This document shows positions 1 through 64,000 of a stretch of 64,000 nt of DNA, piece by piece. This DNA is from Neocallimastix lanati (nom. inval.) (Eukaryota > Neocallimastigomycota > Neocallimastigomycetes > Neocallimastigales > Neocallimastigaceae), in assembly GCA_016946835.1 (NCBI GenBank), contig JACVTC010000242.1, forward strand, positions 1-64,000. The letters run 5' to 3'. A program made the translations under genes and the position numbers. Numbering within the stretch: the first letter of the stretch is position 1; each line of letters starts with the position of its first letter. Under the pieces are notes generated by a model. The model saw only the letters and a program-made list of their open reading frames with translations. It made no database searches and was not told where the DNA came from.

Positions 1-161
1 ATCCTCACTTTCAGTTGTGTCACTAAAATCAGATTCTTCAGATTCTTCATTAAAGGAATTATTATCAATTGGAGTATTCTTAGTAAAAGTATTATTTTGT
101 AAATTATTTAATGAAGCTATTGTTTTGTCATTGGGAGTGCTTCTGCTCCCATTTAGAAGTT
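1..161 (-). CDS. pol: Start of pol in the -1 frame, cut by the window edge
   Basis: On the minus strand the frame that is -1 relative to gag has no stop from inside the gag 3' end down to base 1. It encodes a Ser/Asn-rich then acidic stretch (for example NEESEESDFSDTTESED near the edge) and has no in-frame start codon of its own. It is best read as the beginning of the Gag-Pol extension after frameshifting. No protease or RT motif is visible yet, so the assignment rests on the frameshift signal. Confidence 0.6.
132..151 (-). promoter_or_regulatory. Stem-loop downstream of the slippery site
   Basis: Seven bases after the heptamer the minus strand reads TGGGAG, an 8-base loop, then CTCCCA: a perfect 6-bp stem with four G-C pairs in otherwise A+T-rich DNA. 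A 5-9 nt spacer before a stimulatory hairpin is the usual geometry of -1 frameshift signals. A pseudoknot partner was not searched for. Confidence 0.75.
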
Positions 162-1094
162 TAAAGACTTTTTGGAATATATTTCTTTTTTATTTTTTTC
201 CATAATCTTATTTAATTGAGGGCAATAGTATGAGTAATGACCTTCTTCCTTACAGAAGAAGCAAGTTTTAACAGATAAATTTCTCATTTTCTGGGTTGAT
301 TCTTCTATAATATCTTGAGGTTTCAGTTTATTATTTGTTTGACTTGTTTGGAAAGTTTCGTTTCTTCTTTTAGGATAAAGTCTTGAAGTAGTACTGTTTT
401 GATTATTTTGATTATGCTGGGAATTATTAACATTATAGGTATTAATATTATTGTTCCTTACAGAAAGTCTATCTACTTTCTCGGCAATTTTGAAAGCTTT
501 CTCCATACTTATATCATCTTTAAGGGATAATTTCTTCCAGGCTTCATAATTATTTTGAATAGAATCAATATAATCTAGTACACCGATGCGCTTTCTTCTC
601 TTTTTATCAAGTTTAGTGTACAAAGTTCTATATCTTACATTAAAGTCCTTAATCTTTTCGTTTCTTTTAATTCGCATTGCACGAAGTTCTTTAAGAAGTA
701 AATTTTGGTCTTCTTTAATACCGTAAAAATTTTCAAGACTTGAAATAATTTTTCCAAGAGAAGGAAATTTAATATCATCATCAACATTTTCTTCTTCATC
801 ATGTTCTTCTTCTTCATCTGATGAATCATCACTTTCATCATCACTATCTTCTCCCAAATCTTCAATAACGCGTTGTACTTCACCAGAGCTGGTAAGTAAA
901 CAAGCATTAAATATTGTTTCTGGATCTGTGATACCTTGTATCTTGATCCAAAGTTTCAATTCAGTAGCCCAGGACTTAATATCTAAATTGTCCTTGCTAA
1001 GTTTCACAATATCTCTCAATTCTTTTTTCAATTCTTTAAAGCTCAAAGTTGTTTCTTTGGACATTTTGTCTAAATATGAGGTGATTAAATACAA
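153..1094 (-). CDS. gag: Gag polyprotein of an LTR retrotransposon (left-edge element)
   Basis: A 313-residue reading frame. Residues about 1-95 are a charged helical region, followed by a very acidic Asp/Glu run (about 80-105), a basic capsid-like region (about 110-210), an Asn-rich linker and one zinc knuckle near residue 280, CFFCKEEGHYSYYC, which fits CX2CX4HX4C exactly. That order (capsid, then nucleocapsid) is typical of retrotransposon Gag, which forms the particle and binds element RNA. The start may be the Met at 1094 or the Met ten codons later (1064). The stop at 153-155 lies just past a slippery heptamer, and the -1 frame stays open to the window edge, so pol is probably made as a frameshift fusion. 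Whether the element is Ty3- or Ty1-like cannot be judged without pol. Confidence 0.85.
   Translation of the reverse strand: MYLITSYLDKMSKETTLSFKELKKELRDIVKLSKDNLDIKSWATELKLWIKIQGITDPETIFNACLLTSSGEVQRVIEDLGEDSDDESDDSSDEEEEHDEEENVDDDIKFPSLGKIISSLENFYGIKEDQNLLLKELRAMRIKRNEKIKDFNVRYRTLYTKLDKKRRKRIGVLDYIDSIQNNYEAWKKLSLKDDISMEKAFKIAEKVDRLSVRNNNINTYNVNNSQHNQNNQNSTTSRLYPKRRNETFQTSQTNNKLKPQDIIEESTQKMRNLSVKTCFFCKEEGHYSYYCPQLNKIMEKNKKEIYSKKSLNF
159..165 (-). promoter_or_regulatory. -1 ribosomal frameshift slippery heptamer T TTA AAC
   Basis: On the minus strand gag ends ...tct tta aac ttc taa. The heptamer T-TTA-AAC is in the zero frame (TTA and AAC are zero-frame codons), one codon before the stop. 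It is one of the most efficient known -1 slippery sequences. The -1 frame is open on both sides of it. Confidence 0.85.
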
Positions 1095-1215
1095 ATAAAT
1101 TTGGGAAATCCAACTTTCAAAATGTAATTTAATAGGTAATTTAATATCGAATCAATTTTTAAAACAATATATTTTAGTAACTTTTGAAAATAATAATTTT
1201 ATTTGCTTTCTTTAG

Positions 1216-1590
1216 TAGATATAAGCTCGAAATCCTTATCGACAACTTAGTAGAAATTATAAAGCACGAGGTTCTTTTCGACTACTTTATTAAGAATAAT
1301 TTTAAGTTCGAAATCTTTATCGACAACTTAATAGAATAATTTTAAGTTCGAAGTCTTTATCGACAACTTAATAGAATAATTTTAAGTTCGAAATCTTTAT
1401 CGACAACTTAATAGAATAATTTTAAGTTCGAAATCTTTATCGACAACTTAATAGAATAATTTTAAGTTCGAAATCTTTATCGACAACTTAATGGAATAAT
1501 TTTAAGTTCGAAATCTTTATCGACAACTTAATGGAATAATTTTAAGTTCGAAATCTTTATCGACCACTTGAATTTTGTAATTTAGTATAT
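1216..1590. repeat. 40-bp tandem array in the gag leader
   Basis: Seven nearly perfect 40-bp units run from 1295 to 1574, each with the core AAGTTCGAAATCTTTATCGA. One or two diverged units precede them (about 1216-1294). The array lies 120-500 bp upstream of gag on the minus strand, so it belongs to the 5' leader of the left-edge element. Elements A and K carry unrelated tandem arrays in the same position. Confidence 0.9.
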
Positions 1591-2899
1591 TTGTAGTAAT
1601 AAATTTAGAAGCAAAGTTTTATTTGTTATTTTCACCTTTCAAAAATTTTTCTTTTTAAACGATAAATATTGTATTGTTATAGCTAATAAAATTATTAATT
1701 AATTATAATTATTAAATACAAAAAAAAATAATCTTTATTGTCGTACAATCTGATAGTACACACTGTCTGACGTGCAGCTTACCTAATGGTGTCATGCCAC
1801 GCGTGTGCCACGATTACTATATTCAATATAAAATATAGCAGTTCAGAGCCCACTAGCCCAATTACTATGTAGGATAAACTTAATCCGATAATCTATGTAC
1901 GGAATAAAAAAAATTTTAAAAGTATTCAATAATATTTTTATTAACTAATAAAAATTAACTAAAAACACAATATTTTCAAAGTAAATTAAGATTCTTTTAC
2001 AGGAATTATTAAACAAATAAAGTATCAGTAATAAAAAAAAATAAAAAAAATTTAAATGGCGAAGTTAGCCAAAGTCTGATACTTTATATAATAAAGTGCC
2101 TTATAACTAGCACAAAGAAAAGTAAAAAAAAATATATATAAAAAAAACAATCTTACGCCTTCGGTGACGTAAGCTCCTTATTCGCCAGTGCTTGGAAAGT
2201 ACCCGCACCTTCGTGTGTTGAAACGTTGAAGGCTGAACTATTATTACCGGGTCGGTAACCAAATACCTTCGTCTACTTTCCAATTAATCTCCAAATTAAC
2301 TACTATTCAATAACCTACTATGAATAGAGTTAATTTGTTGCTATCTGAGAATACACTGTGTATGAGCTCTATCCGCTCCTTGTTATAATTTTACAAAATT
2401 TGTTTTTTTAGAATCTTAATTTTACTTATTTAAAAAAAATTTTTTTTTTTTTATATATATATATCAAACAAGCGCCATAGGTTAATCAAAGGATTAACGA
2501 CTTACTTGTTTATCAATATAAAATAAAAAAAATTAAAAAAAATCTATGTTATTTACTATTATTTCTATTTAATTCCCCGATATCTCCACCATATAAATGT
2601 TAAGGTTTTAGAGAATTAAATAAAAATAAAGTAAGGAAACACAAATTTTATTTATTTATTTATTTTATTTATTTATTTTATTAAATTTATTTGATGATAT
2701 TTAAAAATTAGTAGCAAAATTTACAACTATTTATACTTTTTTCAAGGCATAAAAGTTGTTCTTGCCACTAAATTACATTTTATTTATTTTTTTTTTTTTT
2801 TTTTATAAAAACTATTAAATTTAAATTGATTTTTATAATTAATTATATAAAATTTAATTATAACAATATAAATAAAATACATTTATAATATTAATAAAA

Positions 2900-2958
<59 letters not shown>

Positions 2959-3471
2959 TTATTTATTTAAAAATATCTAAAATATTACTAATAAGAATTT
3001 ATTTAATTGGCTATAATTTTTATTACAATCTGTTAAAATATTCAAATAAAAATAAAAATACTATTCTAATATAAAGGTTTTTAATAAAATAAAATATTTT
3101 TCAATATAAAATAAAACATTTCGATATAAAATTTTATAATAAAAAGTTAAAATATAATATATAAATTTTTAATTATCAATATATAAAAATATTATTAATA
3201 TAAATTTTCATTATTAATATAAAAAAAAAAATAAGATTTATTATTAATATTGCTAATATAAGTTTTAAATATATAAAAATATTACTTTTAATATAAGATT
3301 TAATATAAAAATATAAAGTTTAATATAATATTTGATTTAATTTTTGATCTTTGGATTTAAAAATTTATTAAAGTACAAAAATAATAATGTACACATAATG
3401 TATTAGAAATAAATCGTAGATTTAATTAAGAATGCATTATTTAGTACATTCTTATCAAAATTTTTAAATGC
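1591..3471. other. Non-coding stretch with a G+C-richer, hairpin-rich core
   Basis: No reading frame is credible. From about 1740 to 2620 base composition is less A+T-rich and several clear hairpins occur: 2081-2097 (7-bp stem), 2244-2258 (TTACCG/CGGTAA), 2293-2335 (9 bp, a bulged base, then 7 bp) and 2466-2511 (outer 7 bp, inner GTTAATC/GATTAAC). This may be the 5' LTR or leader of the left-edge element or an unrecognised RNA gene. The rest is A/T-rich, with a 55-base T run at 2902-2956. Confidence 0.5.
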
Positions 3472-3545
3472 GGGCTGTTAGTTCAGTTGGATAGAACGCT
3501 TGACTACGGATCAAGAGGTCGCAGGTTCAAGTCCTGCATAGCTCG
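3472..3545 (+). tRNA. tRNA-Arg (anticodon ACG)
   Basis: Full cloverleaf: acceptor GGGCTGT pairs with ATAGCTC (two G-T pairs), D arm present, anticodon stem CTTGA/TCAAG with loop CTACGGA, T arm with GGTTCAAGTCC, discriminator G. No CCA is encoded. A T run follows at once and leads after 4 bases into tRNA-Val. Confidence 0.95.
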
Positions 3546-3549
3546 TTTT

Positions 3550-3623
3550 GATTTCGTGGTGTAGTCGGTTATCACGTCTGTCTAACACACAGACGGTCCC
3601 CGGTTCGAATCCGGGCGAAATCA
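3550..3623 (+). tRNA. tRNA-Val (anticodon AAC)
   Basis: Acceptor GATTTCG/CGAAATC, anticodon stem TCTGT/ACAGA with loop CTAACAC, T arm with GGTTCGAATCC, discriminator A. It starts 4 bases after tRNA-Arg in the same direction and is followed by a T5 run, a normal Pol III terminator. Confidence 0.95.
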
Positions 3624-3802
3624 TTTTTGTTTATTTTTATTATTTTTATTATTTTCAACTAAATTTTAATTATTTATTATTATTTTTTATATTTTATTTT
3701 CTTATATTCTATAATAAAAGGAATGAATATATATATATATTAAATATAAACCAACTTTTATTTTAATATATTAAAAAAAAAAAAAAAAAAAGTAAAAATA
3801 AC

Positions 3803-3886
3803 TGCCAAGAGTGAGGTTCGAACTCACGCCTCTTTCGAGACCGCATCTTAAGTGCGGCGCCTTAGACCGACTCGGCCATCTTGGCT
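3803..3886 (-). tRNA. tRNA-Leu (anticodon TAA)
   Basis: Class II tRNA with a long variable arm, 84 nt. Anticodon stem CCGCA/TGCGG encloses loop CTTAAGA; T arm GAGTTCGAACCTC; acceptor GCCAAGA/TCTTGGC. A long T run lies downstream on the minus strand. Confidence 0.95.
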
Positions 3887-4532
3887 AAATATTAAAATTT
3901 TATGAATGTTCAAAAATTTTTAAGATAGGTTACTTTTCTATATAAATATATATATATATATATTTTTTTTTTTTTGTAGCTTTTTAATCTTTATATTATC
4001 TTAATTATTATATAAATTATTATTAATTTATATATATATATATATTAAAATATTAACTTTTTAAACGTATTTCTTATTTTGATAAAATTTAAATTTATTT
4101 ATTAACAATAACTATATTAATATATAAATTCAGTATAATTTAATACATTAAAACTAATTATTAAATTAATATTAAATTAAATAATAACATTTGTAGAATA
4201 TAACATATTATTAAACAAATTTATTATTAAAAAGTAAAAATAATTATATAAAGCTATAAAAAAATAATTTAGTAACATATTATTTAGCATCTAGTATTTC
4301 ATAATTTATTTTTTCCTTTATATGCAAAGATTTACTGAAAATACCATAAAATTTTTAATTTATATATTAAAATATTATTTTTCATTTATATTTTTAAATT
4401 ATTACCTTATATTATTATTTACCATTAACGTTTTATTAAAAATTAATAATAATAAAGACTATATATTTATATATATAATTTGTATTATGGATAAATCTTT
4501 CCATTTAGTAAAATTTAAAAAAAGCAACTAAA

Positions 4533-4603
4533 GCATTGATGGTTTAGTGGTATAATTACCGCCTGCCACGCGGTAGACCCGGGTTCGATTCCCGGTCAAT
4601 GCA
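4533..4603 (+). tRNA. tRNA-Gly (anticodon GCC)
   Basis: Acceptor GCATTGA/TCAATGC, anticodon stem ACCGC/GCGGT with loop CTGCCAC, T arm GGGTTCGATTCCC, discriminator A. Only TTT separates it from tRNA-Thr, so a joint precursor is likely. Confidence 0.95.
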
Positions 4604-4606
4604 TTT

Positions 4607-4679
4607 GCCTTCATGGCTCAGTCGGCAGAGCATCCCCCTAGTAAGGGGAAGGTCATCGGTTCGATTCCGATTGAAGGCA
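4607..4679 (+). tRNA. tRNA-Thr (anticodon AGT)
   Basis: Acceptor GCCTTCA/TGAAGGC, anticodon stem TCCCC/GGGGA with loop CTAGTAA, T arm CGGTTCGATTCCG, discriminator A. Second gene of the Gly-Thr tandem pair; TTTT follows about 5 bases downstream. Confidence 0.95.
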
Positions 4680-4978
4680 TTATTTTGTTTTAATGATTTT
4701 TTATAACTATTATTTTTATTAAAAACAGTTTATTAATTTTTTAATAAAATTATTTATTTATGATTATATTATACTTTAAAAATAAACATATATATTTATT
4801 ACTTTAAATTTAGATTTTTTTTTTTTTTTTTAAGAATTTTATAGAATCAAAAACTAAAAATTAAGCAATAAATTTATTATTTAGATTAATTCAATTTAAT
4901 ATGTTGATATTAAATCTTACTAAGTCAAAAAAAGAAAATAAAATATTACTAAAATAAAATGGAATGAAATAAAATAAA

Positions 4979-5016
<38 letters not shown>

Positions 5017-5097
5017 AATAAAGTAAAATAAATATAAATACATATTAATAAATATAAATAATTAAATAATTAAAAAATAATAAACAAAAGCATAAAT

Positions 5098-5457
5098 AAA
5101 AATAAAAATAAAAATAAAAATAAAAATAAAAATAAAAATAAAAATAAAAATAAATATTAAAATAAAAATAAAAATAAAAATAAAAATAAAAATAAAAATA
5201 AAAATAAAAATAAAAATAAAAATAAAAATAAAAATAAAAATAAAAATAAAAATAAAAATAAAAATAAAAATAAAAATAAAAATAAAAATAAAAATAAAAA
5301 TAAAAATAAAAATAAAAATAAAAATAAAAATAAAAATAAAAATAAAAATAAAAATAAAAATAAAAATAAAAATAAAAATAAAAACAACAACAAAAATAAA
5401 AACAACAACAAAAATAAAAACAACAACAAAAATAAAAACAACAACAAAAATAAAAAT
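5098..5457. repeat. (AAAAAT)n microsatellite ending in an 18-bp variant array
   Basis: About 285 bp of the 6-base unit AAAAAT, broken once near 5155, pass into four units of an 18-base variant containing AACAACAAC (about 5385-5457). Both strands are open as Phe/Leu or Tyr/Phe repeats, which is a by-product of the repeat and not a gene. Confidence 0.95.
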
Positions 5458-5731
5458 ACAACAAAAAACAGAAAAAAAAAAATAATAAAAAAAAAAATAG
5501 ATATATTAAATTTATTAATTACCAATATTATATTTTGTATTTTAAAAAATAGTAATTGCAAAATATGAATATCAAAATAGACTTCAATAAATACTCAATA
5601 GTATTCTTAATAATTTTTCCCTTTATATAAATTATAAAAACTTAATTCGAATAATTTTAATTGAAATACTTTTAATCTTACCATTTCTAAGGGCTTGTTA
5701 GTTATTTAGAAAATAGCAGCAAATTAAATAA

Positions 5732-5803
5732 GGCTCATTGGTCTAGTAGTATGATTCTCGCTTTGGGTGCGAGAGGTCCCGGGTTCAATTCCCGGATGAG
5801 CCC
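5732..5803 (+). tRNA. tRNA-Pro (anticodon TGG)
   Basis: Acceptor GGCTCAT/ATGAGCC, anticodon stem CTCGC/GCGAG with loop TTTGGGT, T arm GGGTTCAATTCCC, discriminator C. Standalone gene. Confidence 0.95.
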
Positions 5804-6234
5804 CTTTGTTTTTAGTTCTTATTTTTATTTTATTTATTTTATTACTTACTAATTAATAAATAATAATAATAATTATAATAATAATAATTATAATAATAAT
5901 AATTATAATAATAATAATAATAATAAAATAGTAAAAGAAAAAAATATTTATAAATTTTAATGTGATATTAATATTAATAAAATAATTTCATAATAGCTAT
6001 ATTTATTATATTTGTTACAAAAATATCTATTTAAAAAGCTATTATAATATTAATATATTCAAATTATTATTTAATTGTTAAACAAAAAATAAACAATTTA
6101 TATATAATATTAAATTATATAAAATTTAAACTTTTAAGTTATTCTAACTATTGTTTAAAAAAGTATTAAACTATAAATTTTATTAAATAATAAGGTATAC
6201 AAGAATTTTATATTTATTCTATTTTATTAGATTA

Positions 6235-6306
6235 GGTTCTATAGTGTAGCGGTTAGCACATTGGACTTTGAATCCAATAACTCGAGTTCAAATCTCGATA
6301 GGACCT
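6235..6306 (+). tRNA. tRNA-Gln (anticodon TTG)
   Basis: Acceptor GGTTCTA/TAGGACC, anticodon stem TTGGA/TCCAA with loop CTTTGAA, T arm GAGTTCAAATCTC, discriminator T as in other fungal tRNA-Gln. TTT and then longer T runs follow. Confidence 0.93.
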
Positions 6307-6738
6307 TTTATTTTTATTAAACAAAAAAAAAAAAAAAAAAAAAAAAATAGTAATAATAACAATAATATTAATAATTATAATAGTAATAATAATAATAATA
6401 AATATTTATTTTAACTGATATAAAATTACATAATTATAAGATATATATTATATTTATATTTATATTAATATTGTAAATTAGAAATATTCATATTTTTTCT
6501 TAATGCTTATATAAATATTTATATTTATTTTATAATTTATTTTTATTTTATTTTACTTAATTTTATTCTTTTATTATTTAAATTTTTTGATTTTTACTTA
6601 ATATATTAATGTATAGATAAAATAAAGATATATATTAATCATGTAAAATTATTTAAATTTTAATATAAAAAATTATTAAAATTGTTTTTAAATTTACTAA
6701 AATCATAATTTGATAAAATAAAATATAAAAAGGCAAGA

Positions 6739-6810
6739 CTCCCAGGCGGGGAATTGAACCCCGGTCTCCCGCGTGACAGGCGGGGATACTCACCACTATA
6801 CTACCTGGGA
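6739..6810 (-). tRNA. tRNA-Asp (anticodon GTC)
   Basis: Acceptor TCCCAGG/CCTGGGA, anticodon stem CCCGC/GCGGG with loop CTGTCAC, T arm GGGTTCAATTCCC, discriminator G. The minus strand continues into T-rich sequence. Confidence 0.95.
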
Positions 6811-7689
6811 CTAATTCAATTATTATTTTCCATATCATATCATATGCTCTATGTCTACGAATTTTTTATTTATTATTTATTATTTTTTAAATATATTAAA
6901 TTTCAAAAATATAATATTACAATGTTAAATAAAATATAAATATATATTATGTATTTTACTATTATTTAATATTAATTATAATAATGTAAAATATATATAT
7001 AATATATATAATATATATATATAAAATATACCATATATATCATATATATGGTATATTTTTATAAATTTTAAATTTACTAGTTTTAATTAATTGAAATTTT
7101 TAAATATATAATTTTTATATAAATATTTTATTTATTGAATTTATTTATTATCATTTTATCTATAATTTCTATTTTCTTGGTATTATTGTTGTTATTATTT
7201 TATAAATTATTTTTTTAAAACCTTTAATATAGGAATCATAAATAATTTTATATTAATTATGAAGTATTGAAATATTTAAATTAATTTTTATTAATGTTTT
7301 TTTTTTTTTTATTCTTATTTTTAATTTTTCTATTTTTCTATTTTTCTATTTAATTCTCTGTGAATTTATATAAGTTTAAAATATATATCTTTTTCAATAT
7401 AATAATAATTTCAGTGATTTATTATTTTTTTTTAATTAATTTTATTATTATTGTAAATTATTTTCTTTCTTATATAATAGTAATGATTAGTATTTACAAT
7501 ATATTTTTATTTTATTTTATTATTATCATTAATTTTTTAATAATTTTTATAATTTTTATTATACTTTATGTTATTTTATTTTTCTTTATTCGACTTTTTT
7601 ATTTTTTTTAAAAAATAAAATACAAATAAAGTTTAATTTAATCCATCTTTCAACGTACTCATTTTATTTTTAATAGCCAATCCAGGCAG

Positions 7690-7763
7690 GCTCTGTTAGC
7701 TCAGTCGGTTAGAGCGTGGTGCTAATAACGCCAAGGTCGCAGGTTCGACCCCTGCACAGAGCA
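7690..7763 (+). tRNA. tRNA-Ile (anticodon AAT)
   Basis: Acceptor GCTCTGT/ACAGAGC, anticodon stem TGGTG/CGCCA with loop CTAATAA, T arm AGGTTCGACCCCT, discriminator A. Followed 16 bases later by tRNA-Lys(CTT) with no T run of four between them. Confidence 0.95.
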
Positions 7764-7779
7764 CAATAAAAGCAAAATT

Positions 7780-7852
7780 GCCCGGCTAGCTCAATCGGTA
7801 GAGCGTGAGACTCTTAATCTCAAGGTTGTGGGTTCGACCCCCACGTTGGGCG
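7780..7852 (+). tRNA. tRNA-Lys (anticodon CTT)
   Basis: Acceptor GCCCGGC/GTTGGGC, anticodon stem TGAGA/TCTCA with loop CTCTTAA, T arm GGGTTCGACCCCC, discriminator G. Second gene of the Ile-Lys tandem. Confidence 0.95.
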
Positions 7853-7894
7853 ATTCTATTCCTTTTTATAAGAGCTTTATTTCTATATTAATTT

Positions 7895-8253
<359 letters not shown>

Positions 8254-8381
8254 TCTTAATTAAACCAAATTTTCTAAATTTTAATTTATGATAAAATATT
8301 TCTCCATAAAATCAAAAATTGAACATTATTTTATTTATTTTTATATATATAACTAATTTGAAATTTCTTAAATAACATTTT

Positions 8382-8411
8382 GAAAATAAAATAAAATAAA
8401 AAAATTTGAGA

Positions 8412-8477
<66 letters not shown>

Positions 8478-8506
8478 AAATAAAATAAAATAAAAAAAAT
8501 TTGAGA

Positions 8507-8547
<41 letters not shown>
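8382..8547. repeat. Duplicated unit with long poly(A) tracts
   Basis: A block of about 40 bp (TTGAAAATAAAATAAAATAA onward, ending GAGATAAATT) followed by a poly(A) tract occurs twice in tandem. The tracts are about 55 and 35 A. Confidence 0.85.
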
Positions 8548-8549
<2 letters not shown>

Positions 8550-8795
8550 GAAACATATATAACTATTTAATTAAATAAATAATAAATAAAACTAATTATA
8601 TAAATATAAATAAATTTTTATTAAAATATTTGGTAAACTTCAAATAAATTGTTATTTTTTATATGTTAACGAAATTTATGAAAAAACACATATAAAATTA
8701 ATTATAATATATTAAAACAATTTTAAGTTATCTTTAAGAGTAAATATAGCAAGAAAAAAAATTTAAAGTAGGAAAAAAAAAGGCTAGAAAGCGTA

Positions 8796-8868
8796 GCCCT
8801 GTTAGCTCAGTTGGTAGAGCGTGCGGCTTTTAACCGCAAGGTCGGGGGTTCGAGCCCCCCATAGGGCG
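8796..8868 (+). tRNA. tRNA-Lys (anticodon TTT)
   Basis: Acceptor GCCCTGT/ATAGGGC, anticodon stem TGCGG/CCGCA with loop CTTTTAA, T arm GGGTTCGAGCCCC, discriminator G. Only the dinucleotide TA separates it from tRNA-Asn. Confidence 0.95.
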
Positions 8869-8870
8869 TA

Positions 8871-8944
8871 GCTCTTATGGCGCAATTGGCTAGCGCGTTC
8901 GGCTGTTAACCGAGAGGTTGGTGGTTCAAGCCCACCTAGGAGCG
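8871..8944 (+). tRNA. tRNA-Asn (anticodon GTT)
   Basis: Acceptor GCTCTTA/TAGGAGC, anticodon stem TTCGG/CCGAG with loop CTGTTAA, T arm TGGTTCAAGCCCA, discriminator G. Followed by a T run. It must share a precursor with tRNA-Lys(TTT) 2 bases upstream unless its internal promoter initiates inside that gene. Confidence 0.95.
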
Positions 8945-9289
8945 TTCTTTTTAAATTATTTTAATAAAATAAAATATAATTTTATTAATTTTTATTAATT
9001 TTGGTTTTCAACATTAACTAAATTGCCTATTTATTTAAATATTTTATAAAAATAATATAATATTCAAAGTCATCAATCATTAAAGACAAAGTAAGGTATA
9101 GTATTAAATGTATCCCCTATATTAATAATAAAAGTTACACTAAAATATAAATTTTATTCTATTAGTAATATATATTTTATTAAAAGAAAATTAATTTATT
9201 TATTTAAGAGTTATTTCAATATGGCTAATTGTAAATTAAAGTGTATTAATACTGTAAATAATAGTTTAAAATAAAAAGAAATATTAAAA

Positions 9290-9362
9290 TGGAGAATCCG
9301 GGCGTCGATCCCGGTGCCTCTCGCATGCTAAGCGAGCGCTCTACCATTTGAGCTAATTCCCC
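9290..9362 (-). tRNA. tRNA-Ala (anticodon AGC)
   Basis: Acceptor GGGGAAT/ATTCTCC, anticodon stem CTCGC/GCGAG with loop TTAGCAT, T-loop strand GGGATCGACGCCC (an unusual A for T in the TTCGA motif), discriminator A. TTTTA follows on the minus strand. Confidence 0.92.
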
Positions 9363-9688
9363 TTTTCCTGCTTTTTTTTAAAATTCATTTTACTTGTGTA
9401 TCAAAGTGAATAATAATAAATATGAATTTGACATTATAATTCATTATTCTTATTAATGAATATATATTAGTTTAATAGTACTTAAAAATAGTATATTACA
9501 ATTTAATTTTTTTAAAAAAACAAATTTTATTTTTAATTTCTTATTATCATTATAAATTTAAATTTAGTAATTAATTTATATAATAATTAATAATTATTTG
9601 TTAACAAAATAAAGATACGTTATTATATACATTATTATGTATATAATAATATATAAATAATATAAAATAATATAATCTCTATTTAAAA

Positions 9689-9870
9689 ATAAAGATAAAA
9701 ATAAAAATAAAAAAATAAAAATAAAAATAAAAAAATAAAAATAAAAATAAAAAAATAAAAATAAAAATAAAAAAATAAAAATAAAAAAATAAAAATAAAA
9801 AAATAAAAATAAAAAAATAAAAATAAAAAAAATAAAAATAAAAAAAATAAAAATAAAAAAATAAAAAATA
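9689..9870. repeat. A-rich minisatellite
   Basis: Alternating AAAAAT and AAAAAAAT units over about 180 bp. No coding content. Confidence 0.9.
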
Positions 9871-10330
9871 ATATTAATAATTTTATAATAAAATTTATAA
9901 ATATTTAAATTATATTCATTGAATCAATAAAAATATATATATATATATATATATTTTTTTTTTTTTTGAATTTTATATCTTTTAACTTGTTTTAAATGCC
10001 AATTGTAAAATAAACTAATATTATTTTAATAAATAAACATAACTATTATATCTATTTAAAGTAGTAAATAAATAATATTTTATTTTAATTAATAAATTAA
10101 AATAATTGAAAAATATTTGTATAAAGTAAAAATAATAAAATTAAAGTTTTGGATTCATTTTAAAAGTAAATATATTTCTATACGTCTCTAATAGTTTTTA
10201 TTTAAGATATTTATATTATTAAAAAAAATAATATATTTTATAAATTTATAATTCTGATACTATTATTTTTATTTTTTATTTATTTAATATTTTTCATTGA
10301 TTATTATTATTTTTATTGGTATTTTTCATT

Positions 10331-10331
10331 G

Positions 10332-10379
<48 letters not shown>

Positions 10380-10391
10380 ATTATTATTATA

Positions 10392-10483
<92 letters not shown>

Positions 10484-10490
10484 TTTTATT
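10331..10490. repeat. (ATT)n microsatellite
   Basis: About 160 bp of ATT repeats with two ATA interruptions near 10380 and 10390; a third such tract follows at 11641-11995. Confidence 0.95.
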
Positions 10491-10671
10491 ATTATTATTT
10501 TTAATATTATTAGAAAATAAAATGTTGTTTTATATATATATGTATGTGTATATTTAAAAATATATAATGCATAAATCTATTTAATAATTAATTATGAATT
10601 AATGATGCTAAAATGATTCATATAAAATAACTTCATTTAAAAATGAATTAATTTTAGAAAAAGTTAAAAAG

Positions 10672-10744
10672 TGCCGTTCCCAGGATTCGAACCTGGGTCG
10701 AGTCGGCCACAACGACTTATACTAAACCACTATACGAGAACGGC
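10672..10744 (-). tRNA. tRNA-His (anticodon GTG)
   Basis: Acceptor GCCGTTC/GAACGGC, anticodon stem AGTCG/CGACT with loop TTGTGGC, T arm AGGTTCGAATCCT. A G precedes the 5' end in the DNA, so G-1 could be encoded. Minus-strand T run downstream. Confidence 0.94.
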
Positions 10745-11052
10745 CAAAATCATTTTATTAATATTAGTTTTAAAAGTAAAAACTCAATTTGAATTGAATT
10801 CAATAGAAAAGTAAAAAACTAAATTAATATATAAATAATTAATAAAAACAATTAATACTAATAAATAATTTAAATAAAATTAAAAATTAAAATATTTATT
10901 TATTATATTATACTAAAATATAATAAATTGAAAAAATGCTTTTATTAAAATTTGTAATTTTATTAATAATAATTTTTTAAAATTTTAATTTCTAAATAAA
11001 TTAATTATTAAATATTAATGTAAAATAAATTATAAAAATATAAAATAAAAAA

Positions 11053-11125
11053 TGCGACCTCCGTGGCTTGAACACGGGACCTTTAGATCTTCAGTCTAAC
11101 GCTCTCCCAGCTGAGCTAAGGTCGC
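11053..11125 (-). tRNA. tRNA-Phe (anticodon GAA)
   Basis: Acceptor GCGACCT/AGGTCGC, anticodon stem TTAGA/TCTAA with loop CTGAAGA, T arm GTGTTCAAGCCAC, discriminator A. It lies 11 bases downstream of tRNA-Tyr on the same strand; a long T-rich stretch follows. Confidence 0.95.
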
Positions 11126-11136
11126 TAAATATTAAA

Positions 11137-11221
11137 TCCTTCGAACCGGAGTCGAACCAGTGACATGTTGATTACTATATAATTCTACAGTCAACCGCTC
11201 TACCAACTGAGCTATCGAAGG
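11137..11221 (-). tRNA. tRNA-Tyr (anticodon GTA) with a 12-nt intron
   Basis: Acceptor CCTTCGA/TCGAAGG, anticodon stem GTTGA/TCAAC. The stem encloses 19 bases instead of 7: CTGTAG, then about 12 A/T-rich bases, then A. This is the canonical intron position after base 37, as in nuclear tRNA-Tyr genes of most eukaryotes. It supports a nuclear origin for the whole island. Confidence 0.95.
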
Positions 11222-13140
11222 ATCTTATAAAAATATGCCGAGGGACTAATATAAAATATATTTAGTGTATATTTCATAAAATTTACATTTTTATAGGCAA
11301 TAATAATTAATAAAAGAATTAAATAACAATTGAATATTAATATTTTTACTTAAAATAAATTAATAATTAATAAATTAACTAAATTTATTAATATTTAGAC
11401 TTATATGGTTTATATATGTATATATGTACGTTTTATATATATATATATATTTATTTTTATAACATTAATTTTAAAGAAAAACAATTATAAATTCTTTTAA
11501 ATTTTCTTTAAATACATTTTTAAAATTAAATATATTTGCTATTTATTTAATTTTTGTTATCAACAATAAATTTTAATATTACTTTTAATTGAATCGATAT
11601 AAACAATTTATATTTATGTATTAATTCATTTAAATTTACTATAACTATTATTATTATAATTATTATTATTTTATTATTATTTTATTATTATTATTATTAC
11701 TTTGATTATTATTATTACTTCTATTATAATTATAATTATTACTATTATTGCTATTACAATTATTACTTTTATTATTATTATAATTATTACTATTATTGCT
11801 ATTACAATTTTTACTTTTATTAATATTTTTATTACTATTTTTATTACTATTTTTATTACTATTTTTATTACTATTTTTATTACTATTTTTATTACTATTT
11901 TTATTACTATTTTTATTATTTATTACTTTTATTCTTATTATTACTATTTTTATTATTATTACTTTTATTCTTATTATTACTTTTATTATTATAATAAGAA
12001 AATAAATTTTTGTATTATATAAATATGTGTATATATATATATATAAATAAAATAATAAAAATTAAGAAAAAGAAAATAAAAAGATTAGAGTAGAATTAAC
12101 CTAAATAAAAAAAATAAAATTTATTAAATAAATAAAATATTAAAATTTATTAGTTTTCTAACCTACAATTAATATTTTTTCGTTTCAAAAATAATATATT
12201 AATAATTAAAAAAATAATTTAAATTTTAATTAAATTTAAAAATTATAATATATTAAATTTAATTAAATTTAATTAAATTTAAAAATTTATAATATAAATT
12301 AAAAATAAAATTAATAATAAAATTAATAATAAAATAATTTAAACAATAAAATTTAATTTAAAAATAAGAATGTTTATTGAAAAATAAAATTTGAATATAA
12401 ATTACAAAACAATAACAAAATTAGTATAAATATAATTTGTATTAATTTATAAATATAAATGTCATTAGATCAAACCTAAAAAAAAAAAAAAAATAAAATA
12501 ATTATAAAATTTTAATATAAGTATTTTTTTTTTAAAAAATTAATTTAATAATATAATAAATATACAAATAAAATTAGACAATAAAATTTTATAAAAAATT
12601 AAGTCTATTAATATAGATGTGTACATATAATATATCTATATAAATATTAAAAAGTATATCATAAATATCAGTATTAAATAAAATAAAAAAAGATAAATAA
12701 AAAATATGAAATTTATTAATAATTAAATTGTTAGATTATATTACCATAATTATATATATTTAAAATTTTGTTAATTACATTATTTTGTTTTTCAAATAAA
12801 ATGGAATAATTGAAAATGAAATATTATTTAATGAATTATTAAAATAATTTCATTGTATTAATATCAAGTTACAATGAATATAAATAAAATGAATTTTGAT
12901 TACAATTTTTATCTTTATAATAAACTATTTTTAATTAAAATATATTAATATATAAACTTTATTAATGATAAATTGCTTTATTCGCTTTTTGATTAAGAAT
13001 TTCAAAATATCTGCTGAATTACAATTGAAACAAAATTTTTTCTTAATAAAACTAATTTTGATAAATAGTTTTTCGTCAATAAAAATGCCTTTAATAGCAA
13101 CAAAACTTTGAATTAAGTTTATCATGATATAATCAAACAT
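11222..13140. other. A/T-rich DNA without recognisable genes
   Basis: Apart from the satellite above, nothing beyond A/T-rich background is visible. A 69-codon minus-strand frame at 12931-13140 shows no motif. The stretch separates the tRNA island from the copia relic. Confidence 0.6.
11641..11995. repeat. Interrupted ATT / TTTTTATTACTA satellite
   Basis: ATT repeats pass into about nine copies of a 12-base unit TTTTTATTACTA (about 11820-11920) and then back to degenerate ATT repeats. Both long open frames across it are Ile/Leu/Phe low complexity. Confidence 0.9.
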
Positions 13141-14460
13141 TTTGAAATCCTATTAATAATGGAAAATTGGTGATACTGCTACATAAAATGATTTTTTCGG
13201 AAAAGCTGAAGATTGATAAAAGAAAAGATACTCTAACCAAAACAATTGTTATTTCAAATAAAAAAAAAGACACAATGAAATATACTATAAACTTTCAAAC
13301 TGAATAAGATATCTTGTAAAATTTAAGATAAATCTACAAAAGTAGTTAAAATTTCCATTACCTTTACTAATAGATAAATTGTACTCATTGAATACTAAAA
13401 GAATTTATGATAGTAAAAACGTAAAAAGGGAAATTAAAAAAATATTTAATTCTATAGAAAATCTTAATGTATGTGAATCTTGGGTAATTGAAAAAATTTA
13501 GAATACTTTACCTTTCTTTTCCTTTCAAATTAAAAATTTGATTACAATCAAAAGAAAATGAAGATGTGGATAATTTAATAAAAGATTAATACCAAATATT
13601 AAAATTCAAATATATTAAAAACGAAATTCAAAAAATAATCATCGAATAATATAGTCACTAACTAATGAATACTATATGTATATAGATCTTATCTTTAAAA
13701 CAACGATAAATTTACAGAAAAAGATCCTATATGCATCAAAATTCCATTTCTTACAATAATAAAACAAAATTATGATATTTGCAACGAACAGAGTCATAAT
13801 ACTTATGATTGGAAATTAAATATTTTAAATAAAAATAAAAATCATACCAATTATAATAATAATAACATCAAATATAAATACAATTCAATAAAAAAAAAAG
13901 GATTTACAAAACAAATGGAATTTCTATTAAAAAGAATATACACAACTAATACTACCCAACAACAATGACGTTGAAAATATAATCAGTACAATAAGATATA
14001 AATCAAAGAAGAACAATATGGTCTTTCGAAACAGATACTTCTGAACGAATCACATATAACAAAAATATTCATTTAAACAATATGAAAAAAAAGTATTACA
14101 AAGATATGCATGGAATACAAGAAGTAATTTTTAAAGTTGTAGAAAAATACAAAATAAATCTGAACAGACATAATTTCAAACTAAAAAAGATTAATTCAAG
14201 CAAAGTTAAAAAATTGTATTAGATGGGATCAAACTAATAAAGAAAGATTTAATCAGTAAAATCACTCTAAAGAATGATAAGGTCTGCCAAACTTTAAATA
14301 CAACAAAAAAAAGCAGAAGAATAAATTACTAGGTTCATTTGAATAAGATAAAAATAATAAATAAACAATTATTATTATGAACTATATTTTAAATGACCTA
14401 ATAGAAAATAGTACTCTATATAGACAGGAAATTGAACTAAATAATCAAAGAAGGTTCTTA

Positions 14461-15270
14461 TGCATCGAAGATTAGGTACTTCTACTATAAAATTTAAAAA
14501 AGTATTTAATTCTCCATTATATCAAAGTTCCGAAATTCCCTTGAGTGTCAGGTATCCAAACTTAAAAGAAAGGTATCCAAATGAACTACACAAAAAATTT
14601 TATCTATTACAGATATTATCAATTCAGATATTATAAGAACAATCAAACCATTTTTCAAAGGAAAAGGTTAATTTTTACTTTCGAGAATGACTATTCTAGA
14701 AATACTAGGGTCTTTTTAATGGAAAATACGGAAGAGGTTCATGATATAAAAATAAATTTCTTTGATTACTTAAATAATTAATTTGATAAAAAAATTAAAA
14801 TTTTAGAAAAGAACAAGTACTACAATATTACAATAATAGGTAGAAATATTCTGTATTATAAATGGCATTAAAAAAATTTACCCACTTTCATTCAATCCTG
14901 AAAACAATAGAAAATCAGAACGATTCAATTACACCTTAATTAATTGCGATAAAACTCTTTTGTCATAGAGTAGACTTGACATTGAATTCTGAAACTATGA
15001 AGTAAAATATACTAACTTACTATAAAAAAAAACCTATAATAAAGGAGTCCAATAGAATTCTAGAAGAAATATTACTTAACAAACCATCAAACCTCAAAAA
15101 TATCAAAATATTTGAATGTAAAGCATATTATAAAGATTTCTCAAATAATAAAATTAAATTAAACCATGGAAAAAGTGTCTTTCTCAGTTTTAGTAGAATT
15201 ATATATTATATCTGAATAGACTATAAAAATTTAGGTATCCACCTTGTTAGAGAAGTTGTTTTTATCAATC
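14461..15270 (+). pseudogene. Copia integrase fragments
   Basis: Near 14461 a frame reads MHRRLG, the start of the copia zinc motif (normally WHRRLGH). At about 14670-14781 the frame contains FENDYSRNTRVFLMEN, matching the copia core pattern F-DDYSR-TWVY. Near 15085-15270 the fragments KPSNLKNIKIFECKAYYKDF and later HLVREVVFIN match the region where copia integrases read KP--LR-FGCKAY and -DVVFDE. Frames shift between the pieces, so the gene is dead. Confidence 0.75.
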
Positions 15271-15743
15271 AACGCCAGGCAAGTTAACTCATAATTTTTA
15301 AGGAAATTCACCTAAATATTTTAATTTTGATAATTATTCAATTCGTATATCAGTTGATAATACAAACAATAACAATGTATTAGTAATTATCAACAAAATA
15401 GTAATAACAAAATTTAAAACAATGAACCTAGTTAAAATAAAAATATTATTGAAGAAAATAATAATAAAGCAGAAAATATAAAATTCAATTCATTTGATGA
15501 AATAAGAAATTCCTTTATTTAAAATAACGTTGATAATTACTAACGATGTCAATATGGAAGATAATATATAAGATAAAATAATCGAACGTCAATAAAGAAT
15601 GTCAAAATTTTGAATCAATTTCAAAACACTTTATAAAAAATATAAATGATGAAATTGCATCAACAATATAGAAAAAAGAAATTTGATAAGTTAAAAAACA
15701 ACAATAATAAATCTTACTAATTAACTCCGGAATTTAAAATCAT

Positions 15744-16019
15744 TTGTTTACGTTATTTTCTGATGAAAACATAGAAGCATCTAATAACGATTTCAATTCA
15801 TATAATAACATCAATAGAAATATTACTTCTGAAAACCCTTTAAGAAATTTAAGTTCAAACTATGAAGCAATCGCTATGTCTTCTGAGAATGAATCAGTGC
15901 TAACTCATGACAACATAATAACAAATGAAATAAATAATCAATCAAACGTATCATCCTTATCTGCTAATCAAACTAGGAAAAAAACATTCAACATTTGGAA
16001 TCAAATATTAAGGACTTAA
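15744..16019 (+). pseudogene. Copia IN-RT linker fragment
   Basis: A 91-codon open stretch rich in Asn and Ser with no domain. It lies exactly between the integrase and RT remnants of the same strand, where Ty1/copia polyproteins have a long, poorly conserved polar linker. Its openness may be chance; it is not called an independent gene. Confidence 0.5.
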
Positions 16020-16289
16020 AGTCAAATATAATTGATTCATCACCACTTAAAAGATCAATTATCCTTTTATTATATGATGATCATAAAGATTTAATTAAAA
16101 TATAGAAAATATAGAAGATGTTAATAACATGATTACTGATGCTCTTTTAAATTGTAAGAAGGCATTATCATTCAATGATAATAAATACAAGATTGAAGCT
16201 ATGAATGCCGATCTTCAAAATATATATACTAAGAAAATAATGATTTTTAAAAAGAAAATTCCAAAGAAGTAAATTTGACTACAGTAAAA

Positions 16290-16683
16290 TTGGTTTAATC
16301 CTTAAAAAGAGATGGTAATGGCAAAATCATTAAATATAAAAGCATAAACGTTGCTAGAGTCTTAGGAAAGCAAAAGGAATTCAACATGATTTATTATATT
16401 CATCAATTATCAGCATCTATAATATATAATTATTACTGGCGATTATATCGAAAATTAAATGGACTTTTATGCAACTTGATATTGGAGCTGCTTATTTAAA
16501 TGTTTCATTCGAAAAGCAGTTATATTTTACGATTTCATCAGGCGATAAAATTTTGGAAAAAATTACAGGTTACTAAGAAAAGTGTTATACGGTCTTAATT
16601 ACACAGCCGACGAAGATGTACTCACTATTCTAATTTCCTTAAAAATTATGGTTTCAATAAGTTTTCTTCTAAATAATGCATAT
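16290..16683 (+). pseudogene. Copia reverse transcriptase, N-terminal half
   Basis: Reading frames in succession give KRDGNGKIIKYKS (copia RT start, normally K-DG---RYKARLV), then KWTFMQLDIGAAYLNVSFEK, where copia has W-L-QMDV-TAFLNG-LEE and the first catalytic Asp, then NYRLLRKVLYGL (copia L-KSLYGL). Two shifts and a stop separate these. The YxDD half lies beyond the insertion at 32868 onward. Confidence 0.85.
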
Positions 16684-17242
16684 TGTAACTAATCTTAATG
16701 TTACTTAAGATTGTTTTTAAAGTTTTTTATACAAAAGTTTCTCTAAACAAAAGTAATTCAAAATATGATTTATTAAACAAGTTTTTTTTTATTAAAAAGA
16801 ATATAGTTTATTATTTTATTAATTTATCATTGTAATATTTTAAATTTCTTTAAAAATAATTAATAAAAGCACAAGTAAAAACATTTTATTATGAAAATTT
16901 ACACCTATTTATAGTTTTTAAGGAAAAATAATTATTTTAAATTATCAGTTATTATTAGTAATTATTAGTAATTATTAGAAATAAAAGAAAATTAAAGAAA
17001 ACAAGTTTTCTTTCTAGAAATGAATTTTTGATAAAAAATGATAAAAACTATTAATAAAATAGATTTTTCTAGTTTTATCGGTTCAATTGTTTAACCGATA
17101 AGACTAGTAATTTCTTTAATATTTTAGTTATAATAAATAAAAAATTATTAAAATTCGGAAAGAGAGTGTCGAATCCAAAGGATTCAGCCTGATGGTCACG
17201 GTAACCAACCATTTAACCATGGTTACTAATTTGCTAGTTATG

Positions 17243-18255
17243 TGTAATAATTTAATTATAATTTTAATTATAATTAAATTATTAAACTGCAACTTAATAA
17301 TTACTTTGTAAAAATTATTATTAAATTGAGAAAAATAAAATAAGAAATTTATACTTATCTAAATATTGAAGAGTTTATTATAACTAATTATAATAAACAA
17401 ATACCAAAGGTTACACGGATTTGTTACGAGAAAAAATTTTATTTATTTTATTTTTATTTTAAAATTTATTTTATTATTAAACTATCTTTATTAAATAAGA
17501 ACTATAAATATTTAATATTGTTATTATTATATTATAATTGTTATATTATAATCGTTATAATAATAACTCTTGATTTCTCAAAGAGAACTCAAGAGCCTTA
17601 TTTATACTTTTTTGAAAAATAAGGTTAAATTAAAAAATGTGTTTTCTAATCTTAACAAATCTCTTATCTAGGAAAAGATTAGAGAGAAAAATCTAGATAA
17701 GATTTTTAATCGATATTCTATTCATATCGATCATCGTATCAATTAGGTAAACCCAATTACTTTTAAGAAGTGATTGGGAAAAACCCTAATTAACCGATTT
17801 GCTAATCTAATCTAATTGATTGAAAATAAAAGAATAAAATAATAAAAGATATTTCGATCATAAAATCATAAATTTACAAATAAGTAAAATAACATATTAA
17901 TAATATTAATCAACAAAATATAGAATACATTATTAAATACATAATAGAATACATAATAGAATACATAAGAATACATAATGTGTTTGTTTACAGTTTAATT
18001 AAATAAATAAGCTAAGACATAAATTTAATAATTAAATGTATAATTAAATAAACTATAATTATTTATAAATGTATAAATAATAATTAATTAATTAAATTTT
18101 GTTATATTAAATTAATGAATATCTAATTTGAATTAAATAAATTATTAATAATATTTAAATGAATAAATATATTATAATTAAATAAAGTTATAATTATTAT
18201 AACTTAACTAAGAAAATATAATTATTTTATTTAAAAATAATTATAGAATCTTACA
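17243..18255 (-). mobile_element. Solo LTR G2
   Basis: TGTAATAATTT at the left and AGAATCTTACA at the right, flanked by a perfect 5-bp duplication TTATG on both sides. It is homologous to G1 (48617-49493): both contain the ACTCTTGATTTCTC hairpin and the AATCTTAACAAATCTCTTAT tract. 1013 bp, no internal genes. Confidence 0.9.
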
Positions 18256-18376
18256 TTATGTTGTAAAGAATTATAATTATTTTCTAAAATAATTATTATT
18301 CTTTATTAAAAAATTAATATTTAAAGTTTATTATTTATAAAATTCTACGAATAATTTTAATAATTATGTCACATAG

Positions 18377-19094
18377 TGTAAAAAGAGACACTAAAATAGA
18401 TTACAATAACAAGACACAATAAATTTTATTTTATTAAAAAAAATTTTTATTAAAAATATATTTTATTAATATTTAATATTTATTAATAGTTATTTGTTCA
18501 ATACGAATTACATCGAGAAAAAAATGTGAAAAGTATCTTCTATTTATACTTTTCCTAAATACATTGATAATATATTATTTTATTTAAATTACATATATTT
18601 TAATATAAAACTATCCTAATGAATTTTATTAAATAATAAATTTATAAACTATAGCTAAATTTAGAAAAATATAATTATTAATTAAACTAAATACTAAATA
18701 CTAAGTAATTAAAATTAAGTATATTTATTATCTATTTATTATTTTAATATTATAAGTAAAGTCTTTATTTATTTTCGATTTAAAAACAATGTTAAAAGAG
18801 TCATGATTAAATTTTGAAACTTAATTTTTACAAAATAAATTATTAATTTATTTTGTTTTAAACTTTAATTAATTTAAATTATTTTAAAACAATAATTTTC
18901 TCAGAATTAAATTTTATAAAAATTATTACATTAAAAATTTGTATTGTGGCTTAAAGAATATAATTCAAAAATTTAGTTCATATGATTTATTTACTTTGTT
19001 TATTATTTTATAAATCAAAGAATAATTTACATTTTTGAATTGGACAAGAAAAATTTTTAATTTAATATGTGATTGGGATAATCACATCTTTACA
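18377..19094 (-). mobile_element. Solo LTR C2 (family of element C)
   Basis: Reverse complement of the LTRs of element C: minus strand begins TGTAAAGATGTGATTATCCC and has the TATAAATAGAAGATAC promoter block. Flanks CATAG/TATAG (one difference). The uninterrupted H2 copy reads CATATAG at this point, confirming insertion into H1. Confidence 0.88.
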
Positions 19095-19721
19095 TATAGT
19101 AATTATTAATTAATGTTATTGTTTTAAAATTTATTTAAATTAAATTATCAATAATTAATATTTTTAATTATAATAATGTATTATTGTATTAAAATAATTA
19201 TAATTCTATTTAATTAAGAAAAATTAAATTATATTATTTCTTGGACATTTAATAAAAATATTAAAAGAATTAATTATTTAATTATACTTGTGATTGAATA
19301 TTAATAAAATTAATATATAATTAGTTAATAAATTTTCTCCCTTATTTGGGTTTTCTTATTAACTAAAGATTGATGTAATTAAACACCAATCGAAATCTAT
19401 AATTTTTTCTTCTAATCTTTTTCTAGATAGAAATAATTTTCCAATTTTAAAAATCAAATTAATATAAATAGAACTCTTGATTCTTCTAAAAATAATCAAG
19501 AGTTATTATTATAAAAATTATAATAATCAACACAAATAATTTAAAAAATACTTTTAATAAAAATTTTTATAATAAAATAATTTCTAAAATTGCATTTGAC
19601 TTTTAGTGTTGTTTATTATAATCTTATAATAAACTCGATAAGTTTTAATATAAAATTTTGTTTTCAATTTTATTTTATTTTTTCTTTTATCTCAATTAAT
19701 AATATTTTTTATTATTAATTG

Positions 19722-20245
19722 TGTAACGTGAATTCGGGGCGTAACCCAAAATAATTAACACCACTAGGTTTGTATAAAAAAAATAAATAATAAGTAAATA
19801 GTTTTTTAAGAAAAAAGAATTTATTATTTTTTTAAAGTTAAAATTTATTTTTATTTTTTTTTTTTTTTTTATTTATTTATTTTTTTTTTTTTATTTATTA
19901 ATTAAAAATTTGTAATTAAATTACTTATTAAATAATTAATAAAAAACACGATTTTTTAAAAATATTTTTTGAAGAAAAATTCACTCGTATTTATACAAAA
20001 AATTTTCAAAAGAAATTTTTTATGATGTAATTTTAAACCAATTAAGATAATTTGATAAAACTTTTGATAAAAATTTTTTTTTGATACGATAAGAACTTTT
20101 TAAAATAATTTTTGATAAGATAAGAATTTTTTAAAATAAATTTTTTTATAAAAAGAAATTATGCGGATTTGAACTCGAGAAGTTCAAATCGGTGACTTAG
20201 TTACTAACAATTAAGACAAGTTAATTATTTTTAAGATTCGTTACA
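19722..20245 (-). repeat. 3' LTR of element A
   Basis: 524 bp with perfect 7-bp inverted ends TGTAACG/CGTTACA. On the minus strand it holds a tRNA-like block (about 20225-20160, hairpin GATTTGAACT/AGTTCAAATC), a TATA box GTATAAATACG (19996-19986) and the tract GTGTTTTTTAT (19949-19939) complementary to the PBS. Confidence 0.92.
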
Positions 20246-20256
20246 TGGTCCTCCTC
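20246..20256 (-). other. Polypurine tract of element A
   Basis: The minus strand reads GAGGAGGACCA directly before the 3' LTR. Purine-rich sequence abutting U3 is the expected plus-strand primer site. Confidence 0.6.
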
Positions 20257-20389
20257 GAGGATTCGGATACCAAACGAATCTAATTCTAAACTAAAATTAA
20301 TTTTTAATATACTAACGAGTGAACTTTTTACATTTAACATACATGAATTAAAAATATTTAATAAATTTAACTATATTAAAAGATAAAAT

Positions 20390-20428
<39 letters not shown>

Positions 20429-20512
20429 TAATTTGATATTAATAAAATATTTAAATTCAATTTTGATATAAATAAGAGTTTAGATATAATTAATAAAATA
20501 AAATATTTTTTG
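20257..20512. other. 3' untranslated stretch of element A
   Basis: Between the pol stop and the PPT. A/T-rich with a long T run at about 20392-20422; no features. Confidence 0.6.
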
Positions 20513-23500
20513 TTATTTATCCCTTGAATTGAAATCCTTAAGAAGTTCAGGACAATTTAAATTAGATTCGGGTTCCCATGAAGATTCTGAAATTGGATAA
20601 CCTTTCCATTTGATTAAATATTGAATTTTTCCATAGTAAGTTCTTTTATCCAATATTTTCTCGACTTCATATTCTTCTTCATTATTGACTATTACTGGTG
20701 GTGGTGGTTGATTTCTTCCAAAAGTATCTTCGTAGTAAGGTTCAAGTTCTGAGACATGAATAATGGGATGAATTCGTAATTTCTTCGGAAGATCTAATTT
20801 ATAGGTAACTGGTGATACTTTCTGAATGATTTTGAAAGGACCGAGTTTTCTTGGTTTAAGTTTCTTGTTCTTATTTCTGAGTACTAAGGAGCTATTTAGC
20901 CAGACTTTGTCGTTTGCTTTAAATTCTGGAGGTTTAATTCGGTGTCTATTTGCATATTCTTCCTGCTTTTTGCTTGCAGACTCTAAGTTCTTCTTTAATT
21001 CTTTAGATAGATCTGTTAAGTTCTTCACAAGTTCTTCAGCTCTGGGAACATTTATGATACTTGGAATTTCAGGAGAATGTCTTGGGTTGTAACCGTAATT
21101 TGCAAAGAAAGGAGAATAATTAGAAGATTCCTGGAGAGCATTATTGTAACTGAATTCGGCTAAATAGAGATAATTCTCCCAATCTGATCCTTTGAAATTT
21201 GTGAAACATCTAAGGTATTGTTCTACAACGGAGTTCACCCTCTCCGTCAAACCGTTGGTTTGGTGATGGAATGGTGAAGAGTATTTCATATTAATTCCAA
21301 GAGCTTTACAGATAGCAATCCAAAATTTAGAAGTGAATTGGGATCCACGATCGGAAAGAATTTCATCAGGGAGTCCATGAAGTCTGAAGATCGATTTCAT
21401 GAAAGCAGAAGCGGTATCAATAGCAGAAGGGATATTTGCAAAAGGAATGAAGTGAGACATCTTGGAAAAACGATCAACGGTAACAAATATACAAGTAAAC
21501 CCATTGGAAAGTGGTAAATCAGTAATAAAATCCATAGAGACTGAAGACCAAGGACGAAAAGGGATTTCCAAAGGTTGTAAAAATCCGTAAGGTTTATGTC
21601 GGAGTACCTTTGAACGACAACAAGTTTCGCAAGATCGGATGTAGTCTTGAGCGTCAGAGTTAAGGGAAGGCCACCAAAAGTCACGATTTAAGAGATTAAT
21701 AGTTTTTTTAAAACCAAAATGACCTGCGGATGGAGAGTCATGACAAATTTTCAAGGCTAAAGACCGGCAGTTGGGAGGAACATAGAGTTTATTTTGGAAA
21801 AGTAAGTAGCTGTTACTAATTGAGAATTCCTTAATTTTTTGATGAGGGACAGGTAATTTCTTGTTTTCTAAGTAATCGCAAATGGAATGATAAAATGGAT
21901 CGGTTTTACATTCGGAAAGGATTTTTTCAGAAAATGTTTCAACAGAGACTGGAAAAGCAGAAAAGTTTTCTGGGCGGAGAACAGTAAATGGAATATCAGA
22001 AGTAGAAAATTCATAACTTAAAGCATAATCAGGTCTTCTTGATAAGGCATCGGGTTTACCATTGGAAGAACCTGAACGATATTCAATCTTGAAGTTAAAT
22101 TCTGATAAGAAGAGAGACCAACGAACAAGTCTTTGAGTCATTTTTTCAGGTTTCTTTTGATATAACAGGTTTCGGTGATCAGAGTAGATAATAAAAGGAT
22201 GAGTCGCACCCTTTAGAAAGTGTCTCCAATTTTCTAAAGAATCAATAATAGCTAAAAGTTCCTTATCGTAAATTGGATAATTTCTTTCAACAGGAGAGAG
22301 AGATCTTGAATAAAAGGCAATAGGATGAACTTTATTATCTTTAGGAGTCTTTTGAGAAAGGACAGCACCGATTGCAAAATTACTGCTGTCAGTTTCAACA
22401 GTGAAGGGTAGGTTACGATCAGGGTAAGCAAGGACCGGAGAAGAGGAAAATTTCGATTTAATATTATCAAAAGCTTCCTGAGCTTCAATTGACCATACAA
22501 ATTTAACGTTCTTTCTTAAAAGATGATTAAGTGGATGGGCTAGCTTGGCAAATCCAGGAATAAATCTTCTATAATAATTTGTGAGTCCAAGGAAAGATTG
22601 AATTTCTTTTACGCAAGTTGGAGTAGGCCATTCAAGAATTGAAGAAATCTTTTTGGGATCCATAAATATACCTGTAGCAGAAATTCTATGACCAAGGAAA
22701 TCTAAGTAAGGGACAAAGAATTCACATTTTTCTAGTTTCGCAAAAAGACCAGCTTTACGAAGTCTTTTGAGAACTTCGATAACGTGTTCAAAATGAGAAG
22801 ACATATCTGGGGAGAAGATTATAATATCATCGATATAACAGTAGACATATGTACCAAGAATATCTTCGAATACATCATTAATGAAGTGTTGGAAAACAGC
22901 TGGGGCATTTTTTAACCCGAAAGGCATAACCAAATATTCAAAGTGGCCATACTTGCAGGTAAAAGCTGTTTTATACTCGTCTCCTTCTTTTATTCTTACA
23001 AGATTATATGCAGAACGGAGATCGAGTTTTGAAAATACTTTACCTTTACCTAAATGTTCGAGCATGTCATTAATAAGTGGTAATGGATAAGAGTCCCGAA
23101 TTGTTATTTCGTTAAGTTTTCTGTAATCAACAACCATACGTAATTCACCATTCTTCTTAAAAACGAAGAATACAGGAGCACCAGCAGGAGATTTGGATTT
23201 ACGAATAAAGCCTTTTGAGAGATTTTCTTCAATATATTCTTTAAGAGCTTTAGACTCAGCATCAGTAAGCGAGTAGATAGGGCCATAATAAAGGATAGAG
23301 TTAGGCTTGAGCTTAATCTCACAATCATACTGCCTATGTGGTGGTAATATGTTTGCAGATCCTTCATCGAAAATATCTTTATAAGGTTGAAGTATAGTAG
23401 GCAATAATTTTAATATTCTATCAACAGTAGCAGGTTCTTTTTCTTTTGTAGAAGGGACAGTTGTAGGAGAAGAAATATGAGCTGTAAAAGAATTTGGAGT

Positions 23501-24664
23501 TAGTAAACAATTTGAAATACAATTGCTAGACTTAAAGGATAGTTCTTTAGTTACGAAATTTATTGTCGGATTGTGTGTGAATAACCAGTCAGTACCAAGA
23601 ATAGCACAGTAAGAGGGTAAATCAACAATGTAGAATTCAGCTTGACAAATATGATTTCCGTATTTGAGTGATATTGGTAAAGTTTTTCCCAGAATTAATT
23701 GATCACCTCCAATACCGGAAACGCTCGGTAATTTAGAATTTTCATTATAGGGAATGTTATTTTCTTTAGCGTAATAAACGTCCATAAGATTAAGTTGAGA
23801 ACCTGAATCCAGAAGAATCTTTGAATTAACTGAAACATCCGAAATAGAAAGAGTGAAATCAAAGATTGGAAGCCTGTGGTTAGGTTGGTCAGAAATTCTT
23901 GGCCTAAGAGTTGAATTTAAAACAGGATTTGAAATGTGAGAACTTGAAGAAGGTTTATTCTTTTTTAATTTAGGGCAATTTTCACGAATGTGATCTGGAT
24001 CGGCACAATAAAGACAAAGATGCTCTCTAATTCTTCTTTCTCTTTCTTCATTAGAAAGCTTACTAAAAGATTTATTATTGTTATTTGAAGATTTCTTTTT
24101 TGGAGTAAACTTTGGACATGTTTTATTATCATTCGAATGCTTATTATGATTAAAAAATTGTCTATGTGTAGAAATTCTAGAATCAATTCTTGCTGCAATA
24201 GTTTGAAGGGAAAGGAGATTTCAGGGACCAGGAAATATTTCTAATATTCTTGTTGCAATAGAATCTTGAAGACCAGCAATGAAAGCATCCATTTTTGCAT
24301 CCTCATTCCAAGAAGAATTATCGGAATATTTATTAAATTCATTGATATAACTTGTAATATCACCAAGTCTTCGTTGTTTAATTACACGTAGTTTTTGATT
24401 GGCGATAAATACTGAGTCGTTGTCTCCGAAAACAGCTTTCATTCTTTCTCTAAATGCTTGATAATCTCCAAGACAGTCATCCATAGCGTCACCGTAAAGT
24501 TTAGATATAAGATATATGACTTTAGCTTCATCGGTGTTGTATCTGTCTGGGTACAGCATAAAAACCAATTCAATTTTTGCTAAAAAACCCTTTAAGTAAC
24601 GACGGTCTCCTGCAAAACCATCTTTAAGAGTAGCATTATTTAAAATATTATTTTGATCTTCCAT
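20513..24664 (-). pseudogene. gag-pol: Gag-Pol polyprotein of element A, one in-frame TGA
   Basis: One frame of 1384 codons starting at ATG 24664, interrupted only by TGA at 24221-24223 (codon 148). Order: Gag capsid region; zinc knuckle [14 protein letters not shown] (CX2CX4HX4C) in the same frame after the TGA; protease LLDSGSQLN (about residue 286); RT with LDLRSAY and YIDD (about 610-613); RNase H beginning [11 protein letters not shown]; integrase with zinc motif [10 protein letters not shown]...CETCC and D,D,E residues in [14 protein letters not shown] and LTERVN; GPF/Y motif LGPFKI; C-terminal chromodomain ([20 protein letters not shown]). The C element has an Arg at the TGA position, so a CGA or AGA to TGA mutation is likely. 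The downstream half has its own Met at 23785, but that lies after the protease Asp, so it is not a natural start. Confidence 0.92.
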
Positions 24665-26024
24665 TTTAAATTAAATTTTTAAGAATTTTATCAAAATTTG
24701 AATACGATTATAAATTTTGTTAGACTAAACCTAAATTTTATATTTTAAGGATGTTTAGGATTGCTTTAAAACACAAGGTTTACTAGTAGTAAGAAATCAA
24801 ATAGTAGAATTAAGTCCTGGAGTAATTGGAAAACCAAGGGAATATATCTGAATAGAAGTTCACCAAAGTAGTTGTAAGGATACCAATAAAGAGGATAATA
24901 CTAAAAGGTAGAAAAGACTCAAAACAGTAAAAACAAGAAGTAAATACAAAAAGTAAAGCTCAAAGGTAGAAATTCAAAGTTGAAGCACAGTGAAACACTG
25001 AATGATGCAAAAATATAGGAGCCTAAAGTAAGAATTCAAAGTAGTAACTAAAGGTAAAACTTGAAAGGTAGAAACCAAAGTATATCTTGAAATCAAAGAA
25101 AGGTAAAAACCAAAAGTATATCTTGAAGGGTAGAAACCAAAAGTATATCTTGAAGGGTAGAAACCAAAAATATATCTTGATAGGGTAGAAACCAAAAGTA
25201 TTTCTTGAAGGGTAGAAACCAAAAGTATATCTTGATAGGGTAGAAACCAGAAGTATATCTTGAAGGGTAGAAACCAAAAGTATATCTTGAAGGGTAGAAA
25301 CCAAAAATATATCTTGAAGGGTAGAAACCAAAAGTATATCTTGAAGGGTAGAAACCAAAAGTATATCTTGAAGGGTAGAAACCAAAAGTATATCTTGAAG
25401 GGTAGAAACCAAAAATATATCTTGATAGGGTAGAAACCAAAAGTATATCTTGAAGGGTAGAAACCAAAAATATATCTTGATAGGGTAGAAACCAGAAGTA
25501 TATCTTGAAGGGTAGAAACCAAAAGTATATCTTGATAGGGTAGAAACCAAAAGTATTTCTTGAAGGGTAGAAACCAAAAGTATATCTTGAAGGGTAGAAA
25601 CCAAAAATATATCTTGATAGGGTAGAAACCAAAAGTATTTCTTGAAGGGTAGAAACCAAAAGTATATCTTGATAGGGTAGAAACCAAAAGTATTTCTTGA
25701 AGGGTAGAAACCAAAAGTATATCTTGAAGGGTAGAAACCAAAAGTATATCTTGAAGGGTAGAAACCAAAAGTATATCTTGAAGGGTAGAAACCAAAAATA
25801 TATCTTGAAGGGTAGAAACCAAAAGTATATCTTGAAGGGTAAAAACCAAAAGTATTTCTTGAAGGGTAAAAACCAAAAGTATTTCTTGAAGGGTAGAAAC
25901 CAAAAGTATTTCTTGAAGGGTAGAAACCAAAAGTATATCTTGAAGGGTAGAAACCAAAAATATATCTTGATAGGGTAGAAACCAAAAGAAAGAATTTATA
26001 CAAAGGTAGTGGTTCTTTTCAGTG
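24665..26024. other. 5' leader of element A
   Basis: About 1.36 kb between PBS and gag. Positions 24760-25082 hold decayed copies of the repeat below (scattered AAAGGTAGAAA motifs). No upstream gene is seen. Confidence 0.7.
25083..25987. repeat. 27/28-bp tandem array, about 33 copies
   Basis: Unit on the plus strand: AAGGGTAGAAACCAAAAGTA then TATCTTG. Some units have GATAGGG instead of GAAGGG (28 bp). Variants alternate (TATATC, TATTTC, ACCAGAAG), so the array is not homogenised. Because 27 is a multiple of 3 and the unit has no stops, long frames appear on both strands; they are not credible proteins. Confidence 0.95.
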
Positions 26025-26035
26025 GTGTTTTTTAT
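26025..26035 (-). other. Self-priming primer binding site of element A
   Basis: The 11 bases directly after the 5' LTR on the minus strand are ATAAAAAACAC. They are the exact complement of GTGTTTTTTAT in the 3' LTR (19939-19949), about 45 bases downstream of the TATA box. The 5' LTR copy has one T fewer. No match to a tRNA 3' end (TGG...) is visible. Confidence 0.7.
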
Positions 26036-27192
26036 TGTAACGTGAATTCGGGGCGTAACCCAAAATAATTAACACCACTAGGTTTGTATAAAAAAATAAA
26101 TAATAAGTAAATAGTTTTTTAAGAAAAAAGAATTTATTATTTTTTTAAAGTTAAAATTTATTTTTATTTTTATTTTTTTTTTTTATTTATTTTTTTTTTT
26201 TTATTTATTAATTAAAAATTTGTAATTAAATTACTTATTAAATAATTAATAAAAACACGATTTTTTAAAAATATTTTTTGAAGAAAAATTCACTCGTATT
26301 TATACAAAAAATTTTCAAAAGAAATTTTTTATGATGTAATTTTAAACCAATTAAGATAATTTGATAAAACTTTTGATAAAAATTTTTTTTTGATACGATA
26401 AGAACTTTTTAAAATAATTTTTGATAAGATAAGAACTTTTTAAAATAATTTTTGATAAGATAAGAATTTTTTAAAATAAATTTTTTTATAAAAAGAAATT
26501 ATGTGGATTTGAACTCGAGAAGTTCAAATCGGTGACTTAGTTACTAACAACTAAGACAATTTAATTATTTTTAAGATTCGTTGATACGGTATTTACCCAA
26601 ATACCTTAAATTATAATAATTTTAATATTTCTCCATATAAATATGTTTTAAATCTATTTTATTAATTAATTATTATCTTTATTAACTTTATCAATATTTC
26701 CTTTATTATTATATAAATATATATATTATTAATTATTAATATTTTGCTATAAAATAAATATTTTATTATATTCTTATTATATTTTTATTATACATTTGAT
26801 AAATTTTATTTTATATTATAAATTTTTTTTATTATTTTTATTATTAATATTCATATCTAAAATTTTATTATTATTTTATTGTTACACAAAATTATTTTTA
26901 ACTAATCAATGTATTACCAAAATTTATAAAATATTTTGTAATAATATTATTTTAAATCTCTCTCTTTTCTTTTTTTTATGTAATGGAGGAATAAATAAAT
27001 AAATGAACAAATAAATAAATGGATGAATAATATATAGTTAAATAAATTTTTAAATAAATAAATTAATAAATAATCAATAAATAAATAAATAAATATTGTA
27101 TAAGTTTTTCGTAATTTTTATACGTCTACTATCTATTTACCAATATATTATTATACATCCATCAATTTCAAAAGTCCTGTACCATCGTTACA
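26036..27192 (-). repeat. 5' LTR of element A, interrupted by LTR Y
   Basis: Homologous to the 3' LTR over 26036-26581; the last bases (TACA) follow Y at 27189-27192. It contains one additional copy of a 31-bp unit (GATAAGATAAGAACTTTTTA...) and a tRNA-like block at 26501-26556. Confidence 0.88.
26582..27184. mobile_element. Solo LTR Y inside the LTR of A
   Basis: Starts TGATACGGTA and ends GTACCA. The 4-bp sequence TCGT occurs on both sides (26578-26581 and 27185-27188), and removing the insert with one copy restores GATTCGTTACA, the expected end of LTR A. An alternative cut gives a 5-bp duplication TCGTT. The family was seen only once. Confidence 0.75.
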
Positions 27193-27534
27193 GATTGTAG
27201 AAAGAATTAATTATTAATTTAATTAAATATTTTTAATTAATTCTTTACATATGTGTAAGAAACTCTAATAAAAAAAAGAGATATTTTATAAGAGTTTAAT
27301 ATAATTTTATTTTTTTATTAATTATATATATAAAGTTTTGAGTTTATTATTAAAAAAATATAATAAAGAAAAATAGTTATATTTGAGTAAACTATGGTTA
27401 AAGAAAGTAGTGATATTGTAAATAAGTATATAATTTTTTAAACAAAAAGTTTTTTAAGAAAAAGTTTTATGAATTTTAAATTTTATGTTATTATTATTTT
27501 ATTGTTTCTTTATTAATATTTATTTAATAATAAT

Positions 27535-27569
27535 AACTCTTGATTTCTGTTTTTCAGAAATCAAGAGTT
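27535..27569. other. 15-bp perfect hairpin next to a TATA box
   Basis: AACTCTTGATTTCTG, loop TTTTT, then the exact complement. On the minus strand a TATA-like AGTATAAAATAA precedes it directly. Related hairpins sit at the same place in LTRs H, F, G and N. Confidence 0.8.
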
Positions 27570-27790
27570 ATTTTATACTTTTTGTTTATTAATTAATCTT
27601 ATTTTAAAATATTTATTCATTTTTTTAATGGGTTTATTTAATTAATAATTGTTTAATATAAAATATTAATAATTTCTTACTAAGCTATTGATTGCTAGTC
27701 AGCTGTTGTATCCTCAGGAAAAGACTAGCAGAAAAACATGAAGATTTTCTTAATTGTAATAATATTAGAACGAATTATATTTCAAGGAAA

Positions 27791-27988
27791 TTTATTATTT
27801 AATTTATCTAATATTATTGTGAAAATAATTTTAAAACATTAAATATTAAATTTAATTTATTTTTTATTTAATATTATTGTGAAAATAATTTTAAAACATT
27901 AAATATTAAATTTAATTTATTTTTTATTTAATATTATTGTGAAAATAATTTTAAAACATTAAATATTAAATCTATTATTTAATTTATT
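27791..27988. repeat. 60-bp tandem repeat, three copies and a part
   Basis: Three 60-bp units (27791, 27851, 27911), the last two identical over almost all positions, each containing GTGAAAATAATTTTAAAACA. Part of the unresolved 27255-27989 segment. Confidence 0.9.
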
Positions 27989-28009
27989 TATTATTGTAAC
28001 GAAACTCAT

Positions 28010-29253
28010 TGTAAGAAATTACTTATAAAATTAATTATAAATAATTTTTTAACTACAAATTAACATTAATTATTACTAATTAACATTAATTTGAGAAAAT
28101 AAAATTAAATATAATTAAATAAATATGAAATAATATAAATAAATAATTATACTTAACTTAAATATAAGTGTAAAGATTTAATAAAATCTTTAATAATTAA
28201 TTATTACATAATTAATTAATGTAATAAAATTACATAAATTTATGATTTACGTATATGAAAATTAATTATAAATTTATGTAAATTTTTCATAAAGGAAAAA
28301 TTATTATTTAAATAATTTTGGATAATAACTTAAATCTAAATAATTTATTTAAGTTAGTTAATTTAGTTTAGTTTATTTAAAATAGTTATTCTATTTAATT
28401 TAGTTAATTTAGTTAATTTAGTTTAGTTAGTTTAAAATACTTTAAAATTAATTTCGGAATAGTTTTAAATAGTTAAAATTAGTTTAAATAGTTTATAAAA
28501 ATAGTTTTAAATTCTAAATATATAAACATTGGTATTAATAATATTTATATAATAAATATATAATAAATGAGTTGTTATTGAATTTAATTATTATTGTAAA
28601 TAAGTTGAAAGTTTATTGAATTAATTATTGTTTAGTTTAGTTAATTATTATTTAATAAAATTATTAATAAATATTTTGTTTATAAATAAATAGTAATGTA
28701 TGTAAATTAGATAGAAATAATATATTATAATGTAATAATGAAAAAATATAAATACATGTAAATTTCTATAATTAAATCGATGTATTAGTTATTGACTATA
28801 TGATAGTTAATAACAAAAAAGAGATTTAATTTTTTTTAATTAATAAAGATTATTTTATTTAAAAAAACGAATTTTTATTACGTGTTTTTTTATTTTGGTG
28901 TTAAAATTTGTTATTTGTAATCTGTTTCTGATAGAACTCTTTACAATAAGATAGAGTTTATTATAGAAAGTTCATAATAAACAATAACACTAAAATTTCA
29001 AGAACACTTTAAATTACAAAATACATAAATATTTTTTATTAAATAAAATTATTTTATTAATTATTATTTATTACAAAAATTCTAAAATAATAACTCTTGA
29101 TTTCTCGAAGAGAACTCAAGAGAATCAAATATATATAAATGAATAATTAAGTATTATTGGTTAAAATAAATACAATAATTTAATGTATTAAATTAATGTA
29201 TTAAATAAGAAAGATAGATAAATTTTATAATAAATTTATCTAAATTTCTTACA
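28010..29253 (-). mobile_element. Solo LTR N, containing M1
   Basis: Perfect 11-bp inverted ends TGTAAGAAATT/AATTTCTTACA and a perfect duplication CTCAT. 462 bp without M1. Contains the CTCTTGATTTCTCGAAGAG hairpin block shared with F and G. Confidence 0.9.
28169..28945 (+). mobile_element. Solo LTR M1
   Basis: TGTAAAGA/TCTTTACA ends with perfect flanking duplication ATAAG. It begins with a hairpin AAAGATTT/AAATCTTT. TATA box TATAAATACATG and the initiator-like TCGATGTATTAGTTAT lie in its 3' third, as in C and K. Confidence 0.92.
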
Positions 29254-29260
29254 CTCATAA

Positions 29261-30012
29261 TGTAATAATTTCATTATAATATTTATTATAACAAAATTAT
29301 TAACTACAACCTGATACTAACATCAAGTTGAGAAAATAAGAAAACAATTAGAAAAAATAAAGAAAATTTTAACTTATCTTGACAAAGAAGAGTTTATTAT
29401 AAACAAATATAATAAACAACACAAAATAAAAAGAACACTTATTGAAAATGTTGTAGATTTTATTTATATATTTATTTAATATTTTATATATAATAATAAC
29501 TCTTGATTTCTCAAAAATTTAGAGAAATCAATAGCTATTTATACGAAAAATTAAATAATAAAATTTTATATAAAATAATAATTTAAAAGGTTCTCTAATC
29601 TTAACAATTATCTTATCTAGAAAAAGATTAGAAAAAAATAAATTAGAAAAAACCTTAAAGTCCGATAAAATTAATTTATATTTTAATAAGAAAATAAAAA
29701 ACTTTAAAGTCCGTTAATTCAAATTTTAATTAAAAATAATAATTAAATAATTAATTTATTACTATAGAAATTAATGAAATTTATAATTAATTAAATAAAT
29801 TAAATAAAATAAATATATACTAAATAAATTTAAAGAAAATTTTTAATTAAATTAAAACTATAATTAAATGTACAAATACATATTAACTTGATAAATAATT
29901 ACTAATTTAATGAATGAATGTATAAATTATGTAATAGATAAATAATCAAATAAAGAAATTATAATTATTTAACAAATAATTATAGTTTAACAAATAATTA
30001 TAGTTTCTTACA
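29261..30012 (-). mobile_element. Solo LTR F2
   Basis: Inverted copy of F1 (47814-48611), flanked by a perfect duplication CATAA. It overlaps the N duplication, so the two entered Z2 at neighbouring sites: the host reads ...AACTCATAACTT... once both are removed. Confidence 0.92.
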
Positions 30013-32012
30013 CATAACTTATTTATACCTGATATTCTTAATCTACAAAGTTAAATTTTGTAGAAGTGAATAAGAGGATAAATACTGAATAAAATAGATT
30101 TAAGAAATTTTAAAAAAATAAATATGTTTTATTATTAAACACAAAAATGTTTTATTAAAAAAAATTTATTTTTATTTTAATATTAATCTTTATTTTATTT
30201 AATAATTAATTTTGTTTAAATTAATAAAATAATTGTTAAAACTAATAAAATAATAAAAAGAAATATTTATTATTTATACTAATTTATTTTAAATTTTAAT
30301 AATAAAATTGATTATTATTAACTAATAAAATATATATAATAATTTATTAAATAATTAATAATCATACTTTTTGATTACTAAAACTAATAAAATATCTATA
30401 ATAATTTATTAAATAATTAATAATCATACTTTTTGATTATTAAAACTAATAAAATATATATAATAATTTATTAAATAATTAATAATAATGAATAATTTAT
30501 AAGAAATATTTACATGTTTTTATATTTTTCTTTGATTTTAAACTACATACATTAAAAATAATAAAATCAATAAAAGAGAAATAAAGAATAATTTATTATT
30601 AAATTAAACAATATTTACAATTAAAATATTAATAAAGATGAGTTTTAAAATGTTATTTTAATTACAATTTGTTTATAAAAGTTGAGTTATAAAATAAATA
30701 AAATAATCATTATTTTAAATAAAAGTAACTTAAAAATTATTTAACTATTTAATTTTAATTTTGAGATGTTTATAAGTTTGTTTATTTGTTATTTATAATT
30801 TATTAAATTTGTTTATTATTTTGTTTATTTGTAGTTAGAAAAATATTATTTATTAATTTATTTTAGTTTTTAATTAAAATTACTAATGATTAATTAATTT
30901 ATTATTATTTTATTTTAATTATTTTTATTTAATTAAATTTTCTTTAATATGGATTTAATTTTTTTTTAGAATGGATTAATTTTTGGGTTAAGTTAGACAA
31001 GAATTTGTTCTTTATTATTTATTTTAATTTAATAATTTTGTTATTTATCATAACTAGTTAATTAGTGACCATGGTTCAATGGTAAGTTACCATGACCATC
31101 AGGCTGAACCCTTGGGTTCGGCACCGACTCTTTCCAAATTTTAATAACTTTTTATTTATTATAACTAGAATATTAAATAAATTACTAGTGCTTATAGGTT
31201 AAATAATTGAACCGATAAAACTAGAAAAATCAATTTTATTTATATTTTTTATCATTTTTTATCTAAGATTCATTTTCTAGAAAGAAAACTTGTTTTCTTT
31301 AATTTTCTTTAATTTTCTTTTATTTCTAATAATTACTAATAACAACTGATAACTTAATATAATTAATTTTCCTGAAAAACTATAAATAGATGTAAAATTT
31401 CATAATAAAATGCTTCTACTTGTGCTTTTATTAATTAATTTTAAAGTAATTTAAAATATTACAATAATTAATTAATAAAATAATAATTTATATTTTTATT
31501 AATAAAATAAACTTATTTTAATAAAACATATTTTGAATTACTTCAGTGTCGAGAACCTTTTGTGTGAAAACCTTAAAACAATCTTAAGTAACATTAAGAT
31601 TTGTTACAATTATTTAATATTATTTGTGATAATGTTTAGAAATAATTTTAAACTTTAATTATTAAAGTTTGCTATTAATTTATGGTTTAAATTTTAATTA
31701 TCATTATTTAATAATTTTGTATATGAGTCAGCGATATTAATAATATTTATCTAAAATTAATTTAATAAAATTTAATAAAAAAATACTGATAAATATAATT
31801 ATATTTGTGAAAATTATAATAAATTTTATTATTATAAATTTTATTATTATAAATTTTATTTTTTAATATTTAGTTTTATTATATCTATGTATTTTAATTT
31901 TCTTTTAATTAATAAAATTTATATTTTGATTAATTTCTTTTATTTTAATTGATAAAATTTATATTTAGACTAAGAAATATAGAAAATATTTCTATATTTT
32001 TTACATTATGAG

Positions 32013-32852
32013 TGTAAAGAATTATAATTACTTTCTAAAATAATTATTATTCTTTATTGAAAAATTAATTTTTAAAGTTTATTATTTTATAAAATTCTAT
32101 GAATAATTTTATTAATTATGTCATATAGTAATTATTAATTAATGTTATTGTTTTAAAATTTATTTACATTAAATTAAATTATCAATAATTAATATATTAA
32201 ATTATAATAATGTATTATTGTATTAAAATAATGATAATTCTATTTAATTAAGGAAAATTAAATTATATTAAAATGATAATTTTATTTAATCAAGAAATAA
32301 TTAAATTATATTATTTCTTGGACATTTAATTAAAAATATTAAAAAAATTAATTATTTAATTATACTTGTGATTGAATATTAATAAAATTAATATATAATT
32401 AGTTAATAAATTTTCTCCCTTGTTCGGGTTTTCTTATTAACTAAAGATTTATGTAATTAAACACCAATCGAAATCTATCTAGTTTTTTCTTCTAATATTT
32501 TCTAGATAGAAATAATTTTCCAAGATTAAAAATCAAATTAATATAAAAAGAACTCTTGATTCTTCTAAAAATAATCAAAAGTTATTATTATAAGAAATTA
32601 TAATTATTAACACAAATATATTTTAAAAATACTTTTTAATAAAAATTTTTTAATTAATTTAATTTCTAAAATACTTTTGACTTTAGTGTTGTTTATTATA
32701 ATCTTATAATAAACTAGATAAGTTTTAATAAAAAATTTTGTTTTAAATTTTATTTTTTTTCCCTTTTATCTCAATTAATAAAATTTTCTATTATTAATTG
32801 TAGAAAGAATTAATTATTAATATAATTAAATATTCTTAATTAATTCTTTACA
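32013..32852 (+). mobile_element. Solo LTR H2
   Basis: TGTAAAGAATTA at the start and TAATTCTTTACA at the end, with perfect flanking duplication ATGAG. Uninterrupted 840-bp representative of family H, used here to define the insertions in H1. Confidence 0.93.
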
Positions 32853-32867
32853 ATGAGTTTCGTTACA

Positions 32868-33568
32868 CAGATATAAAAAGTTAAACGAAGAATTAGTATT
32901 ATTTAAATATAGCACACTATATGGACAATTTACTAATTACTGGTATTAAGTCAGAAATAAATACAATCATATATAGAATATAAAAAATTTTAAAATATCA
33001 AAATGTAACAAGTCGAACTATTTACTATAAATTAAAATTAATTAAAATAATTAAAACTACATTATTTCACAAACCAAACTAATTTATGATATATTACAAA
33101 ATTTTAAAATAACAAACATTAGAAAAACATAAAGAACATTTTTAGAATAAATAAGTTATTAGCAAACTATTAACAGTAGGAAGTTTGATAAACCAACATA
33201 TAATGCAACATCGAATTATTAATATATTTAGCCTACTGTGCAAGACCAGATACTGCGTATTCCACAAATAAAGTAATAATTCATTCCTATGATTTCACAA
33301 TGGATGAATAGAAAAAAGTTATAAATATTTTAAAATATTTAAATTATACAAAAAAATACAAAAAAATTTATAAGGTAAAGGTGAAGTATTTGGGTATAAC
33401 GATTCAGATAACACTGGAGATCCAGAAAATAAAATTCAACCTACGGAAATATAATACTAATGGGATGGATCCTATATATTGGCATTCGAAGAGGTAGTCC
33501 ATAATTGCTTTCTCTAATGCTGAAACTGAATAAATTGCACCATTTTTTAAAAAAAAATAAATACAGAA
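32868..33568 (+). pseudogene. Copia relic: RT C-terminal half and RNase H start
   Basis: Directly after Z1 the frame gives LYMDNLLITG, matching copia LYVDDLLITG with the second catalytic Asp changed to Asn. Then, after shifts, YCARPDTAYSTNK (copia -RPDIAYAVN-), NGMDPIYWHSKR (copia G--ISW-SK-Q) and IIAFSNAETE (copia S-ALSTAEAE). It continues the RT broken at 16683 and is interrupted again at 33569. Confidence 0.82.
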
Positions 33569-33644
33569 AGCTGTAACACAAAAGTTTTTATTTTAATTTT
33601 TTCTATTTATTTTATTTATTATATTTATTAAAATATTATAAGCT

Positions 33645-34994
33645 TGTAAAGATATGATTATTCCAATCACATTTTGAATTAAAAATTTTTCTTGTGTAAA
33701 TCAAAAATGTAAATTATTCTTTGATTTATAAAATAATAAATAAAGTAAATAAATCATATAAATTAAATTTTTGAATTATATTCCTAAAGCCACAGGTAAA
33801 TTTTTAATATAACAATTTTCGTAAAAATTAATTCTGAAAAAATTATTGTTTTACAATGATTTAAATGAATTGATTAAAGATTAAAACAAAATAAATTAAT
33901 AATTTATTTTGTGAAAATTACGTTTCAAATTTTAATCATGACTCTTTTAACATTGTTTTTAAATTGAAAATAAATAAAGATTTTACTTATAATATTAAAA
34001 TAATAAATAGAAAATAAATGTACTTAATTTAAATTACTTAGTATTTAGTTTAATTAATAATTATATTTATAACAAAATATTATAATAAATGTAAAAAAAC
34101 ACTGAATTAGAAATTTTCTTTTTAATCTTATTTTATTTTTTTATAAATTTTATTTATTTATATTTATTATAATACTATAAGCCGCAAGGGTTGATATAGT
34201 ATTAATTTTTTCTACAAAAGTTTTATTAAAATTGAATTTTATTAACTAACGAATTAAAATAAAAAACACAAAGAAAGAAAATTTTTTATTATGAATTTTA
34301 CTCATATTTATATTTTTTTTTCAAAAGTTTAAGTTATTTAAAAATAAAAAATAAAAGTTTCTAAAAAGTTCTTAAAATTCGAAAAATTTAGAAAAAATAG
34401 AAAATAATAGAATTAAGAATATAATAGAATAAATTTTAATTAATTAAACATAATAATTATCAAGAAATTCTAGTAATTTCTTGAACTATAAAGAATCTTC
34501 TAGATATTTTTTAGAATAAAATTATAAAATAATAATAAATGTGAATCGAACCCTAAGTAGTTTGATTCATGGTACTAGTTACTAACAACTATACTAGTAA
34601 TAGTATTTCTTAAATTTAATTATTTGTTTTAAAAGTTTATTGAAAAATAATACTAAATATTAAAAATAATAAAATAATTGTAACTATTGATTTTGTTATA
34701 ATATTTTTCTAAATTTAGCTATAGTTTATAAATTTTTTATTTAATAAAATTCATAGGATAGTGTAAAGATGTAGTTTTAAATTAAAATATATGTAATTTA
34801 AATAAAATAATATATTATCAATGTATTTAGGAAAAGTATCAATAGAAAATACTTTCACATTTTTTTTTTCGATGTAATTGTTAATATCTATTAATAATTA
34901 TATAATAGTAAGAAAAAAAATTTTTAATGAAAAATTTTAATAAAATAAATTCTTATTGTGTTGTTATTGCAATCTATTTTGGTGTCTCTTTATA
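33645..34994 (+). mobile_element. Solo LTR C3 (family of element C), split by I1
   Basis: Begins TGTAAAGATATGATTATTCC and follows the C LTR to CTTTATA, with I1 inserted at 34068. Flanks AAGCT/AAACT (one difference). About 717 bp without I1. Older than the LTRs of C, judged by visible substitutions. Confidence 0.85.
34068..34700 (-). mobile_element. Insert I1 with 11-bp terminal inverted repeats
   Basis: Perfect ends TATAACAAAAT/ATTTTGTTATA and perfect flanking duplication ATATT; removing it restores the C LTR reading TTATATTTTTCTAAATTTAG. Inside, on the minus strand, are a tRNA-like block (34602-34541, B-box GGGTTCGATTC) and a TATA box TATAAATATGAG, so it is built like an LTR although it does not start with TG. 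It has no coding capacity. Confidence 0.8.
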
Positions 34995-35516
34995 AAACTA
35001 CAAGGGTTGATATTGTATTAATATATAATAAAATTTTGTTATATTAAAAAATTTGTTTTATTATTAAATAAAAATTAAAATAAATTACACAAAAAAATTT
35101 TTATTAATAATTTTTACTAATATTTATATATTTAGTAAAATTTGAGTTTTCAAAATATAAAAAGTAAAGTCTCTAAAAAGTTCTTAAAATTAAAATAATT
35201 AAGTATAAATAAAAATAACCGATATAAGAATATAATATAATAAAATTTATTTAATTAAACATAATAATTATGAAGAAATTCTATTAATTTCTTGATCTAT
35301 TAGAAAACTTCTAGATGTTTGAAAGTAAAATTATAAAATAATATCAATAGTAATAGGTATAAATCAAACACTAAATGGTTTGATTCATGGTAATAGTTAC
35401 TAACAACTATTATTTCTTAAATTTTATTTTTATTTAAAAGTTTTATAAAAAAATTTAACTATATGTTAAAATTTAAAATCAAAAAATAACTATTTATTGA
35501 ATCTTTTATACTATTG

Positions 35517-35688
35517 AATGTGTAAAGAAGGCTCCATGGATTAGAAATATTTTTATGAAACTTTTTAATTTAACAAAACCATTCAAAATTATGACGATAA
35601 ACTTGCAAGCAAACCAACATTTGAAAATGGTGAAATCATCGATAAATTAAAACACATAAATATAATATTTAATTTTAATTATTTTAAT
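35517..35688 (+). pseudogene. Copia relic: RNase H fragment
   Basis: The frame reads KEAPWIRNIFMKLFNLTKPF, matching copia KEA-WLR-LL-ELG---KP, then with a shift DDNLASKPTFENGEIIDKLK and KHINI, matching DN-SAI-LA-NP--H-R-KHIDI. Last catalytic part of copia RNase H, now non-functional. Confidence 0.8.
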
Positions 35689-36276
35689 TGTAACGAATCC
35701 AAAAGTTAATAAAATCCAAACCATAGTCTGTTGGTTAGTTTTAATAAAATGACCTATACTTCATAGGTACGATTCCGACCTCAAGTCATTTTAAAAAATT
35801 ATTAATTTAATATTTATTAATAATATTTTCTATAATTTTCTTTCTGTAAAAAATTAGAGAATTTAATAGAATTTCATTGCTTTATAATCTTACTGAATGA
35901 AATTAGAAAATTCTTATTTTTGAAAATTTTATCATTTTTATTTTATGATTCATTTTTATTGATAAAAATCCATTTTATATAACTTTTTATACATTTTCAT
36001 TAAAGAAATTATTTTTCTGGAAAAAGTTTAAGTAGGTGTGAAATTTTTAACAAATTTTGATTTCTTTGTGTTTTATTTTACTTATAAATTTATAAGTAAT
36101 TATTAGTTATAGTCAATAAATATTTTAATAATTTTAAATAAAATTAATAAAACAAGTTATAAAACCATTTTTATTTTAATTTCAATTACTTATATAATTT
36201 ATAATACTGACCTGTTGGGTAATAGAGTTTTATTTGTTTATATTAATCCATTAATAATAGTATACTAAAGGTTACA
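35689..36276 (+). mobile_element. Probable solo LTR P
   Basis: TGTAACGAATCC at the start and GGTTACA at the end, 588 bp, flanks TTAAT/ATAAT (one difference, A/T-rich, so weak). A tRNA-like block with A-box-like CATAGTCTGTTGGTTAG and B-box-like GGTACGATTCCGACC lies at 35721-35790. Copia sequence flanks it on both sides. Confidence 0.65.
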
Positions 36277-36450
36277 ATAATATTATAAATAATAAAAAAT
36301 AATAAAATAATTATGGAATATATTAACATCGAAAAGTTAAGAATATCACAAAACCAAGTATATTAGTGAACTAAAGATGACTAAATTTCGAGAGAAAATA
36401 TTTATTAAAAAGTATTCTGGTCTGAGAGTGAATGTTAGATTATATAAAAT
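36277..36450 (+). pseudogene. Copia relic: C-terminal tail
   Basis: Shifted frames give EYINIEKL, then a piece like the copia ending YISTE-QLAD-FTKPL, and FREKIFIKKYSGLRVNV. This closes the copia polyprotein, which therefore spans about 13.1-36.5 kb with all its insertions. Confidence 0.6.
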
Positions 36451-36540
36451 TAATTAAATAAGTTTAAATTATATTGATTATGGAATTTTTTTGTATATAA
36501 ATTAATCTTTTTGAATTTGAATTATATTATTTAATTCATT

Positions 36541-38156
36541 GTTAAAATTGTGAGGGGCTCCAAGATTTAAACGTGCTGTATGATACGGATCACAGATCAA
36601 CATGATCCATTCACAGTTGGCTAAGGAGATGGGACTCAAGACTGAAGACCATCCCTTAACTTTTACTACTGCCGCTGGTAAAGTGCTGATACCACAGGTT
36701 ACAGAAGAGTTCAAGATTTAGATTAAGCTGGTCGAGGAGCGTACTGGTAAGGTCAAGTGGTATGACTTTAACACAAGATGTAGGCTAGCTGAGGCTATGC
36801 CAAGGACAATTATTCTGGGTTCGAGATTCATGGATAGACACCTGATTTATAGGAAGATCGACGTCCATGACAAGCAACCTAAAGTTTATAAGATAGATGG
36901 CGAAAGGCCGGGACTACCAGATGTAGATTCACCAGGAGAATGTGAAGGTGAAAGCATCTATATAGTACAGGAAATAGAAGATAAAGAACCAGCTGTACAA
37001 AGGGAGATTCAACCCACATCGAGAATTGCCAAGATTATACAGCAGGTTATAGATAACCAAAAATTAAAAGACACGGTATACAATTTAACAAAGCAATTTT
37101 ACTGTGAGAGAGGAATTGAATATACTATGGACTATTATTACTACTTAGTAGATTACGACAAATGGGCGGATTGGTTCAAGGCACAGAAAAGTAAAAATCT
37201 AAATGAGAATAAACTAGATAAAAACTAGATATAATCGCCGAGACGCTACCAGAGCACAGGCCTTATGACTGTAAAATTGAGTTAGAGCCTAATGCACCAC
37301 TTTACAAGGGAGCTATCTACCCAACAAGTCCTAGAGAAGAAAAAGCGCTAAAAGTATATATTGACGAAAACTTAGCCAAAAGGTTTATAAGACGTTCAGA
37401 ATCTCCGGCAGGTTACCCTGTATTGTTCGTGCCCAAAAAATCTGGTGAGTTACGACTATGCAGGGATTATCGTAAACTGAACCAATGTACCAAATGTAAT
37501 GCCTATCCCAAAAATTAGTGCAGTGTTCGAAGCTATGAAAGGAGCAGTAGCGTTCGACCTTAAATGTCCAAGTATAAATTGCACAAGCTCAAGATTTCAT
37601 TTTTAGGTCATGTGGTCAGTAAATATGGTGTAGAAACTGACCCAGAGAAAATAAAGGCAGTGGCATAATGGTCACAACCAGAGAATGTTAAGCAGATGAA
37701 AAGCTTTCTAGGCTTTTTCAATTACTACCGAAATTTTATAAGAAACTTTTCAGAGATAGCCAAGCCGCTATTTAAGATGACTTCTAAGAAAGAGAAGTTT
37801 GAATGGAATGAAGATGGATTGACCGCGTTTCACAAGTTACGACTATGCTTACCTCTCCGCCAGTGTTAGCTTACCCTGACCACGAAAAACAGTTCTTCGT
37901 TGAATGTGATGCTAGTAATTACGCGATAGGAGGTGTGCTGTCACAAAAAGGAGACGATGGTACTCTTCATCCTATATACTACCATTCAAAGACACTCAGC
38001 AAGGCTGAGGTGAATTATTCGATAAGGAAAAAGAATTATTAGCCATTAAAACTGCGTTTACAGAATGGCGACACTTGCTTCAAGGTGCGAAGCATAAGAT
38101 TATCGTTTATAGCGACCACAGAAATCTGTTGTCACTACAAAACCACAGCTATTTAC
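36541..38156 (+). pseudogene. Ty3-type element D: protease to RNase H, with deletion
   Basis: Fragments in order: protease (LYDT, then a lost base, then a frame with INMIHSQLAKEMGL, about 36575-36850), open linker at 36797-37228, RT N-terminus ([16 protein letters not shown] ... [20 protein letters not shown]), a deletion joining VAFDLK directly to the YKLHKLKISFLGHVVSKYG segment (about 37560), RT thumb (FLGFFNYYRNFI), RNase H (FFVECDASNYAIGGVLSQ at about 37890, then after a shift [18 protein letters not shown]). The deletion removes about 110 residues with the catalytic YxDD. Less A+T-rich than the other pol genes here. Element C interrupts it at 38157. Confidence 0.85.
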
Positions 38157-38859
38157 TGTAAAGATGTGATTATCCCAATCACATTTTAAATTAAAAATTT
38201 TTCTTGTGTAATTCAAAAATGTAAATTATTCTTTGATTTATAAAATAATAAACAAAGTAAATAAATCATATGAACTAAAATTTTGAATTAAATTCTTTAA
38301 GCCACAATACAAATTTTTAATGTAATAATTTTTATAAAATTTAATTCTAAGAAAATTATTGTTGTAAAATAATTTAAATGAATTAATTAAAGTTTAAAAC
38401 AAAGTAAATTAATAATTTATTTTGTGAAAATTAAGTTTCAAAATTTAATCATGACTCCTTTAACATTGTTTTTAAATTGAAAATAAATAAAGACTTTACT
38501 TATAATATTAAAATAATAAATAGATAATAAATGTACTTAATTTTAATTATTTAGTATTTAGTTTAATTAATAATTATATTTTTCTAAATTTAGTTATATT
38601 TTATAAATTTATTATTTAATAAAATTCATTAATATAGTTTTATATTAAAATATATGTAATTTAAATAAAATAATATATTATCAATGTATTTAGGAAAAGT
38701 ATAAATAGAAGATACTTTTCACATTTTTTCTCGATGTAATTGTTATTTTAACAAACAACTATTAAATATTAATAAAATATATTTTAATAAAAAATTTTTT
38801 AATAAAATAAAATTTATTGTATTTTGTTATTGTAATCTATTTTAGTGTTTTCTTTTACA
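38157..38859 (+). repeat. 5' LTR of element C
   Basis: 703 bp. U3 opens with the hairpin GTGATT/AATCAC. TATA box GTATAAATAGA (about 38699) is followed 31-35 bases later by TCGATGTAATTGTTAT, the predicted mRNA start. GTAATTGTTAT at 38736-38746 is complementary to the PBS. Confidence 0.93.
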
Positions 38860-38870
38860 ATAACAATTAC
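38860..38870 (+). other. Self-priming primer binding site of element C
   Basis: ATAACAATTAC directly abuts the LTR and is the exact 11-nt complement of GTAATTGTTAT at the predicted mRNA 5' end. This is the Tf1/sushi self-priming layout. Confidence 0.85.
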
Positions 38871-39286
38871 CTTTTATTTTACAAAATACGTTGCAATAAC
38901 AGAATCCGCAAGCTGAAGATTTTTTTTTTTTTTTTTTTTTTTAGACTACCGCCGGTCAAGAGTTTTTATTCAGAGCTACCATTTTGGAATCAATAATTGG
39001 ACTGTAATCGAGGGCCACAATTCAGGGCTTAAATGAACATTGTATCTAGCAATACAGACTAAAATAAGTGGAAAAAAACTCCTCCTAATAACCAAAAAAA
39101 AAATAATTTTTCAAAATTAATACGCCATTTATAAAAAATTAGTTTACTCGACCGTCACCATACATAATTGGATAGAGACCTGGTCGACTTTACTAATATA
39201 ATTATAAAGTTATTAATTTTGAGAAAACAAAACAAAACAAAGCAAAAAATAAATAAATAAATAATTAAATAATAAATTTTCTTAAA
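38871..39286 (+). other. 5' leader of element C with conserved block
   Basis: 416 bp with a T22 tract at 38920-38942. At 39141-39207 lies a block shared with element K (56775-56840): TTTACTCGAC, AATTGGA-AGAG and TCGACTTTAC at the same spacing. In C the ends pair as TCGACC/GGTCGA. It ends 80 bases before gag. Confidence 0.75.
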
Positions 39287-40258
39287 TTGGAAGACTTAGA
39301 AAGACTCTTTGAAACATTATCCTTGGAAGAGATAATGGAGAATCACGAAGATAACGATGTATTTGGTGTAATTAATAAGCCGCCATCATTTACTGGAAGA
39401 AAATGCGACCTTGAGGGATTCCTTACAGGGGCAGAACTAGCAATGGAATCCCGACCAAATCAATTTAATAACGATGCAGCAAGAGTAAGATTCCTAATGT
39501 CTTACATGCTTGGGAAACCTTTGGAATGGGTCTCTTGTTTGCGTAGAAATAATAGCCCATTACTTAACTCATACGATGACTTCGTGAAAGAGTTAAAATC
39601 AAACTTCGGTGATTATACCAGCGAATCCATTGTTGTCAATAGTAAGTTGTGTAGTATTTATCAGAAGAAGAATGGGCACGTATTTGAATATATTTCAGAA
39701 TTCCAATGGATCCCTCAATATTCTGGCTTTAATGAAAGTGCAAAAATATATATGTTCATTAGAGGATTAAAACAACCATTAAGAGAGAAACTTGCTTTAA
39801 TCGATCCAAATCCTAGATCTCTTGATAGGTTAACTACTACAGTATTAAATATAGAAAGCTTAATTAGAAGAAACGAAAAGGTAGAATTTTTTAGTAATAC
39901 TGCTGTGCATAACGACCCAATGGACATTGACCTTTACCGTATAAAAAGAGGTCCCAACGAGAGAAAATATACTTACCGTCCAATAAAGTATAAAGAAGAA
40001 AAGAGAGATTATTCAGAAGAAAGAAAGAAGGGTGTTTGTTTCCTATGTAAGCAACCCGGACATCTTAAATTCAATTGTCCAAATAGGATAAAGCCAAAAA
40101 ATTTAAGGTTAATTATGAAGGGAAAGGATACCGATGATAGTGTTATGGGTAACTTTTCAAATATGCGTAGAATAAGAAGACTTACTGGACAAGAAGAACT
40201 TTTAATGATGAGGGAAGTTACTTGTGAAGACAAAAATCACCAAAAAAAAATATTTTAG
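39287..40258 (+). CDS. gag: Gag of element C
   Basis: 323 codons from TTG 39287; the first ATG is codon 17 (39335). Capsid-like residues 30-200 resemble those of K and A (SFTGRKCDLEGFLTGAELAM). Zinc knuckle CFLCKQPGHLKFNC (CX2CX4HX4C) near residue 250. The residues before the first ATG are conserved with K, so either a non-AUG start is used or an AUG was lost in both. The frame stops at 40256, three codons after the A9 tract, while protease lies in the -1 frame. Confidence 0.88.
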   Translation: MEDLERLFETLSLEEIMENHEDNDVFGVINKPPSFTGRKCDLEGFLTGAELAMESRPNQFNNDAARVRFLMSYMLGKPLEWVSCLRRNNSPLLNSYDDFVKELKSNFGDYTSESIVVNSKLCSIYQKKNGHVFEYISEFQWIPQYSGFNESAKIYMFIRGLKQPLREKLALIDPNPRSLDRLTTTVLNIESLIRRNEKVEFFSNTAVHNDPMDIDLYRIKRGPNERKYTYRPIKYKEEKRDYSEERKKGVCFLCKQPGHLKFNCPNRIKPKNLRLIMKGKDTDDSVMGNFSNMRRIRRLTGQEELLMMREVTCEDKNHQKKIF

Positions 40259-40647
40259 ATTTTTTTATCAAGACTAATGAGATTGAAGGAAGCAAGGTTA
40301 AGGTTCTTATTGACTCTGGATCCGACTTAAATTTTATCCATCCGGAGGTCGTAAAGAAACTTGGTATTAAAACCGAAAGGATCAACAAGTCTTTTAGCGT
40401 TTCAGGACTTGGATATGGAATCGCTAATGTCACTAAAGAAACTGAAAAGTGTATTCTACGTTATAAGAATCACTTAGAAATTATTCAATTTTATGTTCTC
40501 CGAATCCCAGATGTAGATGTGATTCTAGGACTACCTTGGATTGATAAGCACAGTCCAAGTAATTACCATGATGCTAAGAAAATCGCTTTTAGTTCTGGTT
40601 TTTGTGCTCGCCATTGTAATAATGGAAAAAGAAGAAGCAAAAGATAA
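40249..40647 (+). pseudogene. Protease of element C
   Basis: In the -1 frame relative to gag: ILDFFIKTN, the aspartic protease site LIDSGSDLNFIHPE and the flap-like region up to DVILGLPWIDKHSP. It ends at TAA 40645-40647, in a basic linker (CNNGKRRSKR) that is uninterrupted in K. The retropepsin would cut the polyprotein. It is reached from gag only by -1 shifting at A AAA AAA (40243-40249) or after correction of a 1-base indel. Confidence 0.85.
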
Positions 40648-40668
40648 AGGACTACTAAGAGAAATAAG

Positions 40669-42507
40669 ATGGCTATTCTTGAACAAGAACTTAAAGTAAC
40701 TGATGAAGAAAAAAGGAAAGAACCATCCTGTTCAAGATCCACTTTAAAATATTATTCTGACTCCGAATCCGAACCCGAACCATATTTCAAAGGACGAGTT
40801 GTTCGAACTATAAATGATGAATCCGATAGCGACTATGATTTAGATGATAATTTTATGTACGATAGTATTAGTGAAAGTGAATTAGAAAAAAGTTTAGAAT
40901 GTGAAAATGATAGTGATAGTATAGTTAAAAATGACTCATGTAATAATATTAATTCATGTAATAATATTAATGTTTCATGTAAAAAATTTAAATCTTGTAA
41001 CGAAAATGAAAATTTAAATAAAAATCAAAATTCGGTCACCGTACCAATCATCTATTTAGATTATAAAGAAGTGTTTAATGAAAAAAATTGTAGTGTGTTA
41101 CCTCCACATAGAGTATATGATTGTGAGATAAATTTAAAAGATAATTCAATTTTATTTTATGGTCCTTTGTATCCTTTGACGGAATTAGAGCGTGAAGAAT
41201 TAAAGAAACAATTAAAGGAATTATTAGATAAAGGATTCATTAGAAAATCCACTTCTCCTGCTGGTGCTCCAGTTCTATTTGTTATGAAAAAAGATGGTAC
41301 ATTACGTTTAGTTATTGATTATAGAAAGTTAAATGAAATGACGATACGTAATTCATATCCTTTACCTTTAATTAGTGAACTACTTGATAGAGTTAAAGGT
41401 GCTAAAATATTTACGAAACTAGATTTAAAATCTGCATATAATCTAGTCCGTATTAAAGAAGGCGATGAATATAAAACTGCCATTAGAACCAGATATGGGC
41501 ATTTTGAATTCTTAGTTATGCCTTTCGGACTAAAGAATGCACCTGCTACTTTTCAGCACTTTATCAATGATGTTCTCAGTGATTATTTAGATGATTTCGT
41601 CATTTCTTATATTGATGATATTCTTATCTTTTCCAATAATATCGAAGAGCATCACATACATGTTAAAAAGGTATTAAAAAGATTACTTGAAAATAATTTA
41701 GTTGTGAAATTGGAAAAATGTAAATTTGATAAATCGGAAACCACTTTCCTTGGCTATGTAATTTCGAAAGATGGATTAAAAATGGATAATGAAAAAGTTA
41801 AAGCAATTTTAGAATGGCCTTCTCCAACAAACGTTAAGGAAGTTCAATCGTTCATCGGTCTTTGCAATTATTATCGTCTTTTCATAAAAGATTTTGCTAA
41901 AATCGCAAATCCTATTCACAAACTCACTAGAAAAAATGTTGAATTTGTTTGGGGTAAAGATCAACAAGACGCTTTCGATAAGTTAAAGCATTTATTTACT
42001 TCTGCTCCTATCTTAAGAAATCCCGACAGTGATAAACCTTTCATAGTTGAAACTGATGCTAGTAACTTTGCTGTTGGTGCTGTATTATCTCAAGAATTTG
42101 AAGGTAAATTACATCCCGTTGCATTTCTCTCGAAAAGTTTAACTAAATGTCAGAGGAATTACCAAATTTATGATAAAGAATTGTTAGCAATCAAATTAGC
42201 ACTTGAGGAATGGCGACATTACTTAGAAGGTGCTCGACATCAATTTATCGTTTATACTGATCATAAAAATCTTACTTTCCCTAGAAAACCAGAAATGCTC
42301 TCTCAACGACAAATTCGTTGGTACGAATTTTTATCTAGATTTGATTTTAAGCTTATTTATCGTGCTGGAAAGAAGTCTGGCAAACCTGATTTACTCTCAA
42401 GAAGAAGTGATCATTTATTCGCCAATTTACGAACTGTGTCAAAATGTTGTTTAACAATTAGTAAAAATCTAGTGATTCTCTCATTAATTCCATATTGTCT
42501 TCATTAA
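40669..42507 (+). CDS. pol: RT and RNase H of element C
   Basis: Same frame as the protease, after the TAA. Begins with an acidic Ser/Asp/Glu linker of about 120 residues, then RT: LPPHRVYDCEI, PAGAPVLFVMKKDGTLRLV, LDLKSAYNL (first catalytic Asp), [30 protein letters not shown] (catalytic pair). RNase [44 protein letters not shown]. All catalytic residues are intact. The last about 20 codons run off frame after a 1-base change near 42455, where K is open. Confidence 0.92.
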   Translation: MAILEQELKVTDEEKRKEPSCSRSTLKYYSDSESEPEPYFKGRVVRTINDESDSDYDLDDNFMYDSISESELEKSLECENDSDSIVKNDSCNNINSCNNINVSCKKFKSCNENENLNKNQNSVTVPIIYLDYKEVFNEKNCSVLPPHRVYDCEINLKDNSILFYGPLYPLTELEREELKKQLKELLDKGFIRKSTSPAGAPVLFVMKKDGTLRLVIDYRKLNEMTIRNSYPLPLISELLDRVKGAKIFTKLDLKSAYNLVRIKEGDEYKTAIRTRYGHFEFLVMPFGLKNAPATFQHFINDVLSDYLDDFVISYIDDILIFSNNIEEHHIHVKKVLKRLLENNLVVKLEKCKFDKSETTFLGYVISKDGLKMDNEKVKAILEWPSPTNVKEVQSFIGLCNYYRLFIKDFAKIANPIHKLTRKNVEFVWGKDQQDAFDKLKHLFTSAPILRNPDSDKPFIVETDASNFAVGAVLSQEFEGKLHPVAFLSKSLTKCQRNYQIYDKELLAIKLALEEWRHYLEGARHQFIVYTDHKNLTFPRKPEMLSQRQIRWYEFLSRFDFKLIYRAGKKSGKPDLLSRRSDHLFANLRTVSKCCLTISKNLVILSLIPYCLH

Positions 42508-44018
42508 ATTCGGATGAATTATTTTGTAAAATTAAAACTTATTTAAGCAACAATTCCTCATCTTCGCCTCCTATTAATAATATAAATAAAGTAAAAATTG
42601 ATGAGGAAGGATTTCTACTTTTTGATAATTTGATTTATGTTCCTGAATCATTAAGAACGAGGATTCTTGAACTTCATCATGATTCAGTTTCTGCTGGTCA
42701 CTTTGGTATTAAAAAGACGTCCGAACTTATTTCCCGTAATTTTTGGTGGCCAAAATTATTCAATGATGTTTCAAGGTTTGTTAGGTCTTGTGAGATTTGT
42801 TGTAAAAACAAGGTCCCACGTCATAAACCTTACGGTCTTCTTTCACCTCTTTCTACACCGAATAAACCGTGGTCTGAATTATCTATGGACTTTATTGTTG
42901 ATCTGCCAAAGTCTAAAGATCTTACTTGTATTATGGTTGTTGTAGATCGTTTAACTAAAATGGCACATTTTATTCCCTTTCGCTGTCTTCCTACTGCTGC
43001 CATTGCCGCTGATGCTTTTCTTTCTACTATTTTTCGTTTGCATGGCTTACCGGAATCTATTATTTCTGACAGAGGTTCTCAGTTTACTTCTGCGTTTTGG
43101 AACAGACTATGTAGCCTTTATGACATTGAACATTCTCTTTCTACTGCTAATCATCCTCAAACAGATGGTCAAACGGAGAGGGTGAACGCGATATTGGAAC
43201 AATATCTCCGTTGCTTCATCAATGAAAGACAAAACAATTGGGCTGATCTTTTACCATTTGCTGAGTTCTCATATAATAACTCTATACAGCAATCAATTAA
43301 TCAAACACCATTTTTTGCAAATTATGGATTTAATCCTAAAGCTCATCCAGAAATTCCATCTAATAAAAGACCTAGTAGGGCGGAAAAACGTGTAATTGAG
43401 ATTAATGAAAATATAAATTTTTTAAAAGAGAATTTACATAGAGCAAAAGAAACTTATAAGAAATATGCTGATCAAAAAAGAATGGATCCTCCTAAATTCG
43501 AAGTTGGTGATAAAGTTTGGTTACTTAAAGGAATTAACGTAAAAAATAAGAAAAAGAAGCTTTCTAATCAAATGGCTGGTCCCTTCAAAATTAGTAAGAA
43601 AATAAGTGATTTAGCTTACGAACTTAATCTTCCAAAGGGAATGCGTTGCCATCCAGTTTTTCATGTTTCATTACTTGAACCTTACTATGAAAACGAATTT
43701 AAAGATAGGAGAAATTGCAAAAGAAAAAATATACGTTTAACAACTGATTATGAAGAAAGAATTCCGGAAAGAATTAACGACATGAAGAGACGTAATGGAA
43801 AAAACTTTTACCTTGTTTCTTGGAAAGGTGGTGACATTGTCGAAAACAACTGGATTGAAGAAAGTCAAATCCCTGATCCACAGTTAATTCAAGAATATCA
43901 GAAAAGATGCAGAAAAGGAAAACAATCAACTGATACTGAAGAATCCGTTGAACCGGAATATTATATCAGGCATAAGTATCAACCATTTACGATAGATATA
44001 CCTTCGAGAAAACTTTGA
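42495..44018 (+). CDS. int: Integrase with chromodomain of element C
   Basis: Continues in the -1 frame relative to RT. Zinc motif H-H-C-C in LHHDSVSAGHFGIKKTSE ... SCEICC; D,D,E residues in [14 protein letters not shown] and QTERVN; GPF/Y motif MAGPFKI; chromodomain-like end (INDMKRRNGKNFYLVSWKGG ... NNWIEESQI). The real N-terminus is fused to RNase H; the Met at 42495 is incidental. Stop TGA at 44016 is 34 bp before the 3' LTR. Confidence 0.92.
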   Translation: MSSLNSDELFCKIKTYLSNNSSSSPPINNINKVKIDEEGFLLFDNLIYVPESLRTRILELHHDSVSAGHFGIKKTSELISRNFWWPKLFNDVSRFVRSCEICCKNKVPRHKPYGLLSPLSTPNKPWSELSMDFIVDLPKSKDLTCIMVVVDRLTKMAHFIPFRCLPTAAIAADAFLSTIFRLHGLPESIISDRGSQFTSAFWNRLCSLYDIEHSLSTANHPQTDGQTERVNAILEQYLRCFINERQNNWADLLPFAEFSYNNSIQQSINQTPFFANYGFNPKAHPEIPSNKRPSRAEKRVIEINENINFLKENLHRAKETYKKYADQKRMDPPKFEVGDKVWLLKGINVKNKKKKLSNQMAGPFKISKKISDLAYELNLPKGMRCHPVFHVSLLEPYYENEFKDRRNCKRKNIRLTTDYEERIPERINDMKRRNGKNFYLVSWKGGDIVENNWIEESQIPDPQLIQEYQKRCRKGKQSTDTEESVEPEYYIRHKYQPFTIDIPSRKL

Positions 44019-44037
44019 TCTCGCAGGAGCTCGATTT

Positions 44038-44049
44038 AAGGAGGGAGAT
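44038..44049 (+). other. Polypurine tract of element C
   Basis: AAGGAGGGAGAT abuts the 3' LTR. The preceding TCTCGCAGGAGCTCGA is shared with K. Confidence 0.75.
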
Positions 44050-44752
44050 TGTAAAGATGTGATTATCCCAATCACATTTTAAATTAAAAATTTTTCTTGT
44101 ATAATTCAAAAATGTAAATTATTCTTTGATTTATAAAATAATAAACAAAGTAAATAAATCATATGAACTAAAATTTTGAATTATATTCTTTAAGCCACAA
44201 GATAAATTTTTACTGTAATAATTTTTATAAAATTTAATTCTAAGAAAATTATTGTTGTAAAATAATTTAAATGAATTAATTAAAGTTTAAAACAAAGTAA
44301 ATTAATAATTTATTTTGTGAAAATTAAGTTTCAAAATTTAATCATGACTCCTTTAACATTGTTTTTAAATTGAAAATAAATAAAGACTTTACTTATAATA
44401 TTAAAATAATAAATAGATAATAAATGTACTTAATTTTAATTATTTAGTATTTAGTTTAATTAATAATTATATTTTTCTAAATTTAGTTATATTTTATAAA
44501 TTTATTATTTAATAAAATTCATTAATATAGTTTTATATTAAAATATATGTAATTTAAATAAAATAATATATTATCAATGTATTTAGGAAAAGTATAAATA
44601 GAAGATACTTTTCACATTTTTTCTCGATGTAATTGTTATTTTAACAAACAACTATTAAATATTAATAAAATATATTTTAATAAAAAATATTTTAATAAAA
44701 TAAAATTTATTGTATTTTGTTATTGTAATTTATTTTAGTGTTTTCTTTTACA
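44050..44752 (+). repeat. 3' LTR of element C
   Basis: 703 bp, same ends as the 5' LTR; PBS-complementary GTAATTGTTAT at 44629-44639. Confidence 0.93.
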
Positions 44753-45459
44753 TTAACTCCTAGGCAAATTAGATGGCAAGAACTATTCGCCACGTACTGA
44801 TTCGAAATAGTATACAGACCTGGGAAGAAGAATGGTAAAGCCGATATCTCAAGAGTAGAAACAGAGAAAACTAAGGGTAAAAAATTTTATAAGGATAGCC
44901 TATTAAAACCCGATCAATTGGTAGGATTTGATGATGTTGATGGAGAAGCTAGTTATTTAGCTTTAGCTACCAATTTCATGGATGATATTAAGCAGGCATA
45001 CAGACATGACAAAATGGCCCAAGAGATAATTAAAGACATAGCGGAAGATACCAGAAACAATTACAACAAGAAGCATTGGCTAGAAGTAAATGGCCTTCTG
45101 GTAAGAAAGGAAAACCCTGAACATGTATACGTACCCACAACGTTCAGGAAGACAATCATCCAATTAAACAACGACTCGGAGTACTCAGGTAATTTAGGAA
45201 TTGACAAGACTTCGGACCTAGTATCTAGGAATTTCTACTGGCCGAGGATAAGGAAGGATATTTCAGGCTACGTAAAAGCTTGTAAAACCTGCGCTACTAA
45301 GAAGGATGATAGACACAAAGAATATGGTACTGCAGTAAGAGTTCCAGTTGCGGAATTACCCTGGCAAGAGATACAATTAGATTTTATAACAGATCTGCAA
45401 GTAAAATGTAGAACAAGAACAGAAGATGGTTACATTTGGGAAACAAAAAGAGAAGGTTG
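44753..45459 (+). pseudogene. Ty3-type element D: RNase H end and integrase start
   Basis: Resumes TPRQIRWQELFAT, a stop, then YRPGKKNGKADISR (RNase H end). The open frame 44918-45475 holds an integrase zinc domain in which the two His are replaced (NNDSEYSGNLGIDKTSD) while CKTCATKK keeps both Cys, then the first catalytic Asp in LDFITDL. The frame enters LTR M2 at 45460 and no D sequence follows. Dead. Confidence 0.85.
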
Positions 45460-46073
45460 TGTAAAGATTTATTAAATCTTTAATATATTAAATAGATTAA
45501 TTTTTCGTACAATTAATTTATTTAATGTATATGAATTATTTTTTAATATAAAATTTATTGAAATAAAATTTAATTATTTTTTAAATTGAAAATATTTTTT
45601 AATTAGTTTAGTTAACTTAGTTTAGTTTTAAATAGTTAAATATTAATTTAGGAATAATCTTAAATAGTTAATATTTATAAAAATAGTTTTTCAATATTAA
45701 ATATATAATTAAAATTATTATAAGTATTAAAATAATAAATAAAATATAGAGTTTAAAAAATTAATTTTAGTTTTAGTAAATTAATAAATAATAAAAATTA
45801 TTAATTAAAAAAATCTTTTGTTTATAAATAAATAGTTTTATATATATTATTAAATAACATCATATATTAATAATGTAATAAGAAAAAATATAAATACATG
45901 TAATTTTTCTCAATTAAATCGAAGTATTAGTTATTAACTATTTTACAGTTAATAATATAAAATAAATTTATAATTAATAAAAAGAATTTAATAATAAAAG
46001 AATTTACTTATTTGTTTAAATTGTAAAGTGTTTTTTATTGTTATAATCTGTTTTAATTGACGGATTCATTACA
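45460..46073 (+). mobile_element. LTR M2 (partial or chimeric)
   Basis: Homologous to M1: TGTAAAG, hairpin AAAGATTTA/TAAATCTTT, TATA box with TATAAATACATG, ends ATTACA. Flanks GGTTG and ATAAT do not match and D does not resume on the right, so a deletion or recombination removed the original right flank. Confidence 0.75.
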
Positions 46074-46790
46074 ATAATTATTCATAAAACAATTTAATAA
46101 TAAAGCTAATTTAATAATAAAATATAAAATAAAATAAAATATTAAAACTAATTAAAAATTCTCTTTCGGAAATCTTTAGAATGATAAAGAATTCCTTAGA
46201 ATCTTTTAGAAAATAATTGAATAAAATATTATAATAAAATATATAAAACTTATAAAATTATTTAAAATATTATAAAACTATTACTAATAATTAATCTGTA
46301 TTTTTAATTAATAATAAAAATTAATAATATAATTTCCAAGTTAAGAGATTTTATCTTATATAGTTTCTAATTAATAATTTAGGGTCTTAATTAAATAATT
46401 AAATTATTTTTTATATTTAGAATATCTTTAAAGTCCAATATCTTGTTATCTAGTTGTCCAATAAGGTTGGTTTTAACATATGTTGTAGTTCTCGTCCGTA
46501 GCTTTCTAAAGAATATACTTTTAGCGGGAAATCACGATATAATATTTCCATTATTTGTTGAGTTATCGTTGTTTTTCTTCAAGTTATTTTTATCAAATTC
46601 TTAAGGGTTAAAATAAATTAAATTATCTTTAATAAATAAGTCCAAACCCTTTGGTTTCTAATTATTTAATGTTTCTAATATTTATTTTTATAATTAAAAT
46701 CAAATTAAAATAATTTTTATCAATAACTAAATTAAATTTTGATTTATCTAATAGTGAATTTTAATCTCAAATCCACTAGTATTTGTGACA
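46074..46790. repeat. 3' part of an LTR of family S
   Basis: About 710 bp nearly identical to 52165-52888, the 3' part of LTR S. It begins exactly at the end of M2 and lacks the 5' 470 bp of S. Ends AGTATTTGTGACA against AGTATTCGTTAAA in S. Confidence 0.85.
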
Positions 46791-47813
46791 AAATGCTACT
46801 TGGAGACCAAAATTCTCAATTCCAGTGAATGTAAAATAAAATACTTATCAAGTCTAGGTTTGTGGCTATTCTAAACTAACTTTACTACACTAATAACACT
46901 ATATCTTAAACCTCTATTATTTAATTAATTATTTTCATTTTTAATTTCTTTTATTTATTTATTTTATTTATTAACTAATTTTCAACAACCACTTAACTGG
47001 GTAACGCAGGGTCCTTTTCGGAGTTCCCACTAGCAGTTAAGATTTTACAAACTATAATATAATTGTTTTATAAGAAAGTAAATATTCTAATAATAGTTAC
47101 GAAACTAATAATAAAATTTAAATTTTCCTATTACTATACGATTTTCCAACTATCGTTCAATAGTTGAAAAATTAACTCTTTTTATACTTTTTCAAAATAA
47201 AGTTTTAAATCAAAATAAATTTTAATAAATTACATAAACATATTATTTTATATTATCAATTACATTATATAATAAATTACATGAAATGTTATGAATTATT
47301 TTAATATAAATCCTATTTAAAACTATCTAATTTTTCTAAAATTTTCTATGAAGGAAATTTAGAGTTTAATTCATTAATTATATGATTAAATATATTCTAT
47401 CCATATATTTAATTTAAATTTTGCCAAGTTGTGAAAACCAATTTACTAAACCACAACTTGCTATTTTTATTTTTAGAATTTCTATAATTTAAAAGACAAG
47501 TAAACAAAACGGCAAGTTTTTGTAAACAAACGGAAAAGGCAATATTCCTTTAATAATTTTAATTTAACTAATTAATGACTAATTATTTTTTAATTTATGA
47601 AGTTTCGTGATTCAACTGAGTAATTGTTACGTAAATTCTCCAAATAATTTAGTCATAAATTTTTGAGAAAATTATTTAAATTAATAATTTGGAATACATT
47701 TAAATTTATATTAAAAATTTGGAAAACATTTTTATCCACAATAATTTGCATTACATTACATTTAAATACGTATTCAAATTATTAAATATTTTACAGTGAA
47801 CGATATCAGTATC
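46791..47813. other. Unclassified non-coding stretch
   Basis: No gene or repeat partner recognised. Contains a G+C-richer patch near 47000 (GGGTAACGCAGGGTCC) and a 9-bp hairpin CAAGTTGTG/CACAACTTG at about 47427-47461. Probably old LTR material. Confidence 0.4.
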
Positions 47814-48611
47814 TGTAAGAAACGATAATTATTTGTTAAATAATTATAATTTCTTTATTTGATTATTTATCTATTATATAATTTATACATTCATTCATTA
47901 AATTAGTAATTATTTATCAAGTTAACATGTATTTGTACATTTAATTATAGTTTTAATTTAATTAAAAAATTTTTTCTTTAAATTTATTTAGTATACATTT
48001 ATTTTATTTAATTTATTTAATTAATTATAAATTTTATTAATTTTTATAGTAATAAATTAATTATTTAATTATTATTTTTAATTAAAATTTGAATTAACGG
48101 ACTTTAAAGTTTTTTTATTTTCTTATTAAAATATAAATTAATTTTATCGGACTTTAAGGTTTTTTCTAATTTATTATAATAATAAATTGGTTTTTCCTTA
48201 AAGAACTTATCTAGTTTTTTCTTCTAATCTTTTTCTAGATAAGATAATTGTTAAGATTAGAAAACCTTTTAAATTATTATTTTATATAAAATTTATAAAA
48301 TTTTATTATTTAATTTTTCGTATAAATAGCTATTGATTTCTCTAAATTTTTGAGAAATCAAGAGTTATTATTATATAACAAATATTAATAAATATATAAT
48401 AATAATTAATAAAATCTACAAACATTTTCAATAAGTGTTCTTTTATTTTGTGTTGTTTATTATATTTGTTTATAATAAACTCTTCTCTGTCAAGATAAGT
48501 TAAAATTTTCTTTATTTTTTCTAATTGTTTTCTTATTTTCTCAACTTGATGTTAGTATCAGGTTGTAGTTAATAATTTTGTTATAATAAATATTATAATG
48601 AAATTATTACA
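47814..48611 (+). mobile_element. Solo LTR F1
   Basis: TGTAAGAAACG to ATTACA, 798 bp, with perfect duplication GTATC. Opens with hairpin ATAATTATTT/AAATAATTAT. TATA box CGTATAAATAGC is followed at once by hairpin TTGATTTCTC/GAGAAATCAA. Confidence 0.92.
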
Positions 48612-48616
48612 GTATC

Positions 48617-49493
48617 TGTAATAATTCTATTAAGAACTAACTCAAAATAGAATTATTAACTACAACTTAACGACTAATTCATTAAGTTGAGAAAATAAAA
48701 TAAAATAAATTTTTTTACCTTTAATGTAGAGTTTATTATAAAATTAATTATAATAATAACACAAAATGTAAGAGAAGAATTGTTTGTATAAATTGATCTT
48801 AAAAATATGTTTTTGAATAAAATATTTTTATTAATTTATTAAAGTTAAAAATATAAAATTGTTACTATTATAACTATGTTTTTTTATAATAATAACTCTT
48901 GATTTCTCAAAGAGAACTCAAGAGCCTTATTTATATTTTTTTATGAAAATAAGGTTAAATAAGAAAGAGTTTTCTAATCTTAACAAATCTCTTATCTAGG
49001 AAAAGATTAGATAGAAAAACCTAGATAAGTTTTCGATCGATATTCTATCCATATCGATCATCGCATTAATTAAGTAAAACCGATTACTTCTAAAAAGTAA
49101 TTGGAAAAAATCTTAATTAACCGATTTTCCAATCTAATGATCGAAAATAAAAGAATAAAATAATAAAAAATATTTCGATCATATAATTTATCCTTATATT
49201 AAAAATATAAAATTAAATAGTTAATAAAATACAGAATACATTATAAAATACAGAATACATTATAAAATACAGAATAAAATACAATACAAAATACATTAGT
49301 TACAGTAGAGAATTTAGCATATTGTAAATATATTATTTAAAATTAATTAAATAAATTTTGTTAAATTAATGAATATTTAAAATTAAATTAAATAATTTAA
49401 TAAATATTATATGTAATTAAATAAAGTTATAGTTATAATAACTTAACTAAGAAAATATAATTATTTGCTAACAAATAATTATAGATTCTTACA
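48617..49493 (-). mobile_element. Solo LTR G1
   Basis: Plus-strand ends TGTAATAATTC and GATTCTTACA, 877 bp, homologous to G2. Flanks GTATC/ATATC (one difference); F1 later entered exactly at its left border. The minus-strand start carries hairpin ATAATTATTTG/CAAATAATTAT. Confidence 0.82.
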
Positions 49494-49889
49494 ATATCGT
49501 TATAACTTGGCTGAAGTTACTCAATGGTACCTACCTTGAGTTACCATAATGGATGACGCAAGTTCGAATTTTACATTTTACCTTTTTGATAAAATAATTT
49601 AATTAATTCTTAATTCATTCATTTAATTATATTTATTTAAAATATTAATAATCATTCATTTAATTAAATTTATTTAATTATTTAATATTTATCCATTTAT
49701 AATCAATCAATCATGTAATAGAATAATTTTTATCTTTGAATATAAATAACATGTATTATTATTTTATTTTGACTCTTCCAGTCAATATTGCTTAACGTGA
49801 ATAATAAATAAATAAAATATAATATAAAACCATAAAATATAATTTTATTATTTTTTCAATTTATTTATTTACTTCATCTACAACGACCT
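49494..49889. other. Probable LTR fragment with tRNA-like block
   Basis: At 49503-49575 the sequence has a D-arm-like CTCAATGGTA and a B-box-like CAAGTTCGAATT, followed about 170 bp later by a TATA-like ATATAAATAACATG (about 49739). Element E coding starts just downstream, so this may be what is left of its 5' LTR and leader. Confidence 0.45.
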
Positions 49890-51697
49890 AGTGATCAACA
49901 TCACTAAAATCGTTACATCCTGTCATCTTAGAAACCACAAAACAAAGTCATTTAATAGGAAAAAATATGAATTCAATAAAACAGTACTAAGTCGAGAAAT
50001 CTACATCATAGGAAGAACAAGTTCAAGAAAGAAATACTCTCTGCAAATTATACGCCAAATAGTTCCAATTCTATGACAACTACCTTTGTTATATCTACCA
50101 ACTCAAAGTTTTTCAAAATTAACTAATTGATTCAGGTTCTGCCAAAAGCTTTATTTGCAAGGACTTTATTTCAGCTAATAAAATTCCAATTTCAGGCCTT
50201 TCTTCTCCTATTAGTATCCAATTGCCCAATAGTAAAAGTATGGTAATTAAACAATCTACGAAGACTTTAAAACTGAAAATAATGGACCATACTGAAACCT
50301 ATGAATTCTACGTTGGTAATCTACAACTTCAAGGTATAAGTGGTATTTTAGGAAGGGATTGGCTCTCGATTCATAATCCCTATATCAACTTTAAATCCAA
50401 TAAAATCTATTTCTTGGAAAGTAACTGTGGACAACATTGTTATTCTTGTAAAGGAAATAAGATTATATTCAGTTCTAATAATATAACAGCACCTATGCTA
50501 GAAGAATCCTCACAATGTGGCCTTGACTCAATTATACCTTCATTTATTTCTGACGATGAACTATATGATGAGGATATATGTTGTGTAATTGTTGAAAATC
50601 AAAAACAAATCAAAACTGATAAAATAACAAAAATTAACTAAGAAATAAAGATAAAATATTCAATAATATGAAACTTAGTACTAAATAAATCATTCAAAAA
50701 TACTATCCAGATCTAGTAAAAGTCTTTAAAAAAGAAGAAGCTGATAAATTACCTCCCCACCGGAGCTATGACATAACAATCTACTTGATCCCAGGAGGAC
50801 AATTATTCTTTGGTCCAATATATCCTTTAACTATGGTGGAAATGAAAGCTTTGAAAGAATATGTCGAAGAAAATTTAGCTAAAGGCTTCATTCGAAAATC
50901 AAAATCCCCAGCTTGTGCTCCAATATTGTTTGTTAAAAAACACGATGGTTCTTTCAGGTTATGCCTGGATTATCGCCGTATGAATGCTATTACAATCCGT
51001 AATAGTTACCCACTGCCAAGGATTAACGATTTAATGAAAGTATTTAAAGGATCAAAGATTTTTACCAGACTTGCCTTAAGGTCTGCGTATAATCTTGTTA
51101 GAATAAAGGAATGACATGACTATCTAACAGCCTTCCGTACTCCAATAGGTCATTTCGAGTATCTTGTAATGCCTTCAGTTTTTCAAAGATTCATACAAGA
51201 TACATTGTCAGAAATCGTTGGATCCTTTGTTCAGGCATATTTGGATGATATAATTATCTTTTCTTCTGACTTTGATACTAACATTAAAAATGTTCGTCAT
51301 GTTCTTACTCTACTAATAAAAAATGGCTTATTCGTGAAATTAGAAAAATGTGAATTTCACGTATTAGAAACAACATTCTTATGTTTCACGGTTTCTATAC
51401 ATGGACTCATTATGGATAAGGATAAATTAAAATCAATTTTGGAATGGCCCATACCCAAAAACATCATTGAACTCCAAAGTTTTCTAGGTTTAGGGAATTA
51501 CTACCGAAAATTTATAAAAAACTTTGCTGAAATCATTGAACCTTTGAGGAAACTTTTAAAAAAGAATGCTGATTACTTATGGAACGAGGAAGCAAATAAT
51601 GCATTTAATAAACTTAAAAATGATTTCCTCAACAATGAAGTAGTTATCTTTCCCGATCCAAAGAAAGAATTTGTAGTAGAAACAGATGCCAGTGATT
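49890..51697 (+). pseudogene. Ty3-type element E: protease, RT, start of RNase H
   Basis: Protease LIDSGSAKSFICKDF (about 50131) and ISGILGRDWLSIHNP (about 50340) fit a retropepsin. After two stops near 50640-50690 RT follows: [41 protein letters not shown] with the first catalytic Asp changed to Ala, then TGA at 51112 where relatives have Gly. MPSVFQ lacks the usual FGL-NA (a small deletion at 51170). YLDD is intact (about 51241). RNase H begins VVETDASD and is cut by LTR S at 51698. The 5' frame (49891-50076) has no zinc knuckle that could be recognised. Confidence 0.85.
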
Positions 51698-52888
51698 TGT
51701 TAAATTAAATTGTTTATTTAGGTAAGATTCTTGCTATATCTTTCCTAGTTTAGGTTAAATTGGTCAGGTCAAGATGTTCCTATTAATTATAACAATTTAA
51801 TTAAAATTAAATAATAAATAACACACACAGAGTTTTATAATTAAGATTTCAATATTTAAGATTTATGTTTTATTAGAACTTTATTTAATATATTTTTTAA
51901 TAATAAATTAACTAAGATTAATATAAAAATTATTTATTGTTATAATTAATTCATTAATTTTATGTTAATACGTTAAAAGGTTAATAATCTTTCAAAGAAT
52001 TCAAAATATGGAATTTCAAATCCTTTTTATACTAAACTAAAATAATAATAAACAATATAATTAAATAATACATTCTAATCTTAACATATTCATACATGTA
52101 TATAAACTATATAAAATATAATAATAAAATAACATTGATAAGAATCTTTTAATACAATAACTATATAATTATTCATTAAACAATTTAATAATAAAGCTAA
52201 TTTAATAATAAAATATAAAATAAAATAAAATAAAATATTAAAACTAATTAAAAATTCTCTTTCGGAAATCTTTAGAATGATAAAGAATTCCTTAGAATCT
52301 TTTAGAAAATAATTGAATAAAATATTATAATAAAATATATAAAACTTATAAAATTATTTAAAATATTATAAAACTATTACTAATAATTAATTCTGTATTT
52401 TTAATTAATAATAAAAATTAATAATATAATTTCCAAGTTAAGAGATTTTATCTTATATAGATTTCTAATTAATAATTTAGGGTCTTAATTAAATAATTAA
52501 ATTATTTTTTATATTTAGAATATCTTTAAAGTCCAATATCTTGTTATCTAGTTGTCCAATAAGGTTGGTTTTAACATATGTTGTAGTTCTCGTCTGTAGC
52601 TTTCTAATGAATATACTTTTAGCGGGAAATCACGATATAATATTTCCATTATTTGTTGAGTTATCGTTGTTTTTCTTCAAGTTATTTTTATCAAATTCTT
52701 AAGGGTTAAAATAAATTAAATTATCTTTAATAAATAAGTCCAAACCCTTTGGTTTCTAATTATTTAATATTTCTAATATTTATTTTTATAATTAAAATCA
52801 AATTAAAATAATTTTTATCAATAACTAAATTAAATTTCAATTGATCTAATAGTGAATTTTAATTTCATATTCAATAGTATTCGTTAAA
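51698..52888. mobile_element. Solo LTR S inserted in element E
   Basis: 1191 bp from TGTTAAATT to TTCGTTAAA, flanked by a perfect duplication TGATT. Excision joins GATGCCAGTGATT to TTGCTGTTGGC, restoring DASDFAVG of RNase H. The 3' 720 bp recur at 46074. Confidence 0.85.
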
Positions 52889-52928
52889 TGATTTTGCTGT
52901 TGGCTTCATTCTTTCACATGTTAGTCCT
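52889..52928 (+). pseudogene. Element E: 13-codon RNase H island between two LTRs
   Basis: The 40 bases between S and R translate to NDFAVGFILSHVSP, exactly the missing part of RNase H between DASD (51697) and KDILLHPVVFYS (54634). It shows that S and R hit the same gene 40 bp apart. Confidence 0.9.
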
Positions 52929-54630
52929 TGTAACGAATACTAAAATGTTATGGCTCGAGGAATTAAAAAAAAATTATATAATATTAAAACATTAAATAAG
53001 TAGAAAATTTACTACACATAATAATTTTTATTTATTTATTTTATTTTTATTTTAATTTTTATTTTATTTTTATTATTATTTTTATTTATTTATTTTATTT
53101 TTATTTATTTTATTTTTATTTATTTTATTTTTATTTATTTTATTTTTATTTATTTTATTTTTATTTATTTTATTTTTATTTATTTTATTTTTATTTATTT
53201 TATTTATTATTTCTATTTTATTTATTATTTCTATTTTATTTATTATTTCTATTTTATTTATTATTTCTATTTTATTTATTATTTCTATTTTATTTATTAT
53301 TTCTATTTTATTTATTATTTCTATTTTATTTATTATTTCTATTTATTCTTTTTTTTCTCCCCCCTAGAAAGGGATTCCAAGGTAGTCAATTTATATCTTT
53401 TTGAAGATATAAAAGTAGCAAGGCCTCTGGAAATAGTTGAAGAGATGGAAAAACAATAGATTTTTAAATCTTATTGATTATTTCCTTATTGTAATAAATA
53501 GAAATTTTATTATTTCCTAATATTCAAATTAACTAAAATAAATCTATAATATAAAAGATGCATTATAGATAAGAATTAAATAAAAAAAGAAGCAGCATTA
53601 CAATAAAATTGAATATTTTAACTTAATTTTGATACTAATTTAATATGTAATCTTATATATTAATTTGAATGACATAATAGAAAATAAAATACATTTATTA
53701 ATATATGAAAAATCTTTTACAATTTTAAATACAGAAAAAATTTTTTTTATTTATTTCTTTCATTTCAATTATTTCTTAATTCGAAAGACAGAAATATTGA
53801 ATAAGTTATTTAAGTTATTTATATACAGTAATTATTCCTTATTTAGAAGAATAATACTAAAAGTAATTAGTACTATGTTGTTGATAGACTCTCATAAATT
53901 TAATTTACCTTTAAAAAGAATGAACATAAATTTAAATTAAATTTTATGTATAAAACTTAAATTTTTAGATCAAATAATATAGTAAAATTATTAATGTAAA
54001 GAATACATAAATTTATTAATATTTTAAAAATCACATTGACTATATTAAGAGGTTTTTAATAAGAATCAATTTATTATTTCATTCTTTATCAAAAATTTGT
54101 TAAAGGAAATCTTGGTATAGCTGTTAGAGCTATAGCAATGAATCGAACTACTCGAGTTTGATTCACACTTACACCTACTTTTTGAATATTTCATTTTCAT
54201 TGTTCTAGTTAATTCTTTCTGTATTTTCTTTAAGAATTTCATAGAAATTCTTAATAATCAAATTTTTATTTTTATTTTATTTTATCCTTTATTCCATTAG
54301 TTTCTAAATTAACCGCGAAAATCAGTTTTAAACGATTTTTCTAAGATTATAAAATTTTTGAAAATCATACAAACTTTTTTTTCCGTAAAAAGTATAAATA
54401 TGAGTAAAATTTTCACAAAAGAAATATTTTTAATTCGTGCTTTTATTAATTAATCAATTAATAATAAGTAATTTGGTATATTACAAAATTAGTTAATTAA
54501 TAAATAAATAATTACTTTAATAAATTTTATTTTAATAAATTAATAAAACAAAATTTTTTAAAAAGACATTTTAACTTATTATTAATTTTCCAGTGTTGCC
54601 TATTGCTATATAAGTGACCAGCTCGTTACA
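52929..54630 (+). mobile_element. Solo LTR R inserted in element E
   Basis: TGTAACGAATAC to GCTCGTTACA, 1702 bp, flanks GTCCT/GCCCT (one difference). Contains an A/T satellite (53040-53345), a tRNA-like block (54111-54170), TATA box AGTATAAATATGAG (about 54399) and a TTCGTGCTTTTATTAATT block resembling the R start of A. A 91-codon frame at 53665-53940 has no motif. Confidence 0.8.
53040..53345. repeat. TTTATTTATTTTAT / TTTATTATTTCTAT satellite
   Basis: About ten copies of a 16-17-base unit TTATTTTTATTTATTT pass into about nine of a related unit with TATTATTTCT. Lies inside LTR R and helps explain its length. Confidence 0.9.
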
Positions 54631-55476
54631 GCCCTAAGGATATTTTGTTACACCCTGTAGTATTTTACTCTCGCTCTATGAATAAGGCTGAAATTAATTT
54701 TACAATTTACGATAAAGAACTTTTAGCAATTATTACAGTATTTGACGTATGGAGGCATCATTTGAAAATATCCAGTTCAAATTCTTATAGACCATAGGAA
54801 CCTACTTTATATGAAGAAACCTCAGCATCTTAATCAGAGGCAAATTCGTTGGAGCCTCTTCTTATCAAAATTTGACTTTAGAATTGCTTATATATCGGGA
54901 GTTAGTTGTGGTAAACCGGATTCCTTGTCAAGAAGACCGGACTATAAGAAAAGTAATTCCTTAGAGGGCTCATCTGTCATCAGTGATGATGTATTTTGCT
55001 GTACAATAGACAGAAATATCAACGGCTTAAAAGAGTCCAAGTTGTCTGATAAATTTTGTCAAGATACGATAAGAAAGATCCAAGAAAAATCTGGTATAGT
55101 TAAAAGCTCTATCTTCAGCCTCATTAAAGGTATCCTACATTTCCAAAATAGAATAATTGTACCAGCATCACTCAAAGCTAGACTTCTAAAATCCTTTCAT
55201 GATACTTAACTAGTGGCCATCAGGGAGTAGATAGGACCCTCGAAAAACTTAGAAGGTACTACTGGTGGCCTAATATGAAAAAGGACGTTATTAATTACGT
55301 TCATTCATGTGAAGTATGTGGACGAAACAAGATAAGAAGACATAAACCATATGACAAGTTACAGCCACTCCCCACTCCTACAAAACCCTGGGAAGTTATA
55401 GGTGTCGATTATATTTTCTACCTCCCTACTTCAAGAGATTGTATCATGGTAGTATCGGACCACTTAACTAAAATGG
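54631..55476 (+). pseudogene. Ty3-type element E: RNase H end and integrase start
   Basis: KDILLHPVVFYSRSMNKAEI, then YDKELLAI; after a shift and stop, HLNQRQIRWSLFLSKFDF and SCGKPDSLSRR. Integrase zinc domain split by TAA at 55207: SFHDT, then in another frame SGHQGVDRTLEKL..YYWWPNM and CEVCGRNK. First catalytic Asp in GVDYIFYL. Element K interrupts at 55477 in SDHLTKMV. Confidence 0.85.
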
Positions 55477-56248
55477 TGTAAAGATATTATTAATATCTTT
55501 AAATAATTTTAATTAAATTTAATCATAAATTTAAGTAAAATTAAAATAAATTTATTTGAAATCACGTGTATAAAATTATTGAAAATATTTTTAACATAAT
55601 TTCGATTTTTTCCCAATCATACTAATAAATTAAAAATTTCTCTTGTGAAACTAGTATTTGAAAATCATTTCTTTTTATGTAATTTAATTTAAATAATAAG
55701 AGTTAAGGTTTTTCACAAGATAAATTAACAACATGAAACTATGAAATTAGTCATGTTGAAACTTACTGCATTTTATGCTAAATTTATATTAAATAATTAT
55801 GACAACTTTTATATTATTTTTAAATAGAAAATATATAATAAATTTACTAATAATATTTAAATAATAAATAAATAATAAATGAACTCAATTAGAATTGATT
55901 ATATTCATTTTAGTTATTAATTATAATTCTCTTTATTTAGTAATAGTTAATTATTTATTATTAGTTTAGGTTAGTATTGTTTTTAAATAAATAGCTAGAT
56001 AATATAATTCAATAGGAATTATATATTATAAATGTAATAAGATAAAAATATAAATAGTTATCAAATTTCATGTATTTTAATCGATGTAATTGTTATTAAC
56101 GATTTCTTGTTAATAACACTTTAAAATAAATAAAGATTTTAATATTTAAAAAAATTAATAAAACTTGTTCTTTAAAACTATTATTTTGTGTTTTAGTGTT
56201 ATTATTGAAGTGTTGATTTATAATCTATTTTTTTACTAAAACTTTATA
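55477..56248 (+). repeat. 5' LTR of element K
   Basis: TGTAAAG...CTTTATA. U3 opens with hairpin AAAGATATT/AATATCTTT (3-base loop). TATA box ATATAAATAG (about 56049); predicted mRNA start TCGATGTAATTGTTAT at 56081, with GTAATTGTTAT at 56086-56096. Confidence 0.95.
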
Positions 56249-56259
56249 ATAACAATTAC
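56249..56259 (+). other. Self-priming primer binding site of element K
   Basis: ATAACAATTAC directly after the LTR, exact complement of GTAATTGTTAT near the predicted mRNA start and identical to the PBS of C although the LTRs differ. Confidence 0.87.
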
Positions 56260-56588
56260 CTTTTAAACAAACAAAAATACGTTATAAATCAATAAAAAAT
56301 ATTTAAAACACGTGACTCTTTTGTGGCTTATTTGTGGCTTGAATCAAGATATTTTTACCAGATATTTTTACCAAGGATTTTTAGAAGCTACCCACTTTTG
56401 ACACTACCGACTTTGGAATACTCACAATTTTAGATTATTGCTACCAGCTTTAGGATATCGCTACCAGTTTAAGGAAATATTCAACTCGATTCAGGCTATT
56501 TTACCAGTTTAAGGAAATATTCTACTCGATTCAGGCTAATTCTACCAGTTTAAGGAAATATTCTACTCGATTTAGGCTAATTCTACCA

Positions 56589-56634
<46 letters not shown>

Positions 56635-56916
56635 TTACCAGACTCATACCATACCATTTATCATATTGGGACACTTGTGCAAGACTTTTGAATAAAATTA
56701 CCAGATTACGTGAGAAATCCATAATATTATTTGGAATTAAATTTTAACCAGTAAGATACTATATTATAATATTCAGTTTACTCGACGGCACCACTACAAT
56801 TGGAGAGAGCCAGTTCGACTTTACATACAATATTATAATAGAAATATCTTTTTATTAGAACATCTATTTCAAATATCATTATTTAAAATATTCAAAAGTA
56901 AATAATAAGTTACAAA
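56260..56916 (+). other. 5' leader of element K with conserved block
   Basis: 657 bp containing the 41-bp array, a poly(A) tract of about 38 bases (56594-56632) and, at 56775-56840, the block shared with C (TTTACTCGAC ... AATTGGAGAGAG ... TTCGACTTTAC). The block ends 77 bases before the gag frame, against 80 in C. Confidence 0.75.
56440..56590. repeat. 41-bp tandem array in the K leader
   Basis: Three full units (about 56462, 56502, 56543) and partial flanking ones, core TACCAGTTTAAGGAAATATT followed by CTACTCGATTCAGGCTA. Confidence 0.9.
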
Positions 56917-59900
56917 TTGAACGAAGTTGAAGATTTAATTCAAAAATTCGAAAACCTTGATTTAGAAATGAACCAAGCAAATAATCAAGGCTTCTTAAGA
57001 AACACTCAGAAAACAGTAAATGATCCACCACTGTTTTCTGGTATCAAGAGGGAATTCGACGGGTTCCTAACCAGAGCCGAAATTGCTATGGAATCCAACC
57101 CACATGGAATTAATAATGACATCGCAAAAGTCAAATTCATAATTTCTTATTTAATTGGAGAACCTTTAGACTGGGCTTCGTCTTTGAGACGCAACAATGA
57201 CGAAATTTTGAATTCCTATGAAAATTTCATTAATGAACTTAGAGCTCGTTATGGTGAAGAAGAAGTTAATACTGTAATTGCTAATGGGAAACTTTGTTCA
57301 ATCCGTCAACATAAGTTTGGCCACGTTAACGATTACATTAATGAATTCAATAAAGTTGCAAGAAACTCAGACTTCAACGAGTCTGCAAAAATATACATGT
57401 TTATCAAAGGATTACATTATAAAATGAGAGAACATCTTGCCGTGGTCAATCCGAACCCAAACAATTTAAGAGCTTTGTTTACTGACGTTATTAGCATTGA
57501 GAGTTTAACCAAAAGACACAGTATTAATGAATTTTATTTTCATCAATACAATCACCGAAACAACGCTAGTTCCAGTACACAACTCACTAATAATGATCCC
57601 ATGGAAGTTGACCTCTATCGAATCAAGAGAGGTCAAAGGAATACCAACTATTTCCCATCCAACAAGAAATTGTACCAGGAGAATGTTAACTCTAAGGAAG
57701 AAGAAAGAAGAAAAGGTCTTTGCTACTATTGTAAGCAACCAGGGCATCTAAAATTTAATTGCCCGAACAAGAAGAAGCCCGCTACAGTTAAAATGATCAA
57801 CAAGAAAGAAAGAAATGATAATATTGCATCTACTAGCTTAAGAAGAATCAGAAGAATCAACAGCCAAGAAGATATTTTGAAAGTCAGAAAAATTGTTGAA
57901 GAGCAAAACTCACTCTTGACCAAGAAAAGTAACATTATTGATTTTTATATCAAAACAAACGATACAGAAGAAGTAAAGGCAAGAGTTTTGATTGATTCTG
58001 GATCAGATCTTAACTTTATTCACCCAGAATTTGCGAAGGCTTTTGGAATCAAAACCCAACAAATTGAAGAACCATTCCGTGTTACTGGTCTTGGTTACGG
58101 AATATCAACAGTTAAAAAGGAAACGGAGAAGTGCATTTTACGTTTAAAAAATCACTTAGAAACCATTCAATTGTATGTACTCAGAATTCCTGATGTTGAT
58201 ATTATTTTAGGTCTACCTTGGATTGAGAAGCATTCGCCTTATAATTACCACGACGCAAAGAAGATCTCCTTTGGCTCAGGATTTTGCGCTAGACACTGTA
58301 ATAACGGTAAAAGAAAAAGAAAGAACAAGATCAAGAACAAGAAAAAGAACAAAGGAAAAGAATCTGCTACCGACTTGGAAGAAAATAAAATTATTGAAGA
58401 CTCAAGAAAAAGAAAATCTTTCTTTGACTCCGATTCCGAATCTGATTCTGAAGAAGAAATTTCTATTCGTGGCCGCCGAACTCGTATTAGAACTTGTACT
58501 GAATTTATTAATAGTGATAGCGATAGTGATATTAATGATACTTTTATGTTAGATAATTTTAGTGATAGCATTAGTGATAGCGATAATTTTAGTGATAGTG
58601 ATGATATTATTGTTATGAATTGTGATAGTAAAATTAGTAAAAATAGTTTAAAGATCTTAAAGAAAATTTGTGAATCAAGTAAATGTAAGAAATTAAATGT
58701 AATTGAAAAATGTAATAATGAAAATAATAATTTAAATAAAGATGATGAAAAGGTCGAAGTACCTGAAATCTATTTGATGTTTAAAGAAGTGTTTAATGAA
58801 AATAATTGTAATGTGTTACCTCCGCATCGTAATTATGTTTGTGAGATTAAATTAAAAGATAATTGTAGTTTATTTTATGGACCGTTGTATCCTTTAACTG
58901 AGACGGAGAGAGAAGAATTAAAGAAATATTTAGAAGAAAATTTAAAAAAGGGTTTTATTAGAAAATCTTCTTCTCCCGCTGGAGCACCTATTTTATTTGT
59001 TAGAAAAAAGGATGGTACATATAGATTAGTTATTGATTATAGAAAATTAAATGAAATGACCATCCGTAACTCTTACCCTCTTCCTTTAATTAGTGAATTG
59101 TTGGATAGAGTTAAAGGTGCTAAATATTTTACTAAGTTAGATTTAAAATCTGCCTATAACTTAGTAAGAATTAAAGAAGGTGACGAGTACAAAACTGCCT
59201 TTCGCACAAGATATGGGCACTTTGAATATCTCGTTATGCCTTTTGGGCTTAAGAATGCCCCTGCTACATTCCAACATTTTATAAATGATGTTCTCAGTGA
59301 TTACTTAGATGATTTTGTAATCTCTTATATTGATGACATTTTAATTTATTCTAATACTTTAGAAGAACATCATGTACATGTCAAGAAAGTTTTAAGAAAA
59401 TTGTTAGAGAATCATTTAGTTGTTAAATTAGAAAAGTGTGAATTTGATGTAACTGAAACTACTTTTCTTGGTTATGTTTTATCAAGAGATGGAATTAAAA
59501 TGGATAAAGAAAAAGTTAAAGCAATTTTAGATTGGCCTGTTCCAACAAACGTTAAAGAAATTCAATCGTTTATTGGACTTTGTAATTATTACAGAATTTT
59601 TATTAAAGACTTTGCGAAAATTGCAAATCCTCTCCACAAATTAACTAGAAAAAATGTTCCTTTTAATTGGAGTTCTGAACAACAAAAAGCGTTTGATACT
59701 TTAAAAGAATTATTTACTACTGCTCCTATTTTGAAACATCCTGATAGCAACAAACAATTCATTGTTGAAACTGATGCTAGTAATTTTGCTGTTGGTGCAA
59801 TTCTTTCTCAGGAATTTGATGGGCATTTGCATCCAATTGCTTTTATTTCTACTAGCTTAACTAAATCCCAAAGAAATTACCCTATCTATGACAAAGAACT

Positions 59901-60342
59901 TCTTGCTATTAAAGTTGCATTGGAAGGATGGAGACATTACTTAGAAGGAGCTCGCCATCAGTTTATTATTTATACTGATCATAAAAATTTAACCTTTCCT
60001 CGAAAACCCGAACTCCTTTCCCAACGTCAAATCCGTTGGTATGAATTCTTATCTAGATTTGATTTTAAACTAATTTACAGAGCTGGTAAAAAGTCAGGTA
60101 AACCAGATATTTTATCCAGGCGTAGTGATCATTTATTTGCTAGTGTTCGTCCTATTTCATGCGTTATTAATTCATGTAGTTTTAAGAATGATTCTTTAAT
60201 CTCATCTATTCATGATTCTCTAGCTAATGATGAATTCTATTGCAAAATAACTGAATTTCTTAAAAATGATAAATCAAAAGATCCCCCTTTTAGTAAAATC
60301 GATAAATTTTCTCTTGACAAAAATGGTTATTTACTTTTTTGA
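56917..60342 (+). CDS. gag-pol: Gag-Pol of element K: Gag, protease, RT, RNase H
   Basis: 1141 codons open from TTG 56917; first ATG is codon 18. Capsid region about 35-205; zinc knuckle CYYCKQPGHLKFNC (about 270-283); protease LIDSGSDLNFIHPE (about 360); basic then Ser/Asp-rich linker (about 465-570); RT with LDLKSAYNL (about 742-750) and YIDD (805-808); RNase H VETDASNFAVG (from 951), [15 protein letters not shown]; RNase H end GKPDILSRR. All catalytic residues are intact. Gag and pol are one frame, as in Tf1. The frame ends at TGA 60340, where C reads on into integrase; one extra T in a T6 run causes it. Confidence 0.93.
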   Translation: MNEVEDLIQKFENLDLEMNQANNQGFLRNTQKTVNDPPLFSGIKREFDGFLTRAEIAMESNPHGINNDIAKVKFIISYLIGEPLDWASSLRRNNDEILNSYENFINELRARYGEEEVNTVIANGKLCSIRQHKFGHVNDYINEFNKVARNSDFNESAKIYMFIKGLHYKMREHLAVVNPNPNNLRALFTDVISIESLTKRHSINEFYFHQYNHRNNASSSTQLTNNDPMEVDLYRIKRGQRNTNYFPSNKKLYQENVNSKEEERRKGLCYYCKQPGHLKFNCPNKKKPATVKMINKKERNDNIASTSLRRIRRINSQEDILKVRKIVEEQNSLLTKKSNIIDFYIKTNDTEEVKARVLIDSGSDLNFIHPEFAKAFGIKTQQIEEPFRVTGLGYGISTVKKETEKCILRLKNHLETIQLYVLRIPDVDIILGLPWIEKHSPYNYHDAKKISFGSGFCARHCNNGKRKRKNKIKNKKKNKGKESATDLEENKIIEDSRKRKSFFDSDSESDSEEEISIRGRRTRIRTCTEFINSDSDSDINDTFMLDNFSDSISDSDNFSDSDDIIVMNCDSKISKNSLKILKKICESSKCKKLNVIEKCNNENNNLNKDDEKVEVPEIYLMFKEVFNENNCNVLPPHRNYVCEIKLKDNCSLFYGPLYPLTETEREELKKYLEENLKKGFIRKSSSPAGAPILFVRKKDGTYRLVIDYRKLNEMTIRNSYPLPLISELLDRVKGAKYFTKLDLKSAYNLVRIKEGDEYKTAFRTRYGHFEYLVMPFGLKNAPATFQHFINDVLSDYLDDFVISYIDDILIYSNTLEEHHVHVKKVLRKLLENHLVVKLEKCEFDVTETTFLGYVLSRDGIKMDKEKVKAILDWPVPTNVKEIQSFIGLCNYYRIFIKDFAKIANPLHKLTRKNVPFNWSSEQQKAFDTLKELFTTAPILKHPDSNKQFIVETDASNFAVGAILSQEFDGHLHPIAFISTSLTKSQRNYPIYDKELLAIKVALEGWRHYLEGARHQFIIYTDHKNLTFPRKPELLSQRQIRWYEFLSRFDFKLIYRAGKKSGKPDILSRRSDHLFASVRPISCVINSCSFKNDSLISSIHDSLANDEFYCKITEFLKNDKSKDPPFSKIDKFSLDKNGYLLF

Positions 60343-61738
60343 AAATTTAATTTATGTTCCCAATAAAATTAGAATAAGAGTTTTAGAACTCCATCATGAC
60401 TCTATTTCTGCTGGTCATTTTGGAATTAATAAAACTATTGAACTTATTTCTCGTAATTTCTGGTGGCCTAAATTACAAAAAGATGTTAAAATGTTTATTA
60501 AATCTTGTGAAATTTGTTCAAAATCCAAAATCCCAAGACATAAGCCATATGGTTTACTTTCTCCACTTTCTACACCCAATAGAGCCTGGTCTGCTATCTC
60601 TATGGATTTTATTGTTGAACTTCCGAAATCCAAAGATATGACTACTATAATGGTTGTTGTGGATCGCTTAACTAAAATGGCTCATTTTATACCATTTAGA
60701 TGTCTTCCTACTGCTTCTATTGCTGCTGATTCTTTCATTGCTAATATTTTTAAACTTCATGGTTTCCCCGATTCTATTATTTCTGATCGTGGTTTTCAAT
60801 TTACCTCTGATTTTTGGAATCGTCTTTGTTCTCTTTTAAATATTAAGCATTCTTTTTCTACTGCTAATCACCCGCAGACTGATGGTCAAACGGAAAGGGT
60901 GAACTCGATATTGGAACAATATCTTCGTTGTTTCATTAACGAAAAACAAAATAATTGGTTTGATTTATTACCTTTTGCAGAATTTTCTTATAACAATACT
61001 TTACAACAATCAATAAATCAATCACCATTTTTTGCAAATTATGGATTTAATCCAAAGTTTAATCCTGAGATTCCTTCAAACGAGAATCCACATAGAGCTG
61101 AAAAAAGAACATTGAATATTAACGAAAACATAAAGTTTTTAAAAGAAAATTTAGAACAAGCGAAAAAGACTTATAAAAAATATGCAGATTTAAAAAGAAT
61201 GGATTCTCCTGATTTTAAAGTAGGAAATAAAGTTTATCTTTTAAAGGGTAATACAACAAAGAAAAATAAAAAATTATCTGATCAACTAATAGGACCCTTT
61301 GAAATCATTAGAAAAGTTAGTGATTTAGCGTATGAACTTAAACTTCCTAATAATATGCGCTGTCACCCTGTATTCCATGTTTCGCTCCTCGAACCTTACC
61401 ATGAAAATGAATTCCCAAACAGAAGAAATACTCGTAGAAGAAATATTAATCTTACTACGGATACAATTAATAGAAGTCCTGAAAGAATAATTAAAATGAA
61501 AACTTTTAACAATAAAAATCGTTACTTGATTAAATGGAAAGGATGCGATTCTAATGAAAATACTTGGATCGATGAAGATCAAATTTTTGATAAACAATTA
61601 ATACAAGAATACTATAGAAAAGAAAAGAAGAATAAATCTTCGAATATTAACAATGAATTTTGCCAACTACCTGAAGATTCGAACGAGTACTATGTTAGGC
61701 ATAAATATCAACCTTTTGTGATCGATCTTCCTTCCTAA
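60341..61738 (+). CDS. int: Integrase with chromodomain of element K
   Basis: Continues in the +1 frame from GAA 60341 (ENLIYVPNKI aligns with DNLIYVPESL of C). Zinc motif LHHDSISAGHFGINKT ... SCEICSKSK; D,D,E residues in MDFIVELPK, SDRGFQF and QTERVN; GPF/Y motif LIGPFEI; chromodomain-like IIKMKTFNNKNRYLIKWKGC with NTWIDEDQI. The chromodomain of such elements is known to bind histone marks and direct integration. Stop TAA at 61736, 37 bp before the 3' LTR. The frame itself extends back to 60266 with an incidental Met. Confidence 0.93.
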   Translation, partial: ENLIYVPNKIRIRVLELHHDSISAGHFGINKTIELISRNFWWPKLQKDVKMFIKSCEICSKSKIPRHKPYGLLSPLSTPNRAWSAISMDFIVELPKSKDMTTIMVVVDRLTKMAHFIPFRCLPTASIAADSFIANIFKLHGFPDSIISDRGFQFTSDFWNRLCSLLNIKHSFSTANHPQTDGQTERVNSILEQYLRCFINEKQNNWFDLLPFAEFSYNNTLQQSINQSPFFANYGFNPKFNPEIPSNENPHRAEKRTLNINENIKFLKENLEQAKKTYKKYADLKRMDSPDFKVGNKVYLLKGNTTKKNKKLSDQLIGPFEIIRKVSDLAYELKLPNNMRCHPVFHVSLLEPYHENEFPNRRNTRRRNINLTTDTINRSPERIIKMKTFNNKNRYLIKWKGCDSNENTWIDEDQIFDKQLIQEYYRKEKKNKSSNINNEFCQLPEDSNEYYVRHKYQPFVIDLPS

Positions 61739-61763
61739 AGTTAATCTCGCAGGAGCTCGACTT

Positions 61764-61775
61764 AAAGGGCGAGAT
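61764..61775 (+). other. Polypurine tract of element K
   Basis: AAAGGGCGAGAT abuts the 3' LTR, preceded by TCTCGCAGGAGCTCGA as in C. Confidence 0.75.
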
Positions 61776-62547
61776 TGTAAAGATATTATTAATATCTTTA
61801 AATAATTTTAATTAAATTTAATCATAAATTTAAGTAAAATTAAAATAAATTTATTTGAAATCACGTGTATAAAATTATTGAAAATATTTTTAACATAATT
61901 TCGATTTTTTCCCAATCATACTAATAAATTAAAAATTTCTCTTGTGAAACTAGTATTTGAAAATCATTTCTTTTTATGTAATTTAATTTAAATAATAAGA
62001 GTTAAGGTTTTTCACAAGATAAATTAACAACATGAAACTATGCAATTAGTCATGTTGAAACTTACGGCATTTTATGCTAAATTTATATTAAATAATTATG
62101 ACAACTTTTATATTATTTTTAAATAGAAAATATATAATAAATTTACTAATAATATTTAAATAATAAATAAATAATAAATGAACTCAATTAGAATTGATTA
62201 TATTCATTTTAGTTATTAATTATAATTCTCTTTATTTAGTAATAGTTAATTATTTATTATTAGTTTAGGTTAGTATTGTTTTTAAATAAATAGCTAGATA
62301 ATATAATTCAATAGGAATTATATATTATAAATGTAATAAGATAAAAATATAAATAGTTATCAAATTTCATGTATTTTAATCGATGTAATTGTTATTAACG
62401 ATTTCTTGTTAATAACACTTTAAAATAAATAAAGATTTTAATATTTAAAAAAATTAATAAAACTTGTTCTTTAAAACTATTATTTTGTGTTTTAGTGTTA
62501 TTATTGAAGTGTTGATTTATAATCTATTTTTTTACCAAAACTTTATA
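61776..62547 (+). repeat. 3' LTR of element K
   Basis: 772 bp, same length and ends as the 5' LTR, with about three substitutions visible (for example ATGAAATTAG against ATGCAATTAG). Confidence 0.95.
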
Positions 62548-63333
62548 AATGGTCCATTTAGTCCCTTGCTCTGATGTTCCTTCTGCTGATCAAACTGCAA
62601 AGCTCCTTCTTCTCAATGTGTTCAAATTTCATGGATTTCCTAAAACCATTGTTTCGGATCATGACTCACAGTTTTCTTCCGAATTTTGGACCTCCTTGTG
62701 TTATGCCCTTCAGATAAAGCCCAGATTAGCTACTGCTAACCACCAACAATCTAATGGTCAAGTAGAGCGTGCGAATGCTGTTATTGAACAATATCTTCGT
62801 TGCTATTGTTCTACTGCTCAAAGTGACTGGTGTTATTATCTACCTTTATGTGAGTTTGCTTATAATAATTCTCTACATAGTTCCATTGGTATGTCGCCTT
62901 TTTATGCAAACTACGGCTTCCATCCCAATTGTTTTATAGATTCACCTTCTATTCTTTTAAAGGATAATGCTTCATGCTTAACAAGGGATTGATCTTCATA
63001 TTTGGGAATCTCTCAAGAAACACCTTATAAAGGCAAAAGAATACTACAAAAAATATGCGGATGTTGGAAAAGCTGAAGGCCCAAATTTCAATGTTAATGA
63101 TTTAGTATGGTTAAGAAGATACTACTTTTCAAACGAACCCCCGAAAAAATTAGCTTCTCAATATCTCGGTCCATTTAAAATCATTGAGAAAGGGCAAAGA
63201 ATGAACTACCGTTTGGAGTTACCGGAAAACCTCCATCTCCATCCGGTATTTCATATCTCTCAGCTTGAGCCATATACAAAAAGAAATCCAGAATTATCAG
63301 AACCATTAGATACAGAAGAAAAAAGAAGAGCAA
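62548..63333 (+). pseudogene. Ty3-type element E: integrase core and C-terminus
   Basis: MVHLVPCSDVPSADQTAKLL, VSDHDSQFSSEFW (second catalytic Asp, with Gly lacking beside it), NHQQSNGQVERANAVIEQYL (catalytic Glu). After TGA/frameshift at 62990 the next frame gives AKEYYKKYADVGKAEGPNFN, LGPFKIIEKGQRMNYRLELP and HPVFHISQLEPYTK. It is cut by LTR T at 63334 before any chromodomain. Confidence 0.87.
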
Positions 63334-64000
63334 TGTAAGAAATCATAATTATTCAATAATGAATAATTAATATTTCTTATAATTAATGAAAAATCATTAA
63401 TAATCTATAATTATTTATAAAATAATAATTATTTTTTAAAAATATTTATTTAAATAATAATTAATATATTCATTGATTTAAACTTATAAATTTATTTAAT
63501 AGTTATTTTTTCATATATTGATCTAAATTTATTTACATATTATAATTTATACATTTATATAAATAATATAAATTTTATTTACTTATTATTATTATTCATT
63601 TAAATAGAATTTTTACAAATGATTATATAAATTTGTATTTAATATTTTACCATAAAAATATTAGTTATTTTAATTAAAATGAATTATGTATTTTATAATG
63701 TATTATAAACTATATATGTATCTAATCTATCATATTATTTAATCTTTATTTTTTAAATGAAAAAAAAAAGTTTTTTTTTTATTAATTCCTATCCTATCAA
63801 TATTTTATATTTTAATAATTAATTAGAAAATCGGTAATTAATGTTTTTTCTAACAAATAGGTTTTCTTTAATTATACGATGATCAATATGATTAGAATAT
63901 TGGTCGAAAAACTATTTAGGTTTTTCTTCTAATCTTTTCCTAAATAGATTTTTTGTTAAGATTAGAAAATAAATTTATTTAACCGATTGTTTTTTTTGAA
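63334..64000 (+). mobile_element. LTR T, cut by the window edge
   Basis: Begins TGTAAGAAATC with a hairpin ATTATTC/GAATAAT, then later the TTTTTCTTCTAATCTTTTCCTA block found in F, G and H. Its right end lies outside the window. It truncates element E. Confidence 0.65.

What the first reader, a model, noticed from the sequence alone, without database searches (positions are those of the whole stretch)
17160..54170. tRNA-like A-box/B-box blocks at a fixed place in the LTRs of at least six different families
Seen: short G+C-richer islands with D-arm-like and T-arm-like (GGTTCGA-type) sequence occur, in LTR orientation, in LTR A (20225-20160 and 26556-26501, minus), I1 (34602-34541, minus, with GGGTTCGATTC), I2 (35412-35359, minus), Z1 (17230-17160, minus), Z2 (31064-31130, TGGTTCAATGG and GGGTTCGGCACC), R (54111-54170), P (35721-35790, CTGTTGGTTAG and GGTACGATTCCG) and an LTR-like fragment (49503-49575). 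Each lies roughly 170-250 bp upstream of the TATA box, and in most the B-box arm folds into an 8-11 bp hairpin. The LTRs are otherwise unalike. Known parallel: Cassandra elements of plants carry 5S rRNA promoters in their LTRs. Inference: the block may recruit TFIIIC, acting as insulator, targeting signal or accessory promoter, or be a tRNA mimic. I know of no description of this in fungal Ty3 elements.
Basis: partly seen in the sequence, partly recalled or inferred. Interest (0 to 1): 0.88.

Follow-up and report, generated by a model that had tools for sequence, protein, structure and literature searches.

The report
Retrotransposon LTRs with tRNA-like landing pads
One lineage of jumping genes in an AT-rich, probably fungal genome carries a small imitation of a tRNA-gene promoter in its end repeats, and other jumping genes that also insert beside tRNA genes insert at nearly the same distance from these imitations.

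Summary
The blocks are real. A model built from ten representatives of nine families finds 8 of the 9 reported blocks at 38.9-74.8 bits, next best 13.6. They are like type-2 Pol III promoters: A box and B box in tRNA order, no tRNA fold. The A box starts at LTR base 28-38 in LTRs that begin TGTAACGA; window member A is an autonomous chromodomain element. Of 20 sampled PPT/LTR junctions, 18 carry the block.

Their neighbours show what they do. LTR elements K and X (no Pfam chromodomain) and other foreign ends abut the blocks mostly 14-17 nt from the pseudo-tRNA start; K and X abut real tRNA genes at 13-15 nt. Of 16 K insertions whose outer 5' flank I read, 10 lie at LTR blocks, 4 at tRNA genes, 1 at a truncated tRNA gene, 1 at an unassigned A-box-like sequence. 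In 40 blocks sampled by B box alone, 15 have a foreign end, all at 14-18 nt.

Best reading: the block assembles TFIIIC/TFIIIB and is a mobile landing pad for tRNA-targeting retrotransposons. Assembly, transcription and benefit to the carrier are inferred. Both halves (Pol III boxes in LTRs; Pol III-targeted integration) are known; I found no description of the combination.

The parts
20156..20225 (-). block A1 in the 3' LTR of the autonomous element A; A box T8 at 20218; intact LTR start after polypurine tract (20238-20253)
   Evidence: R2 62.2 bits; position
26496..26565 (-). block A2 in the 5' LTR of element A; A box T8 at 26558; foreign end (..GTATCA) stops at 26582, spacing 16 nt
   Evidence: R2 63.5 bits; positions; L009 row
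34533..34603 (-). block I1 (family I; LTR start about 100 bp upstream)
   Evidence: R2 74.8 bits; LTR start inferred from L213
35351..35421 (-). block I2 (family I, decayed boxes)
   Evidence: R2 63.5 bits
17158..17226 (-). [not shown]
   Evidence: R2 38.9 bits; positions
31065..31134 (+). [not shown]
   Evidence: R2 48.7 bits; L039 row
54106..54174 (+). block R; A box T8 at 54113; LTR of family X stops at 54091, spacing 14 nt
   Evidence: R2 72.6 bits
35717..35785 (+). block P; LTR start TGTAACGAATCC intact at 35689
   Evidence: R2 58.7 bits
49503..49575 (+). weak, diverged block F; foreign end (..GATTCTTACA) stops at 49493, spacing 16 nt if the A box is at 49517
   Evidence: sequence; not recovered by model
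20516..24220 (-). pol of carrier element A: RT, RNase H, integrase, Tf2-1-like SH3, chromodomain
   Evidence: Pfam
2598..3457 (-). LTR of targeting family K; its 5' end (3457) lies 13 nt before a real tRNA gene
3471..3546 (+). real tRNA-Arg gene beside the K LTR
   Evidence: ARAGORN, Rfam
53061..54091 (-). LTR of targeting family X (5' end at 54091; other end not fixed), landed upstream of block R
   Evidence: 91.9% match to the LTR of a complete X element in L070; copies

Best explanation
The block is a type-2 (tRNA-like) RNA polymerase III promoter carried near the 5' end of the LTR (U3) by a clade of Ty3/Gypsy elements (the one whose pol I read has a chromodomain). In the cell it assembles TFIIIC and then TFIIIB at a tRNA-like distance upstream. 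Integrases of other Ty3/Gypsy families (K, X and probably several more), which also land on real tRNA genes, use that complex and insert 14-17 nt before the pseudo-tRNA start. Shown: box conservation, position, occupancy, spacing, target-site duplications, and use of the same window at real tRNA genes by the same families. Inferred: that TFIIIC/TFIIIB are what the integrases see (about 0.85), that Pol III makes a short RNA there (about 0.5), and that the carrier benefits (boundary or open-chromatin element, or harmless landing spot; unresolved).
For: (1) Ten representatives of nine families align almost without gaps on A box, spacer and B box. (2) K: of the 16 insertions whose outer 5' flank was read, 10 abut a block (R2 53.2-74.2 bits), 4 a tRNA gene above Rfam's cut-off, 1 a truncated tRNA-Ser (22.8 bits), 1 an unassigned sequence with an A-box-like motif at the same spacing; a further one is the tRNA-Arg in the window. 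(3) Spacing to the A-box frame, 44 block rows: 14 (17), 15 (12), 16 (7), 17 (4), 18 (1), 19 (1), 10 (1), 55 (1, a misread cap); 10 real tRNA genes: 13 (2), 14 (4), 15 (4) (the real-tRNA values were read by hand, one of them, L074, after allowing for two changed terminal bases). (4) The junction lies near LTR base 5 in family A and base 14 in family Z, but at the same distance from the A box, because the A box starts at base 28 against 36. (5) Forty blocks sampled by a B-box 14-mer only: 23 intact LTR starts, 15 foreign CA ends all at 14-18 nt (7 of them K ends), 2 otherwise disrupted. (6) 11 of 13 full-length K copies have a target-site duplication of at least 4 bp (7 of 4 bp, 4 in T runs). 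(7) The two complete elements read on Z blocks have identical LTRs over the aligned length (845/845 and 1049/1049 bp), so landing is recent. (8) Negative control family E38: 10 copies, 20 flanks (some of them internal sides), no tRNA and no block. (9) Precedent: TRE5-A integrates at A/B-box loci lacking tRNA context, read by its authors as TFIIIC/TFIIIB assembly (PMC5391098, section 17).
Confidence: 0.86

Rival explanations
1. The block is primarily a structured RNA element of the carrier's genomic RNA (two hairpins just after the polypurine tract in U3); the Pol III boxes are ancestral leftovers and landing is a side effect.
For: Both helices covary across the 10 rows: score 0.343 against 0.184 +/- 0.028 in shuffles, 0 of 500 as high; 79.4% of cells paired against 27-40% when slid.
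Against: Canonical box positions, including the unpaired GTTAG loop, are conserved; integration at tRNA spacing needs the DNA to be read as a Pol III gene. Relatedness of the rows inflates the covariation test. RNAalifold alone predicts only hairpin 2.
Confidence: 0.1
2. Solo TFIIIC (ETC-type) insulator sites without TFIIIB.
For: The B box is well conserved; ETC sites are a known class (PMC5391098, section 17).
Against: An A box at tRNA distance is conserved, and LTR elements land at the tRNA-gene spacing; [quoted passage not shown]
Confidence: 0.07
3. K and X recognise the carrier LTR end or AT-rich DNA, not Pol III machinery.
For: Junctions fall near the LTR start of TGTAACGA carriers.
Against: The same families sit at the same spacing before real tRNA genes with no TGTAACGA start; spacing is constant to the A box although the LTR-start-to-A-box distance differs (28 against 35-38); the E38 copies read show none.
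Confidence: 0.03
4. Ordinary tRNA pseudogenes or SINE fragments inserted in LTRs by chance.
For: tRNA-like boxes; SINE insertion into an LTR is a proposed origin for such TRIMs (PMC10886601 abstract).
Against: Near-gapless conservation across families at nearly the same LTR position, present in 60 of 60 A and Z copies held; no tRNA fold.
Confidence: 0.02

Closest known systems
Helenus (TRIMp3) non-autonomous LTR retrotransposons, Kojima 2024, PMC10886601 (abstract, passages and sections 12 and 20 read)
   Same: tRNA-derived sequence with boxes A and B conserved inside LTRs; mostly no functional tRNA predicted; found in fungi (Pucciniales, some Agaricomycetes).
   Different: Helenus are TRIMs of 311-1263 bp without genes, in which the boxes are taken to be a Pol III promoter for the element. 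Here the carrier read (A) is about 6.9 kb with a chromodomain pol, the block sits near the U3 start, and it is used as an integration target by other elements. No integration at Helenus is described in what I read.
Cassandra TRIMs (recall, and as described in PMC10886601)
   Same: Pol III promoter in the LTR.
   Different: 5S rRNA type, plants, non-autonomous; landing by other elements not described in what I saw.
Ty3 (S. cerevisiae), PMC8632968 (passages read)
   Same: Ty3/Gypsy element integrating in a narrow window upstream of Pol III genes through TFIIIB.
   Different: K makes mostly 4-bp target duplications, and K and X target LTR-borne promoters of other retrotransposons; TFIIIB contact is untested for them.
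Tj1 of S. japonicus, PMC4600332 (abstract read)
   Same: LTR element integrating within 12 bp upstream of tRNA genes in the assay described.
   Different: Targets genes; no LTR pads reported in the abstract.
DGLT-A and TRE5-A of Dictyostelium, PMC5911963 (passages) and PMC5391098 (abstract, section 17)
   Same: DGLT-A sits 13-33 bp upstream of tRNA genes; TRE5-A integrates at A/B-box loci without tRNA context.
   Different: Those non-tRNA loci are on the extrachromosomal rDNA element, not in the LTRs of another mobile element.

Membership tests
Type-2 (tRNA-like) Pol III promoter | A box and B box in order at tRNA-like distance | tested here: met
   alignment A1; shuffle test, with the caveat that only 4 of the window's 9 blocks meet the near-strict consensus
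Type-2 (tRNA-like) Pol III promoter | TFIIIC/TFIIIB occupancy and Pol III transcript | not testable with these tools
   no ChIP or RNA data; integration spacing is indirect evidence
Functional tRNA gene | cloverleaf recognised by a tRNA model | tested here: not met
   ARAGORN and Rfam find 16 tRNAs, all at 3471-11222, none in the blocks
Helenus / TRIMp3 | tRNA-derived sequence with boxes A and B in the LTR | tested here: met
Helenus / TRIMp3 | short non-autonomous element (311-1263 bp in the paper) | tested here: not met
   element A spans 19722-26582 with a 1235-codon pol frame
Chromovirus (carrier A) | integrase with C-terminal chromodomain | tested here: met
   PF00385 at 1184-1233, 63.5 bits; only carrier A was tested
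Pol III-targeting Ty3/Gypsy element (K) | integration in a narrow window upstream of Pol III genes | tested here: met
Pol III-targeting Ty3/Gypsy element (K) | integrase contact with TFIIIB through a vestigial chromodomain, as in Ty3 | not tested
   Pfam at E <= 1e-5 shows no chromodomain in K or X, but whether Pfam would see Ty3's vestigial one was not tested
ETC (extra TFIIIC site) | TFIIIC bound without TFIIIB | tested here: inconclusive
   landing at tRNA spacing argues for TFIIIB, indirectly
Cassandra | 5S-derived promoter in a TRIM LTR | tested here: not met
   no 5S match in the window; carrier A is long and coding

The most novel reading that the evidence does not exclude
One retrotransposon lineage manufactures and spreads tRNA-gene-like landing pads, and tRNA-targeting retrotransposon families (shown best for K: 10 pads against 4-5 tRNA genes in 16) now land on these mobile pads more often than on real tRNA genes. 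Landing no longer depends on the limited set of tRNA genes, and piles of elements grow at the pads. The pad may even serve the carrier as a lightning rod: an insertion at the start of the 5' U3 spares its genes and promoter, and the lost end is copied back from the 3' LTR at the next transposition (inference).
Probability: 0.7. Interest if true: 0.88.

Novelty: new variant of a known kind. Interest (0 to 1): 0.8.

Why it matters
It gives a natural, high-copy reporter of Pol III factor assembly in an organism group with little molecular genetics, and shows one class of mobile DNA creating the target niche of another: a transposon ecology in which the 'safe haven' itself is mobile. It offers an explanation for nested retrotransposon clusters in such genomes. 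It also means that Pol III-promoter-bearing LTRs are not confined to miniature elements, so tRNA-like sequences in autonomous LTRs elsewhere deserve the same neighbour test.

Tried and rejected
tRNA scanning and Rfam on the blocks: nothing, even at E 10 over all families. A/B-box counts with one mismatch in each box discriminate poorly (27 against a mean of 14.65, maximum 21). Idea that truncated LTR starts came from template switching or assembly joins: rejected by complete elements with target duplications and by the same ends before tRNA genes. Idea that the element in L071 (TGTTTGG.. LTRs) is the one landed there: dropped, its end lies about 800 bp away from the junction. 'Best PDB hit is Ty3' as an argument about K was dropped: carrier A hits Ty3 even better. 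Homologue search with K gave mostly unnamed proteins; the named ones among the 120 listed are Orpsp1 entries (a prefix I recall as Orpinomyces, an anaerobic gut fungus) and the pseudoscorpion Cordylochernes scorpioides. The organism is not established.

Rows left out of counts: K copies C561, C231, C739, C395, C156 (the flank at the LTR 5' end is internal; only the outer 3' flank was read) and C346, C89, C96, C446 (flanks not fetched); C258 and C110 were read on one side; at C9 the other side is internal. In one search, 5 of 60 A/Z copies were 'other' (L024, L034, L049, L056, L067) and 2 missed the A-box pattern (L010, L047); L066 (55) is a misplaced cap and L038 (10) is odd. Likely duplicates within the counts: L018/L019, L055/L061, L116/L117 (near-identical flanks), L076/L209 (one insertion seen twice); L122/L125 are identical in sequence and only L122 is in the real-tRNA tally.
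Full report
OBSERVATION. The window is C160:1-64000 of a 199-Mb, 762-contig, very AT-rich genome. ARAGORN and Rfam find 16 real tRNA genes, all at 3471-11222, and none in the reported blocks; a permissive Rfam scan of 12000-64000 also gives none. The nine stretches read as described. I aligned ten block sequences from nine families (A, U, I1, I2, R, S, Q, T, Z, P); four of the families (U, S, Q, T) came from elsewhere in the genome. The alignment is almost gapless, with an A box of the form TRGYNNARNNG(G)TTAG and a B box like GTTCGANTC. A model from it recovers eight of the nine window blocks (38.9-74.8 bits; next 13.6). A sequence-only model ranks a real tRNA-Gln gene (6239-6294, E 0.002) as its best non-block match in the window. 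In shuffled sequence the near-strict A+B pair count falls from 7 to a mean of 0.40; at the loosest setting it falls from 27 to 14.65 (maximum 21).

WHERE IT SITS. The 60 copies of families A and Z that I hold (30 each, among the best 40 scored) all carry the block, at 41.7-65.9 bits; three of them (L025, L027, L037) have small deletions in it. A junction pattern of polypurine tract plus LTR start (GAGGACCATGTAACGA, at most 2 mismatches) occurs 346 times against 10 for its reversed control. Every fifth of the first 100 listed was read (20): 18 carry the block at 61-74.1 bits, two (L134, L137) do not. So the block is a conserved part of one clade sharing TGTAACGA ends; its A box starts at LTR base 28 (A, U) or 35-38 (Z, S, Q, T, R). 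Family I carries it about 100 bp in (L213). The carrier in the window, element A (19722-26582), has a pol with RT, RNase H, integrase and a chromodomain; pols of other carriers were not read.

STRUCTURE. Two hairpins covary across the ten rows: hairpin 1 pairs the 3' half of the A box with the following stretch around a GTTAGT-type loop, hairpin 2 has the B box as its 3' arm. Covariation score 0.343 against 0.184 +/- 0.028, 0 of 500 shuffles as high, and far above slid versions. RNAalifold alone predicts only hairpin 2. These are not the tRNA D and T arms. Related rows inflate such a test, so I treat it as suggestive.

THE KEY OBSERVATION. About a third of the A and Z copies lack their first bases and are joined there to foreign sequence ending in CA; the same foreign end occurs in front of different families. 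I read upstream of four such junctions. Two show complete LTR elements directly at the junction, with identical LTRs over the aligned length: K (845/845 bp, in L072) and X (1049/1049 bp, in L070). L069 ends in part of a K LTR beside a Copia element, and L071 was not resolved. In L072 the first bases of the Z LTR lie on the far side of the K element with the duplication ATAA. The K LTR is also in the window at 2598-3457, ending 13 nt before the tRNA-Arg gene. So one family sits both before a real tRNA gene and before an LTR block.

TESTING IT FROM THE K SIDE. The genome search scored 40 K candidates. I fetched 40 flanks of 210 bp. For 16 insertions the outer 5' flank was read (for 13 of them both outer flanks): 10 abut a block (five of family Q, five of family S; 53.2-74.2 bits), 4 a tRNA gene above Rfam's cut-off (Ser, Thr and two whose type ARAGORN left open), 1 a truncated tRNA-Ser (22.8 bits, below the cut-off), and 1 (L095) an unassigned GC-rich sequence with an A-box-like motif at the same spacing. 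In 15 of 16 the K 5' end faces the target, in one (C73) the 3' end. Five more copies were read only on the outer 3' side, where neither block nor tRNA was seen. 11 of 13 full-length copies have target duplications of at least 4 bp, two do not (C554, C215). X gives the same picture less completely: of 20 5'-end flanks, 5 are internal, 3 abut tRNA genes (Gly, Gly, Met; the two Gly flanks are nearly identical), 2 an identical truncated tRNA-Ser, and 10 show neither; several of those 10 abut another LTR-like start after a few bases (my reading), and their other end was not read. X also abuts blocks R (window), A (L036) and Z (L055, L060, L061). K and X pol are 71% identical over the main alignment, K and A 32%; Pfam at E <= 1e-5 finds no chromodomain in K or X.

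CONTROLS. Family E38, an LTR without block, read on both sides of 10 copies (20 flanks, some internal): no tRNA, no block. 160 bp on either side of the 60 A and Z copies (120 segments, some internal or foreign ends) contain no tRNA gene, so there is no sign that these carriers target tRNA genes themselves.

MECHANISM. The spacing is constant to the A box while the distance to the LTR start differs between families, and the same families use nearly the same spacing at real tRNA genes, so the simplest cause is the Pol III initiation complex. Ty3 contacts TFIIIB directly (PMC8632968, passages). In Dictyostelium, TRE5-A integration at A/B-box loci without tRNA context was read as TFIIIC/TFIIIB assembly, and the authors contrast it with TFIIIB-free ETC sites (PMC5391098, section 17). 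By the same logic the LTR block is a working assembly site. Whether Pol III transcribes it, and why the carrier keeps it, is open: boundary or open-chromatin function, a short RNA, or a lure that keeps insertions out of its genes.

WHAT IS KNOWN. tRNA-like sequence in LTRs is described for Helenus TRIMs, including fungal ones (PMC10886601; abstract, passages, sections 12 and 20), and 5S-type in Cassandra. Pol III-targeted LTR elements are known in yeasts and Dictyostelium (PMC4600332 abstract; PMC5911963 passages). Ten searches showed me no autonomous LTR element with a tRNA-type promoter serving as landing pad for others; the library holds open-licence papers only, and for most hits I saw the listing alone.

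Noticed in passing
window 3471-11222: Cluster of 16 tRNA genes in under 8 kb, next to the nested retrotransposon cluster; tRNA-Arg (3471) has an LTR end (K) directly upstream; the others were not checked one by one.
   Followed up: partly
L114, L115, L118, L124, L126, L129, L131, L132; L080, L089, L096: Beyond the non-target end of X and K another LTR-like start often follows after only a few nt, as if several families landed serially at the same pad.
   Followed up: no
K flanks L073-L112: Strong orientation bias: in 15 of 16 read K insertions the 5' LTR end faces the Pol III target. [quoted passage not shown]
   Followed up: no
L095 (C31:520071-520280): GC-rich sequence next to a K end with an A-box-like TGGCTCGCTGG at the usual spacing, a B-box-like stretch and a T7 run, no Rfam match: possibly an undescribed Pol III gene.
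   Followed up: partly
window 26036-26582 and internal side of 5' LTR (L009): In element A the first internal bases (AACACCACT) are complementary to AGTGGTGTT near the LTR end, reminiscent of Tf1-type self-priming (recall).
   Followed up: no
window 25098-25988 and 1222-1569: About 33 copies of a 27-bp unit in a long open frame of element A, probably its gag region; a 40-bp array lies at 1222-1569, in the stretch matching the K element.
   Followed up: no
window 38157-38864 and 55477-56249: Two other LTR families (E38, E55) start TGTAAAGAT followed at once by a hairpin and gave no block hit in the window.
   Followed up: partly
L069: A Copia-type element lies directly beside a K LTR match cut to 442 bp, itself upstream of a Z block: apparent three-level nesting.
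   Followed up: no
L134, L137: Two TGTAACGA-clade LTR starts without a recognisable block; useful as natural controls.
   Followed up: no
C90:353463 and C90:367608 (L118, L119): Two X LTR ends about 14 kb apart in opposite orientation with identical outward flanks over the stretch printed: perhaps a large inverted duplication.
   Followed up: no
L016:2253-2322 and L062:147-215: Two further strong block hits (65.7 and 62.1 bits) lie within about 1.3 kb of an A and a Z copy, so blocks of different families cluster.
   Followed up: no
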